A stretch of DNA of 64,000 nucleotides from Hyphomonas pacifica (GTDB lineage Bacteria; Pseudomonadota; Alphaproteobacteria; Caulobacterales; Hyphomonadaceae). Below are positions 1 to 64,000 of this stretch, one piece after another. The stretch is from assembly GCF_000682675.1 (NCBI RefSeq), contig NZ_AWFA01000012.1, positions 1-64,000 on the forward strand, given 5' to 3'. Below the pieces are notes generated by a model. It saw only the letters and a program-made list of their open reading frames with translations. It was not told where the DNA came from and searched no databases. A program made the translations under genes and the position numbers. How positions within the stretch are numbered: the stretch's first letter is position 1; every line of letters begins with the position of its first letter.

Positions 1-52
1 GCTTTGATTTCGTTCGGGAAAACCTGCCAGGCTTGTCGGATTGCGGCAGTCT
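1..52. repeat. Left copy of 52-bp direct repeat bounding the PKS/NRPS cluster
   Basis: This copy matches 55263-55314 in the same orientation at 51 of 52 positions. The only difference is a C at 32 against a T at 55294. The match stops at position 52. Because the window begins at position 1, the repeat could extend further left than can be seen. It lies just beyond the 3' end of the last PKS gene of the minus-strand arm. No gene is seen between it and that gene's stop codon at 109-111, and no convincing terminator stem for the operon is visible in 53-108. Confidence 0.9.
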
Positions 53-108
53 ATGTGCCTGTGAAGAGTTTTGCCTAAAATGCGTTTTTGCCGGTTTGAG
101 AGGAAGCG

Positions 109-3100
109 TCAGATAACGCCTTCCTCCCATTCTTCTTCTGTTTCCGCTCCAGCAGTCTCATTGTTTGCCGCATTCAGGGCTGCAGTCAGTTTTGTGACTG
201 CCTCATTAATTGTGATCCCGCTCAGCAGGTCACGCAGACCGATATCTATCTTGAGGGTAGCCGTGATGGCATTGCGGACTTGCACAGCCATCAGGGAATC
301 GAATCCCAGGTCAGAGATCGGCATGTCGGGATCCAGCGAGGATGGTGCATAGCCAAGGGCACGCCCGACATGGATTCTCAGGAAACCTTCCAGAAGTTCG
401 GGTCTCTGATCCGCAGGTGCAGCCAGGATATCCATTTCTGATTGGGCCGAAGCGTCAGCGCCCGCTGTCTCAGCCGGGACAGCATTGCGGCCCAGAAGGG
501 CGCGCACGCGGGTGCCGCTTTGTGAAGCGAGAAGATTGAGGTTCGCCTCAACCACGCTCGCATAGGCACGATTCTGGCTCACCAGCCTTTCCATCGCATC
601 AAGTCCTGCCTCAACGCCGATCTGGCCCAGACCAATGCGTTCCCACCGTTCCCGAACGGATGTCGGCAGGCGTGCGGCCATGCCGATATCCGCCCATGCG
701 CCCCAGCCGATGCTGGTGATCGGTTTGCCTTCGCTACGCCCGTGTGCGGCCAGGCTGTCCAGCCAGGCGTTTGCGCCCGCATAGTTCGCCTGACCCGGCC
801 CACCGAACATGGCGGAGCTGGAGGAGAAGAGGACGAACCAGTCTAGCGGCGCACGGGATGCGGCGCGTGTCAGATTCCGTGCGCCATCAACCTTCGGTCC
901 AGCAACCCTAAGAAGGCTGTCCAAAGATTGTTCGCTGAGTGGAGAGTCGTCCAGAATGCCGGCGGCATGCATGATACCGCGCAGGGGCAGGCTGTCTTTC
1001 AATGCAGTGGTGAAGAGATGATCGACAGAGGCAGAATCTGCGATATCGCAGGCAATGGCGCGGACTGTGCAGCCATGGGCCTCAGCCATCCGGGTGGCCG
1101 TCTGCTGCGCTTCGGCGCTGTCGCCTGAGCGGCCTGCCAGAATGATCTCGCCAGCCCCACGCTTTGCAAGACGTTCTGCAACAGCCAGCCCAAGACCTGA
1201 AAGCCCTCCGGTGACCAGATAGGCCCCGTCCTGACGCACTTCCATGCTATCGCCCGTCTGAAAATCAGGCAGGATGGCAATCTTGCCCGTGTGCCGGGCA
1301 TTCGCCATAAAGCGGAACGCATCAGCAGCCTGGGACAGAGGGAAGGCCTGCACAGGAAGCGGGGTGAGGGATCCACCTTCAACATCCTTCAGAAGACTCT
1401 CGAAGGAGGATCTGACCTGAGCGGGATCTGCAATGATCTGCTCGCCTAGATCAACAATCCGGTAATTCACATGCGGAGCACGCTCGGCTGCTTCTTCCGG
1501 TGTCCAGATATTATTCTTGCCGATCTCCAGGAAATAGCCGCCTGGCTTGGTCACGCGCATGCCAGCGACGATCATGTCTCCGGACAGCGCGTTGATGACC
1601 ATGTCGACGCCTTCGCCATTCGTGACTTTTTCGATCTGGTCGCCGAAACTGTCAGACCGGGAATCGAATGCGTGAGAGGCGCCGTGTTCAAGCACGAAGG
1701 CGCGCTTTTTCTTATTGCCGGCGGTGGCAATCACTTCGGCGCCCGCCCGCAGGGCAAGCTGCATGGCCGCAAATCCGACGCCCCCGGCAGCGGCATGGAC
1801 CAATACGCGCTGGCCTGGTTTCAGCCCGCCTGCTGTCGCAAAGCACAGCGCAGCCGTCAGGTAGGTGTTCGGCAGCGTGACGGCGTCCGCAAAAGTAATT
1901 GAGGCCGGTTTGGGAAGCACAAAGCGTTCCTTGACGGTGACATGGCTGGCAAAGCTGTCGCCTGCTAGGGCTACGACAGGGTCTCCGGGTTTCAGGCTGG
2001 AAACATGTTTGCCGACCCTGCTGACTACACCCGCGCATTCACTGCCCAGTCGGCCAGGATCGCCGGGATACATGCCAAGCGCATTCAGCACGTCCCGGAA
2101 GTTGAGGCCGCTCGCGCGAATGGCAATCTCTACATCGTGATCGCCCGGCGCTGTGCGCAGTTCTTCCTCAAGACGCAGCCGGTTGAGGTCCCCACGCTCT
2201 GTGACGCGCAGTACGCTACGTGTGTCTTCCGCCAGCGCGGCCGGGGCTTCCACAGGGCTGAGGCGGGGCGCGAAGAATGTGCCATTGCGCAGGGCCAGTT
2301 CCGGTTGACTGTTGGACAGCGCCAGGGCCTGCAGAATTGTTTTCGGATTTAGATCCGTATGGGGATCGAGATCCAGCTGCAGGATGTGCGAGGTCTGAAT
2401 TTCCGTATCTGCTGTACGGCATAGGCCGGCAAGTGTGCCTGCTGAAAGGTCCGGCAGGTCCTCAGGGAGGACGACCTTGGCCCCGCGGGTCAGGACGCAC
2501 ACATTTGTTCCGGCGCCGTCATGCTGAAGGGTCTGAAGTGTGGACAGGACAGCATCATATGTTGCTGCGCCAAAGGTGTCCTTCTCATCGCCACTTGTCG
2601 CCTCCATACCTGCGCAGGAAATGACCCAGGACGCAGGGGCTTGCTTGAGCGCTGCTGACAATTGCGAAGGCGCGATCAGGCGTGCGTTCAGTGTCTTTGC
2701 GATAGTCTCAGACTGGGCGCCGCCATTCCCGACGACAAGGACGCTCTCCGGGCTTGCGGCCTCAACAGAGGCAACAGGCTGCCAGGACAAGGCCAGCTCA
2801 TTGAGAGACATCTTTCCTGCGCCCAGGGCGCGCGCCAATGATTCAACTGAGACAACGCGGGCATGAAGCCCTTCAAGCCGGGCGATCGGTTCGCCCTGTT
2901 CTGTTTCCATAAGCAGGTCAGCGACAAGCTCAATATCATCAGAGCTTTCCTGGCGCAGACGGGCAACCATGACGACATTGCGCGGGGCAGGCCTCAGCCA
3001 CTGGATCTTGTCGATCCCGGTCGGCAGGTAGAGGCGGTCCTCGCCATCGCTTGGCACGATTGCGGTGACAGCATGGAAGATGCTGTCCAGAAGGGCCGGA

Positions 3101-6100
3101 TGGAAATTGTAGCTGGCAATGTCCTGTTCTGTATCCGGCAGGGTTGCCATGCCGACGGCGATGCCGTCTCCCTTGTTCAGGGTGGCGAGCCCGCGGAACA
3201 AAACTCCGTATTGCAGGCCCAGATTTTCCAGCCTTTCGTAAAGCGCCGGAACATCCACGGCCTCAGCGCACAGGGCGCGTGCCTCAGCCACGGTCGGGAT
3301 ATTGACGCTGTCCGATGTTGTGGTGCCGGACACGCGGGCATGTGCCAGATTTTGCCAGTCAGATCTCTCGTCTTCAGGTACACCGCGGACGATAAAGTCA
3401 AAGCCTTCCTCATGTGAGGGCTTGAGTTCCGTATGCAGCGTATGATCCGTGTCAGCATGTAATTCCAGCGGGGCATCAATGACCAACCCGGCAAGCGTGA
3501 CGGGCTGGTTGCCCATCGCCGCCTTGCCGGCTGTCAGGGCCATCTCGATATAGCCGGTCGCGGGGAAGATGACGCGATCAAGAATCTTGTGATCTGCCAG
3601 AAAGGCCGGGAAGTCAGCGCTTAGCGTTGCAATATGCGCATGTGCCGGAGGGGGCATTTTCTGCGTGTCGCCCAGCAGGGGATGAGAGGCTTCGCTGGCG
3701 CGTTGACGGCGTGCTGGCTGTTCGTCGATCCAGTAGCGTTGTTGCTGGAAAGGATATGTCGGTACGGCCACAAGTCTGCCGCCGGTCTCTTTGTAGACAT
3801 TCTGCCAGTTGATTTTCGCGCCAGCGGCATAGGACTGTGCCAGGGCTCCGCGGATGGTGGGCACATCCTTTTGGCCGCGGCGGAGAGATGGAATGGTTTT
3901 CCATTTTGCTGCAGGCCGTGCGCGGGCAGCGAGCCCAAGCAGGGCTGGCTGAGGGCCCAGTTCGATGAGGATGTCTGCGCCCGCGTCTTCCAGTGCGCCG
4001 ATACAGTCTGCAAAGCGTACGGCTCCGCGAGCATGGTCCCGCCAATATCTGGCGTCGGGCTTCTTACTGGCTGGGAAAGCCTGGCCAGTCAGGTTCGAAA
4101 TCAGCGGCAGTCGCGCAGATTGGTAAGAGACTTTACTCGCGGCCTGCTCAAAGGCATCCAGCATCGTGTCCAACAGCGGCGAGTGGAAGGCATGGCTGAC
4201 CGACAGGCGTCGGAACCCGATCTCCTTGCTTTCCAGCTCTGCGAGGACGGCCTCAACGGCTTCCTCACTACCGGAAATGACGGTCTCTTCAGGTCCGTTG
4301 ACCCCGGCGATGGCAATGTCTTTCTCGCGGCCTTTCAGTAGGTTCGCAATCTGGTCTTCGCTTGCAAAGACTGCCGCCATGGCACCGCCAGCGGGCAATT
4401 GCTGCATCAGGCGCCCGCGTTCGGCAACCAGACGCAGGGCATCTTCATGCGACATGACCCCGGCCAGGCAGGCGGCGACATATTCACCGATGCTATGCCC
4501 GGCGACCATGTTTGGCGTAACGCCCCATGATTTCCATAGCTCTGCCATGGCGTATTCCACGGCAAACAGGCAAGGCTGGGTGTAGAGGGTTTCAGAGATA
4601 CGGCTGTCTTCTTCGCTCTCAGTATACAGCACATCGAGAAGCGGGCGATTTAGTATGCCGGACAGGATTTGTGCAGAGGTGTCGATGGACGTGCGGAAGA
4701 CTGGCTCGGTCTCGTACAGCTCTCGTGTCATGCCGGGATATTGAGAGCCCTGACCGGTACAAAGGAATGCAATGCGGGGGGATTGGCTTGTGCTGGCATG
4801 TCCCGTCGCGGTGCCGGGCAAGGGAGCGCCCTGGGCCAGAGCCTCAAGGCCTTGCCGCAGGTCATCTGTGCTCGAAGCAACAAGTGCGGCGCGGTGCATG
4901 CGGTGCGCGCGGCCAACGGCAAGTGTGCGCGTGAAAGAGGAAAAGTCCGCAGAATTGTCACGGCTCAGATAGTTCGCGTATCGCTCGGCAAGATCCCGCA
5001 GGGCGTTCGGGGTCTCGGCTGATAGCGGGACTGTGCGCAGGGCATGATCTTGTTCTGTCTCTGCCGTCTCGGCCTCAGGCGCGTCCGCGAGCAAAATGTG
5101 CACATTCGTGCCGCTGAAACCGAAAGAACTGACACCCGCCCGGCGCGGCGTTTCGCGGCGCGGCCATGGCGTAGGGGCCGTTACAACCTCCAAAGCAAGG
5201 TCATCCCAGTCAATACCGGGATTGGGTGTTTCGAAATGCAGCTGGGGCAGAAGCGTTTCTGATCTCATGCAGGCCAGAACCTTCAGCAGTCCTGCAATGC
5301 CGGAAGCCGCTTCCGTATGGCCTATATTGGTCTTGATGGAACCGATGCGCAGCGGGTTTGAGCGCTCGCGCCCTTCGCACAGAATGGCACCCAGAGCGCC
5401 TGCTTCAATCGGGTCACCAATGGGGGTACCGGTACCGTGGGTCTCGATATAGTCGATATCCAGCGGGGTCAGGCTTGCGCTCTTCAGGGCGTTGCGGAGC
5501 ATGCGCTCCTGGGCTGGACCGCTGGGGACGGTCATGCCGCTGGAGCGACCATCGGAATTGGTCGCAGAGCCGACAATCAGACCGAGAATGGGGTTTCCGT
5601 CAGCCTTTGCGTCAGACAGGCGCTTCAGCGCAATCATGGCGCAGCCTTCTGCCCTGGCAAAGCCATTTGCGGAGGCATCGAACGTCTTGCAGGCACCGTC
5701 TGGCGAAAGCATGCCCCAGCGTGAGAACATGGCCATGGCATCCGGCAGGGCAATCACGGCGGCGCCACCGGCCAGCGCCAGATTGCTCTCCCCCTCGCGA
5801 AGGCTGGCGCAGGCAAGATGGATTGCGTTCAGAGACGAAGAGCAGGCCGTGTCAACGGCAACGCAGGGCCCAAGAAAACCATAGGTAAAGGAGATGCGGC
5901 CGGGAGCGGCATTCAGCGCGCCGCCTGTCGCAGAATAGACATCAGACTGTTCGGCGCCCTTCGCCCACATCAGGCGAGCATATTCGGTCGTGGACATGCC
6001 GACGAAAACGCCCGTCGCGCTGCCCTCCAGCTTGTCTGGCGCTATACCTGCCGTCTCCATGGCTTCATGAGCCGTTTGCAGAAGAAGACGTTGCTGAGGG

Positions 6101-6450
6101 TCCAGGGATTTTGCCTCGCGTGGAGAGATGCCGAAGAATTGCGGATCGAACAGGTCAATGCCTTCAACAAATCCCCCCTTTTTGGTGACGATCTTGCCCG
6201 CTGCATTCTGGTCAGGCGAATAATATGCATCAGCATCCCAGCGGTCAGCCGGAATCGTGTCGACCGCGTTCACCTTGCCGGCGAGCAGGTTGTGCAGGTC
6301 ATCCAGAGACTTTACCCCGCCAGGGTAACGCATGCCGCATCCGACAATTGCGATCGGTTCGGTCTTGGCATGCTTGGCGGCATCCAGTTTGGATTGAAGC
6401 CGCTCAATGGCGCTGAGTGCGTCTTTCAGCATGTCACGGGAGGTTGTCAT
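109..6450 (-). CDS. Type I PKS single module M6: KS-AT-DH-ER-KR-ACP, last PKS of the minus arm
   Basis: This 2113-residue protein is one fully reducing extension module. KS covers about 33-455 (DTACSSS with Cys203, His338, His378). AT covers about 560-880, with GHSIG (Ser653) and HAFH at 753-756, a malonyl-CoA pattern. DH covers about 920-1200: His954 and Asp1122 are present, but the glycine of HxxxGxxxxP is Asp958. ER is about 1410-1730 (HAAAGGVG at 1552-1559). KR is about 1740-1925, with an NADPH loop at 1743-1754, LDD at 1833-1835 (B-type) and Tyr1890. ACP Ser2052 sits in GFDSL. The expected product is a saturated two-carbon extension. The start overlaps the transporter stop by ATGA. Unlike M1-M5, it ends in a short acidic tail (EEEWEEGVI) instead of an 'LSEEEL' helix, which suits handover to a TubC-type docking domain on NRPS1. 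It has no thioesterase domain. Confidence 0.95.
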   Translation of the reverse strand: MTTSRDMLKDALSAIERLQSKLDAAKHAKTEPIAIVGCGMRYPGGVKSLDDLHNLLAGKVNAVDTIPADRWDADAYYSPDQNAAGKIVTKKGGFVEGIDLFDPQFFGISPREAKSLDPQQRLLLQTAHEAMETAGIAPDKLEGSATGVFVGMSTTEYARLMWAKGAEQSDVYSATGGALNAAPGRISFTYGFLGPCVAVDTACSSSLNAIHLACASLREGESNLALAGGAAVIALPDAMAMFSRWGMLSPDGACKTFDASANGFARAEGCAMIALKRLSDAKADGNPILGLIVGSATNSDGRSSGMTVPSGPAQERMLRNALKSASLTPLDIDYIETHGTGTPIGDPIEAGALGAILCEGRERSNPLRIGSIKTNIGHTEAASGIAGLLKVLACMRSETLLPQLHFETPNPGIDWDDLALEVVTAPTPWPRRETPRRAGVSSFGFSGTNVHILLADAPEAETAETEQDHALRTVPLSAETPNALRDLAERYANYLSRDNSADFSSFTRTLAVGRAHRMHRAALVASSTDDLRQGLEALAQGAPLPGTATGHASTSQSPRIAFLCTGQGSQYPGMTRELYETEPVFRTSIDTSAQILSGILNRPLLDVLYTESEEDSRISETLYTQPCLFAVEYAMAELWKSWGVTPNMVAGHSIGEYVAACLAGVMSHEDALRLVAERGRLMQQLPAGGAMAAVFASEDQIANLLKGREKDIAIAGVNGPEETVISGSEEAVEAVLAELESKEIGFRRLSVSHAFHSPLLDTMLDAFEQAASKVSYQSARLPLISNLTGQAFPASKKPDARYWRDHARGAVRFADCIGALEDAGADILIELGPQPALLGLAARARPAAKWKTIPSLRRGQKDVPTIRGALAQSYAAGAKINWQNVYKETGGRLVAVPTYPFQQQRYWIDEQPARRQRASEASHPLLGDTQKMPPPAHAHIATLSADFPAFLADHKILDRVIFPATGYIEMALTAGKAAMGNQPVTLAGLVIDAPLELHADTDHTLHTELKPSHEEGFDFIVRGVPEDERSDWQNLAHARVSGTTTSDSVNIPTVAEARALCAEAVDVPALYERLENLGLQYGVLFRGLATLNKGDGIAVGMATLPDTEQDIASYNFHPALLDSIFHAVTAIVPSDGEDRLYLPTGIDKIQWLRPAPRNVVMVARLRQESSDDIELVADLLMETEQGEPIARLEGLHARVVSVESLARALGAGKMSLNELALSWQPVASVEAASPESVLVVGNGGAQSETIAKTLNARLIAPSQLSAALKQAPASWVISCAGMEATSGDEKDTFGAATYDAVLSTLQTLQHDGAGTNVCVLTRGAKVVLPEDLPDLSAGTLAGLCRTADTEIQTSHILQLDLDPHTDLNPKTILQALALSNSQPELALRNGTFFAPRLSPVEAPAALAEDTRSVLRVTERGDLNRLRLEEELRTAPGDHDVEIAIRASGLNFRDVLNALGMYPGDPGRLGSECAGVVSRVGKHVSSLKPGDPVVALAGDSFASHVTVKERFVLPKPASITFADAVTLPNTYLTAALCFATAGGLKPGQRVLVHAAAGGVGFAAMQLALRAGAEVIATAGNKKKRAFVLEHGASHAFDSRSDSFGDQIEKVTNGEGVDMVINALSGDMIVAGMRVTKPGGYFLEIGKNNIWTPEEAAERAPHVNYRIVDLGEQIIADPAQVRSSFESLLKDVEGGSLTPLPVQAFPLSQAADAFRFMANARHTGKIAILPDFQTGDSMEVRQDGAYLVTGGLSGLGLAVAERLAKRGAGEIILAGRSGDSAEAQQTATRMAEAHGCTVRAIACDIADSASVDHLFTTALKDSLPLRGIMHAAGILDDSPLSEQSLDSLLRVAGPKVDGARNLTRAASRAPLDWFVLFSSSSAMFGGPGQANYAGANAWLDSLAAHGRSEGKPITSIGWGAWADIGMAARLPTSVRERWERIGLGQIGVEAGLDAMERLVSQNRAYASVVEANLNLLASQSGTRVRALLGRNAVPAETAGADASAQSEMDILAAPADQRPELLEGFLRIHVGRALGYAPSSLDPDMPISDLGFDSLMAVQVRNAITATLKIDIGLRDLLSGITINEAVTKLTAALNAANNETAGAETEEEWEEGVI

Positions 6451-7316
6451 GAAGGGAGTCTCTTACGAAGGGCGTTGAAGCCGAGAAGTATGGGGGTAAT
6501 ACTGGCCAGGCAAACAATTGCCAAAAGAATAAGAACCTGAAGGCCGGGCCGCTGATGTGTACTGAGCCAGTTCAGAAGGAATGTGAGTGGAATTGGAGCA
6601 AGCAAAAGCGGTGCAACCGGCGCCACAGGCGCTGTTTTTGCGGCTTTATCAAGCATCCACAAGGCGACCAAACTCATTCCTCCGGTAAGCATAAAGAAGA
6701 GGATGTGTTGCAAATCCGGTGCCATCCACACCTTCGGAATGAACGGCATCAGGCAAGCGACTATCCCGAGCGGCAAATAGAAAAGATTTGCCGATGTTGG
6801 CTCGGTTTTTAGGGCGCGTGTCAACACAATGAACAGGCTGAACGATACAGGCATTCCAATGATTCCGGCCAGGGCACGCGCATGAGGAATGGCTGGCTGT
6901 ACGAAGATCAGGCCCGCCGCCAGACCGCCTGCAATGGCCGCCAGCCAGAGGAAAGCGGGTGTCCGGTCTTTTGACAGGATCGCCGTAAAGAGGATGACAA
7001 GGAAGGGAGTGGCCCAGAATGCGGCATAGGCTGTGTCTCCGAACCCCTGCTGCCTGGCGAAGGCCCAGGAAAGGGGCATCATCAACAGCATGACAGCCCT
7101 CAGAAACTGGAAGGTAAGTTTTCCAGTGCGGACCAGCCTTTTGGGGCCCCGAACACCCACAACAAGCCCCCAGATCACCAACTGCATCAGATAGTGCATC
7201 CAGACTATTTGAAGAGGCGAATAGGCGTTGAGAAGCGAGCCTATGATGGCTTCCGTAAGGATCCAGACCAGAACAAATCCGACCATCAGGGCTATGCTGC
7301 GCGATGCCATCGTCAT
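6447..7316 (-). CDS. EamA/DMT-family membrane transporter embedded in the PKS operon
   Basis: This 289-residue protein is almost entirely hydrophobic, with about ten predicted membrane spans in two halves, as in the EamA (drug/metabolite transporter) superfamily. There is no signal peptide beyond the first span, and the C-terminus is short and basic (NALRKRLPS). It sits between PKS modules M5 and M6. Its ATG overlaps the M5 stop and its TGA overlaps the M6 start, both as ATGA, so it is co-transcribed and probably translationally coupled with the megasynthases. By position it probably exports the product or an intermediate, or confers self-protection. The substrate cannot be read from the sequence, and EamA proteins also move amino acids, nucleotides and sugars. 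Confidence 0.85.
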   Translation of the reverse strand: MTMASRSIALMVGFVLVWILTEAIIGSLLNAYSPLQIVWMHYLMQLVIWGLVVGVRGPKRLVRTGKLTFQFLRAVMLLMMPLSWAFARQQGFGDTAYAAFWATPFLVILFTAILSKDRTPAFLWLAAIAGGLAAGLIFVQPAIPHARALAGIIGMPVSFSLFIVLTRALKTEPTSANLFYLPLGIVACLMPFIPKVWMAPDLQHILFFMLTGGMSLVALWMLDKAAKTAPVAPVAPLLLAPIPLTFLLNWLSTHQRPGLQVLILLAIVCLASITPILLGFNALRKRLPS

Positions 7317-10300
7317 TCAAGCGTATCCAGTTTCGCGCGAAGACGGGCCATGATGTCTTCTTCGCTCATATCGTCGTCTTCAGCTGTCTGGCGGGTATTC
7401 GCATCGGCAGATGCGGCAGGGGCTTTGGGAGTGGCGGCCTCCTGCGGGGCGAAGCGTGTTTCCAGAAAACCTGCCAGCGCGTTCACATTGGGATAGTTGA
7501 ATGTCAGCGTTGAGGGCAGTTTCAGGCCCGTTCCGACTTCCAGTTTGCGACGTAGCTCCACGGACATGAGACTGTCCATCCCCATTTCAAACAGGCCTCG
7601 GTCAGGAGGAATGTTGTCGCCAGAGGACTCTCCCATCACTTGCGCAGCCTGCTCTGAAACAAAGCGCGCGAGTATGTCCAGCCGGGCTGCTTCTGGCGCA
7701 TTGGCGATTTGCTGATGGAGATCCGTTTCCGGAGTATCAGCGGGGCTCAAGGTTGGTTTCGCCCCAAGGGGCTGGATGCGCCCTGACACCTTCTTCAGGC
7801 CGCTTAACATGGGTCGCGCACGACGTGTTTCGTGAAGGTCTGTCAGACGCTGCCAGTCGATCTCGGCAATAAGTGTATGGCCGGTTCTGGCGTCACGCAT
7901 CAAGTCTCCCAATGAGGCGAGGGCGGCTTCGGCCTGCATCGGTGTCAGGCCCTGAGCAGCATAGGTCTTTTGTGTATCATCAGAGGCGAGACGCATCGTA
8001 TCCCACGTGCCCCAACCAATCGAAAAGACCTGCAATTCCTCCGGCTTGCGCTCTGCCGTAGCGTCCAGAAAAGCATTTGCGGCAGCATAATGGGCAAAGC
8101 CCGGAGCCCCCAGAACGGCGGTGGTTGAAGAGAACAGGGCGAGGAAATCCGCACCGCGCTTGTTCAGCGCCTGTTCGAGCGCCAATGTACCCATCACTTT
8201 CGGACGGAACATGGACTGTACCCGCTCCGCGTTCAGATCTTTCAGGGGAGCGGCTTCCAGATGAGCCGCCGCGTGGAACGCGCCACGCAGGGCGGGACCA
8301 GCCTGAAGCAGTGTATCCAGAGCGGCATTCAAGGCTTCAGGGTCTGAAATATCTGCTTTCAGGGCAACGGCTTCTGCGCCCACTTCCCGGATGGCTGTCA
8401 TGGCAGGGCCATCCGGGTCCGGATGCCGGCCCAGCAGAGCGATACGTCCAGCGCCATTTTCTGCAAGCCAACGGCCAATCAGGGCGCCTAGCCCACCAAA
8501 GCCGCCTGTGACCAGATATGTGCCATTCTTGTCAAACTGGATGGACCGAGAAGGCACAAAGGACTCTACAAGTCGTGGGGCGTAGCGTTTGCCCTGTCGC
8601 CATGCCGTCTGGTCTTCTGTGTCAGCGTTGAGAAGAGAGTTCGCCGCGCATTGGGCCTGAGTTTGCATATCATCATCCGTATCGAGATCAATGATACCGC
8701 CCCAAACGGATGGGCATTCCAGGGCCGCGACGCGGCCAAGGCCCAGCAGAGGTGCCTGCCATTGCACGCATGGCTTGGCTGGCGCATCTCCGCAGGCAAA
8801 TGCCCGGCGTGTTACGATCCAGAGGCGACAATCCTTTTGGGATTCCATCAGGTTTTGCAGATGGCTGAGAGGGGTGAGGAATGCTCTGGCTTCCAGATCC
8901 GCTGGCATGGGCTCTGACTCGGGCAGCGCAAGAGCATCCAGATACAAAATGTCCTGCACTCCATCTGGCACCTCATTCAGATCTGAGACCGTCAGGAGCT
9001 CAGCCCCGCATGTTTCAAGCGTGTGGGACAGCGTGTCCGTGAAGTTCGTTTTCTCTCCCAGAATGGCAATCCGGTGTTTGGCCAGAGGTTTGCGCGCTGC
9101 AATCAGCATTTGCTGGGAGGCGGCGCGGTTCAGCGTCTGGTCTCCGCCGACACTCGCAATGTCTACCAACTCGGCGTCTTGTAGCAACGTTTGCCAGGCG
9201 TTCCTTGAAATCAGCGGGTAATCTGCACGCAGGTTTCGATCCGTAAACCGCCACCAGCCCGGTGTCATTCCAAAGGTGAGGTCTACCCATAATTCAGGGA
9301 CTACGCCTTCCAGCAGTGTCATGATACCACCTGGGGCAAGTAACTGGCTGGCATGGCCAATTGTTTGTGACAGATCCTGTGTCGCATGCAGGACATTGGC
9401 GGCGATCACAAGGTCATATTCCTTGCTTTCATAGCCTTGGGAGGCAGGACTTTTCTCGATATCTAGAAGGCCGGTTCGAAAGCCTTTATTATGCCCAAAG
9501 TGTTCAGATGCGGCCTCAAGGAAATGGGGCGAGACATCCGTAAACATGTATTCAACGGCGTAAGATGAGAGCGCCTCAAGCACAGCGCCAGTGCTGCCGC
9601 CGGTTCCGCCGCCAATTTCCAAAACCCGCACAGGCCGTCCTTCGGGAAGGTCTCGTGTCACTTTTCTCAAGAAGGACGTGATTGTTCCATTATAGGTTCT
9701 TGCGAACGGTGCCTCTATGTAGAGTTCCCGCGCTTCGGCAAGTGATCCGCCTGGGAACAACAGGTCGATGGCATCCGCGTCTCCGGTCAACACCTCCGCG
9801 AGAGATGTCCCGCAGCGCTGCAGAATGGAGAGTTCTGCGTGTGCTGTGTTTGAATTGCGGATAGCTTCAGACAAGCCCTCAATATCAGCCTTTGGCAAAG
9901 CGGCCTGGACCGTGAACTGATCGGCCTCTGTGGTGATAATGCCCTGTTCAGTCAGGATCTTCAGTAGTCTTCCAAAAAGATGTTTCTGGCCATCCGTGAT
10001 TGAAAGCCGTCTGGCTTCTTTCCCGGCATCGAAGGAACGGCCTGGCGTTTGATCAAAGCCAAGTTTACCCAGGGCTTCAGAGATATAGCCGACGGAGATG
10101 TCATCCAGTATTGGCAATACGGATGAGTAAGCTTCCAGGCCCTGCTGCCGGGAGATGTCGGCAAAGGCGTGCGCGAGGTCTTCTGCGATAGCGGCCGGGG
10201 ATGTTAGATCACGGGCTGCAACCGATCTTGCTGGCGTTTCATGCCAAGCGATTTCATAAGCTGTAGCACGATCAGCCTGCTGAATATTCGTGCGAGTCAG

Positions 10301-13300
10301 CTGTATGTTTTCCAGTCTGCCGCATGCGTGGCCAGCCTCGTCGTAAATGTCCACATCCACGCATTTTACGTCTGCTGTAGAAGCGGAAGTCTGAATGGCA
10401 TGACACCAGATGCGGTTTGGAAGCTCGTCTTTCAGGGTCAGGTGTCCAATCCCGGTCAGGAAGAACAGAGGTGTGTCAGCACTGTCAGTCGTCTCAGCCA
10501 ATGTAGCGCCTGCAGCCTGCAAGACGCCATCCAGAAGCCCAGGATGGGCTAGCGGAGCATCCATTTGCGCGGCCGCGTCAGGCAGAGTGAGGTGGGCAAT
10601 CAGTTCGCCATCGCGTTTGTGTAACTTATCCAGCGTGCGGAAGCCGCCGGAGAGTTTGATGCCGAGGGAGCCCAGCTTGTTCAGATGGTCTGCAGCCAGG
10701 TTTTCCTGACCAAGTTCGATGGCACGAGACGCCATATCTTCCCGTGATGCAGGCAAGTTTGGTTCGTCTGATACCAGACGCCCTGATGCGTGCAGCATCC
10801 ATTGATCATCACCTTGCGCGCGGCTGTGAATGGTGAATGAAATGGCCCCACCTGGCAGCCTGTTGAGGCGGGTTTCCACTGTTACAGAATTCGCCTGCGC
10901 ACGCAGCGGAGCGTGAATGCGAAAGTCTTCCGTACACCAGCCGGTATCGCCTGTGACCTTTTCGGCTGCACCCGCCGCCATGGAGAGATAGACAGGACCG
11001 GCCAACAGTGCGCTGCCATGGACCATATGCTCCGTCAGCCAGGGATGGGTTTGTGTGGATAATTCCAGGCTGAACGTCAGAGCCTGCGTGTCGACAAGGT
11101 GGCCGGCCAGGTTGGCGGATGCCTTAAATCCAGAGGCGTGAGACCTGCGCTTTTCCGATGGGTCAATCCAATAGCGTGTGCGCTGGAACGGATATGTCGG
11201 AAGAGGAACGGGCCGCGGGCGCCTGCCTGAGTTCAATTTTGCCCAGTCAATGGAGACGCCTTCCACAAAAAGGGCGCCGAGGGCGGAAGAGATTTCGGAC
11301 ATATCATCATGACCGCGTCTCAGACTGCCGAGAAAGACGGGAGCCTCCTTTTCATGGCTGATATCTCTTGCGGCAAGTGCGGCCAGGACGGGGTGGGGGC
11401 CAATCTCCAGGAAGACCCGGTGGCCATCCTTTTGGAGTTTGGCCATGCCCTCCGAGAAACGGACGGGTTCGCGCAAATGTTGGCGCCAGTACTTTGCATC
11501 TGGTGCACCTGCTGGTAACGGAGCACCGCCGGTCAGGTTCCATGCTACGGGAATGGTTGCAGGACGTACCCGAATACCGCTGGCAATCTGCTCCATCTCG
11601 TTCAGTGCACTGTCCACCTGAGGAGAATGCGCTGCAAAGGAGATGTGCAGTTTATGGCCCTGTATGCCAGCCTTTGAAAGCTTTTCCAGTATGGAATCGA
11701 TGCCATGGGAGCTGCCAGAAATAACGATGCTGTCTTTGGCATTAATGGCGGCAATCGAAACTTCCTCTCGGAAGGGGGCAATGAGCTCTGCCGCTTCGGC
11801 TTCGCTCATGAAGAGGGCGGCCATCGCCCCGCCAGCCGGAAGGCTGGCCAGCAGTTTCCCGCGCGCCGCTACAATCTTCAGGCCATCTTCCAGATCGAAG
11901 ACGCCGGCAATCGTTGCGGCCGCGAATTCGCCGGCTGAATGCCCGATGACGGCAGTAGGCTCTACGCCCCAGGAACGCCAAAGAGCCGCCAGGCCACATT
12001 CGACAGCGTAGAGCGCGGGCTGGGTCCATTCGGTCTGGTGGAGGAGGGCGTCAGACCCTTCGTCTTCATTCATGACCTCAATCAGGGTGCGGCCATTCTC
12101 CTGTACGCCAAGGGCTGAGCTGCAGCGGTCAATCACGTCACGGAAGACATCAAAGCGATCATAGAGTTGCCGGGCCATGCCTGGATATTGCGCGCCTTGT
12201 CCGGTGCAGAGGAAGACCACGCCGGAAGACTGTCCCGGTTCGACATGCCCGCGCTGAAGGCGGTCATCCTGTTGACCCGAACAAAAGGCGTTCAGGGCGG
12301 CCTCTGCTTCCGCTAGCGTGGATGCCCTTACGGCCAGTCTGTCCGGCAAGTGTGCGCGGCCTGTTGCGAGCGTGCTGGCAATGGCACTGAGGGATGCATC
12401 TGATCCGCCAAGAATTTGGGCGAGGCCGACGGCCTGCGCCTTGAGAGCAGCCTCACTACGCGCAGAAATTGGCAGGCATACGGAGAATATCTCTGTAGAG
12501 GGCGTCTCGGTGGTGTGAGGAGCTGCTTCAAGAATCAAATGGGCATTGGTGCCGCTAAAGCCGAATGAGCTGACCCCTGCAAGCCGCCTGGATGCGTGCG
12601 CAGGCCAGTCTTGTGCTTGGCTTGCAATGCTGACGCCCGCGCGGTCCCAGTCAATTTCCGGATTGCCTTGTGTAAAGTGCAGGTGAGGGGGAATTTTGCC
12701 ATGGTGAAGCGACAGGGCCGTCTTCATCACACCGGCAATACCGGCGGCGCTCTCAAGGTGGCCAAAATTGGTTTTCGCGGACCCTACAATCAACGGCTTG
12801 TCGCGTCCCTGTGTCAGGGCAGCAGAAATGGCGCGGATTTCGATCGGGTCGCCGAGCTTGGTTCCGGTGCCGTGCGCCTCAACATAGCTGATATCCTGCG
12901 GCATGACGCCGGCATCTTCCAGCGCCTTGCGGATCAGGGCTTCCTGGGCTGTGCGGCTGGGCACCGTGAGACCGGCGCTTCTACCATCCTGATTCATGGC
13001 GCTACCGCGAATGACGGCATAGATGCAGTCATTGTCCCGTTCTGCGTCCGACAGTTTTTTTAGGGCAATCAGGCCGCAGCCTTCGCCTCTGGAAAAGCCG
13101 TCTGCAGACGCATCAAATGCCTTGCAGCGCCCATCTGGTGCGAGCATTCCGGCTTTGGACAGGGCGACCATGGTTTCCGGTTCGCAAATCACATTGACAC
13201 CCCCGGCTAGCGCTAGGGAACATTCCCCGCTTCTGAGGGACTGCACCGCCTGGTGAAGCGCGACGAGCGAGGATGAGCAGGCTGTATCCACCGTCATGGC

Positions 13301-13900
13301 TGGCCCATTCAGGCCCAGCGTGTAGGAGATTCTGCCTGCTGCCACGCTGGAGGCATTTCCAGAGGCCAGATACACATCAATCTGTTCCGCGCCGCGTTCC
13401 AGCACCCTGTGATAATGGTCACTGTTGCAAAGGCCAACGAAAACGCCCGTATCGGTGCCAGACAGGCTGTTTGGGGCAATACCAGCATGCTCAAGGGTTT
13501 CCCATGCGACTTCCAGCAACAGGCGTTGCTGCGGGTCCATCGTGCTTGCTTCGCGGGGTGTGATACCGAAACTGGCTGCATCAAACCCGCTGATGTCATC
13601 GAGGAAGCCGCCTAGTTTGACAGACATCTTTCCGTCAGCATTAGGATCTGTATCAAACCAGTCATCGGCGTTCCAGCGGTCTGTCGGAACTTCCCGAATG
13701 GCTTCATGTCCTTCCAGTAGGAAGCGCCAATAGGCGTCCGGGCTGTCTATGCCCCCAGGGAACCGGCAGCCCATGCCTACAATGGCGATGGGGGCAGAGC
13801 GCGCCGCTTTTGCCTGCTCCAGCTCATTATTCAGGCGCAGGGCCAGAACGGCCAATTGCTTTGGCGACAGCTTTTGGATGCGTTCAAGAAAATCGGTCAT
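7313..13900 (-). CDS. Type I PKS single module M5: KS-AT-DH-cMT-KR-ACP
   Basis: The protein has 2195 residues. An N-terminal helical stretch (about 1-30) resembles a docking segment. KS is about 37-460 (Cys208, His343, His381). AT is about 560-885 with GHSAG (Ser655), but the usual HAFH is replaced by FAAH (755-758), so extender choice is less certain. DH is about 930-1205: His958, Asp1124 and Gln1128 are present, and the proline of HxxxGxxxxP is Ala. A SAM-dependent C-methyltransferase spans about 1240-1610 (EIGGGTGG at 1428-1435, then a WW pair at 1549-1550). KR is about 1790-1970 with Tyr1938 and no LDD motif. ACP has Ser2110 (GMDSL). There is no ER, so an alpha-methyl, alpha,beta-unsaturated unit is expected. 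The C-terminus ends in an acidic helix beginning DMSEEDI. Both gene ends show ATGA overlaps. Confidence 0.95.
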   Translation of the reverse strand: MTDFLERIQKLSPKQLAVLALRLNNELEQAKAARSAPIAIVGMGCRFPGGIDSPDAYWRFLLEGHEAIREVPTDRWNADDWFDTDPNADGKMSVKLGGFLDDISGFDAASFGITPREASTMDPQQRLLLEVAWETLEHAGIAPNSLSGTDTGVFVGLCNSDHYHRVLERGAEQIDVYLASGNASSVAAGRISYTLGLNGPAMTVDTACSSSLVALHQAVQSLRSGECSLALAGGVNVICEPETMVALSKAGMLAPDGRCKAFDASADGFSRGEGCGLIALKKLSDAERDNDCIYAVIRGSAMNQDGRSAGLTVPSRTAQEALIRKALEDAGVMPQDISYVEAHGTGTKLGDPIEIRAISAALTQGRDKPLIVGSAKTNFGHLESAAGIAGVMKTALSLHHGKIPPHLHFTQGNPEIDWDRAGVSIASQAQDWPAHASRRLAGVSSFGFSGTNAHLILEAAPHTTETPSTEIFSVCLPISARSEAALKAQAVGLAQILGGSDASLSAIASTLATGRAHLPDRLAVRASTLAEAEAALNAFCSGQQDDRLQRGHVEPGQSSGVVFLCTGQGAQYPGMARQLYDRFDVFRDVIDRCSSALGVQENGRTLIEVMNEDEGSDALLHQTEWTQPALYAVECGLAALWRSWGVEPTAVIGHSAGEFAAATIAGVFDLEDGLKIVAARGKLLASLPAGGAMAALFMSEAEAAELIAPFREEVSIAAINAKDSIVISGSSHGIDSILEKLSKAGIQGHKLHISFAAHSPQVDSALNEMEQIASGIRVRPATIPVAWNLTGGAPLPAGAPDAKYWRQHLREPVRFSEGMAKLQKDGHRVFLEIGPHPVLAALAARDISHEKEAPVFLGSLRRGHDDMSEISSALGALFVEGVSIDWAKLNSGRRPRPVPLPTYPFQRTRYWIDPSEKRRSHASGFKASANLAGHLVDTQALTFSLELSTQTHPWLTEHMVHGSALLAGPVYLSMAAGAAEKVTGDTGWCTEDFRIHAPLRAQANSVTVETRLNRLPGGAISFTIHSRAQGDDQWMLHASGRLVSDEPNLPASREDMASRAIELGQENLAADHLNKLGSLGIKLSGGFRTLDKLHKRDGELIAHLTLPDAAAQMDAPLAHPGLLDGVLQAAGATLAETTDSADTPLFFLTGIGHLTLKDELPNRIWCHAIQTSASTADVKCVDVDIYDEAGHACGRLENIQLTRTNIQQADRATAYEIAWHETPARSVAARDLTSPAAIAEDLAHAFADISRQQGLEAYSSVLPILDDISVGYISEALGKLGFDQTPGRSFDAGKEARRLSITDGQKHLFGRLLKILTEQGIITTEADQFTVQAALPKADIEGLSEAIRNSNTAHAELSILQRCGTSLAEVLTGDADAIDLLFPGGSLAEARELYIEAPFARTYNGTITSFLRKVTRDLPEGRPVRVLEIGGGTGGSTGAVLEALSSYAVEYMFTDVSPHFLEAASEHFGHNKGFRTGLLDIEKSPASQGYESKEYDLVIAANVLHATQDLSQTIGHASQLLAPGGIMTLLEGVVPELWVDLTFGMTPGWWRFTDRNLRADYPLISRNAWQTLLQDAELVDIASVGGDQTLNRAASQQMLIAARKPLAKHRIAILGEKTNFTDTLSHTLETCGAELLTVSDLNEVPDGVQDILYLDALALPESEPMPADLEARAFLTPLSHLQNLMESQKDCRLWIVTRRAFACGDAPAKPCVQWQAPLLGLGRVAALECPSVWGGIIDLDTDDDMQTQAQCAANSLLNADTEDQTAWRQGKRYAPRLVESFVPSRSIQFDKNGTYLVTGGFGGLGALIGRWLAENGAGRIALLGRHPDPDGPAMTAIREVGAEAVALKADISDPEALNAALDTLLQAGPALRGAFHAAAHLEAAPLKDLNAERVQSMFRPKVMGTLALEQALNKRGADFLALFSSTTAVLGAPGFAHYAAANAFLDATAERKPEELQVFSIGWGTWDTMRLASDDTQKTYAAQGLTPMQAEAALASLGDLMRDARTGHTLIAEIDWQRLTDLHETRRARPMLSGLKKVSGRIQPLGAKPTLSPADTPETDLHQQIANAPEAARLDILARFVSEQAAQVMGESSGDNIPPDRGLFEMGMDSLMSVELRRKLEVGTGLKLPSTLTFNYPNVNALAGFLETRFAPQEAATPKAPAASADANTRQTAEDDDMSEEDIMARLRAKLDTLE

Positions 13901-16900
13901 GCATCACTCTTATCATTCAGTCCCAGCATTCGGTCCAATTCTTCCTCACTCAAATCCTCCAGGCCTTCCAGGGCACTGTCGGCGGCGAGTTTCGGGGATG
14001 CAGGGGCAGGGGTCTCGGAGGCTTTCTCGACAAAGTCTTCAATCAGGGCACCGCCCAGTGTCAGGAGGGTCGGACTTTCGAACAGCAGGGTTGCTGGCAG
14101 CTTGCGCCCGAGGGCGCGGCCCAGCCGATTGCGAAGCTCAATTGCCAGAAGGGAATCCAATCCCATCTCGCCGAAGGGCATGTCCGGATCAATCTTTCTG
14201 TTTGCTGGCAGCGCGAATGTTGTGCGCAGCATGTCTTCTAGGAAGGTGTCGAGAATTTTGCGTTTCTGATCGTCAGGGGCGCTGACAATGCGCTGTGTCA
14301 ATTCTCCGTCCATCTCGGATGAAGCGCCGCCTGCCTTCTGCGACTCCTGCGTAGATTGACGGCTTTCAGACTGTACTGAGTGCTGATGCAGTAACTCCGC
14401 GAAAGCGGGCTGGGTTGCGCCTCTCCATTCGCTGAGCTTATGCCAGTCGATTGGCGCCACAGCGACTTGCCCGCTTGCGTGGCTTATCAGATACGCGCTT
14501 GCTGCCCGGCCCTCTGACGGACTTATCGCAGATATTCCTTGCTCTGACAGGCGGTTCAAAGTGTCCCCGCCGGCGGCAGCACCTATCTCGCTCCACGGCC
14601 CCCAGTCGATGGACAGGCCGGGGAGACCCAGGCGTACCCTGTCCTGCATGACCGCGCCCATGGCAGCGTTTGCGGCGGCATGGTTTGACTGTGTGGGTGA
14701 TCCGAGAGTGGCGGCCAGTGAAGAATAGGCGCAGAAAATGTCGAGCGCTTCCCCCCGGCTGAGTTCCTCCAGAATGCGCAGACCATCCAGTTTCGGTGCG
14801 ATCACCGTTTGCAGCGTTTCCTGTGTCTGCTGCAAAAGGCCTGCATCAGATAGCGTGCCGGCGGAATGGATAATGCCACGTAGGGGGAGGCTACTCTGGC
14901 GGATGCCGGAGAACAGGCGCTCCAGGGCGGGCTTGTCTGTGACATCTACAGAATGCGTTTCTATCCGGGTGCCACCGGCTTGCAGCTTTGCCAGTTCGGC
15001 CTTCACCTCATCCGACGCTGCCTTGCGCCCTATTGCGATGATGCGACCGGCGCCCTCGCTGGCAAGCCAGCGGACAGTATCGAGTCCCAGACCAGACAGG
15101 CCACCGGTAACCAGATATGTCGCATTCTGATGAATTACCGGCACATGGTCTCCGTTCCAATCGATGACAATTTTGCCGAGATGTCCTGCCTGCGCCATCA
15201 GGCGGAAAGCGTCTGTGACTTTTCCCGGTCCAAAAGTATGGTGCGGTAATGGCTTCAAGGCACCTGCGTTTATCTCGGAGACGATCCGTTTCAGAATTTG
15301 CCCGATGCTTCCTGGGTCTTCATCTGCCACATGTCCCCAATTGATCGGCAGGTAGGTGAAAGCCTTGCCAGATGCCGCAACGAAATCTTCCGCGCGAACA
15401 TCCCGCACTCCCAGTTCGATAAAACGTCCACCCGGCTTGAGGGCCCTCGCAGTGGCATCAATCAAGTCCCCGGTCAGGGAGTTCAGGACCAGCTCCACGC
15501 CTTGCCCGCCCGTTGCCTCAAGGATTTGTTCTGCAAAGGCTGGTGAGCGCGAATCCATAACAAGCGTTGCGCCGAGACGGCGCAAGAGCGCTCTTTTCTG
15601 CGGGCTGCCTGCGGTGGCGTAAACTTCTGCACCAGCCGCAAGCGCGATTTGTATGGCAGCCATACCTACGCCGCCTGCTGCCGCATGTATGAGAATGCGT
15701 TCACCCTTGGTGATCTTGCCAAGCTCTCTGAGGCAGTAATCCGCAGTGACGAACGGAATAGCGAAGGCCGCGCCATCAATCATGCTGAAGCCATGAGGAA
15801 GAGGGACCGTAAGGGCCGCAGGCAATGTAACATGTGATGCAAAGGCGCCAGCCGTCATAGCGACGACCGGGTCGCCGATCAAAATGCCTTCAACATCTTC
15901 GCCGACCGCAATGACGCGGCCAGCGCATTCCCCACCGAGGGGAGGCGCACCCGGATACTCACCGAGAACATTCAGGACATCCCGGAAATTGAGACCCGTT
16001 GCTTCGACCTCGACTTCAACCTCATTACTTCTAGGCTTGCGGCGCTCAAGAGGATGACGTTCCAACTGGCCCAGTGTGCCGGGAGCGGTGTTGACCAGTT
16101 TCCAGGTCTCAGTCTGAGACTGAGGAGCGACAGCGGCTTCCCATTTCGTCAGACGCGCCATATAGCGTTTGCCGTCGCGTACTGCGAGCTCTGTCTCCGA
16201 ATGGCTAGATTTCAGTGCGGTCGCAATCGAAGCCACTGACGAGGTGGTGTCGATATCTATCCGTCGGCAGACAAGTTCAGGGAATTCGAGTGGAACACTT
16301 TTGAGGAGCCCGCCGATTGCCGCGTCCTGCGGGTTCAGCTGTACTTCTGTGCCCGTAACGAATTCTCCATTCTGGCTGAGTACGGTCAGGCGGCTATCCG
16401 GGTTTGCTGCGACGATATGCTGGATCGTGGTCAAGGCGGAGGGCAGGGTAGCGACCTCGTTTCGGAGAAGCACGATTTCATCCGGCTCCGTGCCAGACGA
16501 CATGGCCTGTTGCAGTTTTCCGGATATGGCATCAGATGCGATGACTGAGACGGTTTCCCCGCTATGGCGAAGCGCCTCGGCAAGCGGGTCAGCATAGGTG
16601 GCATCAGGTGAGACCAGCCACCAATTCCGTTCAGTCTGGAGGTCTGCAGACGCCGTTAGAATGGCCTGATTGCGCCGACATCCGGATGCGTCCAGATCAC
16701 CATTGAAGGCGCCAGTATCGCTGAGCCCGACCTGCCTGAACAGGTCCAGCCAGGCTTCGCGTGCGAGGAGCGGATTGCCTGTCCGCAGGTCCGTGTCTTC
16801 ATAGGTCCACCAGCCTGGTGTCAGGCCGACTGTAAGGTCAAACCAGATTTGAGGGCGGGTGACTTCCAGAAGAAGAAGGCGGGCGGAAGGAGACATGACA

Positions 16901-19900
16901 TCCTTCATCCGCTGTAGGGTGTTCTTCAGATTACGTGTGGCGTGAATAACGTTTGCGCCGACAATCAGGTCAATTGAGCCAGCTTCAATGCCTTGTTCGG
17001 TAAGATCCCGTTCCAGATCCAATGTCTGAAAGCGCATGCCCGAACGGTGCCTGAAGCGCTCCTCTGCTCTTTCGACAAAGCTCGGCCCGACATCGGTGAA
17101 TGTATAGCTCGTCCCTTCAGGAAGGCGCTCTACCAGACGCGCTGTGGTGCCGCCCGTGCCGCCACCCACTTCCAGTATACGGAGCGCTGGATCGGCTTCT
17201 GCCAGTTCGGAAACCAGGTTTGCAATCAGGCCGTTGAAGTAGACCGATGTTGGTACATCTCGATACAGAGCTTCATTGGCTTCGGTGTTGCCGCTTGGGA
17301 ACAACAGCTCCAGCGGGTCGCACTTGCCCTGAAGGGCATCGGCGAAACCAGCCTGTGTGCGGACCACGATCTCAACTTCCGGGATAGCTGAAGTGGGTGC
17401 GATAGTGCGCAGAGAGGCTTCCAGCTGGTGAGGGTCTGAATGAGACAGGGGGGTAAGGACGGTCCATGTCTCCCCATCGCGCCTGATATCACCTGCCTCT
17501 TCCAGAATCGCCAGCAGGCGGCCGAGAAGACGTGCATGACGATCAATGATCCCTAGCCGGTCTTTCAGCTCAGCTTCTGTTACAGTCTCGCCAATGCCGG
17601 GTATCCAGCCAAGGTCCAGGAATGCATTGCGGACATAGTCGACGCATGTGCTTTCCAGGCATTCGACAAATGCATCATATGCGTCCAGCCCGGCCTTTTG
17701 TGCCAAAGCCGGGGCATGTGTATGTGCTGTTTTCAGAAGGGTTTCTGAGTCTGGAAGGTCTGGCTGTGCTCTCCACACGGTTTTGTAGAGTGCGTCGCTC
17801 AAGGGCCGACCGGCGGCTGTCAAAGTCGCCATAGGGTTCAGCCTGCGGAGGCGAACGCCCTCCATTTCTAATATGACCTCTCCCTCACCATTTGTCGCGA
17901 TGATGTCGACGGTCAGCATGTCCGGTGTTTCAGCGCGTAGCGTTGCTTCGCACCAGATGTGGGTGCTGTGAGTGGAGCGAAGGGTAAGACGGTCCATCGC
18001 GAAGGGCAAAAAGGCGTTCTTGCCATTGGATTGGACTGTCTCTGACACTGCAATAATCTGCAGGCAGCCATCGAGCAGAAGAGGATGTATCGGCAAGGCA
18101 GGGTCCTGGCGGACGAAGTCCGGTAGAACTACATATCCTGCCGCGCCGGAGTCTGTTGGCGAGGCCTTTTCCAGCACCTGGAAAGCAGGCCCCAAAGATA
18201 TTCCGCGCGATTTCAGGCCTTCATAGAAGGCGTCTTTGTCAAACTCTGTGTGCGTTGCAATAAGCGCATTGATGTCGCGGCTTGTCTGAGACAGGACCGC
18301 TGGGCCGGCTCTCGCCACCGCATGTCGCGTCCAATTCGAAGGACCTTCGGCAGGTTGGCTGTTGACACTGATTGTTCCGTTCGGCCCGTGATTGATCGTC
18401 TGAATACGTGTGAAAGCCCCGTCCTCTGTTACAGTAAGGGGCGTTTCAATAATGATGTCTTCAAGCGTGGCGCTATCGGCCAAACCGGATCGCGTCATTT
18501 CCGATGCGGACATCATGCTGAGCAGAGCAGCGCCTGGTATAATGATGCCCTCGCCAACCCGGTGGTCCTTCAGCCAGTCGGGAGACATTGCCGATGCACT
18601 GCCTTCGCTTATGTCTGCTTCCATTGCCACGGGCAGGCGTTCACCGATGAGGGAAGCCTTCCCCCTGTGGCTCATGGGGCAGACTTTACGTGCCTCTACC
18701 CAATGACGCTCCCTAGCGAAAGGATAGGTTGGAATGTCCGTAACATGCCCCCCGCGCACATTCTCAATCGCGCGCCAGTCCGCACGTAGGCCGCTCTCCC
18801 AGAGCGCTCCCAGCGATGCCTGTATCTGGTCCCACTCGTCACGGCCGCGCCGCATGGAAGGCAAAAACTTCGCATCCGGGGCGACATTCGTTTCATCGAA
18901 TGTTTCCCGGACTAAAGCCGTGAGAACAGGTTGCGGGCCAATCTCGACAAAAATGTCTGCGCCATGGTCTGCAAGGGCCAGGGCGCCCTCAGCAAAGTGC
19001 ACAGTTCCGCGCATATGGTCTCGCCAGTATGCCGGTGTACAGATCGTTTTGCTGTCAGCGGTCTTCCCGGTCAGGTTAGAGATAAGCCGCAGCTTAGGCG
19101 AAGAGAATTTGATGCCGCTTGCATATCTTTCAAAAGACTGCAGGACCGGGTCCATGAGAGAGGAATGAAACGCATGGGAGACCGGCAGATGACGGAACTT
19201 TATGCCGTCGCGCTCAAGGTCTGAGCTGACCTGCTGTAGCACGCTCAGCGGCCCGGACAGTACAGTCTGGCCGGGAGCATTGATCGCAGCAATGCTTAGC
19301 CCGTCGCGCAGGTATTCAGAGACAATTTTCTGTGCGGCGTTGACAGACATCATTCCCCCGCCTGCTGGCAGGCTATTCATCAGACGTCCGCGTTCTGCCA
19401 CAAGGTCCAGCGCATCTTCAAAGCTGAGAATGCCAGCAGCGCAAGCGGCTGAATATTCTCCGATCGAATGCCCTATTACCAGGTCCGGTTCGATACCCCA
19501 TGATTGCCATGTGCGGTAAAGCGCATATTCCAGTGTAAAGAGAGCAGGCTGCGTATAGGCTGTCTGATCAAGAAGGCTGTCATCTTCCGTCTTACCAAGC
19601 ATTACGTCGATCAATGGTGCGTCCAGTTTCCCGGAAAGCTGATGCGAGGCGATGTCAAGAACATCCCGGAAAACGGGAATGCGATTATAGAGCTCACGGC
19701 CCATACCCGCGAATTGCGCGCCTTGCCCGGTGAACAGGAAGGCCACTTTCGGCCTGGAACGTATGGGCCCGCTGATGGGAGCATCAGGTTGTGCAAGTGC
19801 ATTCATTCCCGCCTGCAGATCTTCCGCCGTTGCGCCGGAGACAGTGGTTCTATATGCGAGCTGCGCGCGTCCCGCATTGGCGGTGCGACAGAAATCTGTG

Positions 19901-21429
19901 AGGGATATGTTTGCCGTGTCTTTAAGAGTTGCCGCGTACTGCGCAGAAAGTGTGTGGACAGCGTCTGGTGTGGCGCCCGAAAGCGCTATCGTCACAGGTG
20001 CATCCTGAATAGCCTTGGTGCGAGGCTCGGCGGCTTCCTCAAGAACAATATGGGCATTTGTTCCGCTGAAACCAAAAGAACTGATAGATGCGAGTCGGCG
20101 CTCATTCACGGGCTGCCAGATTTCAGTCTCGACAGGGATACGAACAGGCAAGGTTGCCCACGGAATATGCGGACTGGGTGTGCTGAAGTGAAGGTGACGC
20201 GGAATGCGCTTTTCCCTCAGCATCAGGACCAGCTTGATTACGCCGATAACACCGGCTGCCGCTTCCAGATGCCCGATATTGGTCTTGACGGAACCAACCA
20301 CCAGCTTGTCTGCCCGTGAGGAACTGAAAACGTTCCCCAGCGCTCGCATCTCCTGGGGGTCACCCAGAGAGGTGCCTGTGCCATGGGCTTCCAGATAGCC
20401 CACATCGTCAGGGGTGATGCCGGCATCTTCGAGAGCTGCCTTTATAACCGCTTCCTGCGCTGGACCGTTTGGTGCGGTAAGCCCGCTGGAAGGGCCATCC
20501 TGATTGACTGCGCTGCCGCGGATTACGGCTAGCACGCGGTCTCCATCTTTTTCTGCGTCTTGCAGGCGCTTCATCACCAGGACGCCGCACCCTTCGCCGC
20601 GTGCAAAACCGTCTGCGCTGGCGTCGAATGTCTTGCAGCGGCCATCCGGGGCCAGCATGTGTGCGCGGGACAGGGCGATAAAGAGTTCGGGCGAGAGGAT
20701 CTTGTTTACCCCACCGGCAATGGCCATTCGCGTCTCACCCTTGCGCAGCGAGTTCACGGCCTGATGAATGGCAACCAATGATGAGGAGCATGCTGTATCA
20801 AGCGTCACACTTGGGCCTTGCAGGCCCAGTAGATAGGAAAGTCTGCCGGAAACGATGCTGTGGGCAATGCCGGAGGTGAAATGCGCATCCAGCAAATCGG
20901 GGTCTTGAGCGCCTAATTGGATATAGGCATAATCAGACCCGGTTACGCCGCAGAAAACGCTGGTTTTTGATCCGGACAAGCTATCGGGCGCGATGCCCGA
21001 ATGTTCTAGCGCTGCCCAGGCAGTTTCCAGAAACAGCCGCTGTTGTGGGTCCATACTACGGGCTTCACGCGGTGCAATGCCGAACAGCGTTGCATCGAAT
21101 TTGTCCACCTCATCCAGAAAGCCCCCGCGATCAGTCGCAATGCCGCCTGGCTGCTCCGGGTCCGTCGTAAAGTATTTTGAGTGATCCCATCTATCCGCAG
21201 GAATTGGTCCCGTCGCGTCCGTGCCATTTTCCAGAAGCTGCCAGAAGGCTTTCGGCCCTTTGGCCCCTGGTACACGGCAATCAAGGCCAATGATCGCAAT
21301 CGGAGCGCGTGCAATGTCCTCAAGTTCCTTTGCGCGAGCCTGCGCTTCTTCCAACGCGATGAAGGCGCGCTTCAGTGGAGAAAGTGCTGTCTCGTTCATG
21401 TCAGGGCTGCTGGGTGGTTGGGAGGTCAT
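13897..21429 (-). CDS. Type I PKS single module M4: KS-AT-DH-cMT-ER-KR-ACP
   Basis: At 2510 residues this is the largest protein here and carries a full reducing plus methylating set. KS is about 42-465 (Cys214, His349, His387). AT is about 560-880 (GHSIG Ser655, HAFH 752-755; malonyl type). DH is about 920-1200 (His956, Asp1120, Gln1124; the motif Gly is displaced, with Glu960 at its place). MT is about 1230-1600 (EVGGGTGG 1420-1427). ER is about 1790-2090 (HAAAGGVG 1915-1922). KR is about 2100-2285, with the NADPH loop GGLSGLG intact but the catalytic-Tyr position occupied by His2250 (SNHAAAN). ACP has Ser2426 (GLDSL). The expected unit is a saturated alpha-methyl extension if KR works. The C-terminal helix starts DLSEEEL, a PKS docking pattern. 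The predicted start lies inside the M3 stop overlap (ATGA). Confidence 0.95.
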   Translation of the reverse strand: MTSQPPSSPDMNETALSPLKRAFIALEEAQARAKELEDIARAPIAIIGLDCRVPGAKGPKAFWQLLENGTDATGPIPADRWDHSKYFTTDPEQPGGIATDRGGFLDEVDKFDATLFGIAPREARSMDPQQRLFLETAWAALEHSGIAPDSLSGSKTSVFCGVTGSDYAYIQLGAQDPDLLDAHFTSGIAHSIVSGRLSYLLGLQGPSVTLDTACSSSLVAIHQAVNSLRKGETRMAIAGGVNKILSPELFIALSRAHMLAPDGRCKTFDASADGFARGEGCGVLVMKRLQDAEKDGDRVLAVIRGSAVNQDGPSSGLTAPNGPAQEAVIKAALEDAGITPDDVGYLEAHGTGTSLGDPQEMRALGNVFSSSRADKLVVGSVKTNIGHLEAAAGVIGVIKLVLMLREKRIPRHLHFSTPSPHIPWATLPVRIPVETEIWQPVNERRLASISSFGFSGTNAHIVLEEAAEPRTKAIQDAPVTIALSGATPDAVHTLSAQYAATLKDTANISLTDFCRTANAGRAQLAYRTTVSGATAEDLQAGMNALAQPDAPISGPIRSRPKVAFLFTGQGAQFAGMGRELYNRIPVFRDVLDIASHQLSGKLDAPLIDVMLGKTEDDSLLDQTAYTQPALFTLEYALYRTWQSWGIEPDLVIGHSIGEYSAACAAGILSFEDALDLVAERGRLMNSLPAGGGMMSVNAAQKIVSEYLRDGLSIAAINAPGQTVLSGPLSVLQQVSSDLERDGIKFRHLPVSHAFHSSLMDPVLQSFERYASGIKFSSPKLRLISNLTGKTADSKTICTPAYWRDHMRGTVHFAEGALALADHGADIFVEIGPQPVLTALVRETFDETNVAPDAKFLPSMRRGRDEWDQIQASLGALWESGLRADWRAIENVRGGHVTDIPTYPFARERHWVEARKVCPMSHRGKASLIGERLPVAMEADISEGSASAMSPDWLKDHRVGEGIIIPGAALLSMMSASEMTRSGLADSATLEDIIIETPLTVTEDGAFTRIQTINHGPNGTISVNSQPAEGPSNWTRHAVARAGPAVLSQTSRDINALIATHTEFDKDAFYEGLKSRGISLGPAFQVLEKASPTDSGAAGYVVLPDFVRQDPALPIHPLLLDGCLQIIAVSETVQSNGKNAFLPFAMDRLTLRSTHSTHIWCEATLRAETPDMLTVDIIATNGEGEVILEMEGVRLRRLNPMATLTAAGRPLSDALYKTVWRAQPDLPDSETLLKTAHTHAPALAQKAGLDAYDAFVECLESTCVDYVRNAFLDLGWIPGIGETVTEAELKDRLGIIDRHARLLGRLLAILEEAGDIRRDGETWTVLTPLSHSDPHQLEASLRTIAPTSAIPEVEIVVRTQAGFADALQGKCDPLELLFPSGNTEANEALYRDVPTSVYFNGLIANLVSELAEADPALRILEVGGGTGGTTARLVERLPEGTSYTFTDVGPSFVERAEERFRHRSGMRFQTLDLERDLTEQGIEAGSIDLIVGANVIHATRNLKNTLQRMKDVMSPSARLLLLEVTRPQIWFDLTVGLTPGWWTYEDTDLRTGNPLLAREAWLDLFRQVGLSDTGAFNGDLDASGCRRNQAILTASADLQTERNWWLVSPDATYADPLAEALRHSGETVSVIASDAISGKLQQAMSSGTEPDEIVLLRNEVATLPSALTTIQHIVAANPDSRLTVLSQNGEFVTGTEVQLNPQDAAIGGLLKSVPLEFPELVCRRIDIDTTSSVASIATALKSSHSETELAVRDGKRYMARLTKWEAAVAPQSQTETWKLVNTAPGTLGQLERHPLERRKPRSNEVEVEVEATGLNFRDVLNVLGEYPGAPPLGGECAGRVIAVGEDVEGILIGDPVVAMTAGAFASHVTLPAALTVPLPHGFSMIDGAAFAIPFVTADYCLRELGKITKGERILIHAAAGGVGMAAIQIALAAGAEVYATAGSPQKRALLRRLGATLVMDSRSPAFAEQILEATGGQGVELVLNSLTGDLIDATARALKPGGRFIELGVRDVRAEDFVAASGKAFTYLPINWGHVADEDPGSIGQILKRIVSEINAGALKPLPHHTFGPGKVTDAFRLMAQAGHLGKIVIDWNGDHVPVIHQNATYLVTGGLSGLGLDTVRWLASEGAGRIIAIGRKAASDEVKAELAKLQAGGTRIETHSVDVTDKPALERLFSGIRQSSLPLRGIIHSAGTLSDAGLLQQTQETLQTVIAPKLDGLRILEELSRGEALDIFCAYSSLAATLGSPTQSNHAAANAAMGAVMQDRVRLGLPGLSIDWGPWSEIGAAAGGDTLNRLSEQGISAISPSEGRAASAYLISHASGQVAVAPIDWHKLSEWRGATQPAFAELLHQHSVQSESRQSTQESQKAGGASSEMDGELTQRIVSAPDDQKRKILDTFLEDMLRTTFALPANRKIDPDMPFGEMGLDSLLAIELRNRLGRALGRKLPATLLFESPTLLTLGGALIEDFVEKASETPAPASPKLAADSALEGLEDLSEEELDRMLGLNDKSDA

Positions 21430-24400
21430 TTCTTCAGGCGTTCCATCAGAAGCGCTTCGACTTCTTCGTCTGTCATATCCGCTATGTCGGTATGATCAGT
21501 ATGTTGCGTATTGGGTGGTGTCGGTGCCGCAGCGGGTTCAGGGCTGTCTCGTTGAGTGAGTTCGGCGAGGTACTCTGCCATGGCAGTGAGGGTTGGGTAG
21601 TCGAATACCAGCGTCGTTGGCAAACCACCCGGAATGTCCAGATCCTGGGCGAGCGCGTTTCTCAATTGAACAGCCATAAGAGAGTCCAGCCCGATATCGA
21701 GCAGTCGTTCGTGATCGCCGGGAGGCTGATCCGTCCGACGACGGAGAAGCGCCATCACGCGTTTGCGCAGAAGGTCGCAAATGGCCTGCGGTCGTTCTTT
21801 CGGCAGGGCAGCCTCAATTGCTTCCAGTGCAGATTGGATCTCCGGATCTGCTTCGAGCTCCGGCATGTCCATGAATTGTGGTTCTGCAATGATCTCACCT
21901 GTGCTGGAAGACATTTCGTCAGATGAGGTGCGTGCCACTACCAGATGCTGGCCAATTGCCTCACCGGTGGAGCCATCGCGGGGCCACGTTTCTGCAGAGG
22001 CAAATCCGGCGTCCAGAAGCGCTGCCCGCCATTTTGGAGCATTGAGCAGCGCCAAATCATCCCGCAGATCATCTTCGGCATGACGCCAGCCCTCAATCAG
22101 ACCCGTGGTTACGTCAAACCATGCAAAATGCGTTGTGGATTCAACAAGAACAAGTGTGCCGGACGGGCGCAAAAGACTGCGCAAATATGTCAGTGTCTCT
22201 GGCAGATTGCGAACCGCATGGACGGCATTGGACGCTAGGACAATATCGTAACTTCCTGTCTGGAAGCCCTGTTCTTCAGGAGGGCGCTCTAGGTCAAACA
22301 AGGCAAACTTCATGTCCGGCACATTGCGGAACCGCGTGCGTGCACGATCAAGGAATAGGTCCGAGACATCCGTATAGTGATAAGTAGAATTGGTGTCCCG
22401 TAATGTGTCCAGCACAGCGGCGCTTGTGCCTCCCGTGCCGGCACCAGCTTCCAGAATTTTCAGTCCCGGTCGGGCAGAGGCGAGAGCATCCACTGCCGCG
22501 GCAGCAAGGCCATTCATGTATTGCATTGTCGCCGAACGCTCATAGAGATCGAGCGCAACGGAAAAGTCTCCGCCGGGGAACAAGGTTTCCAGCGGGCTGA
22601 TGTCACCCCTCAGCACAGGGCCAAGCAAGTCTGCACAGTGCAGGATATAATTGCATAGTGGGATATTGTCGCTCAGGGCTTGCCTTACCGTCGCTCTGCC
22701 GGCGTCAAGATCCGGGGCTTGCAGTGCCTGCGGTGCGGTCACGTATTCATCGGAAATCGTCAGATCGCCGCTGTCTGCAAGAGATTGCATCCAGCGTGTC
22801 GCTAGTGGGACGAGTGCGTCACACACTTTCATGCTGGATATGATGGCGTCCATCCTGTGGGTCTCGCCATCAGCTGCAAACAGCCCGGCTTCACATAACA
22901 AGGATATGATCAATAGGCGGCGGAATTCTGCCAGATCTTGCCATTTTTTCGGATAAGCTGAGGCATCAAAGCCGAGAGGCCCACGCACAGATTCCCGATC
23001 AAGACGTGTACAGAGTCTGGACCAGGAAAGGTCTGCGTAAATATGCCTGGTGCCACCGGGCTGCGGTGCGCTGGAGTGCCAGTGGCGTGTCCGCTCAAAC
23101 GGGTAGGTTGGCAGGCTGATGCGTTTGGGACAGGCAGAGCGCGCAAGGCATGCCGGATCGATGCCTGCGCCGTCCACATAGAGGCGACCTACACTGCTCG
23201 CGAGATCTTGCCCCGGATTTCCATCACGTCGCAAGGAGGGCAGGAACACCGGCGCGGATGTGTCGGCACCGGTTGCGATGTCCGCCGCCATTCCTGACAG
23301 GACCGGGTGAGGGCCAATTTCAATGAAATGTGTAATGCCTGCGTCCAGCAGGGTACGGATACTATCAGAAAAGCGTACTGGCTGGCGCAGATGGTTAGAC
23401 CAATGCTCCGCAGTCGATATTTCGGCTCCGTAGCCGCCTGTCAGGTTTGATACGATTGGTATGCTGGCCTTGTCGAAACGTACTCGCTCGGCCGCTGCGC
23501 GGAAGCGGTCCACGACCGGATCGACCAGTTTGCAATGCGCTGCGAAGGCAATGCGCAAAATATCGGCGCGGATACCATCCGCATTCAATCGGGCCACAAG
23601 GGGCTCCAGGTCGGATGAAGGCCCGCTCAATACATGATTGGCCGGGCCATTATAGGCAGCGATCTCAATGGACGGGGACGCAGAGATTATGTTCCGCAAT
23701 GTATCTTCATCAGCAAACACGCTGGCCATCATGCCGCCAGCACCTGCCTCCGCCGTCAGCTTGCCGCGTTCTACGACAAGGCGCAGGGCATCTTCCAATG
23801 GCATGACGCCCGATAGTGTCGCCGCAACGAATTCACCAAGGCTGTGCCCGCAAAGGGCTTCGGCTTTTACGCCGAATGATATCCACAGCTTTGCCAGCGC
23901 ATATTCCAGCGCAAACAGGGCCGGCTGCGCTGTGCTCGGGTCTTGAAGTCGGGAGGTGTCCGCGACGGCATGAAGCGCAGCGACCAGTCCGCCGGGAACA
24001 GTGTCGCCTAATATATCAGCGCACTGATCTATAGCGTTGCGGTAGACAGGTTGCGTTTCGTAAAGCTCCCGCCCCATTTGTGCATATTGCGCGCCTTGGC
24101 CGGTGAACAGGAATGCTATGCGTGGTGGCTTGCCTGCGACAGCCCGGCCCGGTGTAACATCCGGATGGGCTTTGCCTTCCTGAACTGTTTTCAGTGCTGA
24201 AACGAGGTCGTCTCTCGACCTGGTCGCGACAGCCAGGCGAGAGGGAAAATGTGCGCGTCCAGCGCCTGCTGTGAAACAGGTGTCCGCAAGCGAATGATGA
24301 CTATCTTCCAACGTCGCAGCCATCTTGCCTGCCAGGCTGAGAAGAGCGGCGGGGCTACGTGCCGACAGTGGGAAGATTTGCCAGGAAAGGTGCTCTGCGG

Positions 24401-25781
24401 GTGCGGCTGCTTCAGCCACATGAGGCTGTTCCAGAATGATGTGCGCATTTGTGCCGCTGAACCCGAAAGAGCTGACCCCGGAGAGCCGTGGGCCATTCAT
24501 TTCTGGCCAAGCTTGCCCTTCGGTTGGTACGTGCACGGATATTGTATCCCAATCAATGTGCGGATTGGGGGTTTTGAAGTTCAGATGTGCCGACAGCCGT
24601 CCGGACTTGAGGGCAACCAGGCTTTTTAGAATACCGGCAGCGCCCGCAGCAGATTCCAGATGCCCCAGATTTGTTTTCACCGATCCGACATATATGGGGG
24701 CAGCGTCCTTGCGATCACGCCCATAGGCGCGCGCGAGCGCATTCATTTCAATCGGATCGCCTAGCGGCGTTCCAGTGCCATGCGCCTCAACATAAGAGAC
24801 CTGATCTGGCGTGACGCCGGCTTCCTTCAAAGCCTCGCGGATCAAGGTCTCTTGTGAAGGGCCGTTTGGAGCTGTCAGCCCGTTGCTGCGGCCATCCTGA
24901 TTGATCGCGCTTCCGCGGATGATTCCCAGAATGTGATCTCCATCTGCTTGGGCATCTTCCAGTCGGCGAAGGGTGAATATTACACAGCCTTCGCCCCGGA
25001 CGTATCCATCCGCATCCGCATCGAATGTCTTGCAAAGCCCATCCTCGGCCAACATGCTGGCCCGGCTGAAATTGACGTGCACTTCAGGGGAGAGGATGAG
25101 GTTCACGCCCCCCGCGAGTGCCATGTCGCACTCTCCGGCCTTCAGGGCCTGACAGGCAAGATGCAGTGCCACCAGGGACGAAGAACAGGCCGTGTCGAGT
25201 GTAATTGCCGGTCCTTTCGTCCCCAGGAAATAGGCCAGCCGTCCACTTGCAACGGAGAAAGATGAGCCAGATGTGAAATATGGGTCAATCGCAGGCAGGT
25301 CCGACAGCATAGTGCGGCCATAGTCGCTATTTGCCATGCCTAGATATATGCCGAGAGGGGTATCTGTCAGCTTGTCGGGCGCGTAACCGGCATTCTCCAG
25401 GGCTTCCCAGCCGGTTTCCAGCACCAGACGCTGTTGAGGGTCCATGCTTGCTGCTTCAAGGCCGGAAATTCCAAAGAACTCGGCATCAAACAGGTCGACT
25501 TGATCCAGAAATGCTCCGTAGCGCGCGGATGGGGGCAGATCTGCGGGCATGTCTGAGGCCTGCCAGCGGCTGGACGGAATTTCGCTGATCGCATGACGAC
25601 CTTCGGTGAGCAGCGTCTCAAACCCGGCAAGGTCAAATATACCGCCCGGTAGGCGGAGACCCGCGCCCACTATGGCGATCGGTCCAGATTTCTCAGCGTT
25701 CTGTTTGCGGTTTTCCAACTCGCGGCGAAGGCGACGGATTTCCAGCAGAGCCTGCTTCATTTGCTCGGTAGAGGATGTCAT
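21426..25781 (-). CDS. Type I PKS single module M3: KS-AT-cMT-ACP (non-reducing, methylating)
   Basis: The protein has 1451 residues. The N-terminus (about 4-30) is strongly helical and charged, like a class of PKS docking helix. KS is about 34-455 (Cys199, His334, His374). AT is about 550-880 with GHSLG (Ser647), and FAAH replaces HAFH (746-749). There is no DH, ER or KR. After a linker rich in aromatic and basic residues, a methyltransferase covers about 930-1285 (EAGAGTGG 1111-1118). ACP has Ser1367 (GLDSL), and the C-terminal helix begins DMTDEEV. As read, it would leave an alpha-methyl-beta-keto unit in the middle of the chain, which could be a site for later tailoring or cyclisation, or be used as a ketone. 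Both ends overlap neighbours by ATGA. Confidence 0.95.
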   Translation of the reverse strand: MTSSTEQMKQALLEIRRLRRELENRKQNAEKSGPIAIVGAGLRLPGGIFDLAGFETLLTEGRHAISEIPSSRWQASDMPADLPPSARYGAFLDQVDLFDAEFFGISGLEAASMDPQQRLVLETGWEALENAGYAPDKLTDTPLGIYLGMANSDYGRTMLSDLPAIDPYFTSGSSFSVASGRLAYFLGTKGPAITLDTACSSSLVALHLACQALKAGECDMALAGGVNLILSPEVHVNFSRASMLAEDGLCKTFDADADGYVRGEGCVIFTLRRLEDAQADGDHILGIIRGSAINQDGRSNGLTAPNGPSQETLIREALKEAGVTPDQVSYVEAHGTGTPLGDPIEMNALARAYGRDRKDAAPIYVGSVKTNLGHLESAAGAAGILKSLVALKSGRLSAHLNFKTPNPHIDWDTISVHVPTEGQAWPEMNGPRLSGVSSFGFSGTNAHIILEQPHVAEAAAPAEHLSWQIFPLSARSPAALLSLAGKMAATLEDSHHSLADTCFTAGAGRAHFPSRLAVATRSRDDLVSALKTVQEGKAHPDVTPGRAVAGKPPRIAFLFTGQGAQYAQMGRELYETQPVYRNAIDQCADILGDTVPGGLVAALHAVADTSRLQDPSTAQPALFALEYALAKLWISFGVKAEALCGHSLGEFVAATLSGVMPLEDALRLVVERGKLTAEAGAGGMMASVFADEDTLRNIISASPSIEIAAYNGPANHVLSGPSSDLEPLVARLNADGIRADILRIAFAAHCKLVDPVVDRFRAAAERVRFDKASIPIVSNLTGGYGAEISTAEHWSNHLRQPVRFSDSIRTLLDAGITHFIEIGPHPVLSGMAADIATGADTSAPVFLPSLRRDGNPGQDLASSVGRLYVDGAGIDPACLARSACPKRISLPTYPFERTRHWHSSAPQPGGTRHIYADLSWSRLCTRLDRESVRGPLGFDASAYPKKWQDLAEFRRLLIISLLCEAGLFAADGETHRMDAIISSMKVCDALVPLATRWMQSLADSGDLTISDEYVTAPQALQAPDLDAGRATVRQALSDNIPLCNYILHCADLLGPVLRGDISPLETLFPGGDFSVALDLYERSATMQYMNGLAAAAVDALASARPGLKILEAGAGTGGTSAAVLDTLRDTNSTYHYTDVSDLFLDRARTRFRNVPDMKFALFDLERPPEEQGFQTGSYDIVLASNAVHAVRNLPETLTYLRSLLRPSGTLVLVESTTHFAWFDVTTGLIEGWRHAEDDLRDDLALLNAPKWRAALLDAGFASAETWPRDGSTGEAIGQHLVVARTSSDEMSSSTGEIIAEPQFMDMPELEADPEIQSALEAIEAALPKERPQAICDLLRKRVMALLRRRTDQPPGDHERLLDIGLDSLMAVQLRNALAQDLDIPGGLPTTLVFDYPTLTAMAEYLAELTQRDSPEPAAAPTPPNTQHTDHTDIADMTDEEVEALLMERLKK

Positions 25782-28700
25782 CCCCCGCGTCCCCCTTCCG
25801 TTTTTTGCCCCACATCCGAAGCGTTCAGTTCCGCTTCCAGAAGTTCCGCCAACTCTTTATCAGAAAGATGGTCGAGGTCATCAGTGTCATCCCCAACACT
25901 GCCGGGTTTTTCATTAAGGGTAGGGCTGAATTGCTCTGCAAGATAGCCGCAAAGACGGTCAATCGTTGGATAATCGAACAGCAAGGTCGCTGAAAGGCGA
26001 AGCCCCAGAGTGCGGGCCAGATCATTGCGCAGTTCCACAGCCATCAGGGAGTCGAGGCCAAGATCCTTCAAAGGCTCGGCGCGGCCAATCTCATCGGTTT
26101 CGTCCATTCCGATGATGCTGCGTACTGCGCTTTCGGTAATACGGCGCAGTTCAACCTTAATCGCTTCACGTGAAAGGCTTGCCAGCTGGTTATGAAGGGC
26201 ATGGGCAGCAGAAGAAGAGGGCGTGTTGCTTGCGGCTAAGCCCGTATCCCGGCTAAGGCCGTCGAACATGCTGAGATCAATATCTTTAGGTGCCGTTTCC
26301 AGGAATCGGGCCCAATCAACCTTGGCAGCCATCACTGCAGGGTTTCCACTGGCCAGCAAGGTTGCCATCGCCGGAAAGCCGTTTTCAGGTGTAATTGCGC
26401 CTAGCCCGCGAGTTGACCAGGTATCGCGGCCTGACTCTGCAAGTCGTGCGCCCATGCCTGCGTTGCTCCAGAAGCCCCATGCCACGCTGAGGGCTGCAAA
26501 CCCATCGCGACGCCGGGCTGCGGCCAAGGCATCCAGCCCGGAATTTGCGGCGGCATAAAGCGACTGTCCGGGCGCGCCAAGGCTTGCGCCTGCGGCGGAA
26601 TACAAAACGAAAAAGTCCAGCGACAGGTCGCGAGTCATTTGGTCCAGAAACATTGCACCGCGCAGTTTTCCTTGGACGACGATATCAACATCTTCCGGGG
26701 TTCGCGTCATTACAGGGCCATCCCGCAGCGCGCCGGCGGCGTGTACTATCCCCTTCATGGTGGGCAGGGTGTCCGATATTGTTGCCAACAGAGCCGCTAC
26801 GGCATCCTTATCCCCAATATCGGCCTGAAAGACATGAACGCTCGCTCCCGTTGCCTCAATCTCGGTAATCATATTCTTGGCTTTCTCATCAGGAGCAGAT
26901 CGGCCTGTCAGCACGATATGCTTTGCACCCTGTGAGGCGAGCCATTTCGCCGTATAAAGACCAAGACCGCCAAGACCGCCTGTGATCAAATAGCTTCCAT
27001 CCGCATGAATGACGGGTTTGCGACGGGGCGGCACTCGCAGCACAATTTTTCCGGTATGTTTGGCAGCCGCCATAAAGCGCATGGCCTCTGCAGCCTGATC
27101 CAGGCCAAAGGTGCGGACAGGAAGAGGGCTGAGGTGACCTTTTTGGAGACCGTCGAGCACATCTGACAGTAGCGGAGCCAGATGTGCGATACCTGCCTCA
27201 ATATCCTGTCCGAGATCGTAGACATGATAACTCGCATTCGGCTTCATGCTTTGGAAGGTTTCAGGAGACATCAGGTCGCGTTTGCCGATCTCCAGGAAAC
27301 GCCCGGTTTCGGATAGACAGCGCACACTGGCTGGAATGAAAGCTCCGGAAAGTGAATTCAGAACGACATCGACGCCTTGGCCGTTTGTTGCCTCAAGAAC
27401 ATGGTTTTCAAACTCAAGGGATCGGGAGTCGAAGACATGACTAGCGCCCATCGCTTTCAGCATGTCACGTTTTTCCTGAGACCCTGCGGTGGTGAAAATG
27501 TCTGCGCCGCGCGCCAGCGCAATTTTGATGGCAGCCAGCCCCACGCCGCCAGCGCCCGCATGAATAAGTACGCGCTCGCCTTTTTGAAGCTTTGCCAGCC
27601 GGTCCAGACCATAGAATGCTGTGCCAAAGGTGACAGTCAGTCCGGCGGCAACTTCATCAGACATCCCGCTTGGAATGGGCATCATCCAGTTTGCGGGGGC
27701 AGTCACTTCTTCGGCAATCGCACCGGGTGCGTACCCGAAGACCCGGTCTCCCGGCTTTAGGGCCGTAACAGCCGCGCCTGTTTCAATAACCTCGCCTGCA
27801 CATTCCACACCCAGAGGCGGCATCGCTCCGGGCAACATGCCGAGTGTGCTGAGCACGTCGCGGAAGTTAAGGCCAGCTGCATGCACGGCTATGCGTAGAC
27901 TGTCATTTCTGAGCGGTACACGAGGCGTTTCCTTCAGCACGAGGGAGTCAATGCCTGCATCTCCCGGAAGACATAGCGCGAGTGGGGCATCACTCTCCAG
28001 CTGTTTCGCGGGCGCGAGACGAGGGGCGAACCATTTGCCATCCCGCAGGGCCAGCTTGACAGGCCCTGAAGCGCTGACGGCGCCGCAGACGGCTTCGCTG
28101 ACCTGTTCGTAATGACCCTCATCTGTATCCGGATCTATATCCAGGCAATGTATTTCGAGTTCTGGATGTTCGAGCGCCGCGGTTGATACGAAGCCCTGGA
28201 GGGCGCGACCGCTTATCGAGGGAGCCGAATGCTCTTGTCCGGTCTGAAAGGCGCCTTGGGATATTGAAGCATATCTGATGGATGCATCGCGGCTGGCGAC
28301 GCATTGGACGTGAGCGAGCCCTGTCTTGATGACGGCGATGGCGTCATCGGTATCTAGGCTGCTGAGGTCCAAGACTTGTCTTGGCTCAGGGGCTGTAGAC
28401 AGCCAATCGAGAGCTTTATCCAAGGCCTCCGGATCTGCGGCAGAGATAATGCGGGCATTATCTTTTCCAGCAGCCAGGGCTTTTGCCAATTCCTGATGGT
28501 CACCGGAAATGATCAGCCAGGACGCTGCCACTTTGGCACTTTGCAGTTCAATCGGATGCCAGTCTGTTGTGTATAGTTCCACAGGAGTGGCAAGGCTTGC
28601 CGCCAGGGCCTGCCGTGAGGCCGGAGCGAAGCGTACGCCCTCCAGCGTGGCTACGGTGTCACCGGTCTCATTACGGAATATAACATCTGCGAGTAATCCA

Positions 28701-31700
28701 TCCGTATCGTTACTTTCCTGTAGACGTGCTTCCGCCGTGAGGCTGAACAGGGAAGTGTGCGCCGGTAGAATAGCAGTCCGGACCGCGATAGGCAGCCAGG
28801 CCGTGTCACTGTTTCTCGCCATCAAGGAGCAAAGCTGCAGGCCCGCGTCGAGAAGGCTCGGATGGATGCAATGCGCTGCATGGAGTAAATGAGATGGCAG
28901 GTTGATGCTGCCTGTCGCAACACGCTCCCCAATTCTTACATTTGACAGCAGGCGAAAAGCGGGTCCGAATTCGGCACCTATCTTTTGGAAAGAGGTTTCG
29001 ATATCTGAATCTGAAAGGGAGTGCGTCAGTGTAGCGGGATCAGTTCTGGGGCCTTGTTCGCGTGGGCTGTCTGGATGATCTCTTGCTGTTGCCTCTGCGA
29101 TCGGATGAGGCAGGGGGGCGGTTTCATCATTTGAGATGAGGTGAAGTTGCAGCAGCCATTCCGAGTTGTTGCGTCGGGCGATGACTTGCCATTGGGCATC
29201 TGATCCGTCCAGCCTGAAGCAGGGGAGAGGCGCGGAAATGGAGAAGTCTTCCAGCCGAGCACCTGGGCCGGCCAGTTGCTTGGCTGCCGCGGCCAGAATT
29301 TCCACCATAGCTGTGCCGGGTGCAATGGTTTGCCCAAGGATTTTATGATCTTTCAACCAGTCGCGACTTCTCGTAGCCGAGCCCTGAAAAATTGCCAGAT
29401 CATTGGAGGCGATTGTCAGCCTATGTCCCAAAAGCGGATGGCCTGTATCAAGGCCTGCCAGGCCGGGCTCGGCAGCAGCGACATCACGCCAATAGCGTTT
29501 GCGCTGCCATGCATAGGGCGGCAGGGAGACAACATTGCCTTTGGGCTGAAGAGCGGCCCAGTTCGGGGAACTGCCAGTCTCAAAAAGTCGCGCGACGCAG
29601 TCGCCCAGAATATCCCGATCCGCCCTACCTCTGCGCAGGGCTGGAACGATAGGGGCGTCTGGCATCTCCGTGTTTTCAAGTGTCGCGGCAATTGATGCAG
29701 ACAGGACCGGATGTGGCCCGATCTCAACATAGATCGTGCGCTCGTCTTGCGCCGTCTGCTTGATTGCGTTTGAAAACAGGACGGGAGCTCTAATGCCCCG
29801 CGCGAAATGCGCTGCATCAATTTGGGAAATAGGCTTTCCGGTGATTGTGGAAATCGCCTGAATGCCGTTGCCGCGGGTGGATTTTATCTCTCCTAGCGTA
29901 TCGACAAGCTCTTGTTCAAAGGGTGCCATTTGCTCGCTATGGAAAGCGTAGCGGACGGGCAAACGGCGGTAATTTACGCTGCGCGCATCCAATGACGATA
30001 ACAGGCTGCCCAGCGCCTCCATGTCTCCGGAGATGACTATTTCGTTTGGCGCATTTACAGCGGCTATGCTGAGCGCGTCGCCATATGGTGCAATGGCCTC
30101 ACTGGCGGCCAACTCGTCAAGTGAGACAGATGCCATCGCGCCTGTGCCATCGGCCTTCTGCATGATCCGTCCACGATGTGCCGCGATGCGAAGGGCTTCC
30201 TCAAGAGATAGCAGGCCGGCAGCTTCCATGGCTGCGATCTCACCGACGCTGTGGCCCGTAACAGAGTTGGGCGAGAGGCCCCAGCTTTGAAGCAAGGCCA
30301 CAAGACCCGTTTGAAGGGCTGTCAGGGCGGGTTGTGCAAAGGCTGTCTCATTCAGGCGGGAAGCGTTGTCCTCGCGCGAAATTTCCTCGATCAATGACCA
30401 TCCGGTCAGAGGACGGAGTATGGTATCGCAACGTTTTAGATGTTCAGCGAAGAGGGGCTCTGACTCCGCAAGCTGGAACCCCATTTTTGCCTGCTGAGGG
30501 CCCTGACCGCAGAACACAAAGCACACATTCGGAGCAGCAGGTTCAACAACTTTGTCCATCCGCTCGGCCAGTTTTTGCGCAAGCGCGTCACGCGACGAAG
30601 CCGAGACAGCCATGCGATAGGTTTGATGCGAGCGGCGTTGGGATGCCGTGAAGCATATGTCTGCCAAGGGTGCGGCGTGTGTGTCCAGCCACGCTTTCCA
30701 TGAGGCCGCATTGGCCTTCAGGGCCTCAGGAGACCGGGCGGAAAGCGGCAAGGTCCAGACCTGTTCTGCGCTTTCTTCAATTGCCGGTTTCTTCAGGTTC
30801 GGCGCGGCTTCCAACACGATATGAGCATTGGTGCCGCCGACGCCAAATGAACTGACACCTGCGGCGGGTGTTCCTGTTGTGGCAGGCAGCGCTTGGAGGT
30901 CCTCGGCAATCTTGAGCCGGGTGCGATCCAGAGTGATGTGCGGGTTCAGTTTAGTAAAGCCAGGTTGCCCCGGAACCTGCTTATGCGACAGGACAAGAGA
31001 TGTCTTGATGATGCCGGCGATACCGGCGCCTGCTTCCAGGTGTCCGATATTGGCTTTGACACTGCCAAGCAGACAGTCCGGGCGGTTCGGGCCGGCAGTT
31101 CCAATCGTCTCTGCCAAAGCGTCAACTTCAATCGGGTCGCCCAGTATGGTGCCTGTTCCGTGAGTTTCAACATAGACGACATCATCAGGGTGAACCTTAG
31201 CATTGACGACTGCTTCGCGCACGAGTGCGGCCTGAGCGTGGACATTCGGTGCGGCCAATAGGGTGGATTCGCCGTCCTGATTTACCGCCGAGCCGCGAAT
31301 GACAGACCAGATGCGATCCCCATCGGCAATTGCGTCGGAAAGCCGTTTGAGGGCAATTACGCCGCAGCCTTCACCGCGTCCAAATCCATCCGCACTCGCA
31401 TCAAATGTCTTGCATCGGCCATCAGGAGCCAGGAAGCCGAGGCGTGACATGGAGACCATCAGCTCCGGAGCGAGAATGACGGAGACACCGCCCGCGAGGG
31501 CGAGGTTGCTTTCCCCCGTCCTGAGGCTCTGGCAGGCCATATGGACGGCGACCAGTGAAGAGGAACAGGCCGTGTCGACAGAGATGCTGGGGCCCTTCAG
31601 ATCAAGCAGATAAGAAAGCCTGTTTGCCAGAACGCTGTGCAGAGTGCCTGTCAGTGTTCGCTGATCCATTGAGGCAGGATCGCGGTACAGCATCTGGGCG

Positions 31701-32179
31701 TAATCATTATGATAGCTCGCAATGAAGACGCCGGTTCGGGAACGGCGCAGATCCTCAAACCGCAGCCCGGCATCTTCCAGCGCTTCTATGGCGACTTCCA
31801 GAAATATGCGTTGCTGAGGATCCATTTGATCGGCTTCACGGGCGGGAATGCCGAAATAGCCCGCATCGAACGTGTCGACAGAGTCCAGAAATGCCGCTCC
31901 TGCTGCAATGCTGAAGCCTGGCGCGTCCGGGTCTGCGCTATACCATTTGTCCGCATCCCAGCGATCTGAAGGTATGCCGGACACGACATTGCGCTTCTCT
32001 AGCAGGAATGACCAGAACTCTTCCGGTGTTTTGCTGTCGCCTGGAAAGCGGCAGCCCATGCCAACAATAGCAATTGGGTCGGCCGCAAGTGTTGCGCCAA
32101 TCTTCTCGCGTGCATTCCGTGCCATCAGAGCCAGTTTGACCGTTGAAACGCGGTCTGTGTTTTCAGGATTTTGGCTCAC
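25778..32179 (-). CDS. Type I PKS single module M2: KS-AT-DH-ER-KR-ACP
   Basis: The 2133-residue fully reducing module has KS about 35-460 (Cys205, His340, His380), AT about 550-880 (GHSVG Ser644, YAFH 744-747), DH about 905-1195 with the canonical HxxxGxxxxP starting at His945 and Asp1111/Gln1115, ER about 1410-1715 (HAGAGGVG 1540-1547), KR about 1725-1905 (Tyr1875) and ACP Ser2044 (GLDSL). Its KS and AT signatures (VKANIGHLEAGAG, FGVGGTNAH, FCGQGPQ) differ from those shared by M3-M6, suggesting a separate lineage within the operon. The expected product is a saturated two-carbon extension. The protein ends in an acidic helix (HLSDKELAELLEAEL) matching the docking tails of M1 and M3-M5. It starts with a helical N-terminal segment of about 30 residues, consistent with receiving the chain from M1. 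Confidence 0.95.
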   Translation of the reverse strand: MSQNPENTDRVSTVKLALMARNAREKIGATLAADPIAIVGMGCRFPGDSKTPEEFWSFLLEKRNVVSGIPSDRWDADKWYSADPDAPGFSIAAGAAFLDSVDTFDAGYFGIPAREADQMDPQQRIFLEVAIEALEDAGLRFEDLRRSRTGVFIASYHNDYAQMLYRDPASMDQRTLTGTLHSVLANRLSYLLDLKGPSISVDTACSSSLVAVHMACQSLRTGESNLALAGGVSVILAPELMVSMSRLGFLAPDGRCKTFDASADGFGRGEGCGVIALKRLSDAIADGDRIWSVIRGSAVNQDGESTLLAAPNVHAQAALVREAVVNAKVHPDDVVYVETHGTGTILGDPIEVDALAETIGTAGPNRPDCLLGSVKANIGHLEAGAGIAGIIKTSLVLSHKQVPGQPGFTKLNPHITLDRTRLKIAEDLQALPATTGTPAAGVSSFGVGGTNAHIVLEAAPNLKKPAIEESAEQVWTLPLSARSPEALKANAASWKAWLDTHAAPLADICFTASQRRSHQTYRMAVSASSRDALAQKLAERMDKVVEPAAPNVCFVFCGQGPQQAKMGFQLAESEPLFAEHLKRCDTILRPLTGWSLIEEISREDNASRLNETAFAQPALTALQTGLVALLQSWGLSPNSVTGHSVGEIAAMEAAGLLSLEEALRIAAHRGRIMQKADGTGAMASVSLDELAASEAIAPYGDALSIAAVNAPNEIVISGDMEALGSLLSSLDARSVNYRRLPVRYAFHSEQMAPFEQELVDTLGEIKSTRGNGIQAISTITGKPISQIDAAHFARGIRAPVLFSNAIKQTAQDERTIYVEIGPHPVLSASIAATLENTEMPDAPIVPALRRGRADRDILGDCVARLFETGSSPNWAALQPKGNVVSLPPYAWQRKRYWRDVAAAEPGLAGLDTGHPLLGHRLTIASNDLAIFQGSATRSRDWLKDHKILGQTIAPGTAMVEILAAAAKQLAGPGARLEDFSISAPLPCFRLDGSDAQWQVIARRNNSEWLLQLHLISNDETAPLPHPIAEATARDHPDSPREQGPRTDPATLTHSLSDSDIETSFQKIGAEFGPAFRLLSNVRIGERVATGSINLPSHLLHAAHCIHPSLLDAGLQLCSLMARNSDTAWLPIAVRTAILPAHTSLFSLTAEARLQESNDTDGLLADVIFRNETGDTVATLEGVRFAPASRQALAASLATPVELYTTDWHPIELQSAKVAASWLIISGDHQELAKALAAGKDNARIISAADPEALDKALDWLSTAPEPRQVLDLSSLDTDDAIAVIKTGLAHVQCVASRDASIRYASISQGAFQTGQEHSAPSISGRALQGFVSTAALEHPELEIHCLDIDPDTDEGHYEQVSEAVCGAVSASGPVKLALRDGKWFAPRLAPAKQLESDAPLALCLPGDAGIDSLVLKETPRVPLRNDSLRIAVHAAGLNFRDVLSTLGMLPGAMPPLGVECAGEVIETGAAVTALKPGDRVFGYAPGAIAEEVTAPANWMMPIPSGMSDEVAAGLTVTFGTAFYGLDRLAKLQKGERVLIHAGAGGVGLAAIKIALARGADIFTTAGSQEKRDMLKAMGASHVFDSRSLEFENHVLEATNGQGVDVVLNSLSGAFIPASVRCLSETGRFLEIGKRDLMSPETFQSMKPNASYHVYDLGQDIEAGIAHLAPLLSDVLDGLQKGHLSPLPVRTFGLDQAAEAMRFMAAAKHTGKIVLRVPPRRKPVIHADGSYLITGGLGGLGLYTAKWLASQGAKHIVLTGRSAPDEKAKNMITEIEATGASVHVFQADIGDKDAVAALLATISDTLPTMKGIVHAAGALRDGPVMTRTPEDVDIVVQGKLRGAMFLDQMTRDLSLDFFVLYSAAGASLGAPGQSLYAAANSGLDALAAARRRDGFAALSVAWGFWSNAGMGARLAESGRDTWSTRGLGAITPENGFPAMATLLASGNPAVMAAKVDWARFLETAPKDIDLSMFDGLSRDTGLAASNTPSSSAAHALHNQLASLSREAIKVELRRITESAVRSIIGMDETDEIGRAEPLKDLGLDSLMAVELRNDLARTLGLRLSATLLFDYPTIDRLCGYLAEQFSPTLNEKPGSVGDDTDDLDHLSDKELAELLEAELNASDVGQKTEGGRGG

Positions 32180-35100
32180 TTGCGGTCTCCAAGAAGGGCC
32201 GCCAGGGCGTCTTCTTCGCTCATGTCTTCAATTTCAGAAAAGCTGTCATCATAGTCACCGGTCGACGCCTTGTTGGCGTTGGTCGGGTTGGCGGGGGTAA
32301 TACCCTGCGCAACAGTGTCAGTACACAGATAATCAACAATGGCGCGGGCTGTCGGATAAGTCCAGGCCAGCGTTGCCGGCAGGGGACGGCCAACATGTTT
32401 CTCCAGTGCATTGCGCAGTTCAATTCCCATCAGGGAGTTCAGTCCCAAATCGCCCAAGGGTCGGTTCAAGTCGATATCCTGCTGCCCCAGTTTCAGAACC
32501 TTTGTGATACTGGCAGGGACAAAAACCTTCGCAGCAGCGGTCCGTTCTTCAAGGGGAAGCGCTTCAAAGCTCCGGCCTGCATTATCGGCAGGCATCTCTT
32601 GGGCCAGCAAATCTTCAAACAGCTTGAAGGTGCGGCCAGCCCGGCTGTCCTGAAAAGTTGGCCAGTCCATGCGAAAGGCACTGATGCCGCTCCCGTTGCG
32701 ACCTAGCAGCCAACCAATCAGCGCGTCCCCTTCTTCGGCCTCCAGAGAGAGTTCTCCGCGGGCATCAAATTCATCGGCGACATGCCCCAGAGCGGCGCGG
32801 CCGAGATCTTTCCATGGTCCCCAGGCGATGCTCATGGCGGCTTTACCGCGCGCGATCCGGTCTGCAGCCAGGGCATCCAGTCCGCAATTGGCTGCGGCAT
32901 ATCCTGCGAGACCATGATGAGGCACAAAGCTCATTGTGGATGAGTAGAGCAGAAACAAATCAAGCTCCGGTAACAGACGGTCGAGGAGACGCGCTCCTTC
33001 CAGCTTGGGCCCCAGAGCCGCGTTGAAGGTGCTCTCACTCGTATTGGCCGCGAGATGGGTCTCATAGCTGGTGGCGAGGTGGATTACGCCATGAATGGTA
33101 GGGCGCATCTCGGCTTCGCGCGCTTTCAGGAAAGCGTTGACGGCGCTTTCGTCGGAAATGTCTAGCGCGGCGGTTTCAATAGAAGCCCCGGCAGATTCAA
33201 TGGCCAACACGCCCGCAATTCGGTCCGCCGTTTCTGATCCTTTTGCGATGCTTTGCCAGTCTGACCTAGGCGGCAATCCACGGCGTGACAGCAGAATGAT
33301 GTGCCGGGCCCCGGCTTTGGCCAGCACTGTTGCCGCACGCAGACCTAGAGAGCTGAGCCCGCCAGTGATCAGATAGGCTGCCCCTGGTTTCACTTGGAAA
33401 TCATGTGAGGGCATGCCCGCCTCTGGCGCCTCATGCAGGCGCGGAACGAAGCAGTCTCCAGCGCGCAGAGCGATTTCGGATTCAGACTCGTCCGAGAGTG
33501 CAAGGGCGGCAATGTCTGCGGCTTGTTCCTTGAGGTTCGTCGCAGGGTCGCCATCAATCATCCGGAAACTGAACTCCGGGTGCTCATCGGCAGTTACACG
33601 CATGGCCCCAATCAATGGGGCTTGCCCCACGCTCACGCGCTGGTCACCCTCGCCGACGGAAACTGCGCCTTGCGTGACAAAAACGAAATGACAGGTGCTT
33701 TGTGCGGTGCCGCGCACAAGGTTCAGAAGCCTTACAGGCAGATAGCCGGCATTCTCTTTGGGCGCGACAATGATGACACCCTGCCAGGTCGAGCTATCCG
33801 TGATGGTTGTCTCGGCGTCTTCCACTGAGCAACAATATGGACGTATGCCAGATTGTTGAAGCGCGTTGGAAATGGCCTCTGAATCATCTGCTCTCCCACC
33901 AATCACAAGCCAGTCTTGCGTTTCATAGGCTGTCTGCGGTGAGGGCCGCGCGGTTTTGATCCAGTCGATCTGGTGCAGCAGCTGGCGGGTCTGGTCTGTC
34001 AGCTGCGCCTTGTGTGCGATCTGGTGAAGAGAGTTACGTTCGGCAGCCTCATGCCAATACCGGCTGCCCTGCCAAGGATAGTGGGGTAGGGAGATGCCCT
34101 GGGGTGCTTTACCTGCATACGCGGCCCAGTCGATCTCCGTACCATTGGCCCAAAGCGTGGCAAGGCTTTCCGCCATCACATCCATGGCGGTCCGGTCACG
34201 GCGTTCGCTGGCTGTGAGCGTTCCCCCGGCCTCATGATGAGACAGGGTTTGTTCAATGGAGGTTAGCAGGACAGGGTTCGGGCCAAGCTCAACATAGGCT
34301 GTCGCGCCAGCCGTGATGGCGGCTTCAATGGCCTGCATGAAACGGACAGGCTCCCTCAGATTGCGGGCCCAATAGCTTGCACCAAAGCTCTCCTCCTCGG
34401 AAATTTTACCGTGGACGGTTGAAATCATCGGGGTATGCGGCGCGCGTGGTGCCAGACCGGAAAGTTCAGCGGCAAGCTGCGGCGCGAGGTCTGCCATTTG
34501 CGGACCATGTGATGCCACATCCACCTTGATCCGCCTACAGAATATGCCATCGGCCGTCAGGCTTTCGAGAACGGTTTCCAGTTCATTGACATTGCCTGAT
34601 ATGACGCTGGCGCGAGGACTGTTGTTTGCGGCGATGTCCAGCTTGCCGTGAAAAGGGGCAAGGCGGTCGAGGAGATCCGAGTCGGAAAGCTCAACCAGTG
34701 CCATGCCGCCATTGCCGCTGGTGCGCGCCATCAGGCGGCTGCGGGCGACAACCACGTGCATGGCGTCTTCGAGGCTGAGGATACCGGAAATGGCCGCTGC
34801 GGCAACTTCCCCCATGCTGTGGCCGACGGTCATTGCGGGCGTAACGCCAAGCACACTCCACAACCGGGCATAGCTGATGGCCAGCGCGGCAAGGGTCGGC
34901 TGAATGACTGCAATGTCATCCAGACGCCAGCCATCATCCGCTTCATTCAGGCTGATCTGCTCCGTAAGCGACCAGTCGACGAGAGAAGACAACGCACGTT
35001 CGCATTGTTCCAGCGCCTCCCGAAAGGCAGGCTCTTCTGACATCAGTGTCCGCGCCATGCCTATCCATTGTCCGCCCTGTCCGGGTGCCGCAAAAACGAC

Positions 35101-36690
35101 ATTGGATGCCATACCGGAAAAGGCGCGTCCACGAACAGCGCTATCAGCCCCCCCGCTGAAGGCTTCCAGCGCGGCAATCATGGATACGCGGTCATGATGC
35201 ACAAAGGCGGCACGCTCTGTCAGTGCGGTCCGTCGCATGGCCGCAGCGGCTGCAAGGGCATGAACCGGCAGGTCCGGTATGTCTTTCAGCTTGTCTGCAT
35301 ATGCGCCAGCCAGAGCGCGCAAAGCATCTTCGCTTTCTGCAGAGAGCGGCAGGATGGCAGGCCGTGACGGCTGAGGCTCATCACGCCCTGTCAGCTTTTG
35401 GGCAGGAGCAGATTGCAGCACGAGATGCGCATTGGACCCGGCGATGCCAAAGCCGCTTACACCGGCATAGCGTGACTTACCCGTCCAGGGTATCGCGCGG
35501 GCCGGAATTTCCAGCATACCGGATTCCCAGTCGATATCTGGATTGGGGGTCTGAAAGTGCAGGCTCGCCGGCATGCAGCCAGCCTTCAGGGCCAGGGTCG
35601 TTTTCAGTAGGCCGGCCATTCCGGCGGCACCTTCCGTGTGCCCGATATTTGTCTTTACAGAGCCAACGCGCAGAGGTGTGCTGCGGCCTTTGCCCATTAC
35701 TGCGCTCAAGGCGCCGAGTTCAACAGGGTCTCCCATTCGCGTGCCGGTGCCGTGAGCTTCGACATAGTCGACAGAGGCGGGAGAGACATCCGCATCCAAC
35801 AGCGCCGCGCGCAGCAGGGCTTCCTGACCCTTGCGGCTGGGTGTGCCGAAAGAGCCGCTGGAGTGGCCATCATTATTGATCGCGCTGCCGCGGATGATGG
35901 CATGGATTTCATCCCCGTCTTGCAAAGCGCGGTCCAGGCGTTTCAGCAGGACAACGCCAGCGCCTTCACTGCGGACATAGCCGTTTCCGGAAGCGTCCCC
36001 AAACTTGCAGCGTCCATCCGGTGCCATCATCCGGCTTTGTGAATAACCTATGGTAATGTGAGGGCTGAGGATCAAATTTACCCCTGCCGCCAGTGCCATG
36101 TCCGTTTCGCCTGAGCGCAGGCTTTGCATCGCAAGGTGCACGGCGGTTAGGGATGAGGAGCAGGCTGTATCCAGTGTCAGGCTTGGCCCCATCAGCCCGA
36201 GAAAGTGTGAGACACGGCCTGCCGTTGTGTAACGGCCGCTGCCGGTGGTCATCTCGAAATCGGTAATCGTCGGGTCACTGAGGAGACGCATCTCGAAGTC
36301 GCTGAGCCATTGGCCGACATAGACCCCCACGCGGCTCTCTGAAAGATTACGGACATCCAGCCCGGCATCTTCAAGCGCTTCCCATGCCGTTTCCAAGACA
36401 ATGCGCTGTTGCGGGTCCATGCGCTCGGCTTCACGCGGAGAGATATGGAAAAAGCCGGCATCGAAACGGTCAATATCTTCAAGATACCCGCCATAGCGTG
36501 TCATGATGTGGCCCGGCTTGGCGGGCTGGTCATCATAAAGGCCGTCGACATCCATCCGGTCAGCAGGGATTTCGCCTACAACGTCCCGGCCTTCCCGCAG
36601 TACATCCCAGAAAGATGCAGGCGTGCTGGCCCTGCCTGGAAACCGGCAGGCCATGCCAATAATGGCAATAGATCTGGTTGTGTCAGCCAT
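32176..36690 (-). CDS. Type I PKS single module M1: KS-AT-KR-ACP, probable first module
   Basis: The protein has 1504 residues. KS starts almost at the N-terminus (SIAIIGMACRFPG from residue 7), so there is no docking helix, unlike M2-M6. KS catalytic residues are Cys176, His313 and His351. AT is about 530-850 with GHSMG (Ser625), and VASH (725-728) replaces HAFH, closer to methylmalonyl-type patterns. KR is about 1100-1295, with loop GGLSSLG and Tyr1264. ACP has Ser1419 in GLNSL, an Asn where the Asp of DSL normally lies. A beta-hydroxy unit is expected. The missing N-terminal docking and its position directly behind the thioesterase gene (35-nt gap) fit the opening module. No AMP-ligase, CoA-ligase or loading ACP is fused, so the starter source is unknown. 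A purine-rich AAAGGCGAT lies about 10 nt before the ATG. It overlaps M2 by ATGA. Confidence 0.94.
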   Translation of the reverse strand: MADTTRSIAIIGMACRFPGRASTPASFWDVLREGRDVVGEIPADRMDVDGLYDDQPAKPGHIMTRYGGYLEDIDRFDAGFFHISPREAERMDPQQRIVLETAWEALEDAGLDVRNLSESRVGVYVGQWLSDFEMRLLSDPTITDFEMTTGSGRYTTAGRVSHFLGLMGPSLTLDTACSSSLTAVHLAMQSLRSGETDMALAAGVNLILSPHITIGYSQSRMMAPDGRCKFGDASGNGYVRSEGAGVVLLKRLDRALQDGDEIHAIIRGSAINNDGHSSGSFGTPSRKGQEALLRAALLDADVSPASVDYVEAHGTGTRMGDPVELGALSAVMGKGRSTPLRVGSVKTNIGHTEGAAGMAGLLKTTLALKAGCMPASLHFQTPNPDIDWESGMLEIPARAIPWTGKSRYAGVSGFGIAGSNAHLVLQSAPAQKLTGRDEPQPSRPAILPLSAESEDALRALAGAYADKLKDIPDLPVHALAAAAAMRRTALTERAAFVHHDRVSMIAALEAFSGGADSAVRGRAFSGMASNVVFAAPGQGGQWIGMARTLMSEEPAFREALEQCERALSSLVDWSLTEQISLNEADDGWRLDDIAVIQPTLAALAISYARLWSVLGVTPAMTVGHSMGEVAAAAISGILSLEDAMHVVVARSRLMARTSGNGGMALVELSDSDLLDRLAPFHGKLDIAANNSPRASVISGNVNELETVLESLTADGIFCRRIKVDVASHGPQMADLAPQLAAELSGLAPRAPHTPMISTVHGKISEEESFGASYWARNLREPVRFMQAIEAAITAGATAYVELGPNPVLLTSIEQTLSHHEAGGTLTASERRDRTAMDVMAESLATLWANGTEIDWAAYAGKAPQGISLPHYPWQGSRYWHEAAERNSLHQIAHKAQLTDQTRQLLHQIDWIKTARPSPQTAYETQDWLVIGGRADDSEAISNALQQSGIRPYCCSVEDAETTITDSSTWQGVIIVAPKENAGYLPVRLLNLVRGTAQSTCHFVFVTQGAVSVGEGDQRVSVGQAPLIGAMRVTADEHPEFSFRMIDGDPATNLKEQAADIAALALSDESESEIALRAGDCFVPRLHEAPEAGMPSHDFQVKPGAAYLITGGLSSLGLRAATVLAKAGARHIILLSRRGLPPRSDWQSIAKGSETADRIAGVLAIESAGASIETAALDISDESAVNAFLKAREAEMRPTIHGVIHLATSYETHLAANTSESTFNAALGPKLEGARLLDRLLPELDLFLLYSSTMSFVPHHGLAGYAAANCGLDALAADRIARGKAAMSIAWGPWKDLGRAALGHVADEFDARGELSLEAEEGDALIGWLLGRNGSGISAFRMDWPTFQDSRAGRTFKLFEDLLAQEMPADNAGRSFEALPLEERTAAAKVFVPASITKVLKLGQQDIDLNRPLGDLGLNSLMGIELRNALEKHVGRPLPATLAWTYPTARAIVDYLCTDTVAQGITPANPTNANKASTGDYDDSFSEIEDMSEEDALAALLGDRK

Positions 36691-36725
36691 GATTTACATC
36701 GCCTTTGATCACACCGAGCGCGTGC

Positions 36726-37541
36726 TCATGCCTCTGTGCGCTTCCGGCCTTCACGTGATTTCGCTTCAAGAGTCTCTGAAATGTGCAAAATCAGTGCCGC
36801 GCGCTGATCGTCCAGGTAGAAATGACCGCCATCGAACATGCGCAATTCGAAGACCTGATCGGTCCAGGATTCCCAACCTTGCAGCAGGGGCTGGGGAACG
36901 AGTCGGTCATTCGTGCCGCCAAGTGCTGTGATGGAAGAGGGCAGTGTGCGAACTTGCCGGTTCTGGATGCGCTCTAGCGCGCGAATATCGGCGCGCAACG
37001 CTGGCAGCAAAAGCTCCAGAACTTCAGGGGCTTCGATGATTTCGCGCGGAATGGCCCCATAGCGCTGATTGACCTCCTGAACGAAGGCATCATCCTCAAG
37101 GTGTGATAATGGGCCGACGGGGCTCGGCAAATTCGGGGGCTGCCGTGCCGACAGGAACAAATGTATCGGTGCAGGAAGCCCGCTCTGAACCATGGCAGAA
37201 GCCAGTTCAGCCGCGAAAACTGCGCCCATACTGTGCCCGAAAAAAGCGTATGGCAGATCTGTCAGCTCAGAGATCTGGGGCAGTATAGACGCGATCAGCT
37301 CATCAAAATTGTCAAGAGGCGCTTCTCTCAGGCGGTTTGCGCGGCCGGGAGGCTGGACAGCGATGACCTCAAGCCAGTCCGGCCCCTGAGCTTGCCAGTT
37401 TCGATACATGGCGGCACCATAACCTGCACAGGGAAAGCAGAACAGTCGCATGCTGGCGTTCGGTTTAGGGGCAGGTTTGAAAAACCAACTGGCTGGCCGT
37501 GGCGTCTCAGTACGCTGCCCGGACATATTCTGGATACTCAT
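36726..37541 (-). CDS. Type II (editing) thioesterase
   Basis: This 271-residue alpha/beta hydrolase belongs to the RifR/GrsT class that frees carrier proteins from stalled or wrong acyl groups. The visible catalytic triad is Ser104 in FGHSMGA, Asp212 (NDRLV) and His240 (GGHFYL). The motif FCFPCAGYG near residue 34 and the PPGR at 64-67 are family marks. I chose the ATG at 37541 (MSIQNMSG). An in-frame TTG seven codons upstream is possible but adds no conserved sequence. It stands alone ahead of the PKS operon, 35 nt before M1, so it probably serves the whole assembly line. Since no megasynthase here has a fused thioesterase, a role in final release cannot be excluded. Confidence 0.93.
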   Translation of the reverse strand: MSIQNMSGQRTETPRPASWFFKPAPKPNASMRLFCFPCAGYGAAMYRNWQAQGPDWLEVIAVQPPGRANRLREAPLDNFDELIASILPQISELTDLPYAFFGHSMGAVFAAELASAMVQSGLPAPIHLFLSARQPPNLPSPVGPLSHLEDDAFVQEVNQRYGAIPREIIEAPEVLELLLPALRADIRALERIQNRQVRTLPSSITALGGTNDRLVPQPLLQGWESWTDQVFELRMFDGGHFYLDDQRAALILHISETLEAKSREGRKRTEA

Positions 37542-37570
37542 AAATACTCGCGCCCCACACAATCACCCCA

Positions 37571-37590
37571 GGTCCTGACGCTTCAGGTCC
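37571..37590. promoter_or_regulatory. Imperfect inverted repeat upstream of the thioesterase gene
   Basis: The arms GGTCCTGA (37571-37578) and TCAGGTCC (37583-37590) pair at seven of eight positions around a 4-nt loop. It begins 30 nt before the thioesterase start. No T-run follows on the minus strand, so a transcription terminator is unlikely. It may be an operator or an mRNA leader hairpin. This is inference from symmetry and position only. Confidence 0.3.
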
Positions 37591-37622
37591 GACCAGATCA
37601 ACTTTCTAAAATACCCACTTCT

Positions 37623-37638
37623 CCGTGAATAGTCACGG
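37623..37638. promoter_or_regulatory. Perfect 6-bp palindrome, candidate operator for the thioesterase-PKS operon
   Basis: CCGTGA-ATAG-TCACGG is a perfect inverted repeat about 82 nt upstream of the thioesterase ATG. It lies inside the 223-bp gap (37542-37764) between the flippase and thioesterase genes. The part of this gap at about 37660-37750 is visibly AT-rich compared with the flanking coding DNA and is the most likely site of a minus-strand promoter. I cannot name convincing -35/-10 boxes. No regulator gene in the window would obviously bind it. Confidence 0.35.
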
Positions 37639-37764
37639 CGGGAATAAACTTTCAGGAACACTAGGGCAGATGTATTGCTTAACTCTCTACACAATTTGCC
37701 AAGCGCTCTGAATTCATTTGGATTTGTATATCTAGACGGTATGGATCTTAAGGATTCCCGGCCT

Positions 37765-39243
37765 TTACAGGGGTGTCCCGTCTGCGGGCCGCATCCTGTT
37801 GAGGCGCAACAGAATGCTTCTGATGGCGCGTGAAAGCTCCGCGAACAGCGGGTGACGCAGCGCCCAGAGTGCCAACAGCCAGCAGGGGCAGGCAATGGCT
37901 ACTGCCGCTATGCTTCCCATGATGCCAATCTGATCAAAGCCGCCTGCGTGCCAGATGATCACTGCCGGGCCTGCGATAGCCGCAAGCGTTGAGAGTAGGC
38001 TGAGTTTCAAAGCCCGCAGCAGGTCCAGCCAGCTGAACTTTGCGACATAGGCTTTGACGAAGTGGGTCGACAGGATGACGTTGATCGCCACGATCGGCCA
38101 GGTTGCCCAGGCGACGGCCTCCAGCCCGAATTGAGCGCTGACGGCGATGATTGGCAGGGCGATACAGGATTGCAGGATAGAAAGCATGAACGCCTTGCGC
38201 ACGGCCCCTGCCGCTACCAGGATCGGATAGTTGATACCGGGCGGAAAGTTCAACAAAAGGCCACCCGCGATAATCTGTACGAGGGGAATGGTCTCCAGCC
38301 ACTGGTCTCCCAGAAATACACGGATCAGAGGATTGGCCAGAAGGATGATCATTGCCAGACATGGCCAGATCAGGCCGCTGATCCGCTCCACAGCAGCCAG
38401 ATAATATCGCCGCATATCTCCCTTTTCGCGGGCGGCCTTCGAGAAGGCCGGCAAGGCGGCCGCGTTTACACCCGCCATGATTGTACGTTCCGGAAACTGA
38501 GAGATCATCGACGCGCGGTTCAGCAGCCCCACCATGGCGGGCGTCATGAAAACACCGACTGTCATCACCGAGATAACCTCTGATGCGCGCTGGACGATGC
38601 CCGTTCCCCCACTGAAGATGCTGAAAGAGAGGATTTCCTTCCAGAATTTCAGCGAAGGGCGGAAAATCTCGAAGCTCGGGCGGAAGTAAACCAGCAGCAC
38701 AGTCCCGACAATTGCGGAGACGACCTGGGCGTAGGCAAAGCTCATATAGCTGGCACCGATATAGGCCGTCACGATCAGCGTAACTGAATTGACCAGTGTG
38801 GAAATGATGTTGACCACAGCGAGCTTTCCAAAGGCGAGGTCACGAGCCAGCAATGCGTGCAGAGGGTACACGATCGCGCCCACAGCGAATGGCGCCGCGC
38901 ACACCTGAAGGTAAATTCCCAACCCCGGAGTATTGAAGGCAACCGCCAGAAATGGTGATGAAAGCAAAAGGCCAACAAGAATGACCGCTGTCAGTATAAG
39001 GTTCATCGTGAAGACGGCGCGCGCTTTACCCGTCGTCAGTTCAGGGGTCTGGATAATATAGGCAGACGTGCCGACGTCCCGCAGGGTATTCGCCAGCAGA
39101 AGGGCTGCGCCGCCAAGAACGGTGACGCCAAACTCTGCCGGGTTGATAATGCGCGCAACGACCGCGGTGGTAAGCAGAGTGAAAACTGTCGTGAGATATT
39201 TGTCCGCTGTAGCGATTACGACAGCTATCCTGACTTTATCCAT
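37765..39243 (-). CDS. Wzx/MATE-like (MOP superfamily) lipid or oligosaccharide flippase
   Basis: The 492-residue integral membrane protein has roughly 12-14 hydrophobic spans. Its N-terminal half resembles polysaccharide biosynthesis/export flippases, with an ARIINPAEFG stretch near residue 30 and the matching RDVGTSAYIIQ region that follow the first span in Wzx-type proteins. Such proteins flip lipid-linked oligosaccharides, and MATE relatives flip drugs and lipopeptide precursors, across the inner membrane. Here it lies between the carrier-protein activator and the thioesterase gene, so it probably moves the polyketide-peptide or a precursor across the membrane. GGGGA seven bases before the ATG is a good ribosome site. 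A role in exopolysaccharide unrelated to the cluster is the alternative, although no glycosyltransferase is nearby. Confidence 0.85.
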   Translation of the reverse strand: MDKVRIAVVIATADKYLTTVFTLLTTAVVARIINPAEFGVTVLGGAALLLANTLRDVGTSAYIIQTPELTTGKARAVFTMNLILTAVILVGLLLSSPFLAVAFNTPGLGIYLQVCAAPFAVGAIVYPLHALLARDLAFGKLAVVNIISTLVNSVTLIVTAYIGASYMSFAYAQVVSAIVGTVLLVYFRPSFEIFRPSLKFWKEILSFSIFSGGTGIVQRASEVISVMTVGVFMTPAMVGLLNRASMISQFPERTIMAGVNAAALPAFSKAAREKGDMRRYYLAAVERISGLIWPCLAMIILLANPLIRVFLGDQWLETIPLVQIIAGGLLLNFPPGINYPILVAAGAVRKAFMLSILQSCIALPIIAVSAQFGLEAVAWATWPIVAINVILSTHFVKAYVAKFSWLDLLRALKLSLLSTLAAIAGPAVIIWHAGGFDQIGIMGSIAAVAIACPCWLLALWALRHPLFAELSRAIRSILLRLNRMRPADGTPL

Positions 39244-39337
39244 TCGGCGTCCCCGATTCGATGCGCATCCCGTTTAACCTCTGGATGAGGTGGACGGGTA
39301 AGGTCATCACATTATCTGCATAGTCCATGCCGGACGG

Positions 39338-40135
39338 TCAGGTTATTCGAAAAAACCTGAACCGGCATATTTCCTTGGGGACAGCAGCCGTGGCCCGATA
39401 GCCCTGGATTGCAGGAAAGTCATGAATTTCAAACTTCTGGAGTTGGGCGGCGTCTTCTTCGGCCCGATGCAGGCAGGCGGGCTGGCAAGGGTCCACATTA
39501 ACCTCGAAATGGTCAAGAGGCACGCCCAGACCGCGCCCGTCAGCCTTGATCAACGCTTCCTTTCGCGCCCAGCAGGCAAAAAAGCCATCAAGCTGACGAT
39601 CCAAAGGAAGAGAAAGCAAATTGGCCGTCTCAGGAGGCGAGAATGTATTGCGGGCCATGCTCTGGAAATCATCAAAGGCCCTGATTTCTTCAATATCTGC
39701 GCCAATATCTCCCGAAGTTGCGGTAGCCAGCAGCGCCCATGCACCCGAATGAGACAAGTTGAAGTGGAGCAATGGCGCAGAGCCTGCTGGACTAAGCAGA
39801 GAAGGTTTGCCTTGCGGTCCAGTGACAAACTCCAAATCCCGCGCATTGCCAGCTCCGCATGTGCTCAGAACCAGCCGCAGGAAGCCATGCGCGGCGATAT
39901 AGCGGGTTCGGTGAAGCGGAAAATGAAAGCGGTTCGCCCTGGCCGTTTCGGCAGGAGACAACAGGCTGGCCAGATGTTCCAGTGGGATAGGCGGCAGGTC
40001 CGTGGGCATAAGCCAGAGGTGGACTTCATCCAAATAGGGGCGCAGCAAATCACCTGCATCACCGGTCTCAGCTTTCAGTAGGTTCCGTGCAGGAAAATCT
40101 TCAAAGATTGTGGGAAGTGTCCCTGTTTGGGTCAT
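39338..40135 (-). CDS. Sfp-type 4'-phosphopantetheinyl transferase
   Basis: This enzyme transfers the phosphopantetheine arm of CoA to the carrier-domain serines and is needed for every ACP and PCP of the cluster. The chosen product has 265 residues. Visible family motifs are LSHS (127-130), the Mg-binding GADIEE (145-150) and WARKEALIKADGRG (189-202). The reading frame is open for another 32 codons upstream to 40231, but that extension is AT-rich and without conserved sequence, so I place the start at the ATG at 40135. No strong ribosome site is visible there. It is the first gene of the minus arm and diverges from NRPS1. The 94-nt gap to the flippase holds nothing recognisable. Confidence 0.93.
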   Translation of the reverse strand: MTQTGTLPTIFEDFPARNLLKAETGDAGDLLRPYLDEVHLWLMPTDLPPIPLEHLASLLSPAETARANRFHFPLHRTRYIAAHGFLRLVLSTCGAGNARDLEFVTGPQGKPSLLSPAGSAPLLHFNLSHSGAWALLATATSGDIGADIEEIRAFDDFQSMARNTFSPPETANLLSLPLDRQLDGFFACWARKEALIKADGRGLGVPLDHFEVNVDPCQPACLHRAEEDAAQLQKFEIHDFPAIQGYRATAAVPKEICRFRFFRIT

Positions 40136-40416
40136 TTTGCTCGCAAGATTAATTTTGGCGGTTCTAAAATAAATCGCCGTGTCGTTGACTTGTTCTAAAC
40201 TGCTATGGCAATGCCTGCCATATTGGAGCATGTTGGGGAAACCTGCGCTATTACTTAAAAGGTGATATGCTCGGGGGTGGGACGCCCATTACTTTTGATT
40301 GAATATTTTAGGCTTGGTCCAGGCTCTTTTGGAGGGGACGTAGATTACATTCGGGCAGGGGACGCAACTTGATCACATTCGAGTCCAGCTGAGTCGGTTG
40401 CAATCGTGTAGTTAAC
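40136..40416. promoter_or_regulatory. Divergent intergenic region between the two arms of the cluster
   Basis: This 281-bp, locally AT-rich stretch separates the phosphopantetheinyl transferase (minus) from NRPS1 (plus) and must hold both promoters unless there are internal ones. A TTGACT at about 40189-40194 and an AT-rich TATTTT near 40305 are possible elements, but neither has a well-spaced partner. GGGGACG occurs twice, in direct orientation, in the 90 nt before NRPS1 (in the ggaggggacg and gcaggggacg contexts, 24 nt apart), a possible binding-site repeat. NRPS1 has no clear Shine-Dalgarno sequence. Confidence 0.5.
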
Positions 40417-43400
40417 ATGGACATCGACCAATTTATACAGGATCTTGCCAAGCGCGATGTGACCCTCTGGGCCTCGGATGACAAGATACGCTTTCGCGGG
40501 CCCAAGGGGGCTTTGCGCGATAGTGACAAGACCGTGCTTCGGAATAATCAAACGGCCATTCTGGCGGCCCTGCAGGCGCGCGAGGTTACGCGGGACATTC
40601 CGCTTTCAGACGGGCAGAGGTCCTTATGGTTTGTATACTGGCAGGCGCCGCTTAATTCCGCTTACAACCTGTCTGTCGCCTGGAGGGTGAAAGGCCGTAT
40701 GGAGCCGGCTGTACTTGAGCAGGCCTTCCAAAAGGTGCTTGAGCGGCATGCTCCTTTGCGTGCCTGTTTCCCTGTTGTGGCAGGGAACCCTGTCCAGCGC
40801 ATTCCGCGATCCCGCAAGGTGCGTCTTAAGCATTATCGGGTGGAGCATTGCTCGGAGCAGGAAGTCCTGGATCAGGTCAAACAGGTGCACAAACGCCCGT
40901 TCAATCTTGTTGATGGCCCTGTCTGCCGACTGGCCCTGTTTCGCGTGGCTGAAAACGATCACATCATCCTATTCGAGGCGCATCATATCGTCTGTGATGC
41001 GACGGCCAGCGCTGTGGCCTGTCACGATCTGAAACAGTTTTACAATGATCTTATGGGCGGTCTTGATACGCAAATGTCGTCTAAACAGGCAACTTATCCG
41101 GACTATGTGGCCACCCAGAGAGCGGAGCTTTCCGGGCCGAGAGGAAAGGCCCTGATTGCTCATTGGCGAGATGTTCTGAAGGCGCCATTACCAATCATGG
41201 AATTGCCCACGGATCGGCCTCGACCCGTCAACCGTACATTCCGCGGCAGCACGATACAGCGAACCTTGTCGCCTGAGCTTGCCTCCAAGCTCGACAAGAC
41301 CATCAAGGACATGCACACGACACGGCCAACCGTTCTTATGGCAACCTATGCCGTCCTGCTGGGGCAATTGGCTGACCTTGACGACGTGATTATCGGCAGC
41401 CCCTTTCTGGGCCGGACTGAAGAGTGTTTCAGTCATACAGTTGGCCACTTTGCTAATCCCTTGCCGATCCGATTCACCCTCACGCCGGGCAAAAGATTCC
41501 TAAGGCTAGTTGAAGAAACCAGAGACCGGATGCTGGATGCGCTGGATCATCAGGACATGCCGCTAATGAGGCTTGTTGACACGCTCAATCCGCCGCGCGT
41601 CTCCTCGCACATGCCGTTCTTTGATGTCCTGTTCACCTATATCCAGTACGAGCATGTCCTGGGTCGCAGCAAGGAGATGCCGTTTACCGGCGCCGAGGAA
41701 GGGTGTTCAGAAGAGTCTTATCCCATTCCGCAAATGGAGGGTCAGTTCGACCTGTCCCTGCGGTTTGAGGATACAGGGTCTGATCTCGTAGTGTATTGGG
41801 GATATGATACAGATCTTTATGATCGCGCTACGGTGGAAGCCATGGCCGAGCGTTTTGAAGCGATACTGTCTGATTTTGTTACAGATTGCACGCGTCCGAT
41901 TGATGTATTTCAACCGGCAAGCTCCTTGCAAGCAGCTTCTGATAATAGTCAGGAGAGCGAAATGGACGTGAATACCCTTTTCGGGAGATTGGCAGACAGG
42001 GGGGTTACTCTGTCGCTGGATGGAGATCAGCTGCGGATCAATGCCCCAAAAGGTGCGATTGATGGACCCTTGCGCAATGAACTCGTCGCTATGAAGCCGG
42101 CGATCATGGCTGCTCTTCAGTCTGATGCGTCTGGTCAGGCAGGTGATCTTGACCACAAAACAGGTTTGCCCCTGTCTTTCGCGCAGCAAAGACTGTGGTT
42201 CTTGAGTCGTCTCGATCCCATGAGCACAGCCTTCAATGTTGGATCTGCGGCCTGGATAGATGGGCCACTCCAGCCAGCAAAGATCATCACGGCTTTCACC
42301 CACCTGGCCAAGCGTCATGATGCGTTGCGCATGCGCTTCAAGGAAGTTGAAGGCAATCCGGTGGCTGAGATCGTCGATACGCTTCTTCCTAGTTATGAAT
42401 ATATCGATTTGGCACATGTCGCGCCTGAAGATCAGGAAAGTGAAGTGCAGCGGATCATTGATCAACGCCTGCAGCAGCCTTTTGATCTTGGCACCGGGCC
42501 TCTTGCCACCTTCACGCTGATCCGAGTCAACGACACCCGCCATGCTACCCTATTTATGGCTCATCACATCATCGTTGACGGCTGGTCTCTGGCTCTGGCA
42601 CACCGGGAAGTCGTGGATATTTATGATGCCCTGGTAGAGGGGCGTGAGCCGGATTTGCCGCCAGTTAGCGGGCAGGCGACGGATCATGCCCGTCGCGAGC
42701 GACGCATGGCGGTTTCCACAGAATGGAAGGCGCATGTCGATTTCTGGCGTGAGGAATTGCGCGGCGCTCCGGCTGTTATCGACCTGCCGACAGACCGTCG
42801 CCGCCCCGCCAATCAGACCTATAAGGGCGCGCGTCTGATCGAACGTTTCGATGCGCAGATGTTCGATCAGTTGAATTCATTGGCCCGGTCCCAGGGTGTA
42901 ACGCTTTTCATGCTGTTGATGGCGGGCTGGGCGGCTACGCTCTACCGATATAGCGGCCAGTCCGACATTGTGCTCGGGTCTCCGCATGCCAACCGTAATG
43001 GTGCAGACCAGGAAGGCATGATTGGCTGTCTGATCAACAATATGGTCCTGCGGTGCCGTATCAATGGCGAACTCAGCTTCAGCGATTACCTCAAGGAAAT
43101 TCGCCTCACGACACTCGGCTCTCTTGAGCATAGCGAGCTTCCGTTCGACCTTCTGGTCGATACGGTAAACCCCGAACGCAGCGCCAGCCATGCGCCGATC
43201 TTCCAGGCGCTGTTCAGCCTGATGAGTTTCCCTAAAATTGAGCATGGCTTCAAGGATACCGAGGTAGAGGCAATTCCGTCAGGCACGGGGGCATCGCGTT
43301 ATGACCTGTCCCTAGATTGCGTTGATTTCGGCGGCGAATTGCTGACGCAGTATGAATATTCGACAGATCTGTTTGACGCGGCCACGATAGAGCGACTGCA

Positions 43401-45384
43401 TAGCCACTACAAAATGCTGCTTCAGTCTGCGATTGCTGACCCGTCAGTTCCGGTCAACGCCTTGCAGATGCTGACAGCGGATGACCGCGCGTCCATCGCA
43501 GATGCCAACACACGAACAGTTCGGGAGTTTGACCGCTCCGCCACAGCGCTCGACATGATCGAGGCGTGTGCGCGCGACTATGCGGATCAGGGTGCGATTA
43601 CCGATGCGGCGGAAACGCTCAGTTACGCCGACATGGATCGCCGGGCGAACCAGCTGGCCAATCTGCTGCGTGCGCAGGGCATAGATAAGGGCAGTCTGGT
43701 GGCGGTCAGTCTTGGCCGCAGCGCCATGTTGCCGGTTGCGCTTCTGGCCGTCTGGAAAGCAGGCGGCGCTTATCTGCCCCTGGACCCGAAACACCCTGAG
43801 GAGCGGGTAAATGGTATCGTGTCCGATGCCGGAGTTGACCTGATCCTGACAGATACATCTGCGGTCGGACAATTTTCTGCCCAACCCTCTGTCTTGTCGC
43901 TGGACGCTGCCGCAGAGCAGATTGCCTCCATGTCGCAAACTGCGCCGGCACGGACAACCGCGCCGGAAGATGTTGCCTATGTGATCTATACATCAGGCTC
44001 TACCGGGCGGCCGAAGGGCGTTGAGGTTGAGCATCGCAATCTTGCGGCCTTCCTTGTCGCGATGCGTGATGAGCCCGGTATTAAGCCCGGTCAGACATTG
44101 CTGTCGGTGACCACACCGTCCTTTGATATTTTTGGTCTTGAGGCATGGTTGCCGCTGAGCAGCGGGGCGCGCATGGTTGTCGCCACGCGAGAGACTGCGC
44201 TGGATGGCCGGGCTCTTGCTGCGCTGATGGACAGCGAAGGCGTGGATATCTTGCAGGCGACGCCTGCGACCTGGAATGTGCTGATCGAGACGGGCTGGAA
44301 AGGCCGCGAAGGCATGAAGGCGCTCTGTGGTGGTGAGTCTCTGCCGCATGCGCTGGCCGAGGGTCTGGTTCAGCGTGTGGGCGAGGTGTGGAACATGTAT
44401 GGCCCGACCGAGACAACAATCTGGTCCACCGTGCAGCGTATCACCAAGGCGGATGATGCGGCGAGCATCGGCAAGCCGATTGCGAACACACGCACCTATA
44501 TTCTTGATGATCAGGGCAATCCTGTTCCGCCCGGCGCAATTGGCGAACTCTGCATCGGTGGTGAAGGCGTGGCACGCGGCTATCGCGGACGGCAGGATCT
44601 CACCGATGAGCGGTACATGACGCTGAACCTTCCGGGACACGATGAGGAGCGCATCTATCGCACCGGGGACTTTGCCCGCGAGACGGCAGATGGGCGGCTC
44701 ATCTATCTTGGGCGCCGGGACTTCCAGGTGAAGATCCGCGGCTTCCGTATTGAACTGGGCGAGATCGAATCCGAACTCGGCGCTATTGAAAGCATCGCGG
44801 AATGTGCTGTCGTTGCGCATGAGCGCGCGCCCGGAGATCATCACTTGGTGGCATATGTCGTGCCGTCTCAAGGTCGTACGATTGATTCCGGCCTGATCCG
44901 GGCTGCGCTGCGCGAGAAGCTGCCGAACTATATGGTGCCATCCTATGTCGTTGCGATGGACACCTTCCCGCTGACGCCCAATCTCAAGGTTGATCGCAAG
45001 GCGCTGCCTGCGCCCCAGGAAGAGCAGGCTCCAGCCCCGACTGCAAATGACATCATCATGTCACCTGCTGAACGGAGTGTTGCTGACATCTGGCGCGGTA
45101 TTCTTGGCGTCTCGCATATCGGCCTGAATGACAATTTCTTTGATATCGGCGGACATTCAATGCTGATGGTCCGGCTGCATGAACGCCTGCGTAGTGAGTT
45201 GGGAGCCAATATCGCGCTTATCGAATTGTTCCAGCGTACAACAGTTGCGCAGCAGGCGGCAGTTATTCCGCGTAATGATGGTGTCAAGACCGCACCTGGC
45301 AAGCCGGAACAGCCTGTCCTTGTTGCCAAATCAGACCGCCTGTCACGTGCCAAAGAGAGGGCTGAACGACTTCGCCATGGATAA
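40417..45384 (+). CDS. NRPS1: docking-C-docking-C-A(Gly)-PCP
   Basis: The protein has 1655 residues. A TubC-type N-terminal docking domain (1-55) is followed by condensation domain C1 (about 60-500) with HHIVCDA at 189-195, an Ala where HHxxxDG has Gly. A second complete TubC-type docking segment (516-568) and a canonical C2 (about 580-1010, HHIIVDG 716-722) come next. The adenylation domain (about 1040-1530; YTSGSTGRPKG 1191-1201, YGPTET 1328-1333) gives the specificity residues D-I-L-Q-L-G-M-I-W, nearly the known glycine code. The PCP has Ser1581 in GGHS. It is the first gene of the plus arm and should take the acyl chain from M6. C1 has no adenylation or carrier partner of its own. The start is the ATG at 40417, which begins the docking domain exactly. 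The stop overlaps the next gene by eight bases. Confidence 0.94.
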   Translation: MDIDQFIQDLAKRDVTLWASDDKIRFRGPKGALRDSDKTVLRNNQTAILAALQAREVTRDIPLSDGQRSLWFVYWQAPLNSAYNLSVAWRVKGRMEPAVLEQAFQKVLERHAPLRACFPVVAGNPVQRIPRSRKVRLKHYRVEHCSEQEVLDQVKQVHKRPFNLVDGPVCRLALFRVAENDHIILFEAHHIVCDATASAVACHDLKQFYNDLMGGLDTQMSSKQATYPDYVATQRAELSGPRGKALIAHWRDVLKAPLPIMELPTDRPRPVNRTFRGSTIQRTLSPELASKLDKTIKDMHTTRPTVLMATYAVLLGQLADLDDVIIGSPFLGRTEECFSHTVGHFANPLPIRFTLTPGKRFLRLVEETRDRMLDALDHQDMPLMRLVDTLNPPRVSSHMPFFDVLFTYIQYEHVLGRSKEMPFTGAEEGCSEESYPIPQMEGQFDLSLRFEDTGSDLVVYWGYDTDLYDRATVEAMAERFEAILSDFVTDCTRPIDVFQPASSLQAASDNSQESEMDVNTLFGRLADRGVTLSLDGDQLRINAPKGAIDGPLRNELVAMKPAIMAALQSDASGQAGDLDHKTGLPLSFAQQRLWFLSRLDPMSTAFNVGSAAWIDGPLQPAKIITAFTHLAKRHDALRMRFKEVEGNPVAEIVDTLLPSYEYIDLAHVAPEDQESEVQRIIDQRLQQPFDLGTGPLATFTLIRVNDTRHATLFMAHHIIVDGWSLALAHREVVDIYDALVEGREPDLPPVSGQATDHARRERRMAVSTEWKAHVDFWREELRGAPAVIDLPTDRRRPANQTYKGARLIERFDAQMFDQLNSLARSQGVTLFMLLMAGWAATLYRYSGQSDIVLGSPHANRNGADQEGMIGCLINNMVLRCRINGELSFSDYLKEIRLTTLGSLEHSELPFDLLVDTVNPERSASHAPIFQALFSLMSFPKIEHGFKDTEVEAIPSGTGASRYDLSLDCVDFGGELLTQYEYSTDLFDAATIERLHSHYKMLLQSAIADPSVPVNALQMLTADDRASIADANTRTVREFDRSATALDMIEACARDYADQGAITDAAETLSYADMDRRANQLANLLRAQGIDKGSLVAVSLGRSAMLPVALLAVWKAGGAYLPLDPKHPEERVNGIVSDAGVDLILTDTSAVGQFSAQPSVLSLDAAAEQIASMSQTAPARTTAPEDVAYVIYTSGSTGRPKGVEVEHRNLAAFLVAMRDEPGIKPGQTLLSVTTPSFDIFGLEAWLPLSSGARMVVATRETALDGRALAALMDSEGVDILQATPATWNVLIETGWKGREGMKALCGGESLPHALAEGLVQRVGEVWNMYGPTETTIWSTVQRITKADDAASIGKPIANTRTYILDDQGNPVPPGAIGELCIGGEGVARGYRGRQDLTDERYMTLNLPGHDEERIYRTGDFARETADGRLIYLGRRDFQVKIRGFRIELGEIESELGAIESIAECAVVAHERAPGDHHLVAYVVPSQGRTIDSGLIRAALREKLPNYMVPSYVVAMDTFPLTPNLKVDRKALPAPQEEQAPAPTANDIIMSPAERSVADIWRGILGVSHIGLNDNFFDIGGHSMLMVRLHERLRSELGANIALIELFQRTTVAQQAAVIPRNDGVKTAPGKPEQPVLVAKSDRLSRAKERAERLRHG
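41951..41964 (+). promoter_or_regulatory. Internal ribosome site and ATG inside NRPS1, before the second docking domain
   Basis: AGGAG at 41951-41955 lies six bases ahead of an in-frame ATG at 41962. That ATG is the exact first residue of the second TubC-type docking domain (MDVNTLFGRL). Initiation here would give a separate 1140-residue docking-C-A-PCP protein. It looks like a fusion scar of two formerly separate genes, or a working second start. Confidence 0.6.
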
Positions 45385-48300
45385 GACTCGTCAATCTTCA
45401 GATTTTCCGGCACACGCCATCGCCATTGTAGGGATGGCGGGACGATTTCCGGATGCGCCGGATCTGGACAGTTTCTGGCGCAATGTTGTCGAAGGACATG
45501 AGTCCCTGCGCACCTTTGATGCCGAAAGCATGGCAGCTGCCGGGATTCCGCCTGAACTTCAGGCCAATCCGGATTTCGTGCCGAAGGGAACCGTGCTTGA
45601 CGATACGGATATGTTCGATGCGGACTTTTTCGGAGTGTCTGCCGGGGAAGCGCGGATCATTGATCCACAGCAGCGTATCTTTCTGGAATGCGCCTGGGAG
45701 GCGCTTGAACATGCCGGTTACGCGCCCGGGCAGATAGAAGATCCGGTCGGCGTCTATGCCGGCACAGGCATGAATACGTATCTGATGGCGCATATCCTGT
45801 CGGACAGGTCTGTTGCAGAGACTGCTGGCGGGTATCAACTGATGCTCGGCAATGACAAGGACTTCCTCTGTACACGAGTAAGCTACAAGCTGGACCTGCG
45901 CGGACCAAGCGCCACGGTGCAGACGGCCTGTTCTACCTCTCTTGTGGCAGTTGAAATGGCCTGCCGCGCCCTTTCCCGCGGGGAGTGCGACATGGCATTG
46001 GCCGGGGGCGTGTCCATTAACTTCCCCAGCAGTACAGGATATCTTTACCAGGAGGGAATGATTTTCTCTCCTGACGGCCACTGTCGGCCTTTTGACGAAA
46101 AGGCCAAAGGTACGCGCGCCGGGGCAGGGGCGGGCGTGGTCACGCTGAAGCGTCTGGACGACGCGCTGCGGGATGGAGACACAATTCACGCCGTCATTCG
46201 TGGCATTGCCGTGAACAATGACGGCGCAGCGAAGGCGGGGTACACCGCCCCGTCAATTGATGGTCAGGCCGAAGTCATCGCCATGGCCCAGACGCTTGCG
46301 GACGTTGATCCTCGAACCATTGGTTATATCGAGGCGCACGGCACCGCCACGCCGCTAGGAGATCCGATCGAAATTGCGGCCCTGACGCAGGTCTTCCGTT
46401 ATGAGACAGATGATGTCGGCTTTTGCCGCCTGGGGTCACTGAAGGCCAATATCGGTCACCTCGACGCGGCGGCGGGTGTTGCGGGTTTGATCAAGGCGGC
46501 TCTGGTGCTGCGCGAAGGCGTCATTCCGCCTCTTGTTAATTATTCCCGCCCTAACCCAAAACTTGAATTGGACACCAGCCCGTTTGTTGCCAGCGCCGAA
46601 GCGACGGAATGGACCGGAAATGGCGCGCCGCGCCGCGCCGCCGTGAGTTCTTTCGGTATTGGCGGAACGAATGTCCATGCCGTGCTGGAGCAAGCACCCG
46701 TAGCTGTGCCGGCCATTGCCAGCAGAAAGCATCAGCTGCTCGTCCTCTCTGCCCGCACGAAAGAGGCGCTCACGACTGTGTCTTCCCGTCTGGCAGATCA
46801 TATCGGTAAAGGCACAAGCCAATCTCTCGCAGACATTGCCTGGACCCTTCAGGCCGGTCGAACTGAATTCCCTGTGCGCCGGTTTGTTATAGCTGGCGAT
46901 GGAGAGGAAGCCACGGCGGCCCTGTCGCGATCCTTCACGCCGCGTCGACACGAGGGTGGCGCTCGTCAGGTGGCCTTCCTGTTCAGTGGCCAAGGCAGCC
47001 AATATGCAGGTATGGGACAGGACCTTTATGCCGGAGAGCCCGTCTATCGCGCTGCGATTGATCAGTGTAACGGTATTCTGAAATATATGGATCTTGATCT
47101 GTGCAAGGTGTTGTTTGAAGGCAGTGATGAGGATCTTGCCAAGACCAGCATTGCGCAGCCAGCCTTGTTTGCCACCGAATATGCCATGGCAAAGCTCTGG
47201 CAGAGCTGGGGCGTCGAACCTGCTGCGATGATGGGGCACAGCATCGGCGAGTATGTTGCGGCGCATCTGGCGGGAGTCATGACTCTGGAAGAGGCGCTTC
47301 TCCTGGTCGCCGAACGTGGCCGCTTGATGCATGCCATGCCGGCGGGTGCCATGGCTACGGTACAATTAGGGGGCGATCAGGTGCGCTCGCGACTCCCAGA
47401 CGGCGTGGAGATTGCCGCCATCAACGCGCCTGAGCTGACCGCCATATCCGGATCTGCCAGCGAAGTGGAAGCGTTTCTGACGCGTCTTGAATCGGAGGGC
47501 GTTGGCGTGCGCCGTCTGCATACGTCGCATGCGTTCCATTCCTCCATGATGGAAGTAGCGCTAGAGCCCTTCCGCGCCGCGGCGGCGAAGGTCAATCTCA
47601 AGGAACCGCAAGTGCCATACATTTCCAATGTGACCGGCACATGGATCACGCCTGAACAGGCCGTTTCTCCCGACTATTATGCCAAGCATCTGCGTCAGGC
47701 TGTTCTGTTCGAGCAGGGCTTGCAGGAGCTTGCCCGAAACCCAGGTCTCTTCCTTCTGGAAGTCGGACCCGGGATTGCGCTTTCATCGCTTGCCGGCATT
47801 TCCCTGGATAACGCACAGCACCGCATCGCCTCGTCCATGCGTCATCCGCGTGACAGTCAGCATGACATGATACCGGCGCTCAACGCTGTAGGGGGCATGT
47901 GGGCCGCAGGCGTGCCGATTGACTGGGCGGCGCTTCACGGTGAAACTTCTTCAGTGCACCGCGTTCCTCTGCCAACATATCCTTTCGAGCGCACGCGTCA
48001 CTGGGTGGACCCAAAGCCTGATGGTGGGTTCATGCAGGCCTCTGCGGTTCAAGTAAATGACCCATTACTGGAAGTATTTTCACCTGAGGCCGGTCTCGGC
48101 CAATTCCTTCAGGCGCCGACATGGACACAGGTTCCTGCCGACACAATGCAGGCTCCGGCCTTCAGCGGAAAATGGGTCGTTCTGGCGGATAATGCCGCGT
48201 TTGGAAAAGCTCTGGCATCCGGTTTTGAGACAGGCGGTGCCGAGGCTTTGCTTGGTACACCATCAGGCACGTGTGCGGGAGATGCAGCAGACAGTATTCG

Positions 48301-49930
48301 CACGCTAAACGCCCTCATTAACGAGGCAAATGGAGCGCTTTCAGGTATCATTATTGCGCTTGGTCTGGAAGACGGAGCCAACATTCCTGGTCGTCTTCGC
48401 TATGATGTCCTCAGTGCACTGGCGCGCCATCCCGAAATTGCGACTGAGCGTCCAGTCAGGATCGTGCTTGCGACACGTGGCGGCCTGCCTGTGCTGGAGG
48501 AAACCGTAACAGACCCCGAAGTGGCTTTGGCTTTTGGCGCTATCAGCGTATTGGCGGCTGAGACGACACATTTGATGCCTCAGCATGTGGACTTCGCGGA
48601 TGACGGCAAGGCCACATCGCAAACGAATGCGCGGCGTCTTCTTGCTGAAGCGGGGCGTGAAAAGTTCGAACTGCAACTGGCCTGGCGCAAGCATCGCTGG
48701 CTGCGACGGTTCGAGCCTATTGAGCTGCCACGCGCTGAAAGAACACCGGATATTCTGAAACAGAAAGGTGTCTATCTGATTACGGGTGGCTTGGGCGGTA
48801 TCGGGCGTACTCTCGCCCGACAGCTTGCCGAAAAAGTATCTGCACGGATTGTGATGACCACACGAAATGCAGTGCCTCCCCGTGACGCGTGGGATGACCT
48901 GCTGGCAGGCGCTTCCGGCGGGGGCAGGATGGCCAGCGTGATCAAGACTGTTCGTGAGATTGAATCTCTTGGGGGAGAAATTCACATTGAACAAGCGGAT
49001 GTCGTTGACCGAGAGGCCATGCAGGGCGTTGTTGACCGCACCCGTGAAGCATGGGGGGAGATCTCCGGGATTATTCACGCGGCAGGTGTTCCTGGGAATG
49101 GCAATCTTCTGGCTCTTGAAACGGAACAGGAGGTGACAGAGACATTCGCTCCGAAAGTTGATGGTCTGCGCGTGCTGGCTGATGTTCTGGGTGACACAGA
49201 GCTCGACTTTGTTGCTCTGATGAGCAGTATCAATGCAGTCAGGGGGATTGCGGGCAATGCAGCTTATAGCTCTGCCAATGCTTTCCTTGATAGTTTTGCC
49301 GCCTCGAATGAGCGTCCAGCGGCATGGGAAAACATTCTGCTCTTCAACTGGGAGGCCTGGCGTGATGTTGGTATGGCCAGCCGAGTTGATCGCTCGCGGA
49401 TGAACCCGGATGAACGCGACCTTCTCTACAGGGTTTCGATTACCCCGGATGCGGGGGCAGATATTTTTCAACGTGTTCTTGCCTCTGATGTCGATCAACT
49501 TGTCGTGTCAAACTACAATTTGGCCTTCGTACTCATGCAGGAACGCGCGGAGTTGATTTTGCGCGCCCATGGAGCGGATACGTCCCAAGCGAATGCCGAG
49601 GGGGCTGCATTCTCTGCTGCAACGGGGGATGTTTCAGCGTCCATTGCGGCAAGGTTTGGCCGTGAGGAAGAGCAGCAGATCGCCATGATCTGGGAAGAGC
49701 TTCTTGGGGGTGAAATGCAAGGACCTCACGAGAACTTCTTCGAACGTGGTGGTCATTCGCTGATGGCGACGCGTGTCTTGTCCCGGCTGAATGCCGTCAC
49801 CGGCGTGAAGCTGACCTTGCGTGACATATTTGACTCTCCCACGATTGGAGAACTCGCCGATTGCGTTGTATCGCATCGTGATGACTCTCAGGATAGTCAG
49901 GATACTGATCGTGAGGAGTTTGTGATTTGA
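45377..49930 (+). CDS. M7: PKS module KS-AT-KR with a PCP-like carrier, between the two NRPSs
   Basis: The protein has 1517 residues from the ATG at 45377 (MDKTRQSSD), which overlaps the NRPS1 stop. An in-frame upstream extension to 45179 lies inside NRPS1 and has no conserved sequence. KS is about 14-440 with VQTACSTS (Cys185), EAHGTAT (His321) and His361, the signature of KS domains that accept aminoacyl chains from a PCP. AT is about 530-850 (GHSIG Ser622, HAFH 718-721; malonyl type). KR is about 1130-1310 (GGLGGIG, Tyr1297). There is no DH. The carrier motif is GGHS (Ser1461), like a peptidyl carrier. It should extend the glycyl chain by two carbons to a 4-amino-3-hydroxybutyryl (statine-like) unit. 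The acidic tail DTDREEFVI probably docks to the TubC-type domain of NRPS2. Confidence 0.94.
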   Translation: MDKTRQSSDFPAHAIAIVGMAGRFPDAPDLDSFWRNVVEGHESLRTFDAESMAAAGIPPELQANPDFVPKGTVLDDTDMFDADFFGVSAGEARIIDPQQRIFLECAWEALEHAGYAPGQIEDPVGVYAGTGMNTYLMAHILSDRSVAETAGGYQLMLGNDKDFLCTRVSYKLDLRGPSATVQTACSTSLVAVEMACRALSRGECDMALAGGVSINFPSSTGYLYQEGMIFSPDGHCRPFDEKAKGTRAGAGAGVVTLKRLDDALRDGDTIHAVIRGIAVNNDGAAKAGYTAPSIDGQAEVIAMAQTLADVDPRTIGYIEAHGTATPLGDPIEIAALTQVFRYETDDVGFCRLGSLKANIGHLDAAAGVAGLIKAALVLREGVIPPLVNYSRPNPKLELDTSPFVASAEATEWTGNGAPRRAAVSSFGIGGTNVHAVLEQAPVAVPAIASRKHQLLVLSARTKEALTTVSSRLADHIGKGTSQSLADIAWTLQAGRTEFPVRRFVIAGDGEEATAALSRSFTPRRHEGGARQVAFLFSGQGSQYAGMGQDLYAGEPVYRAAIDQCNGILKYMDLDLCKVLFEGSDEDLAKTSIAQPALFATEYAMAKLWQSWGVEPAAMMGHSIGEYVAAHLAGVMTLEEALLLVAERGRLMHAMPAGAMATVQLGGDQVRSRLPDGVEIAAINAPELTAISGSASEVEAFLTRLESEGVGVRRLHTSHAFHSSMMEVALEPFRAAAAKVNLKEPQVPYISNVTGTWITPEQAVSPDYYAKHLRQAVLFEQGLQELARNPGLFLLEVGPGIALSSLAGISLDNAQHRIASSMRHPRDSQHDMIPALNAVGGMWAAGVPIDWAALHGETSSVHRVPLPTYPFERTRHWVDPKPDGGFMQASAVQVNDPLLEVFSPEAGLGQFLQAPTWTQVPADTMQAPAFSGKWVVLADNAAFGKALASGFETGGAEALLGTPSGTCAGDAADSIRTLNALINEANGALSGIIIALGLEDGANIPGRLRYDVLSALARHPEIATERPVRIVLATRGGLPVLEETVTDPEVALAFGAISVLAAETTHLMPQHVDFADDGKATSQTNARRLLAEAGREKFELQLAWRKHRWLRRFEPIELPRAERTPDILKQKGVYLITGGLGGIGRTLARQLAEKVSARIVMTTRNAVPPRDAWDDLLAGASGGGRMASVIKTVREIESLGGEIHIEQADVVDREAMQGVVDRTREAWGEISGIIHAAGVPGNGNLLALETEQEVTETFAPKVDGLRVLADVLGDTELDFVALMSSINAVRGIAGNAAYSSANAFLDSFAASNERPAAWENILLFNWEAWRDVGMASRVDRSRMNPDERDLLYRVSITPDAGADIFQRVLASDVDQLVVSNYNLAFVLMQERAELILRAHGADTSQANAEGAAFSAATGDVSASIAARFGREEEQQIAMIWEELLGGEMQGPHENFFERGGHSLMATRVLSRLNAVTGVKLTLRDIFDSPTIGELADCVVSHRDDSQDSQDTDREEFVI

Positions 49931-52900
49931 CCGCGGCGGAACTCCTGTCAGAGTTGCGTGCCAAAGGCATTGAGGTCTCCCCCGGGGATGGCAAACTGCG
50001 CGTCAATGCGCCTTCCGGGGCTTTGACGCCCTCTTTGCGTGAAAGCATTACCGCGAACAAGCAGGCCCTTCTGGATCTTTTGTTATCACCTGATCTGGAC
50101 GAGATTCCTCTGGAGCGTGTGTCCCGGCAAGATGCATTGCCCTTGTCACACTTTCAGGAAAGGCTCTGGCTGCTCCAGCAACTGGACCGGCAAGGGACGG
50201 AATACAATCTTGTCACGGTCTGGCCCATGGGCGCAGGGGTGGATGCAGGGCGTCTGGATATTGCTATACGTAAAGTATTGTCGAGGCACGAAATTCTTCA
50301 TACGGCCTACAGACGAGATGGGGATGTTCTGAAGGCTGTATTGCTTCAGGCTGACGCCGTACACATTGATCGTGAGGATTTAAGCTCACTTTCCGAAAGC
50401 GAGCAGAATGCTCACCTTGATCAGGAAGTCGCCCGGCAGACAGCCTTGCCGTTTGATCTGGAGCTGGGCGGAGCTTTCCGCACAATTGTATATGATCTTG
50501 GTGGGCGAGGATCCGCTATTCTTGTTGCCGCACATCATATCATTGTCGATCATTGGTCAATGTCGCTGTTGAAGCAGGAATTGCAGTCTTCCCTTGATGA
50601 TGACGCCTATCCTTACCATGCTGCAGAGGTGCAGTATACGGATTACTCGGTTTGGGCGCGTAAGGTTGAACAAACTCATTCCATGAGCGCGGCGTTGGAC
50701 TGGTGGGGCGAATATCTGGCCTCTCCGCCGGAGCTGTGCGCCTTCGATGCTGACATGGCCCCCAGCATGCAGGGCACAGGTGCCAGCGTGTCGTTCATGT
50801 GGGATGAGACGCTGTCATCAGGTCTTGGAAATTTCGCGCAGTCAGAAAGTGCAACGGTATATATGTGCCTGGTTGCCGCCTGTGCCGCTATGCTTAACCG
50901 GCAGACTGGGCAGGAAGACATTCTCATCGGCACGGCTGTCGGGGCGCGTTACCGGCCCGAGTTTGAGACCATTATAGGTCCGTTCGTGAACTCTATTGCC
51001 CTGCGTTTGCAGGTCGATCAGAAGGTCTCTTTCCGTGCTCTGGTGGCACAGGCCCGCGAAGCGGTGCTGGAGACCAGTTCCCGAGCTGAAGTGCCCTTTG
51101 AGGCAGTTATTGAGCGTGTGCAGCCGACGCGAAATCTCAGCCGCTCATTGCTGTTCCAGACTGCCGTCGTAATGCAGAATGCCTGGGAGGGGCAGTCGGA
51201 AGCCATTCATGGCGGCGGCGCCATTCACGATCTCACCTGGTTCATTCGCCCCTTGGAGGGGCGTTTTGTCGGGTCGATGGAGTATCGATCCGATATTTAC
51301 AGTCAGCAGACAATACAGGGCCTGTTGATACGGCTTGAGGCTTTCCTTCGCGGTGCCATTGCTTCGCCGGACCGTCCAATTGGGGAAATTCCGGTTTATG
51401 TTGGTGATGAACGCCAACATCTGATTGAGGCCTTCAACCCACCGGCGAGCGAGTATGACCACTCGCCAGTTGCGGCACAGTTCGCGCGGATGGCCAGTCA
51501 GTATCTCTCGCGCCCGGCGGTGACCTTTGCCGGGGAAACGTTCAGCTATGGACTGCTTAATGCGCGTGTGAACCAGGTAGCGCACCGCCTGATCGATATG
51601 GGTATCGGCAAGGGGGATATTGTCGGGGTCTGTGTTCAGCGCGGCCACGGTTTGCTGGAATCCCTTCTGGGTGTGCATCGTGCAGGTGCCGCCTATTTGC
51701 CGCTGGATCCTGATTTTCCGCAGGGTCGTCTTGAATACCAGCTGTCAGACAGTGGGGCGAAAGCCTTACTGGCGGAGGCGTCATTTTCGGAAAAGCTGGA
51801 CTTGCCGGAAGGGCTGCTCACACTGGATCTGCAGCAGGATGCCGATGCACTGGCTGCGTGTCCTGATCATGAACCAGACGTTCAAGTCTTGCCTGAAGAC
51901 ATCAGTCATCTGATCTATACGTCAGGATCCACGGGGCGCCCGAAGGGAGTCATCATCCGGCATGGCTCTGTCTCCAACGCGTTCTCTTCCTTACGCCGAG
52001 AGCCCGGAATAGGGGCTGAAGATGTTGTTGCCGCGACGACGACAGCGTCCTTTGACATTGCGGGCGTGGAATTGCTGCTGCCTCTGACAGTCGGGGCGCA
52101 TATCCAGATTCTGTCGAGAGAGATTGCAACAGATGGTAAAGCGCTAGCCAAGGCACTGGATGCCTGTTGTGCGACGATCGCCCAGGCCACTCCGTCTGCG
52201 TGGCGCATGCTGGTCGAGGCGGGATGGCAAGGCGGACCTCACATTCGTGCGATCACAGGCGGAGAGCCTCTGACGCGCGACCTTGCGGACAAGCTGCTCT
52301 CGCGTGTCGGCTCCCTCTGGAACGGCTACGGCCCGACCGAGACAACTATTTATTCCTCGGGCTGTTTCATTTCGCCGGATGGGGAAGGCATCAGCATTGG
52401 CAAGCCCCTATCCAATACCCGCATCTATGTTCTGGATGCCAATGATGAGATCGCTCCGGTCGGTATGCGCGGAGAGATCTGTATTGCCGGTGATGGTGTT
52501 GCTGTCGGATATCATGATATGCCTGCCGAGACTGAGACAAAGTTTCGGCCGGATCATTTTGCTGCGTCAGCGGATGGGGCTGGCCTCTATTACCGCACAG
52601 GCGATGTAGGCCGCTGGTCATCCGATGGCAGGCTATATCACCTCGGGCGCAGAGACCATCAGGTAAAAATCCGTGGGCTGCGTATCGAACTGGGAGAGGT
52701 GGAGTCTATCCTGCTGGCATCACCCGCAATTCGTCAGGCAGTCGTCATCGTCAGCGAAGCTGGAGAGGGGGATCAGCGTCTCGTCGCATATGTCGTTTTC
52801 GAGCCTGGCAGTGAAATGACCGCGAGTGAAGTTCGCCGCCTGGCGAGAGATCGCCTGCCCAATTACATGGTGCCCTCCGTGATTGTCGAACTCACGGCTC

Positions 52901-53223
52901 TGCCCATGACTCCGAACGGCAAGGTCGACCGCAAGGCGCTGCCAGACCCATACAGCCAGGCCATGCAGCGCATGGTTCGTATACCGCCCGCACAGGGCTT
53001 TGAGGCTGACCTTGCAGCCATCTGGAAAGATTTATTGCAGGTGCAGGAAATCGGTGCAGAAGACAATTTTTTCGATCTTGGCGGGCATTCGATATTGACG
53101 CTGCGCGTTGTGGCACGGGTGGAAGAGATGCTAGGATTGTCGCTTGATCCCCGGCTTATGTTCTTCCAGAACCTAAGACAAATTGCGGCCCAGCTGCGTC
53201 GTGATTCCGAGGGTGAGGGATGA
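49927..53223 (+). CDS. NRPS2: docking-C-A-PCP, terminal module without thioesterase
   Basis: The 1098-residue protein starts at TTG 49927, sharing TTGA with the M7 stop. GAGGAG at 49913-49918 gives good spacing and supports that start. A TubC-type docking domain (about 1-55) is followed by C (about 70-490) with HHIIVDH at 203-209, where His replaces the Gly of HHxxxDG. A is about 515-1000 (YTSGSTGRPKG 664-674, YGPTET 801-806), and the PCP has Ser1055 (GGHS). Specificity positions read D-I-V-Q-I-G-G-I-Y. This partly resembles glycine-type codes but I cannot assign it; a small or unusual residue is possible. The protein stops 44 residues after the PCP serine, with no thioesterase, reductase or terminal C domain. 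Release must therefore be done in trans, most simply by the two hydrolases directly downstream or the type II thioesterase. Confidence 0.94.
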   Translation: MTAAELLSELRAKGIEVSPGDGKLRVNAPSGALTPSLRESITANKQALLDLLLSPDLDEIPLERVSRQDALPLSHFQERLWLLQQLDRQGTEYNLVTVWPMGAGVDAGRLDIAIRKVLSRHEILHTAYRRDGDVLKAVLLQADAVHIDREDLSSLSESEQNAHLDQEVARQTALPFDLELGGAFRTIVYDLGGRGSAILVAAHHIIVDHWSMSLLKQELQSSLDDDAYPYHAAEVQYTDYSVWARKVEQTHSMSAALDWWGEYLASPPELCAFDADMAPSMQGTGASVSFMWDETLSSGLGNFAQSESATVYMCLVAACAAMLNRQTGQEDILIGTAVGARYRPEFETIIGPFVNSIALRLQVDQKVSFRALVAQAREAVLETSSRAEVPFEAVIERVQPTRNLSRSLLFQTAVVMQNAWEGQSEAIHGGGAIHDLTWFIRPLEGRFVGSMEYRSDIYSQQTIQGLLIRLEAFLRGAIASPDRPIGEIPVYVGDERQHLIEAFNPPASEYDHSPVAAQFARMASQYLSRPAVTFAGETFSYGLLNARVNQVAHRLIDMGIGKGDIVGVCVQRGHGLLESLLGVHRAGAAYLPLDPDFPQGRLEYQLSDSGAKALLAEASFSEKLDLPEGLLTLDLQQDADALAACPDHEPDVQVLPEDISHLIYTSGSTGRPKGVIIRHGSVSNAFSSLRREPGIGAEDVVAATTTASFDIAGVELLLPLTVGAHIQILSREIATDGKALAKALDACCATIAQATPSAWRMLVEAGWQGGPHIRAITGGEPLTRDLADKLLSRVGSLWNGYGPTETTIYSSGCFISPDGEGISIGKPLSNTRIYVLDANDEIAPVGMRGEICIAGDGVAVGYHDMPAETETKFRPDHFAASADGAGLYYRTGDVGRWSSDGRLYHLGRRDHQVKIRGLRIELGEVESILLASPAIRQAVVIVSEAGEGDQRLVAYVVFEPGSEMTASEVRRLARDRLPNYMVPSVIVELTALPMTPNGKVDRKALPDPYSQAMQRMVRIPPAQGFEADLAAIWKDLLQVQEIGAEDNFFDLGGHSILTLRVVARVEEMLGLSLDPRLMFFQNLRQIAAQLRRDSEGEG

Positions 53224-54005
53224 CGCCGTTCTATTTTGGATCGCGAGAGCGGCGGCTGTTTGGCGTTTATCATCCAGCGCAGGGCGGGGGTGGAAGCCGC
53301 GCCGTTGTGATGTGCTATCCTTGGGGATACGAATATGTGAACGCCCACCGCTCACTTGTGAAGCTGGCGAGTCTTCTGTCTCAGGAAGGTTATCATGTCC
53401 TGCGCTTTGACTATTTCGGCACAGGGGATTCAGCTGGCGAAGACCATGAAATGACGCTTCAGGGATCACTGAGCGACATTTCCATGGCGATTGAAGAGCT
53501 GAAAGACTTGAGCGGAGCAGATCATGTGTCCGTGATCGGCCTGCGTGTGGGGGCGGCGCTTGCTGCGCAGGCGGCAAGAAAATGGCCTGACGATATTTCG
53601 TCCCTGGTTCTGTGGGATCCGATCCTCAAGGGCGCAGAGTATTTGCAGGAACTTTACTTGCTGGATGACTCCATGCGCATTCCCGGTGTTGGCCCGGCCG
53701 CGCAGTTTTCGCCGGAGCGGGGAGGTGGCCGTGAAGTGATGGGGTTTCCTGTTACAGATGCCCTGGCATCCGAATTCTCGGGTCTGGATGTTGTCAGCAC
53801 TATCTCGGAACTGAAACTTCCGGTTTTCATGGTCGCCATCCGTCCTGTTCCGGGGCAGGCGGACGTGGCGTATGAATTGTCGTCCCGCGATGGTAGCGGT
53901 TTTGAGCTGATTGATGATCAACCCGTCTGGCATGAGGAATGGCCGGATAATGTGGGCGTTATTCCTGTCACTGTTCTAAACCGGATCGTCTCATGGATGA
54001 ACTGA
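53220..54005 (+). CDS. Alpha/beta hydrolase-fold protein lacking the serine nucleophile (exosortase-associated hydrolase 2-like)
   Basis: The 261-residue protein has an alpha/beta hydrolase layout (VLRFDYFGTGDSAGE at about 60-75). At the nucleophile elbow, where GxSxG is expected, it reads GLRVGAALA, so Arg replaces Ser. This GLR(x)GA elbow is, from memory, typical of the 'hydrolase 2, exosortase A system-associated' family. No exosortase or polysaccharide genes are nearby. The ATG overlaps the NRPS2 stop (ATGA), and the 3' end overlaps the next hydrolase by 13 nt, so it is tightly tied to the NRPS arm. The missing nucleophile suggests a binding, scaffold or acyltransfer-assisting role rather than ordinary hydrolysis. 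Pairing with the next gene is conserved-looking and may form a heterodimer (inference). Confidence 0.8.
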   Translation: MTPFYFGSRERRLFGVYHPAQGGGGSRAVVMCYPWGYEYVNAHRSLVKLASLLSQEGYHVLRFDYFGTGDSAGEDHEMTLQGSLSDISMAIEELKDLSGADHVSVIGLRVGAALAAQAARKWPDDISSLVLWDPILKGAEYLQELYLLDDSMRIPGVGPAAQFSPERGGGREVMGFPVTDALASEFSGLDVVSTISELKLPVFMVAIRPVPGQADVAYELSSRDGSGFELIDDQPVWHEEWPDNVGVIPVTVLNRIVSWMN

Positions 54006-54940
54006 CAGCACAGATCACGGAACGGGCGATCAAGATCGGGGGCGGCGAACAAGTTGCGGCCATCCTGGCGCGGCCTGTGGAGGATACAAGCCTTCCTGCG
54101 ATTGTTATTCTCAACACAGGTGTTGCCCATCGTGTGGGTCATCACAGGAAATTTGTGACCCTGTCCCGGCGTCTTGCGAATAACGGACACATAGTGGTGC
54201 GCTTCGACTTTCCTGGCCTTGGGGACAGCCCGGCCATGACGGGAGAAGATACGCTGCTCGATACTAATATGGCATCCATTCGCGATGTGCTCGACTGGAT
54301 GGATGCCACCCTGGGGCGGCGCAGAATTGTCCTTCTTGGATTGTGTTCGGGAGCGGACCAATCTATCATCTATGCCAGCCGTGATCCTCGTGTGAATGGG
54401 GCAATTCTGCTTGACCCGTCCATTCCTCGGACACGCAGATATTACGTGAATGATTTGTACAAGCGCTTGATGCGCCGTTCTTTCTGGACAAATATCCTGT
54501 CCGGGCGCGGACGTGTATGGAACAAGGTGCGTCGCGTTCTTCACCGGCAGACCGGCCCTCAAATGACTCTGCCTGGTCAGTTCTCCCGCCCAAATCTGGA
54601 ACATCCGGAAGCGATTGCCTTTCTGGAGAATGTCTATCAGGGCGCGATGGATCATCATGCGGAACTGCTTGCCGTGTTTACCGCAGGGCCTCACTATCAG
54701 CATAATTACCGTAGACAGATTATTGATGCCTTGCCGGGGGTGGATTTTGGAGACCGGCTGAAGCTGTATTTCCTCAAGGAATGCGACCATACATTTCTTC
54801 GTGAGGCGCAGCGCGAGCGTCTGTACACCATCATAGCTGACTGGCTGGCGCAGAGGTTTCCTGCTCTGGAGGAGGTGCGCGTTGATGTTGGGCAGACAGA
54901 AGAAACCGGCGATCCGGATATGGAGATCGAGGAGTTCTAG
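53993..54940 (+). CDS. Alpha/beta hydrolase with Cys at the nucleophile elbow (exosortase-associated hydrolase 1-like)
   Basis: In this 315-residue alpha/beta hydrolase-fold protein the oxyanion region VVRFDFPGLGDSP (about 68-80) is clear. The elbow reads LGLCSGADQS (about 114-123), placing Cys at the nucleophile position. A plausible catalytic His lies in ECDHTFLRE (about 260-268). It resembles, from memory, the 'hydrolase 1, exosortase A system-associated' group that travels with the family of the preceding gene. As the last gene of the plus arm, after an NRPS with no release domain, it is the best candidate for an in-trans chain-release enzyme (hydrolysis, cyclisation or transfer to an acceptor). 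The C-terminus is a strongly acidic tail ending MEIEEF, reminiscent of the acidic tails of M6 and M7. A terminator follows 55 bases after the stop. Confidence 0.8.
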   Translation: MDELTAQITERAIKIGGGEQVAAILARPVEDTSLPAIVILNTGVAHRVGHHRKFVTLSRRLANNGHIVVRFDFPGLGDSPAMTGEDTLLDTNMASIRDVLDWMDATLGRRRIVLLGLCSGADQSIIYASRDPRVNGAILLDPSIPRTRRYYVNDLYKRLMRRSFWTNILSGRGRVWNKVRRVLHRQTGPQMTLPGQFSRPNLEHPEAIAFLENVYQGAMDHHAELLAVFTAGPHYQHNYRRQIIDALPGVDFGDRLKLYFLKECDHTFLREAQRERLYTIIADWLAQRFPALEEVRVDVGQTEETGDPDMEIEEF

Positions 54941-54994
54941 AACGGCTTGAGTTTGCTTGCTGAATTGCCGTGCCTTTGTCTCGGAATCAGCACC

Positions 54995-55028
54995 AAAAGC
55001 CGGACCGGGCGTTGCCCGTCCGGTTTTT
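54995..55028 (+). terminator. Rho-independent terminator of the plus-strand arm
   Basis: The stem pairs CCGGA and CGGGC with GCCCG and TCCGG around a GTT loop, with a single bulged C, and is followed by five T. An A-run precedes the stem, so it could also act in reverse. It lies 55 nt after the stop of the second hydrolase. Confidence 0.85.
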
Positions 55029-55262
55029 GCATTTTCGGTCCTTGCAGATGGAGCAGCGCTCCATGTGAGACAGGGACAAATTCATGGGTTGGAGTGGATC
55101 TGCTACGCCCCTGTGCACATGGGCGCCGTCCATCCGCGTGAAGCCGAGGGGATAATCGGGAGGGTCCCCGAAAGCTTCGGACCCGCCGCGAGCCATGTCA
55201 CAGGCCGCGACAGGCATGAGTATACGCTCGCGAGATAGGGGGGCGGAAAACTATTCTCACAG
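55029..55262. other. Gene-free, hairpin-containing stretch between the terminator and the right repeat
   Basis: No convincing gene is seen in these 234 bp. Two stable hairpins stand out: a perfect 7-bp stem with a 3-nt loop at 55048-55064, and a stem at 55162-55184 pairing GGGT with ACCC and CCGAA with TTCGG with two unpaired C. A run of six G occurs at 55248-55253. I checked by eye for tmRNA, SRP, RNase P and 6S RNA marks and common riboswitch cores and recognised none. A small structured RNA or the leader of the folate genes remains possible. Confidence 0.4.
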
Positions 55263-55314
55263 GCTTTGATTTCGTTCGGGAAAACCTGCCAGGTTTGTCG
55301 GATTGCGGCAGTCT
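55263..55314. repeat. Right copy of 52-bp direct repeat bounding the PKS/NRPS cluster
   Basis: This copy matches 1-52 at 51 of 52 bases in direct orientation. It lies 57 bp before the folP start, beyond the terminator of the last cluster gene, so the pair brackets all biosynthetic genes and nothing else. The sequence contains short inverted CTGCC/GGCAG words. It does not resemble the 3' end of a tRNA, and I cannot identify it as part of a known gene. It could be an attachment or insertion-target duplication. Confidence 0.9.
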
Positions 55315-55371
55315 GCCAGTTGTTAGGTGCGCCCGCAGGCGCTAACGGTGCAGCGCAGAAAGGATGCGCGG

Positions 55372-56208
55372 ATGGAGAAGGCCGACCGGATTGAGGTGCG
55401 CGAGCGCTTGCTTGACCGTCTTTCCCACAAGACGCCGCTCATCATGGGCATTCTGAACGTGACGCCGGATTCCTTTTCTGATGGCGGACAGCACGACTCC
55501 CTTGCAACGGCCCTGACCCATGCTGCGGAGATAGCGCAGTATGGGGCGGACATTCTGGATATTGGCGGCGAGTCCACCCGGCCTGGCGGACAGGCTGTTA
55601 GTCTGGAAGAAGAATGGGCGCGCGTTGCGGAGCCTATTGCCAGACTGGCGACAAAGGACGCGCTTCCGGTCTCCATTGATACCTATAAGGCAGAGATCGC
55701 CCGGCGCGCCACAAAGGCTGGCGCGGTGATTATCAATGATGTGTGGGGTATGACGCGTGATAAGGCTATGGCTGATGCTGTGGCCGAAACCGAAAGCCTC
55801 GTCTGCATCACCTATAATCGCGGTGAGGCCGATGCAGGCATTGATTTACGTCAGGACATGACGGACTTTTTCGGCCGAGCTTTCGACATGGCCGCTCAAG
55901 CCGGAATTCCGCGTGAGCATATCCTGCTCGATCCCGGTGTCGGCTTTGGCAAGACCTATGAGCAGAATTTCGGTGTGCTGGCGCATCTCGATGCACTGGT
56001 AGAGACAGGCTGCCCGGTTCTGGTGGGGGTGTCGCGCAAATCCTTTATCGGGCGCCTGACCGGCAAGCCTGTAGAAGACCGTCTGATCGGCACACTTGCT
56101 GCCAATCTCGACAGCGTACAACGCGGCGCTGCAATCCTCCGCGTTCATGATGTGGCTGAGCACCGCGAGGCGCTCGACATGATCCAGTCTATTGGGAGTG
56201 CCCGTTGA
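55372..56208 (+). CDS. folP: Dihydropteroate synthase
   Basis: This cytosolic folate-pathway enzyme joins 7,8-dihydropterin pyrophosphate with p-aminobenzoate and is the sulfonamide target. The 278-residue protein shows the family signatures GILNVTPDSFSDGG near the N-terminus, DIGGESTRPG, SIDTYKAEIA, IINDVWG, LDPGVGFGKT and VSRKSFIG. I chose the ATG at 55372, which has AAAGGA eight bases upstream. A GTG start at 55327 would add 15 residues without conserved sequence. It heads a folP-folB-folK group with overlapping genes. Its upstream region is occupied by the right repeat of the cluster, so its promoter lies in or right beside the island boundary. Confidence 0.96.
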   Translation: MEKADRIEVRERLLDRLSHKTPLIMGILNVTPDSFSDGGQHDSLATALTHAAEIAQYGADILDIGGESTRPGGQAVSLEEEWARVAEPIARLATKDALPVSIDTYKAEIARRATKAGAVIINDVWGMTRDKAMADAVAETESLVCITYNRGEADAGIDLRQDMTDFFGRAFDMAAQAGIPREHILLDPGVGFGKTYEQNFGVLAHLDALVETGCPVLVGVSRKSFIGRLTGKPVEDRLIGTLAANLDSVQRGAAILRVHDVAEHREALDMIQSIGSAR

Positions 56209-56570
56209 CCGACCGTATTTTCGTAACGAACCTTTGTCTGCATGGCTTTCATGGTGTTCACACCGCCGAGAAATCGCTCGGCCAGAAATTCTTTATCGAC
56301 ATTGACTGCCGTCTTGCAGAGCCGGCCACTTCCAGCGATCTGATGGAAGAGACTGTTCATTATGGCGAGGTTTGTGACCTGGCAGAGGAACTGTCCGGCA
56401 AGACGGTGTTCAATCTGATCGAAACCTTCGCGGAACGTATTGCCTCCGCCATTCTGGAAAAGTGGAACATCGTCGAGGAAGTGACTGTCACCGTCCGCAA
56501 ACCCTCCGCGCCGATCCGCCATCTGGTAGACCATGTCGGCGTTGCCATCACGCGGTCCCGCAATGGCTGA
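56205..56570 (+). CDS. folB: Dihydroneopterin aldolase
   Basis: The enzyme converts dihydroneopterin to 6-hydroxymethyl-dihydropterin plus glycolaldehyde, feeding FolK. The 121-residue protein has typical length and motifs: LHGFHGVHTAEKSLGQKF (tetramer-forming N-terminus), YGEVCDLAEEL and NLIETFAERIA. The start is TTG, sharing TTGA with the folP stop; no ATG or GTG gives a complete N-terminus. Translational coupling to folP is likely. Its 3' end overlaps folK by 8 nt. Confidence 0.93.
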   Translation: MTDRIFVTNLCLHGFHGVHTAEKSLGQKFFIDIDCRLAEPATSSDLMEETVHYGEVCDLAEELSGKTVFNLIETFAERIASAILEKWNIVEEVTVTVRKPSAPIRHLVDHVGVAITRSRNG

Positions 56571-57090
56571 GGCGGCGCTCGGTCTCGGGACAAATCTCGG
56601 GGACCGGGAAGCCGCTCTTGCGCGGGCAGTTGACTTGCTGGCGGCGATGCCTGGCATCACGCTTGGCGCTGTGTCGCGTCTCTATCGCAGTGCGCCCTGG
56701 GGCCTGGCGAACCAGCCGGACTTTCTCAATCTCTGCCTGCTGATCGACACGGATCTCCAGCCCGCCGATTTGCTGGCAGCATGCAAGCAAGTAGAGGAGA
56801 AGCTTGGCCGTCAGGCGCGTGTGCGTTGGGGGCCGCGTGAGATGGATGTCGATATATTGCTGATGCCGGGCGTGGAGATGGACACGGAAAGCCTGGTCAT
56901 TCCGCATCCGCGTATCACGGAGCGTCGTTTCGTGCTTGAGCCGCTCAGCCAACTGGTGCCGGACTGGCTGCTGGCTGGCGGGGGCACCGTCAAAAGCATG
57001 ACGGCCGCCCTCAGGGAGAAGGCGGCCGAGCAGATTTGCGAACCGGATGAGGCAGCAACGCGAAAGTTCGCATTGCTGCGTGCCTGCTAG
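56563..57090 (+). CDS. folK: 6-hydroxymethyl-7,8-dihydropterin pyrophosphokinase
   Basis: This enzyme activates hydroxymethyl-dihydropterin with ATP to make the FolP substrate. The 175-residue product begins at the ATG at 56563 (MAEAALGLGTNLGDR), inside the end of folB. An upstream in-frame start at 56533 lacks conserved sequence. Signatures are YRSAPWG, NQPDFLNLCL and RWGPREMDVDILL, the metal- and ATP-binding HPPK motif. The gene converges with pntB: the two stop codons share the palindromic bases CTAG at 57087-57090, leaving no room for a terminator between them. Confidence 0.95.
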   Translation: MAEAALGLGTNLGDREAALARAVDLLAAMPGITLGAVSRLYRSAPWGLANQPDFLNLCLLIDTDLQPADLLAACKQVEEKLGRQARVRWGPREMDVDILLMPGVEMDTESLVIPHPRITERRFVLEPLSQLVPDWLLAGGGTVKSMTAALREKAAEQICEPDEAATRKFALLRAC

Positions 57091-58505
57091 AGGTTTTTCA
57101 CGATATCCTCGACCATCTTCTTGGCGTCTGCGAGCAGCATCATCGTGTTGTCGCGGAAGAAGAGTTCGTTCTCAATGCCGGCATAACCGGAGCCCATGGA
57201 GCGCTTGATGAAGAGGACCGTGCCGGCGTTTTCCACATCGAGGACAGGCATGCCGTAGATCGGCGATGTCTTGTCGGTCTTTGCGGCCGGGTTGGTCACG
57301 TCATTGGCGCCGATGACGAAGGCGACTTCGGAATTTCGGAAGTCGGAGTTGATGTCTTCCAGTTCGAAGACTTCGTCATACGGCACCTGCGCCTCGGCGA
57401 GGAGCACGTTCATGTGGCCGGGCATCCGGCCCGCAACAGGGTGGATGGCGTATTTGATCTCGACGCCTTCTTCCTTCAGCTTGTCGCACATCTCTTTGAG
57501 GGCGTGCTGGGCCTGAGCCACCGCCATGCCGTAGCCGGGCACGATGATGACCTTTGAGGCGTTCTTCATGATGAAGGCTGCGTCTTCAGCCGAGCCGCGC
57601 TTGAACGGACGGTCGACCTGAACGCCGCCCCCGCCAGCGGCTGCATCGTCGCCGCCGAAGCCGCCCAGGATGACCGAGATGAAGCTGCGGTTCATGCCTT
57701 TGCACATGATGTAGGACAGGATCGCACCGGAGGAGCCGACGAGGGCACCGGTAATGATCAGCGCGAAATTGCCGAGTGTGAAGCCCAGCGCCGCTGCAGC
57801 CCAGCCGGAATAGGAGTTCAGCATGGACACAACGACCGGCATGTCTGCGCCGCCAATCGGGATGATCAGGGTGATGCCCAGGATCAACGCCAGAACGGTG
57901 AGGCCCCAGAAGGCCCACTGAGCCGTGCCGCCTGTCTGGATCAGGACAACCAGCAGCGCGATGATGCCACCGGCGATCAGTATATTCAGGATATGACGAG
58001 CCGGCAGCATGATCGGCGCGCCGGACATGTTGCCGTTCAGCTTGGCGAAGGCGATGACAGAGCCAGTAAAGGTGAGCGCACCAATGGCGGAACCGAGGCC
58101 AAGCTCGATCAGGGAGGCCATCTTGATGCCTTCAGTGCCCATGATGCTGAACTGAACGGGTGAGTAGAGCGCTGCTGCGGCAACAAGTACGGCGGCAAGG
58201 CCGACGAGGCTGTGGAAGGCAGCGACCAACTGCGGCATGGCGGTCATCGGAATACGACGCGCAGTGATGGCGCCAATGGTGCCACCGATTGCGACACCGC
58301 CCAGGATCAGGCCCCAGGTGGTAACGTCAAGTTCGTTCCAGAGCAGGGCGAGGGTCGTTGCGACCGCGATGCCCATGCCGATCATGCCATTGCGGTTCCC
58401 TTTGCGGCTGGTCGCCGGGCTGGAGAGACCGCGCAGGGCCAGGATGAAAAGGATACCGGCGACGAGATAGAGCAGCGGTGCCCAGGTAGAGTGAAAACTG
58501 TCCAC
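57087..58505 (-). CDS. pntB: NAD(P) transhydrogenase subunit beta
   Basis: This is the membrane and NADP(H)-binding subunit of proton-translocating transhydrogenase, which makes NADPH from NADH using the proton gradient. The 472-residue protein has about eight to nine membrane spans up to residue 290. The soluble NADP-binding domain III (about 300-472) has VPGYGMAVAQAQ, HPVAGRMPGHMNVLLAEA and GANDVTNPAA. It is the last gene of the pnt operon, 3 nt after pntAB. Its stop overlaps the folK stop. Confidence 0.97.
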   Translation of the reverse strand: MDSFHSTWAPLLYLVAGILFILALRGLSSPATSRKGNRNGMIGMGIAVATTLALLWNELDVTTWGLILGGVAIGGTIGAITARRIPMTAMPQLVAAFHSLVGLAAVLVAAAALYSPVQFSIMGTEGIKMASLIELGLGSAIGALTFTGSVIAFAKLNGNMSGAPIMLPARHILNILIAGGIIALLVVLIQTGGTAQWAFWGLTVLALILGITLIIPIGGADMPVVVSMLNSYSGWAAAALGFTLGNFALIITGALVGSSGAILSYIMCKGMNRSFISVILGGFGGDDAAAGGGGVQVDRPFKRGSAEDAAFIMKNASKVIIVPGYGMAVAQAQHALKEMCDKLKEEGVEIKYAIHPVAGRMPGHMNVLLAEAQVPYDEVFELEDINSDFRNSEVAFVIGANDVTNPAAKTDKTSPIYGMPVLDVENAGTVLFIKRSMGSGYAGIENELFFRDNTMMLLADAKKMVEDIVKNL

Positions 58506-58508
58506 GGT

Positions 58509-58874
58509 TTACTCCCCCTTCTTCTTGTACATCGCCAGCATGCGCTGGGTGACGAGGAAGCCGCCGAAAATGTTCACGCTGGCGAGAATCACGGCCACGG
58601 TGCCGAGGATCTTGGACACCCAATTGTCGGAGGTCAGGCCGAGCGTTGCCGTGGCAACCAGCGCGCCAACGATGATCACCGAGGAGATGGCGTTCGTCAC
58701 GGCCATCAGCGGGGTATGCAGGGCCGGGGTCACGCTCCAGACTACATAATAGCCGACGAAGCAGGCCATGGCGAAGAGGGCTGCAAGGAGTACAGTTGAG
58801 TTGATGCCGCCGGCATCCGCGAAGGCGGGCAGCGCAAAGCTGGCCGCGGCAAGCGTCAGGAGTGCGCGCTTCAT
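58509..58874 (-). CDS. pntAB: NAD(P) transhydrogenase subunit alpha, membrane part
   Basis: This 121-residue membrane subunit supplies part of the proton channel between PntAA and PntB. Three hydrophobic spans are visible after an N-terminal stretch ([19 protein letters not shown]) that looks like a cleavable signal or an additional span. The conserved segment [19 protein letters not shown] covers about residues 49-67. The ATG overlaps the pntAA stop as ATGA. The split of alpha into two genes is the usual alphaproteobacterial arrangement. Confidence 0.95.
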
Positions 58875-59992
58875 GATTTGATCCTTTCGTTCACCGTCTC
58901 GCCACCCTTGGTCAGGAGCATGGCGGTAACGATTTCGTCTTCGGTATCGAGATTGAGACTGCCATCCTCGGCCGTCACGAGCGGCAGGAAGGCGAGCAAA
59001 TTCTTGGCAAACAGCGATGACGCGTCTGCGGGCAGGCGGGCGGGCAGGTTCGAGAACCCGGCCACTTTCACGCCGTTCACATCCACGACTTGATCTGGTT
59101 CAGACAACGGGCAGTTGCCGCCCTGGCTGACCGCCATATCGACGATGACTGCGCCGGGCTTCATGGTTTTCACCATGTCTTCGGATACGAGCACAGGGGC
59201 CGGGCGGCCGGGTATCAACGCCGTGGTGACGACGATGTCCTGCTTGGCAATGTGGTTCGCGGTCAGTTCAGCCTGCTTGGCCTGGTATTCCTTCGACATT
59301 TCCTTGGCATAGCCGCCAGCCGTTTCGGCGGCCTTGAACTCTTCATCCTCTACCGCGATGAATTTTGCGCCCAGTGAGGCGACTTGTTCCTTCGCAGCTG
59401 GGCGAACATCCGTTGCGGTCACAACCGCGCCAAGACGACGGGCGGTCGCGATGGCCTGAAGACCTGCAACGCCTGCGCCCATAACGAAGACTTTTGCCGG
59501 CGCGATGGTGCCGGCGGCCGTCATCATCATCGGCATGGCGCGGCCATAAATTTGCGCGCCTTCGATGACGGCGCGGTAACCGGCCAGGTTTGACTGGGAT
59601 GAGAGGGCATCCATACTTTGGGCGCGTGTGATACGCGGTGTGAATTCCATGGACAGGGCCGCAATCTTCCTCGCATTCAGCGGCGCAGCATCCAGGCTTG
59701 TTGGGTCCATCAGGGCGATCAGCGCGACACCTTCCGGTAGCGCGGCCATTTCATCGGCTTCCGGGGCACGCACCTTGAAGACAATGTCGGCACCGGACGC
59801 AGCCGAGGCAGCATCCTTTGCGATCGTCGCGCCGGCTTCAGAAAAGCTATCGTCAGGGAAACCTGCGATAGTGCCCGCGCCGGACTCGATTGTAATTGAG
59901 TGACCATTGGCCACCAGCTTCTTGACGGTTTCTGGTGTAGCCGCCACACGGGTCTCACCAGATCGCCTCTCCCTCAAAACAGATATTTTCAT
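58871..59992 (-). CDS. pntAA: NAD(P) transhydrogenase subunit alpha, NAD-binding part
   Basis: This soluble NAD(H)-binding domain I of the transhydrogenase belongs to the alanine dehydrogenase/PNT family. The 373-residue product starts at the ATG at 59992 ([10 protein letters not shown]). An upstream in-frame start at 60028 adds 12 residues with no conserved sequence. Visible motifs are [28 protein letters not shown] and the dinucleotide fold [20 protein letters not shown]. It is the first gene of the pnt operon. The 59-nt gap to the divergent dehydrogenase gene must hold both promoters. Confidence 0.96.
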
Positions 59993-60051
59993 ATGTCTGG
60001 GATAGAGGAAGATTATTGCGGCGCACAACTAATATTTTTTATTCGGAGGGC

Positions 60052-60819
60052 ATGAGATTGTTCAGTTTAGCTAAAAAGACGGCTTTGGTTACCGGTGCGT
60101 CCAGTGGTCTTGGTCGCCATTTTGCCGGAATCCTGGCGGAAGCCGGAGCTCAGGTCGTGCTCGCGGCGCGCCGTCTGGAAAAGCTGGAAGAAGTGGCGGC
60201 AGAGATTGAGAAAAGGGGCGGCAAGGCCCTGCCGGTCGCCATGGATGTTACATCCGAAGATAGCGTTTCGGGCGCATTCGCAGAAATAAAGGAAGCGCTG
60301 GGTCATCCGTGCGATATTATTGTGAACAATTCTGGCATGTCGCGGGAAGGCTGGTATTGGGAGATGGCGGAGAAAGACTGGAACACCGTCATCGACACGA
60401 ATCTCACCGGCGTATGGCGTGTGGCAAAGCATGGGACCAAGGCGTTGATTGATGCGGGCCAGGGCGGTTCGATCATCAACATTGCGTCGATTACGGGGCT
60501 GGGCACATCGCAGATGATTTCCGCCTATGCGGCCTCCAAGGCGGCGGTTGATCATCTGACGCGCAACATGGCGGTTGAAGCGGCACGCCATGGCATCCGC
60601 GTCAACGCGATTGCGCCGGGCTATTTCAAGACAGCGATCAATGATGAATTCCTGGATTCCGAGTATGGCGAGAAGATGCGCAAGCGCGTCGTGATGCGCC
60701 GCTTCGGCGAATACAAGGAGCTGACGGGACCCCTGCTTCTGCTGGCCTCCGAAGAGGGCAGCTACATGACCGGATCAACGATTGTTGTGGATGGAGGTCA
60801 CAGCCTGTCACCGCTTTGA
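60052..60819 (+). CDS. Short-chain dehydrogenase/reductase (SDR)
   Basis: This classical 255-residue NAD(P)-dependent oxidoreductase has the cofactor motif TGASSGLG (about 15-22), NNSG (the usual NNAG with Ser), the catalytic Ser in NIASITG, the YAASK pair and RVNAIAPGYFKT. The substrate cannot be told; 3-oxoacyl or alcohol substrates are common in this group. I use the ATG at 60052. GGAGG sits very close to it (about 3 nt), so a TTG two codons downstream (60058) is a real alternative start. It is divergent from pntAA and alone in its direction. Confidence 0.9.
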   Translation: MRLFSLAKKTALVTGASSGLGRHFAGILAEAGAQVVLAARRLEKLEEVAAEIEKRGGKALPVAMDVTSEDSVSGAFAEIKEALGHPCDIIVNNSGMSREGWYWEMAEKDWNTVIDTNLTGVWRVAKHGTKALIDAGQGGSIINIASITGLGTSQMISAYAASKAAVDHLTRNMAVEAARHGIRVNAIAPGYFKTAINDEFLDSEYGEKMRKRVVMRRFGEYKELTGPLLLLASEEGSYMTGSTIVVDGGHSLSPL

Positions 60820-60849
60820 GCGCAGAACACACACGTGAAACCGTGAAAA

Positions 60850-60883
60850 GTGGGACTGGGTTGGTGATTCGGCTCAGTCCCAC
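60850..60883. terminator. Hairpin after the SDR gene
   Basis: A perfect 9-bp stem (GTGGGACTG with CAGTCCCAC) encloses a 16-nt loop. Four A precede the stem, so a short T-run exists only on the minus strand. As a plus-strand terminator it lacks the T-tail. It lies 31 nt after the SDR stop and is the only candidate signal there. Confidence 0.45.
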
Positions 60884-60947
60884 AGATTATGTTAGGTAAA
60901 GATTAGGCCTCTTGTGAGACAAGCTCCCTATACTTTTCGGAGACTTG

Positions 60948-61217
60948 ATGATGGCTTTGCCAAACCCCAAACCCGAATTGCACGAAGATGGATTCGTAGC
61001 GGATAATACAGGCGAGAAAAGCCGGGCCGCCCCAGAGCAGACATATGATGTTTCCGCTCATGGACAGTCACCAGCCCGGTATCTTCAAGCCCGTATCGCT
61101 GAAGAGCTTTCGGTTCCCAAAGGACCGAGCATTCGCAGTTCACTCTCAACCATTCTTATTCTGTGCCTGGCGATAAGCGTAGCCGTGCTGAGCCTTTACA
61201 GTCTGGGGTGGGTTTAG
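60948..61217 (+). CDS. Small protein with one C-terminal membrane span, unknown function
   Basis: The product has 89 residues (88 if the next ATG at 60951 is used; GGAG at 60939-60942 suits either). A polar, proline- and charge-rich N-terminal part (about 1-65) precedes a hydrophobic segment (TILILCLAISVAVLSLYSLG) ending three residues before the stop, so it would be tail-anchored with most of the protein in the cytoplasm. I do not recognise a family. It is independent of its neighbours, with 64 nt to the hairpin upstream and about 110 nt to galU downstream. Confidence 0.65.
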   Translation: MMALPNPKPELHEDGFVADNTGEKSRAAPEQTYDVSAHGQSPARYLQARIAEELSVPKGPSIRSSLSTILILCLAISVAVLSLYSLGWV

Positions 61218-61246
61218 GCATTCGCTGATCAATTCTGACTGATATG

Positions 61247-61268
61247 GGACCAGAGCTGGCTTTGGTCC
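61247..61268. terminator. Hairpin after the small membrane protein gene
   Basis: GGACCA pairs with TGGTCC around a 10-nt loop, followed by GATTT. The T-run is weak, so this is only a possible terminator in the 112-nt gap before galU. Confidence 0.4.
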
Positions 61269-61329
61269 GATTTCACCCTAAACTTCAGAGACATCACCCG
61301 TTTATTCCGTCTCAAGGAGACCCTTTCGC

Positions 61330-62202
61330 ATGCGTGTAAGAAAAGCTGTTCTTCCTGTCGCCGGTTTTGGAACCCGCGTTCTCCCGGCCACGAAGGCTAT
61401 CCCGAAAGAGCTGTTACCGGTCGTTGACCGTCCGGCTTTGCAATATGTCGTGGACGAGGCCCTGGAAGCCGGCATCGAGCACATTGTCTTCGTGACCGGC
61501 CGCAACAAGGGCGCGATCGAAGACTATTTCGACATTCCCTATGAGCTGGAAGTCGCGCTGGAAAAGAAGGGCAAGGACGCCATTCTAGAGCAGGTGCGCT
61601 CTACGACACTGCCGGCGGGGGCAGCAAGCTTTGTGCGCCAGCAATCTCCGTTGGGGCTTGGTCATGCTGTGTGGTGCGCGCGGGACATTATCGGCAATGA
61701 GCCGTTCGCCATCCTGCTGCCAGATGTAATCGTCAAGGCAAAGCCATCTGGCCTTGCCCAGATGGTGGAGGCCTACAACAAGGTAGGCGGCAATATCGTT
61801 GCCGTAGACCCTGTGCCGATGGAGCGCGTATCCTCCTATGGCGTTATTGATCCGGTCTCTCGTGATGGCCGTCTGATCAAGATGTCTGGCATGGTTGAGA
61901 AGCCACCAGTCGAAAGCGCGCCGTCCAATCTCAAGATCACGGGCCGCTACATTCTGCAGCCGGAAGTTTTTGACCTTCTGGAAAACCAGGACCCCGGTGC
62001 CGGTGGTGAAATCCAGCTGACGGATGCCATGGCGCGTCAGATGGAAAGCCAGGATTTCTATGCGTATGAGTTTGACGGCAAGGAATATGATTGCGGCTCA
62101 AAAGCCGGTTATTTCGAAGCCGTGCTTGCCCACGCACTGGACAATGAAGAGATTGCCGAGGATGCCAAGGCGCTTGTGAAGCAATATGCGGGTGAACTGT
62201 AG
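61330..62202 (+). CDS. galU: UTP-glucose-1-phosphate uridylyltransferase
   Basis: The enzyme makes UDP-glucose from UTP and glucose-1-phosphate for envelope polysaccharide and glycolipid synthesis in the cytoplasm. The 290-residue protein has the nucleotidyltransferase signature GFGTRVLPATKAIPKELLPV at residues 12-31 (substrate loop with the catalytic Lys), then QSPLGLGHAV, the VEKP motif and a typical C-terminus. AAGGAG about ten bases before the ATG supports the start. It is transcribed alone or with the following dehydratase, which begins 46 nt after its stop. Confidence 0.96.
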   Translation: MRVRKAVLPVAGFGTRVLPATKAIPKELLPVVDRPALQYVVDEALEAGIEHIVFVTGRNKGAIEDYFDIPYELEVALEKKGKDAILEQVRSTTLPAGAASFVRQQSPLGLGHAVWCARDIIGNEPFAILLPDVIVKAKPSGLAQMVEAYNKVGGNIVAVDPVPMERVSSYGVIDPVSRDGRLIKMSGMVEKPPVESAPSNLKITGRYILQPEVFDLLENQDPGAGGEIQLTDAMARQMESQDFYAYEFDGKEYDCGSKAGYFEAVLAHALDNEEIAEDAKALVKQYAGEL

Positions 62203-62248
62203 CATAACGCCGCTTTTCATGACTTCGGAATGTGGCTAATCCGGCTAC

Positions 62249-63238
62249 ATGACCGAACGTAACCTTCCCGACTTCAATGACGTCGTCGCGGCGGAATCCC
62301 GCGTGCGGGGTGTTGTCCGCGAAACCCCTGTTCTGAGCCATCCTGTATTGGATGAGCGGGCAGGGGCTACTGTTCTGGTAAAGGCTGAATGCCTGCAGGT
62401 GACAGGCAGCTTCAAGATACGCGGCGCCATGAACCGGCTTTCGCAGATACCTGATAGTCAGCGAACGGCAGGTGTGGTCGCGTTTTCTTCAGGTAACCAT
62501 GCCCAAGGCATTGCCCGTGCGGCAAGGCTGCTCGGGATGCCTGCACTGATCGTGATGCCGGAAGATGCCCCACAGATTAAGGTTGATGGTGTCAAGGCTG
62601 ATGGCGGTGAGGTCCATCTGTATGATCGCAACGCGGAAAGCCGGGAGGAAATCTCCGCACGTATTGCAGCCGAGCGCGGCGCGGTACTGGTGCCAAGTTA
62701 TGATGATCCGGATATTATAGCCGGGCAGGGCACGGCAGGCATGGAATTCGCGCGCCAGGCGGCAGCCTTTGGCGGGCCACTGGATCATCTGGTCTGTTGT
62801 GCGGGTGGAGGCGGGCTGACGAGTGGTATTGCGCTTGCCATGGAAGGCCTGTCTCCAAACACCTCCATCTGGACGGCTGAGCCTGAGGGCCACGACGACT
62901 GGGCGCGGTCTCTGGCGAGTGGAGAGCTTTGTCGCAATGCGCCTGGCACGCGCTCTATTTGCGATGCGATCCTGACGCCTTCGCCGGGGGAGAAATATAC
63001 TTTCGCGCTTGGTAAGCGCCTGTTCGCAGGCGGTATGGTTGTTTCTGACGATGAGGTGCGCGAGGCCATGCGTCTGGCCTTCCGCTATTTGAAGATCGTG
63101 GTTGAACCCGGTGGCGCGGCGGCTCTGGCGGCTGTCTTGCGCGGTGTTCCTGAAGGAATGAAGGGCAAACGTATAGGTGTTATGGCAACGGGCGGCAATG
63201 TCGATCCAGAAACCTATGCGGGTATAATTTCTCCTTGA
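62249..63238 (+). CDS. PLP-dependent threonine/serine dehydratase (or serine racemase) family
   Basis: This 329-residue fold-type II PLP enzyme carries the PLP lysine in SFKIRGA (about 55-61), the substrate motif SSGNHAQG and the phosphate-binding loop AGGGG (about 188-192). It lacks the C-terminal ACT-type regulatory domain of biosynthetic IlvA, so it matches the short catabolic threonine dehydratase/serine racemase group. The reaction would be L-Thr or L-Ser to the 2-oxo acid plus ammonia. I cannot separate dehydratase from racemase activity by eye. The 179-nt region after it (63239-63417) holds small hairpins and no gene. Confidence 0.9.
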   Translation: MTERNLPDFNDVVAAESRVRGVVRETPVLSHPVLDERAGATVLVKAECLQVTGSFKIRGAMNRLSQIPDSQRTAGVVAFSSGNHAQGIARAARLLGMPALIVMPEDAPQIKVDGVKADGGEVHLYDRNAESREEISARIAAERGAVLVPSYDDPDIIAGQGTAGMEFARQAAAFGGPLDHLVCCAGGGGLTSGIALAMEGLSPNTSIWTAEPEGHDDWARSLASGELCRNAPGTRSICDAILTPSPGEKYTFALGKRLFAGGMVVSDDEVREAMRLAFRYLKIVVEPGGAAALAAVLRGVPEGMKGKRIGVMATGGNVDPETYAGIISP

Positions 63239-63302
63239 GGTGTATGCTCTATTGTCCAATCCAGGTTAACCCTGTGGTCTTAGACGTTTCGCTATGGTTA
63301 AC

Positions 63303-63351
63303 GCGCCGTTCTGCAAGCGGCGCAGATTTGCCTGTAGGTCTTCAAGAGACC
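63303..63351. other. Two small hairpins before cpaB
   Basis: GCGCCG/CGGCGC with a 9-nt loop (63303-63323) and GGTCT/AGACC with a 5-nt loop (63337-63351) lie between the dehydratase and cpaB. The first may end the upstream transcript, although no T-run follows. Two TTAA words (63266-63269 and 63298-63301), the core of alphaproteobacterial CtrA half-sites, lie just upstream, but their spacing is not that of a classic CtrA site. Confidence 0.3.
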
Positions 63352-63417
63352 TTATAGGCTTCTGATTCATGATGAATGCTGATGAGAGCGCATAATGCGC
63401 AGTAGAGGGCATTCAGA

Positions 63418-64000
63418 ATGAAAGTGACTCCGCTTTTAAGTCTCGGACTGTCTGCCGTGCTGGGGATCGGTGCAGTCCTTCTGGGGCGGTATTATATGAC
63501 CGCTGACAATAATGACGCCGACGCGCAGCCGCAAATGGCTGCCGTCGAGATGGCAAGTGTGCTGGTTGCTGCTTCTGCAATTGAGCCGGGTGAGGAAGTG
63601 ACGAGTGCGCAGGTGCGTAGCGTCGAGTGGCCAACCAACGCTTTGCCGGAAGGTGTTTTGCGAGGCGCCGCAGATCTGGAAACCGTCCGTTATGCGCGAG
63701 GGCTGATCCTGCCGGGTGAGCCGATCATGGCAGCCAAGCTGGATGAGGCGAGCAACCTTCTCACGCTGGCCGCAGCCATAGAGCCGGGCATGCGTGCCGT
63801 AGCAATCACGGTACGGAGTGACACGGGCGTTGCCGGGTTTGTGCTACCGGGAGACCGCGTCGACGTGAACGAGTTTATTGAAAAAGAGCCTGGTAATACG
63901 GCCACTTATCAGGATGGCGATCAGGTGCGTGTTTCAGGCAAGATGATCGCGCGGCCTGTGCTGCGCAATGTCAAAGTGCTGGCTATAGACCAGACATTTG
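63418..64000 (+). CDS. cpaB: Flp/Tad pilus assembly protein CpaB, 5' part (runs off the window)
   Basis: The first 194 residues are visible. An N-terminal hydrophobic segment (about 4-24, LLSLGLSAVLGIGAVLLGRY) acts as anchor or signal. It is followed by a SAF-like domain (VLVAASAIEPGEEVTSAQV) and the RcpC/CpaB core RAVAITVRSDTGVAGFVLPG with GDRVDV. CpaB is a periplasmic component of the Tad-type pilus machine used for attachment. GAGGG nine bases before the ATG supports the start. The rest of the cpa/tad locus should follow beyond 64000. Confidence 0.92.
   Translation, partial: MKVTPLLSLGLSAVLGIGAVLLGRYYMTADNNDADAQPQMAAVEMASVLVAASAIEPGEEVTSAQVRSVEWPTNALPEGVLRGAADLETVRYARGLILPGEPIMAAKLDEASNLLTLAAAIEPGMRAVAITVRSDTGVAGFVLPGDRVDVNEFIEKEPGNTATYQDGDQVRVSGKMIARPVLRNVKVLAIDQTF

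Follow-up and report, generated by a model that had tools for sequence, protein, structure and literature searches.

A PKS/NRPS gene cluster of Hyphomonas pacifica lying between two copies of a host intergenic segment upstream of folP

The stretch of Hyphomonas pacifica DNA analysed here (64,000 nucleotides, hereafter the window) contains a large PKS/NRPS cluster with a nearly identical short sequence at each end, an arrangement that raises the question of whether this repeat was brought in by the cluster as part of its own integration machinery, or whether it is host DNA between two copies of which the cluster came to lie. The window's own genome (G000) was compared principally with two relatives, the metagenome-assembled genome P03SWT1bin.4 (G016) and Hyphomonas beringensis 25B14_1 (G012). 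The features to which the following account refers are as follows.

1..52, plus strand: 3' end of the left repeat copy (51/52 bases identical to 55263-55314; at the contig start; complete left copy in G016)
53..54985, no strand assigned: inserted DNA, PKS/NRPS cluster of 54,933 bp (absent between the same neighbours in G012, present in G016)
109..36690, minus strand: minus arm, six PKS ORFs and a 289-aa ORF
109-6450, 7313-13900, 21426-25781 and 32176-36690, minus strand: PKS ORFs with Pfam support
13897-21429 and 25778-32179, minus strand: PKS ORFs recognised by homology only (tblastn, PKS homologues)
6447-7316, minus strand: 289-aa ORF without a Pfam match (ORF list, Pfam scan)
36726..37562, minus strand: thioesterase (PF00975, E 1.2e-43)
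37765..39243, minus strand: flippase of the polysaccharide-exporter (MOP) kind (PF13440, E 1.1e-51; NF007773 below its cut-off)
39338..40231, minus strand: 4'-phosphopantetheinyl transferase (PF01648, E 6.1e-17)
40417..53223, plus strand: plus arm, NRPS 40417-45384, PKS 45179-49930 and NRPS 49927-53223 (Pfam)
53220..54940, plus strand: two alpha/beta hydrolases (PF12146 and PF00561)
54986..55314, plus strand: right repeat copy in full (329 bp), corresponding to native intergenic DNA upstream of folP (two copies in G016 and one in G012, same boundaries)
54994..55029, plus strand: terminator-like hairpin and T run (predicted fold; inside the right repeat copy)
55037..55183, plus strand: GGTCC...GGACC structured motif (inside the repeat; relatives at other Hyphomonas intergenic places)
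55372..56208, plus strand: folP (dihydropteroate synthase), the native right neighbour (PF00809, E 3.2e-74)

The cluster and the extent of its boundary repeat

Comparison of positions 1-52 and 55263-55314 of the window confirmed that 51 of 52 bases are identical, the two lying in direct orientation, a pairing whose chance expectation, computed from base composition, was ~5.5e-20, and the 52-bp direct repeat described in the first-pass annotation was thereby borne out as a real pair. As a full length, the figure of 52 bp did not stand: because the window begins at the first base of contig C12 (93-contig draft, 3.42 Mb), the left copy is truncated, and the 52 bp are the tail of a longer repeat. 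The other end of the left copy was located at the end of contig C46, where 33 of 34 bases match 54986-55019, and the remainder of this copy in G000 consists of those 34 bp or lies in the assembly gap. The proposal that the sequence left of position 1 be sought to establish the full repeat length was thus answered, that length being 329 bp in the window's genome and 333 bp in G016. The broken ends of C46 and C12 each stop exactly 31 bases past an inter-copy mismatch (repeat positions 3 and 309), the pattern to be expected where a repeat that is otherwise exact interrupts a 31-mer assembly graph; the left copy was apparently cut between the two contigs at a break of this kind, and the same pattern suggests that its middle is identical to the right copy. 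The case illustrates how a draft assembly can conceal most of a boundary repeat.

As the left copy lies at the edge of a contig in a draft of 93, it could also be read as an artefact, no more than a spurious contig end, but this was judged exceedingly improbable, since the separately assembled G016 holds both copies, 7.8% diverged, within one contig, and C46 bears the left copy's other end beside the expected neighbour gene. DNA searches of the G000 genome at E <= 0.001 recovered no copies besides those flanking the cluster; the many scattered 52-mers that had been named as a refuting outcome were not encountered, and a dispersed element was rejected as the identity of the repeat. Shorter matches to the first part of the repeat were present in other Hyphomonas genomes.

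The inserted DNA, with the 132-aa gene as its left neighbour, extends 56 bp and 45 bp past its outer ORFs as non-coding sequence, and has a GC content (57.5%) similar to that of its flanks (58.2 and 58.3%). Pfam scanning of 13 cluster ORFs revealed no integrase (13897-21429, 25778-32179 and small ORFs lying outside the scan), in agreement with the earlier statement that no integrase or transposase lies between the copies, and ARAGORN located no tRNA or tmRNA in the window. The best NCBIfam matches of the two hydrolases at 53220-54940 were TIGR03101 and TIGR03100 (exosortase-A-associated hydrolases 2 and 1), both below curated cut-offs, and the combination of exosortase-A-type hydrolases at the cluster end with a flippase perhaps hints at an exported or surface product.

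Within the repeat, the terminator-like hairpin is followed by GGTCC...GCGGATGG...CCATCCGC...GGACC, with variable inner stems and a conserved long stem. The hairpin (~54994-55029) sits inside the right copy, and the first-pass placement of that copy just past the plus-arm terminator was consequently incorrect. The pattern TGCRGATGG-N(62-92)-CCATCCGC was matched in 22 of 42 Hyphomonas genomes and its reversed form gave 0 matches, a control that understates chance, as the forward pattern was found in 85 of 398 genomes of the order; matches outside the genus, and some inside it, resembled coding or tRNA sequence by eye. From 45 stretches (43, many representing the same place twice, plus two more), 19 were kept, eight having been dropped for lack of GGACC and others as duplicates or as not fitting the motif start; five of the 19 were folP loci. 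Among 19 loci inspected, the motif lay between convergent ORFs in seven according to crude ORF calls. A stem-pairing test, for which the windows were picked after seeing the sequences, gave for the third stem a mean of 5.3 pairs within versus 3.75 between sequences (5.8% of swaps reaching the own mean) and a less clear result for the inner hairpin (4.8 versus 3.5 pairs; 13.7% of swaps), while RNAalifold applied to a plain MAFFT alignment returned the long outer stem only, with compensatory change at one of nine pairs. No Rfam match was obtained on the repeat region at E up to 1, and none at gathering score in seven further motif loci. The motif was also seen at, for example, G000:C23:91434, L146, L149, L164 and L167, while other Hyphomonas regions (L089-L091 and L094) share a terminator-like hairpin whose sequence resembles that of the repeat start.

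Occupied and empty folP sites and the age of the probable insertion

A query spanning window positions 54941-55400 was searched against 41 genomes, comprising the window's own, 24 of the genus and 16 of the order. Two long copies were recovered from G016 (C14:327397-327860 and 382742-383074), ~55.3 kb apart on one contig and flanking the cluster, and one copy from G012; seven more genomes gave shorter, weaker matches and 31 gave none. The G016 cluster aligned with the window in pieces that were 93-96% identical, the lowest of which includes the right flank. In G012, DNA shared with C46 leads directly to the single repeat copy and thence to folP, with no cluster between, and flippase matches were just 20-23% identical; inspection of the folP upstream region in relatives, as had been advocated at the outset, accordingly yielded one repeat copy with the same neighbours and no cluster.

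When 17 of 80 folP loci were examined with six smaller cluster genes, such genes were present at folP only in the G016 record (L003). In the G012 record (L004) the 132-aa neighbour precedes folP, their protein matches being separated by 404 bp, and four others (L010, L013, L014 and L015) have it at 83-92 bp with no cluster. At the remaining 11 loci, some of which hold little upstream DNA, the 132-aa gene does not adjoin folP, and L005-L008 and L011 show other left-flank genes upstream while six show none. In G024 and G019, too, folP is preceded by the 132-aa gene (protein matches 403 and 405 bp apart), without a cluster. The simplest reading, and one supported by these loci, is that the cluster was probably inserted next to folP in the G000/G016 line, insertion being favoured over loss because the more distant folP loci examined show no cluster genes. 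The converse, namely that a cluster between two repeats was ancestral and was lost from G012 by recombination between the copies, would give exactly the G012 arrangement, and in Haloquadratum 10 of the 11 repeat-bounded indels that could be classified were read as deletions (PMC3119063). It is nevertheless very unlikely here, given that the cluster is likewise lacking in more distant Hyphomonas in which the 132-aa gene precedes folP, and that the left-right divergence in G016 (7.8%, a figure that partial conversion could have lowered) is well below the ~14.5% to G012.

The three complete repeat copies proved to be 85.4-85.7% identical to the single G012 copy, with corresponding values of 92.2% between the left and right copies of G016 and 91.8% between the right copies of G000 and G016. 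Because the three are equally distant from the empty-site copy and none looks foreign, the repeat is, as judged from these identities, duplicated host intergenic DNA upstream of folP, that is a duplicated target, and not an att site carried by the cluster. The first-pass view of the pair as the boundary signature of a horizontally acquired unit can be retained for the insertion itself, 54,933 bp bracketed exactly by the pair and with a clean empty site in G012, but not for the repeat as belonging to the unit, since it is host intergenic sequence, present once in G012 where the cluster is absent.

The proportion of four-fold sites that differ between G000 and G016 was 0.157 for the left flank (297/1889), 0.134 for the cluster (1332/9918) and 0.153 for the right flank (215/1402), individual genes spanning 0.076-0.213 within the cluster and 0.050-0.294 within the flanks; the equivalent counts between G000 and G012 were 376/1095 for the left flank (8 of 11 genes, the other three having no match in the fetched stretch) and 461/1357 for the right. 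As the cluster and its flanks diverge similarly between G000 and G016, the insertion predates the separation of the two; by this measure the cluster has been inherited together with its neighbours since before that parting, and its insertion is not recent.

An 86-bp portion of the repeat (its first 34 and last 52 bp) is readable in all four copies, and the five two-against-two sites therein, all located in the 52-bp tail and none in the start, without exception grouped the copies by genome. This within-genome likeness supports recombination between the copies, less clearly so over the whole repeat. Column counts over the three complete copies, with gap columns counted, gave 19 uniting both G016 copies (of which 11 are changes confined to G000, leaving 8), 14 uniting the right copies (8 seen only in the G016 left copy, leaving 6), 10 uniting the G000 right with the G016 left copy (6 seen only in the G016 right copy, leaving 4), and two differing in all three. 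This mixed pattern indicates that conversion was at most partial, and is read here as that of an old duplication with later conversion, part of the near-identity in G000 being deduced from the assembly break. The repeat pair seems to be still recombining; loss or multiplication of the cluster could follow, despite the lack of any mobility enzyme found in it, and its excision is plausible.

Homologous clusters at other places in the genus

A flippase match of some sort was detected in 41 of 42 Hyphomonas genomes, and matches of at least 67% identity only in G000, G016, G053 and G002. The clusters of G053 (C47:21284-75785) and G002 (C28:1396-56278) are collinear with the window at 58-69% protein identity (tblastn) apart from two ORFs, the phosphopantetheinyl transferase (47 and 55%) and the 289-aa ORF (51% in G002, no match in G053). 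Records of these homologous PKS/NRPS clusters are L115-L117, L120 and L121 (G053:C47) and L118, L119 and L122 (G002:C28). The 329-bp segment was not found at either cluster, so that relatives holding the cluster without the repeats, an outcome named in the first-pass annotation as counting against its proposal, do exist in the form of these homologues.

The G053 cluster is preceded by tRNA-Leu and followed by an ORF that resembles by eye an IS3-like transposase, and its two flanks are joined without a cluster in five of eight other genomes (G002, G005, G000, G016 and G012), the left flank being unmatched in the remaining three (G024, G015 and G007). A repeat of the tRNA end in G053 was considered and rejected, only weak 21-23-bp matches away from the junctions having been found. 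In G002 the contig bearing the cluster begins within an ORF that by eye resembles a transposase, and the terminal 28-36 bases of this contig are found again at seven further positions, six of which lie at contig ends.

G053 and G002 share 98% identity in trigger factor, G053 and G000 share 84%, and the flanking DNA compared is 86-89% identical, as against 63-70% identity between the G053 and G002 clusters in the five proteins compared. Because the clusters have diverged far more than the core sequence examined (one core protein and flanking DNA), we infer that the clusters in other Hyphomonas entered separately, at other places. Horizontal acquisition as such, also proposed from the outset, is upheld, in that clusters of this kind appear to have been acquired horizontally within the genus.

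Plasmids were rejected as a source, the 125 plasmid records with a flippase match all being <60% identical (31-37% in eight among the matches listed). So too was a donor outside the genus, flippase matches at E <= 1e-70 being confined within the order to five of 398 genomes (G000, G016, G053 and G002, plus G175 at 34%); in the class, the same threshold returned one of 385 genomes, the window's own.

Routes of entry, comparable systems and significance

Overall, the locus is best explained, at a probability of about 0.75, as a horizontally acquired cluster lying between duplicated host segments, with subsequent host recombination acting on the repeat pair. The common ancestor of G000 and G016 would have acquired the PKS/NRPS cluster horizontally, with insertion between the 132-aa gene and folP, and the 329-bp host intergenic segment now lies on both sides in direct orientation, as is seen complete in G016 and in part in G000. 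Exchange without crossover would keep the copies alike, as the sequence pattern supports; crossover between them is predicted to release a 55,262-bp circle and leave a clean single-copy site such as that of G012, and unequal exchange to produce tandem copies of the cluster.

As to the means of entry, the likeliest route, although taken alone it falls somewhat short of even odds, would be single-crossover integration, by host homologous recombination, of a circle carrying the cluster and a copy of the segment; such a circle would account for transfer within the clade, though not for how the cluster was first inserted, and there is no backbone of a plasmid left. A possible variant of the same overall explanation, put forward more tentatively, is that a linear fragment was inserted non-homologously where the target was broken or being replicated, with duplication of 329 bp, which would account directly both for the host-derived duplication and for the tight trimming (56 and 45 bp past the outer ORFs) without a backbone. 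Set against it, long duplications of this kind are unusual in bacteria and the genome has no Ku homologue, on which ground Ku-dependent joining was rejected. Site-specific integration, with the folP-upstream segment as attB, the repeats as attL and attR, and a recombinase since lost or supplied in trans, would be in keeping with the direct orientation, the sharp boundaries, the single copy at the empty site and the seven tyrosine-recombinase matches in the genome outside the window. It is quite improbable none the less: att identity is usually far shorter than 329 bp, foreign sequence, which an imported attP should have left in part of each copy, is not apparent in the complete copies, all of which look host-derived, there is no integrase among the scanned cluster ORFs and no tRNA in the window, and the homologous clusters of G053 and G002 lie elsewhere, without the 329-bp segment. 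A doubtful extension of host recombination on the repeat pair would make the cluster a passive mobile unit whose presence or absence at folP switches without a recombinase of its own: it might exit cleanly as a 55-kb circle, transfer to segment-bearing relatives and re-enter by single crossover, some empty sites, that of G012 included, could be exit scars, and the structured motif inside the repeat might promote exchange.

Set beside established classes of mobile DNA, the locus has neither an integrase of its own (in the scanned cluster ORFs) nor a tRNA or tmRNA attachment site (in the window) such as would characterise an integrase-type genomic island or ICE, and the G053 cluster follows tRNA-Leu yet is without a repeat of the tRNA end. 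Nor are there the flanking IS of a composite transposon, the flanks in G000 and G016 consisting of the repeat plus native genes; transposase-like ORFs or a multi-copy end do lie beside the clusters of G053 and G002. Target-site duplications made by transposases are short, about 2-14 bp, and the duplication here is 329 bp. Features of a recombinase-less island between direct repeats were found, namely repeats at both ends, no recombinase in the scanned ORFs and, in G012, a relative with one repeat copy and no island. In Salinispora, genomic islands hold biosynthetic clusters at different chromosomal places by repeated horizontal acquisition; the clusters described here resemble them in occupying different places within one genus, and differ in the long stretch of host DNA that, at one Hyphomonas place, is duplicated in direct orientation at the cluster ends.

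The H47 genomic island of E. coli is mobile although it has no gene for a site-specific recombinase, host functions excising it between its direct repeats (PMC5426353). The present cluster is like it in that no recombinase was found and direct repeats stand at both ends, and unlike it, H47 having short repeats and RecA-independent excision, in its 329-bp host duplication, its 55-kb PKS/NRPS content and an excision that is predicted only. Repeat-bounded strain-specific segments of Haloquadratum walsbyi are represented by one repeat copy in one strain and by two around the segment in the other, the repeats including 139- and 734-bp examples; this parallels the one copy in G012 and the two around the cluster in G016, but those segments were mostly read as deletions (PMC3119063), whereas the outgroups here favour insertion. 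From these two described cases the Hyphomonas cluster differs in the length and host derivation of its repeat and in its cargo; among the papers listed by the literature searches nothing was specific to the cluster or its repeat, and no wider claim is made.

The locus constitutes a well-bounded case of a large biosynthetic cluster settling without an integrase or transposase having been found in it, and brings together within one genus an occupied site, an empty site, outgroups and separate acquisitions, whereby host-driven loss or amplification of such a cluster becomes directly testable.
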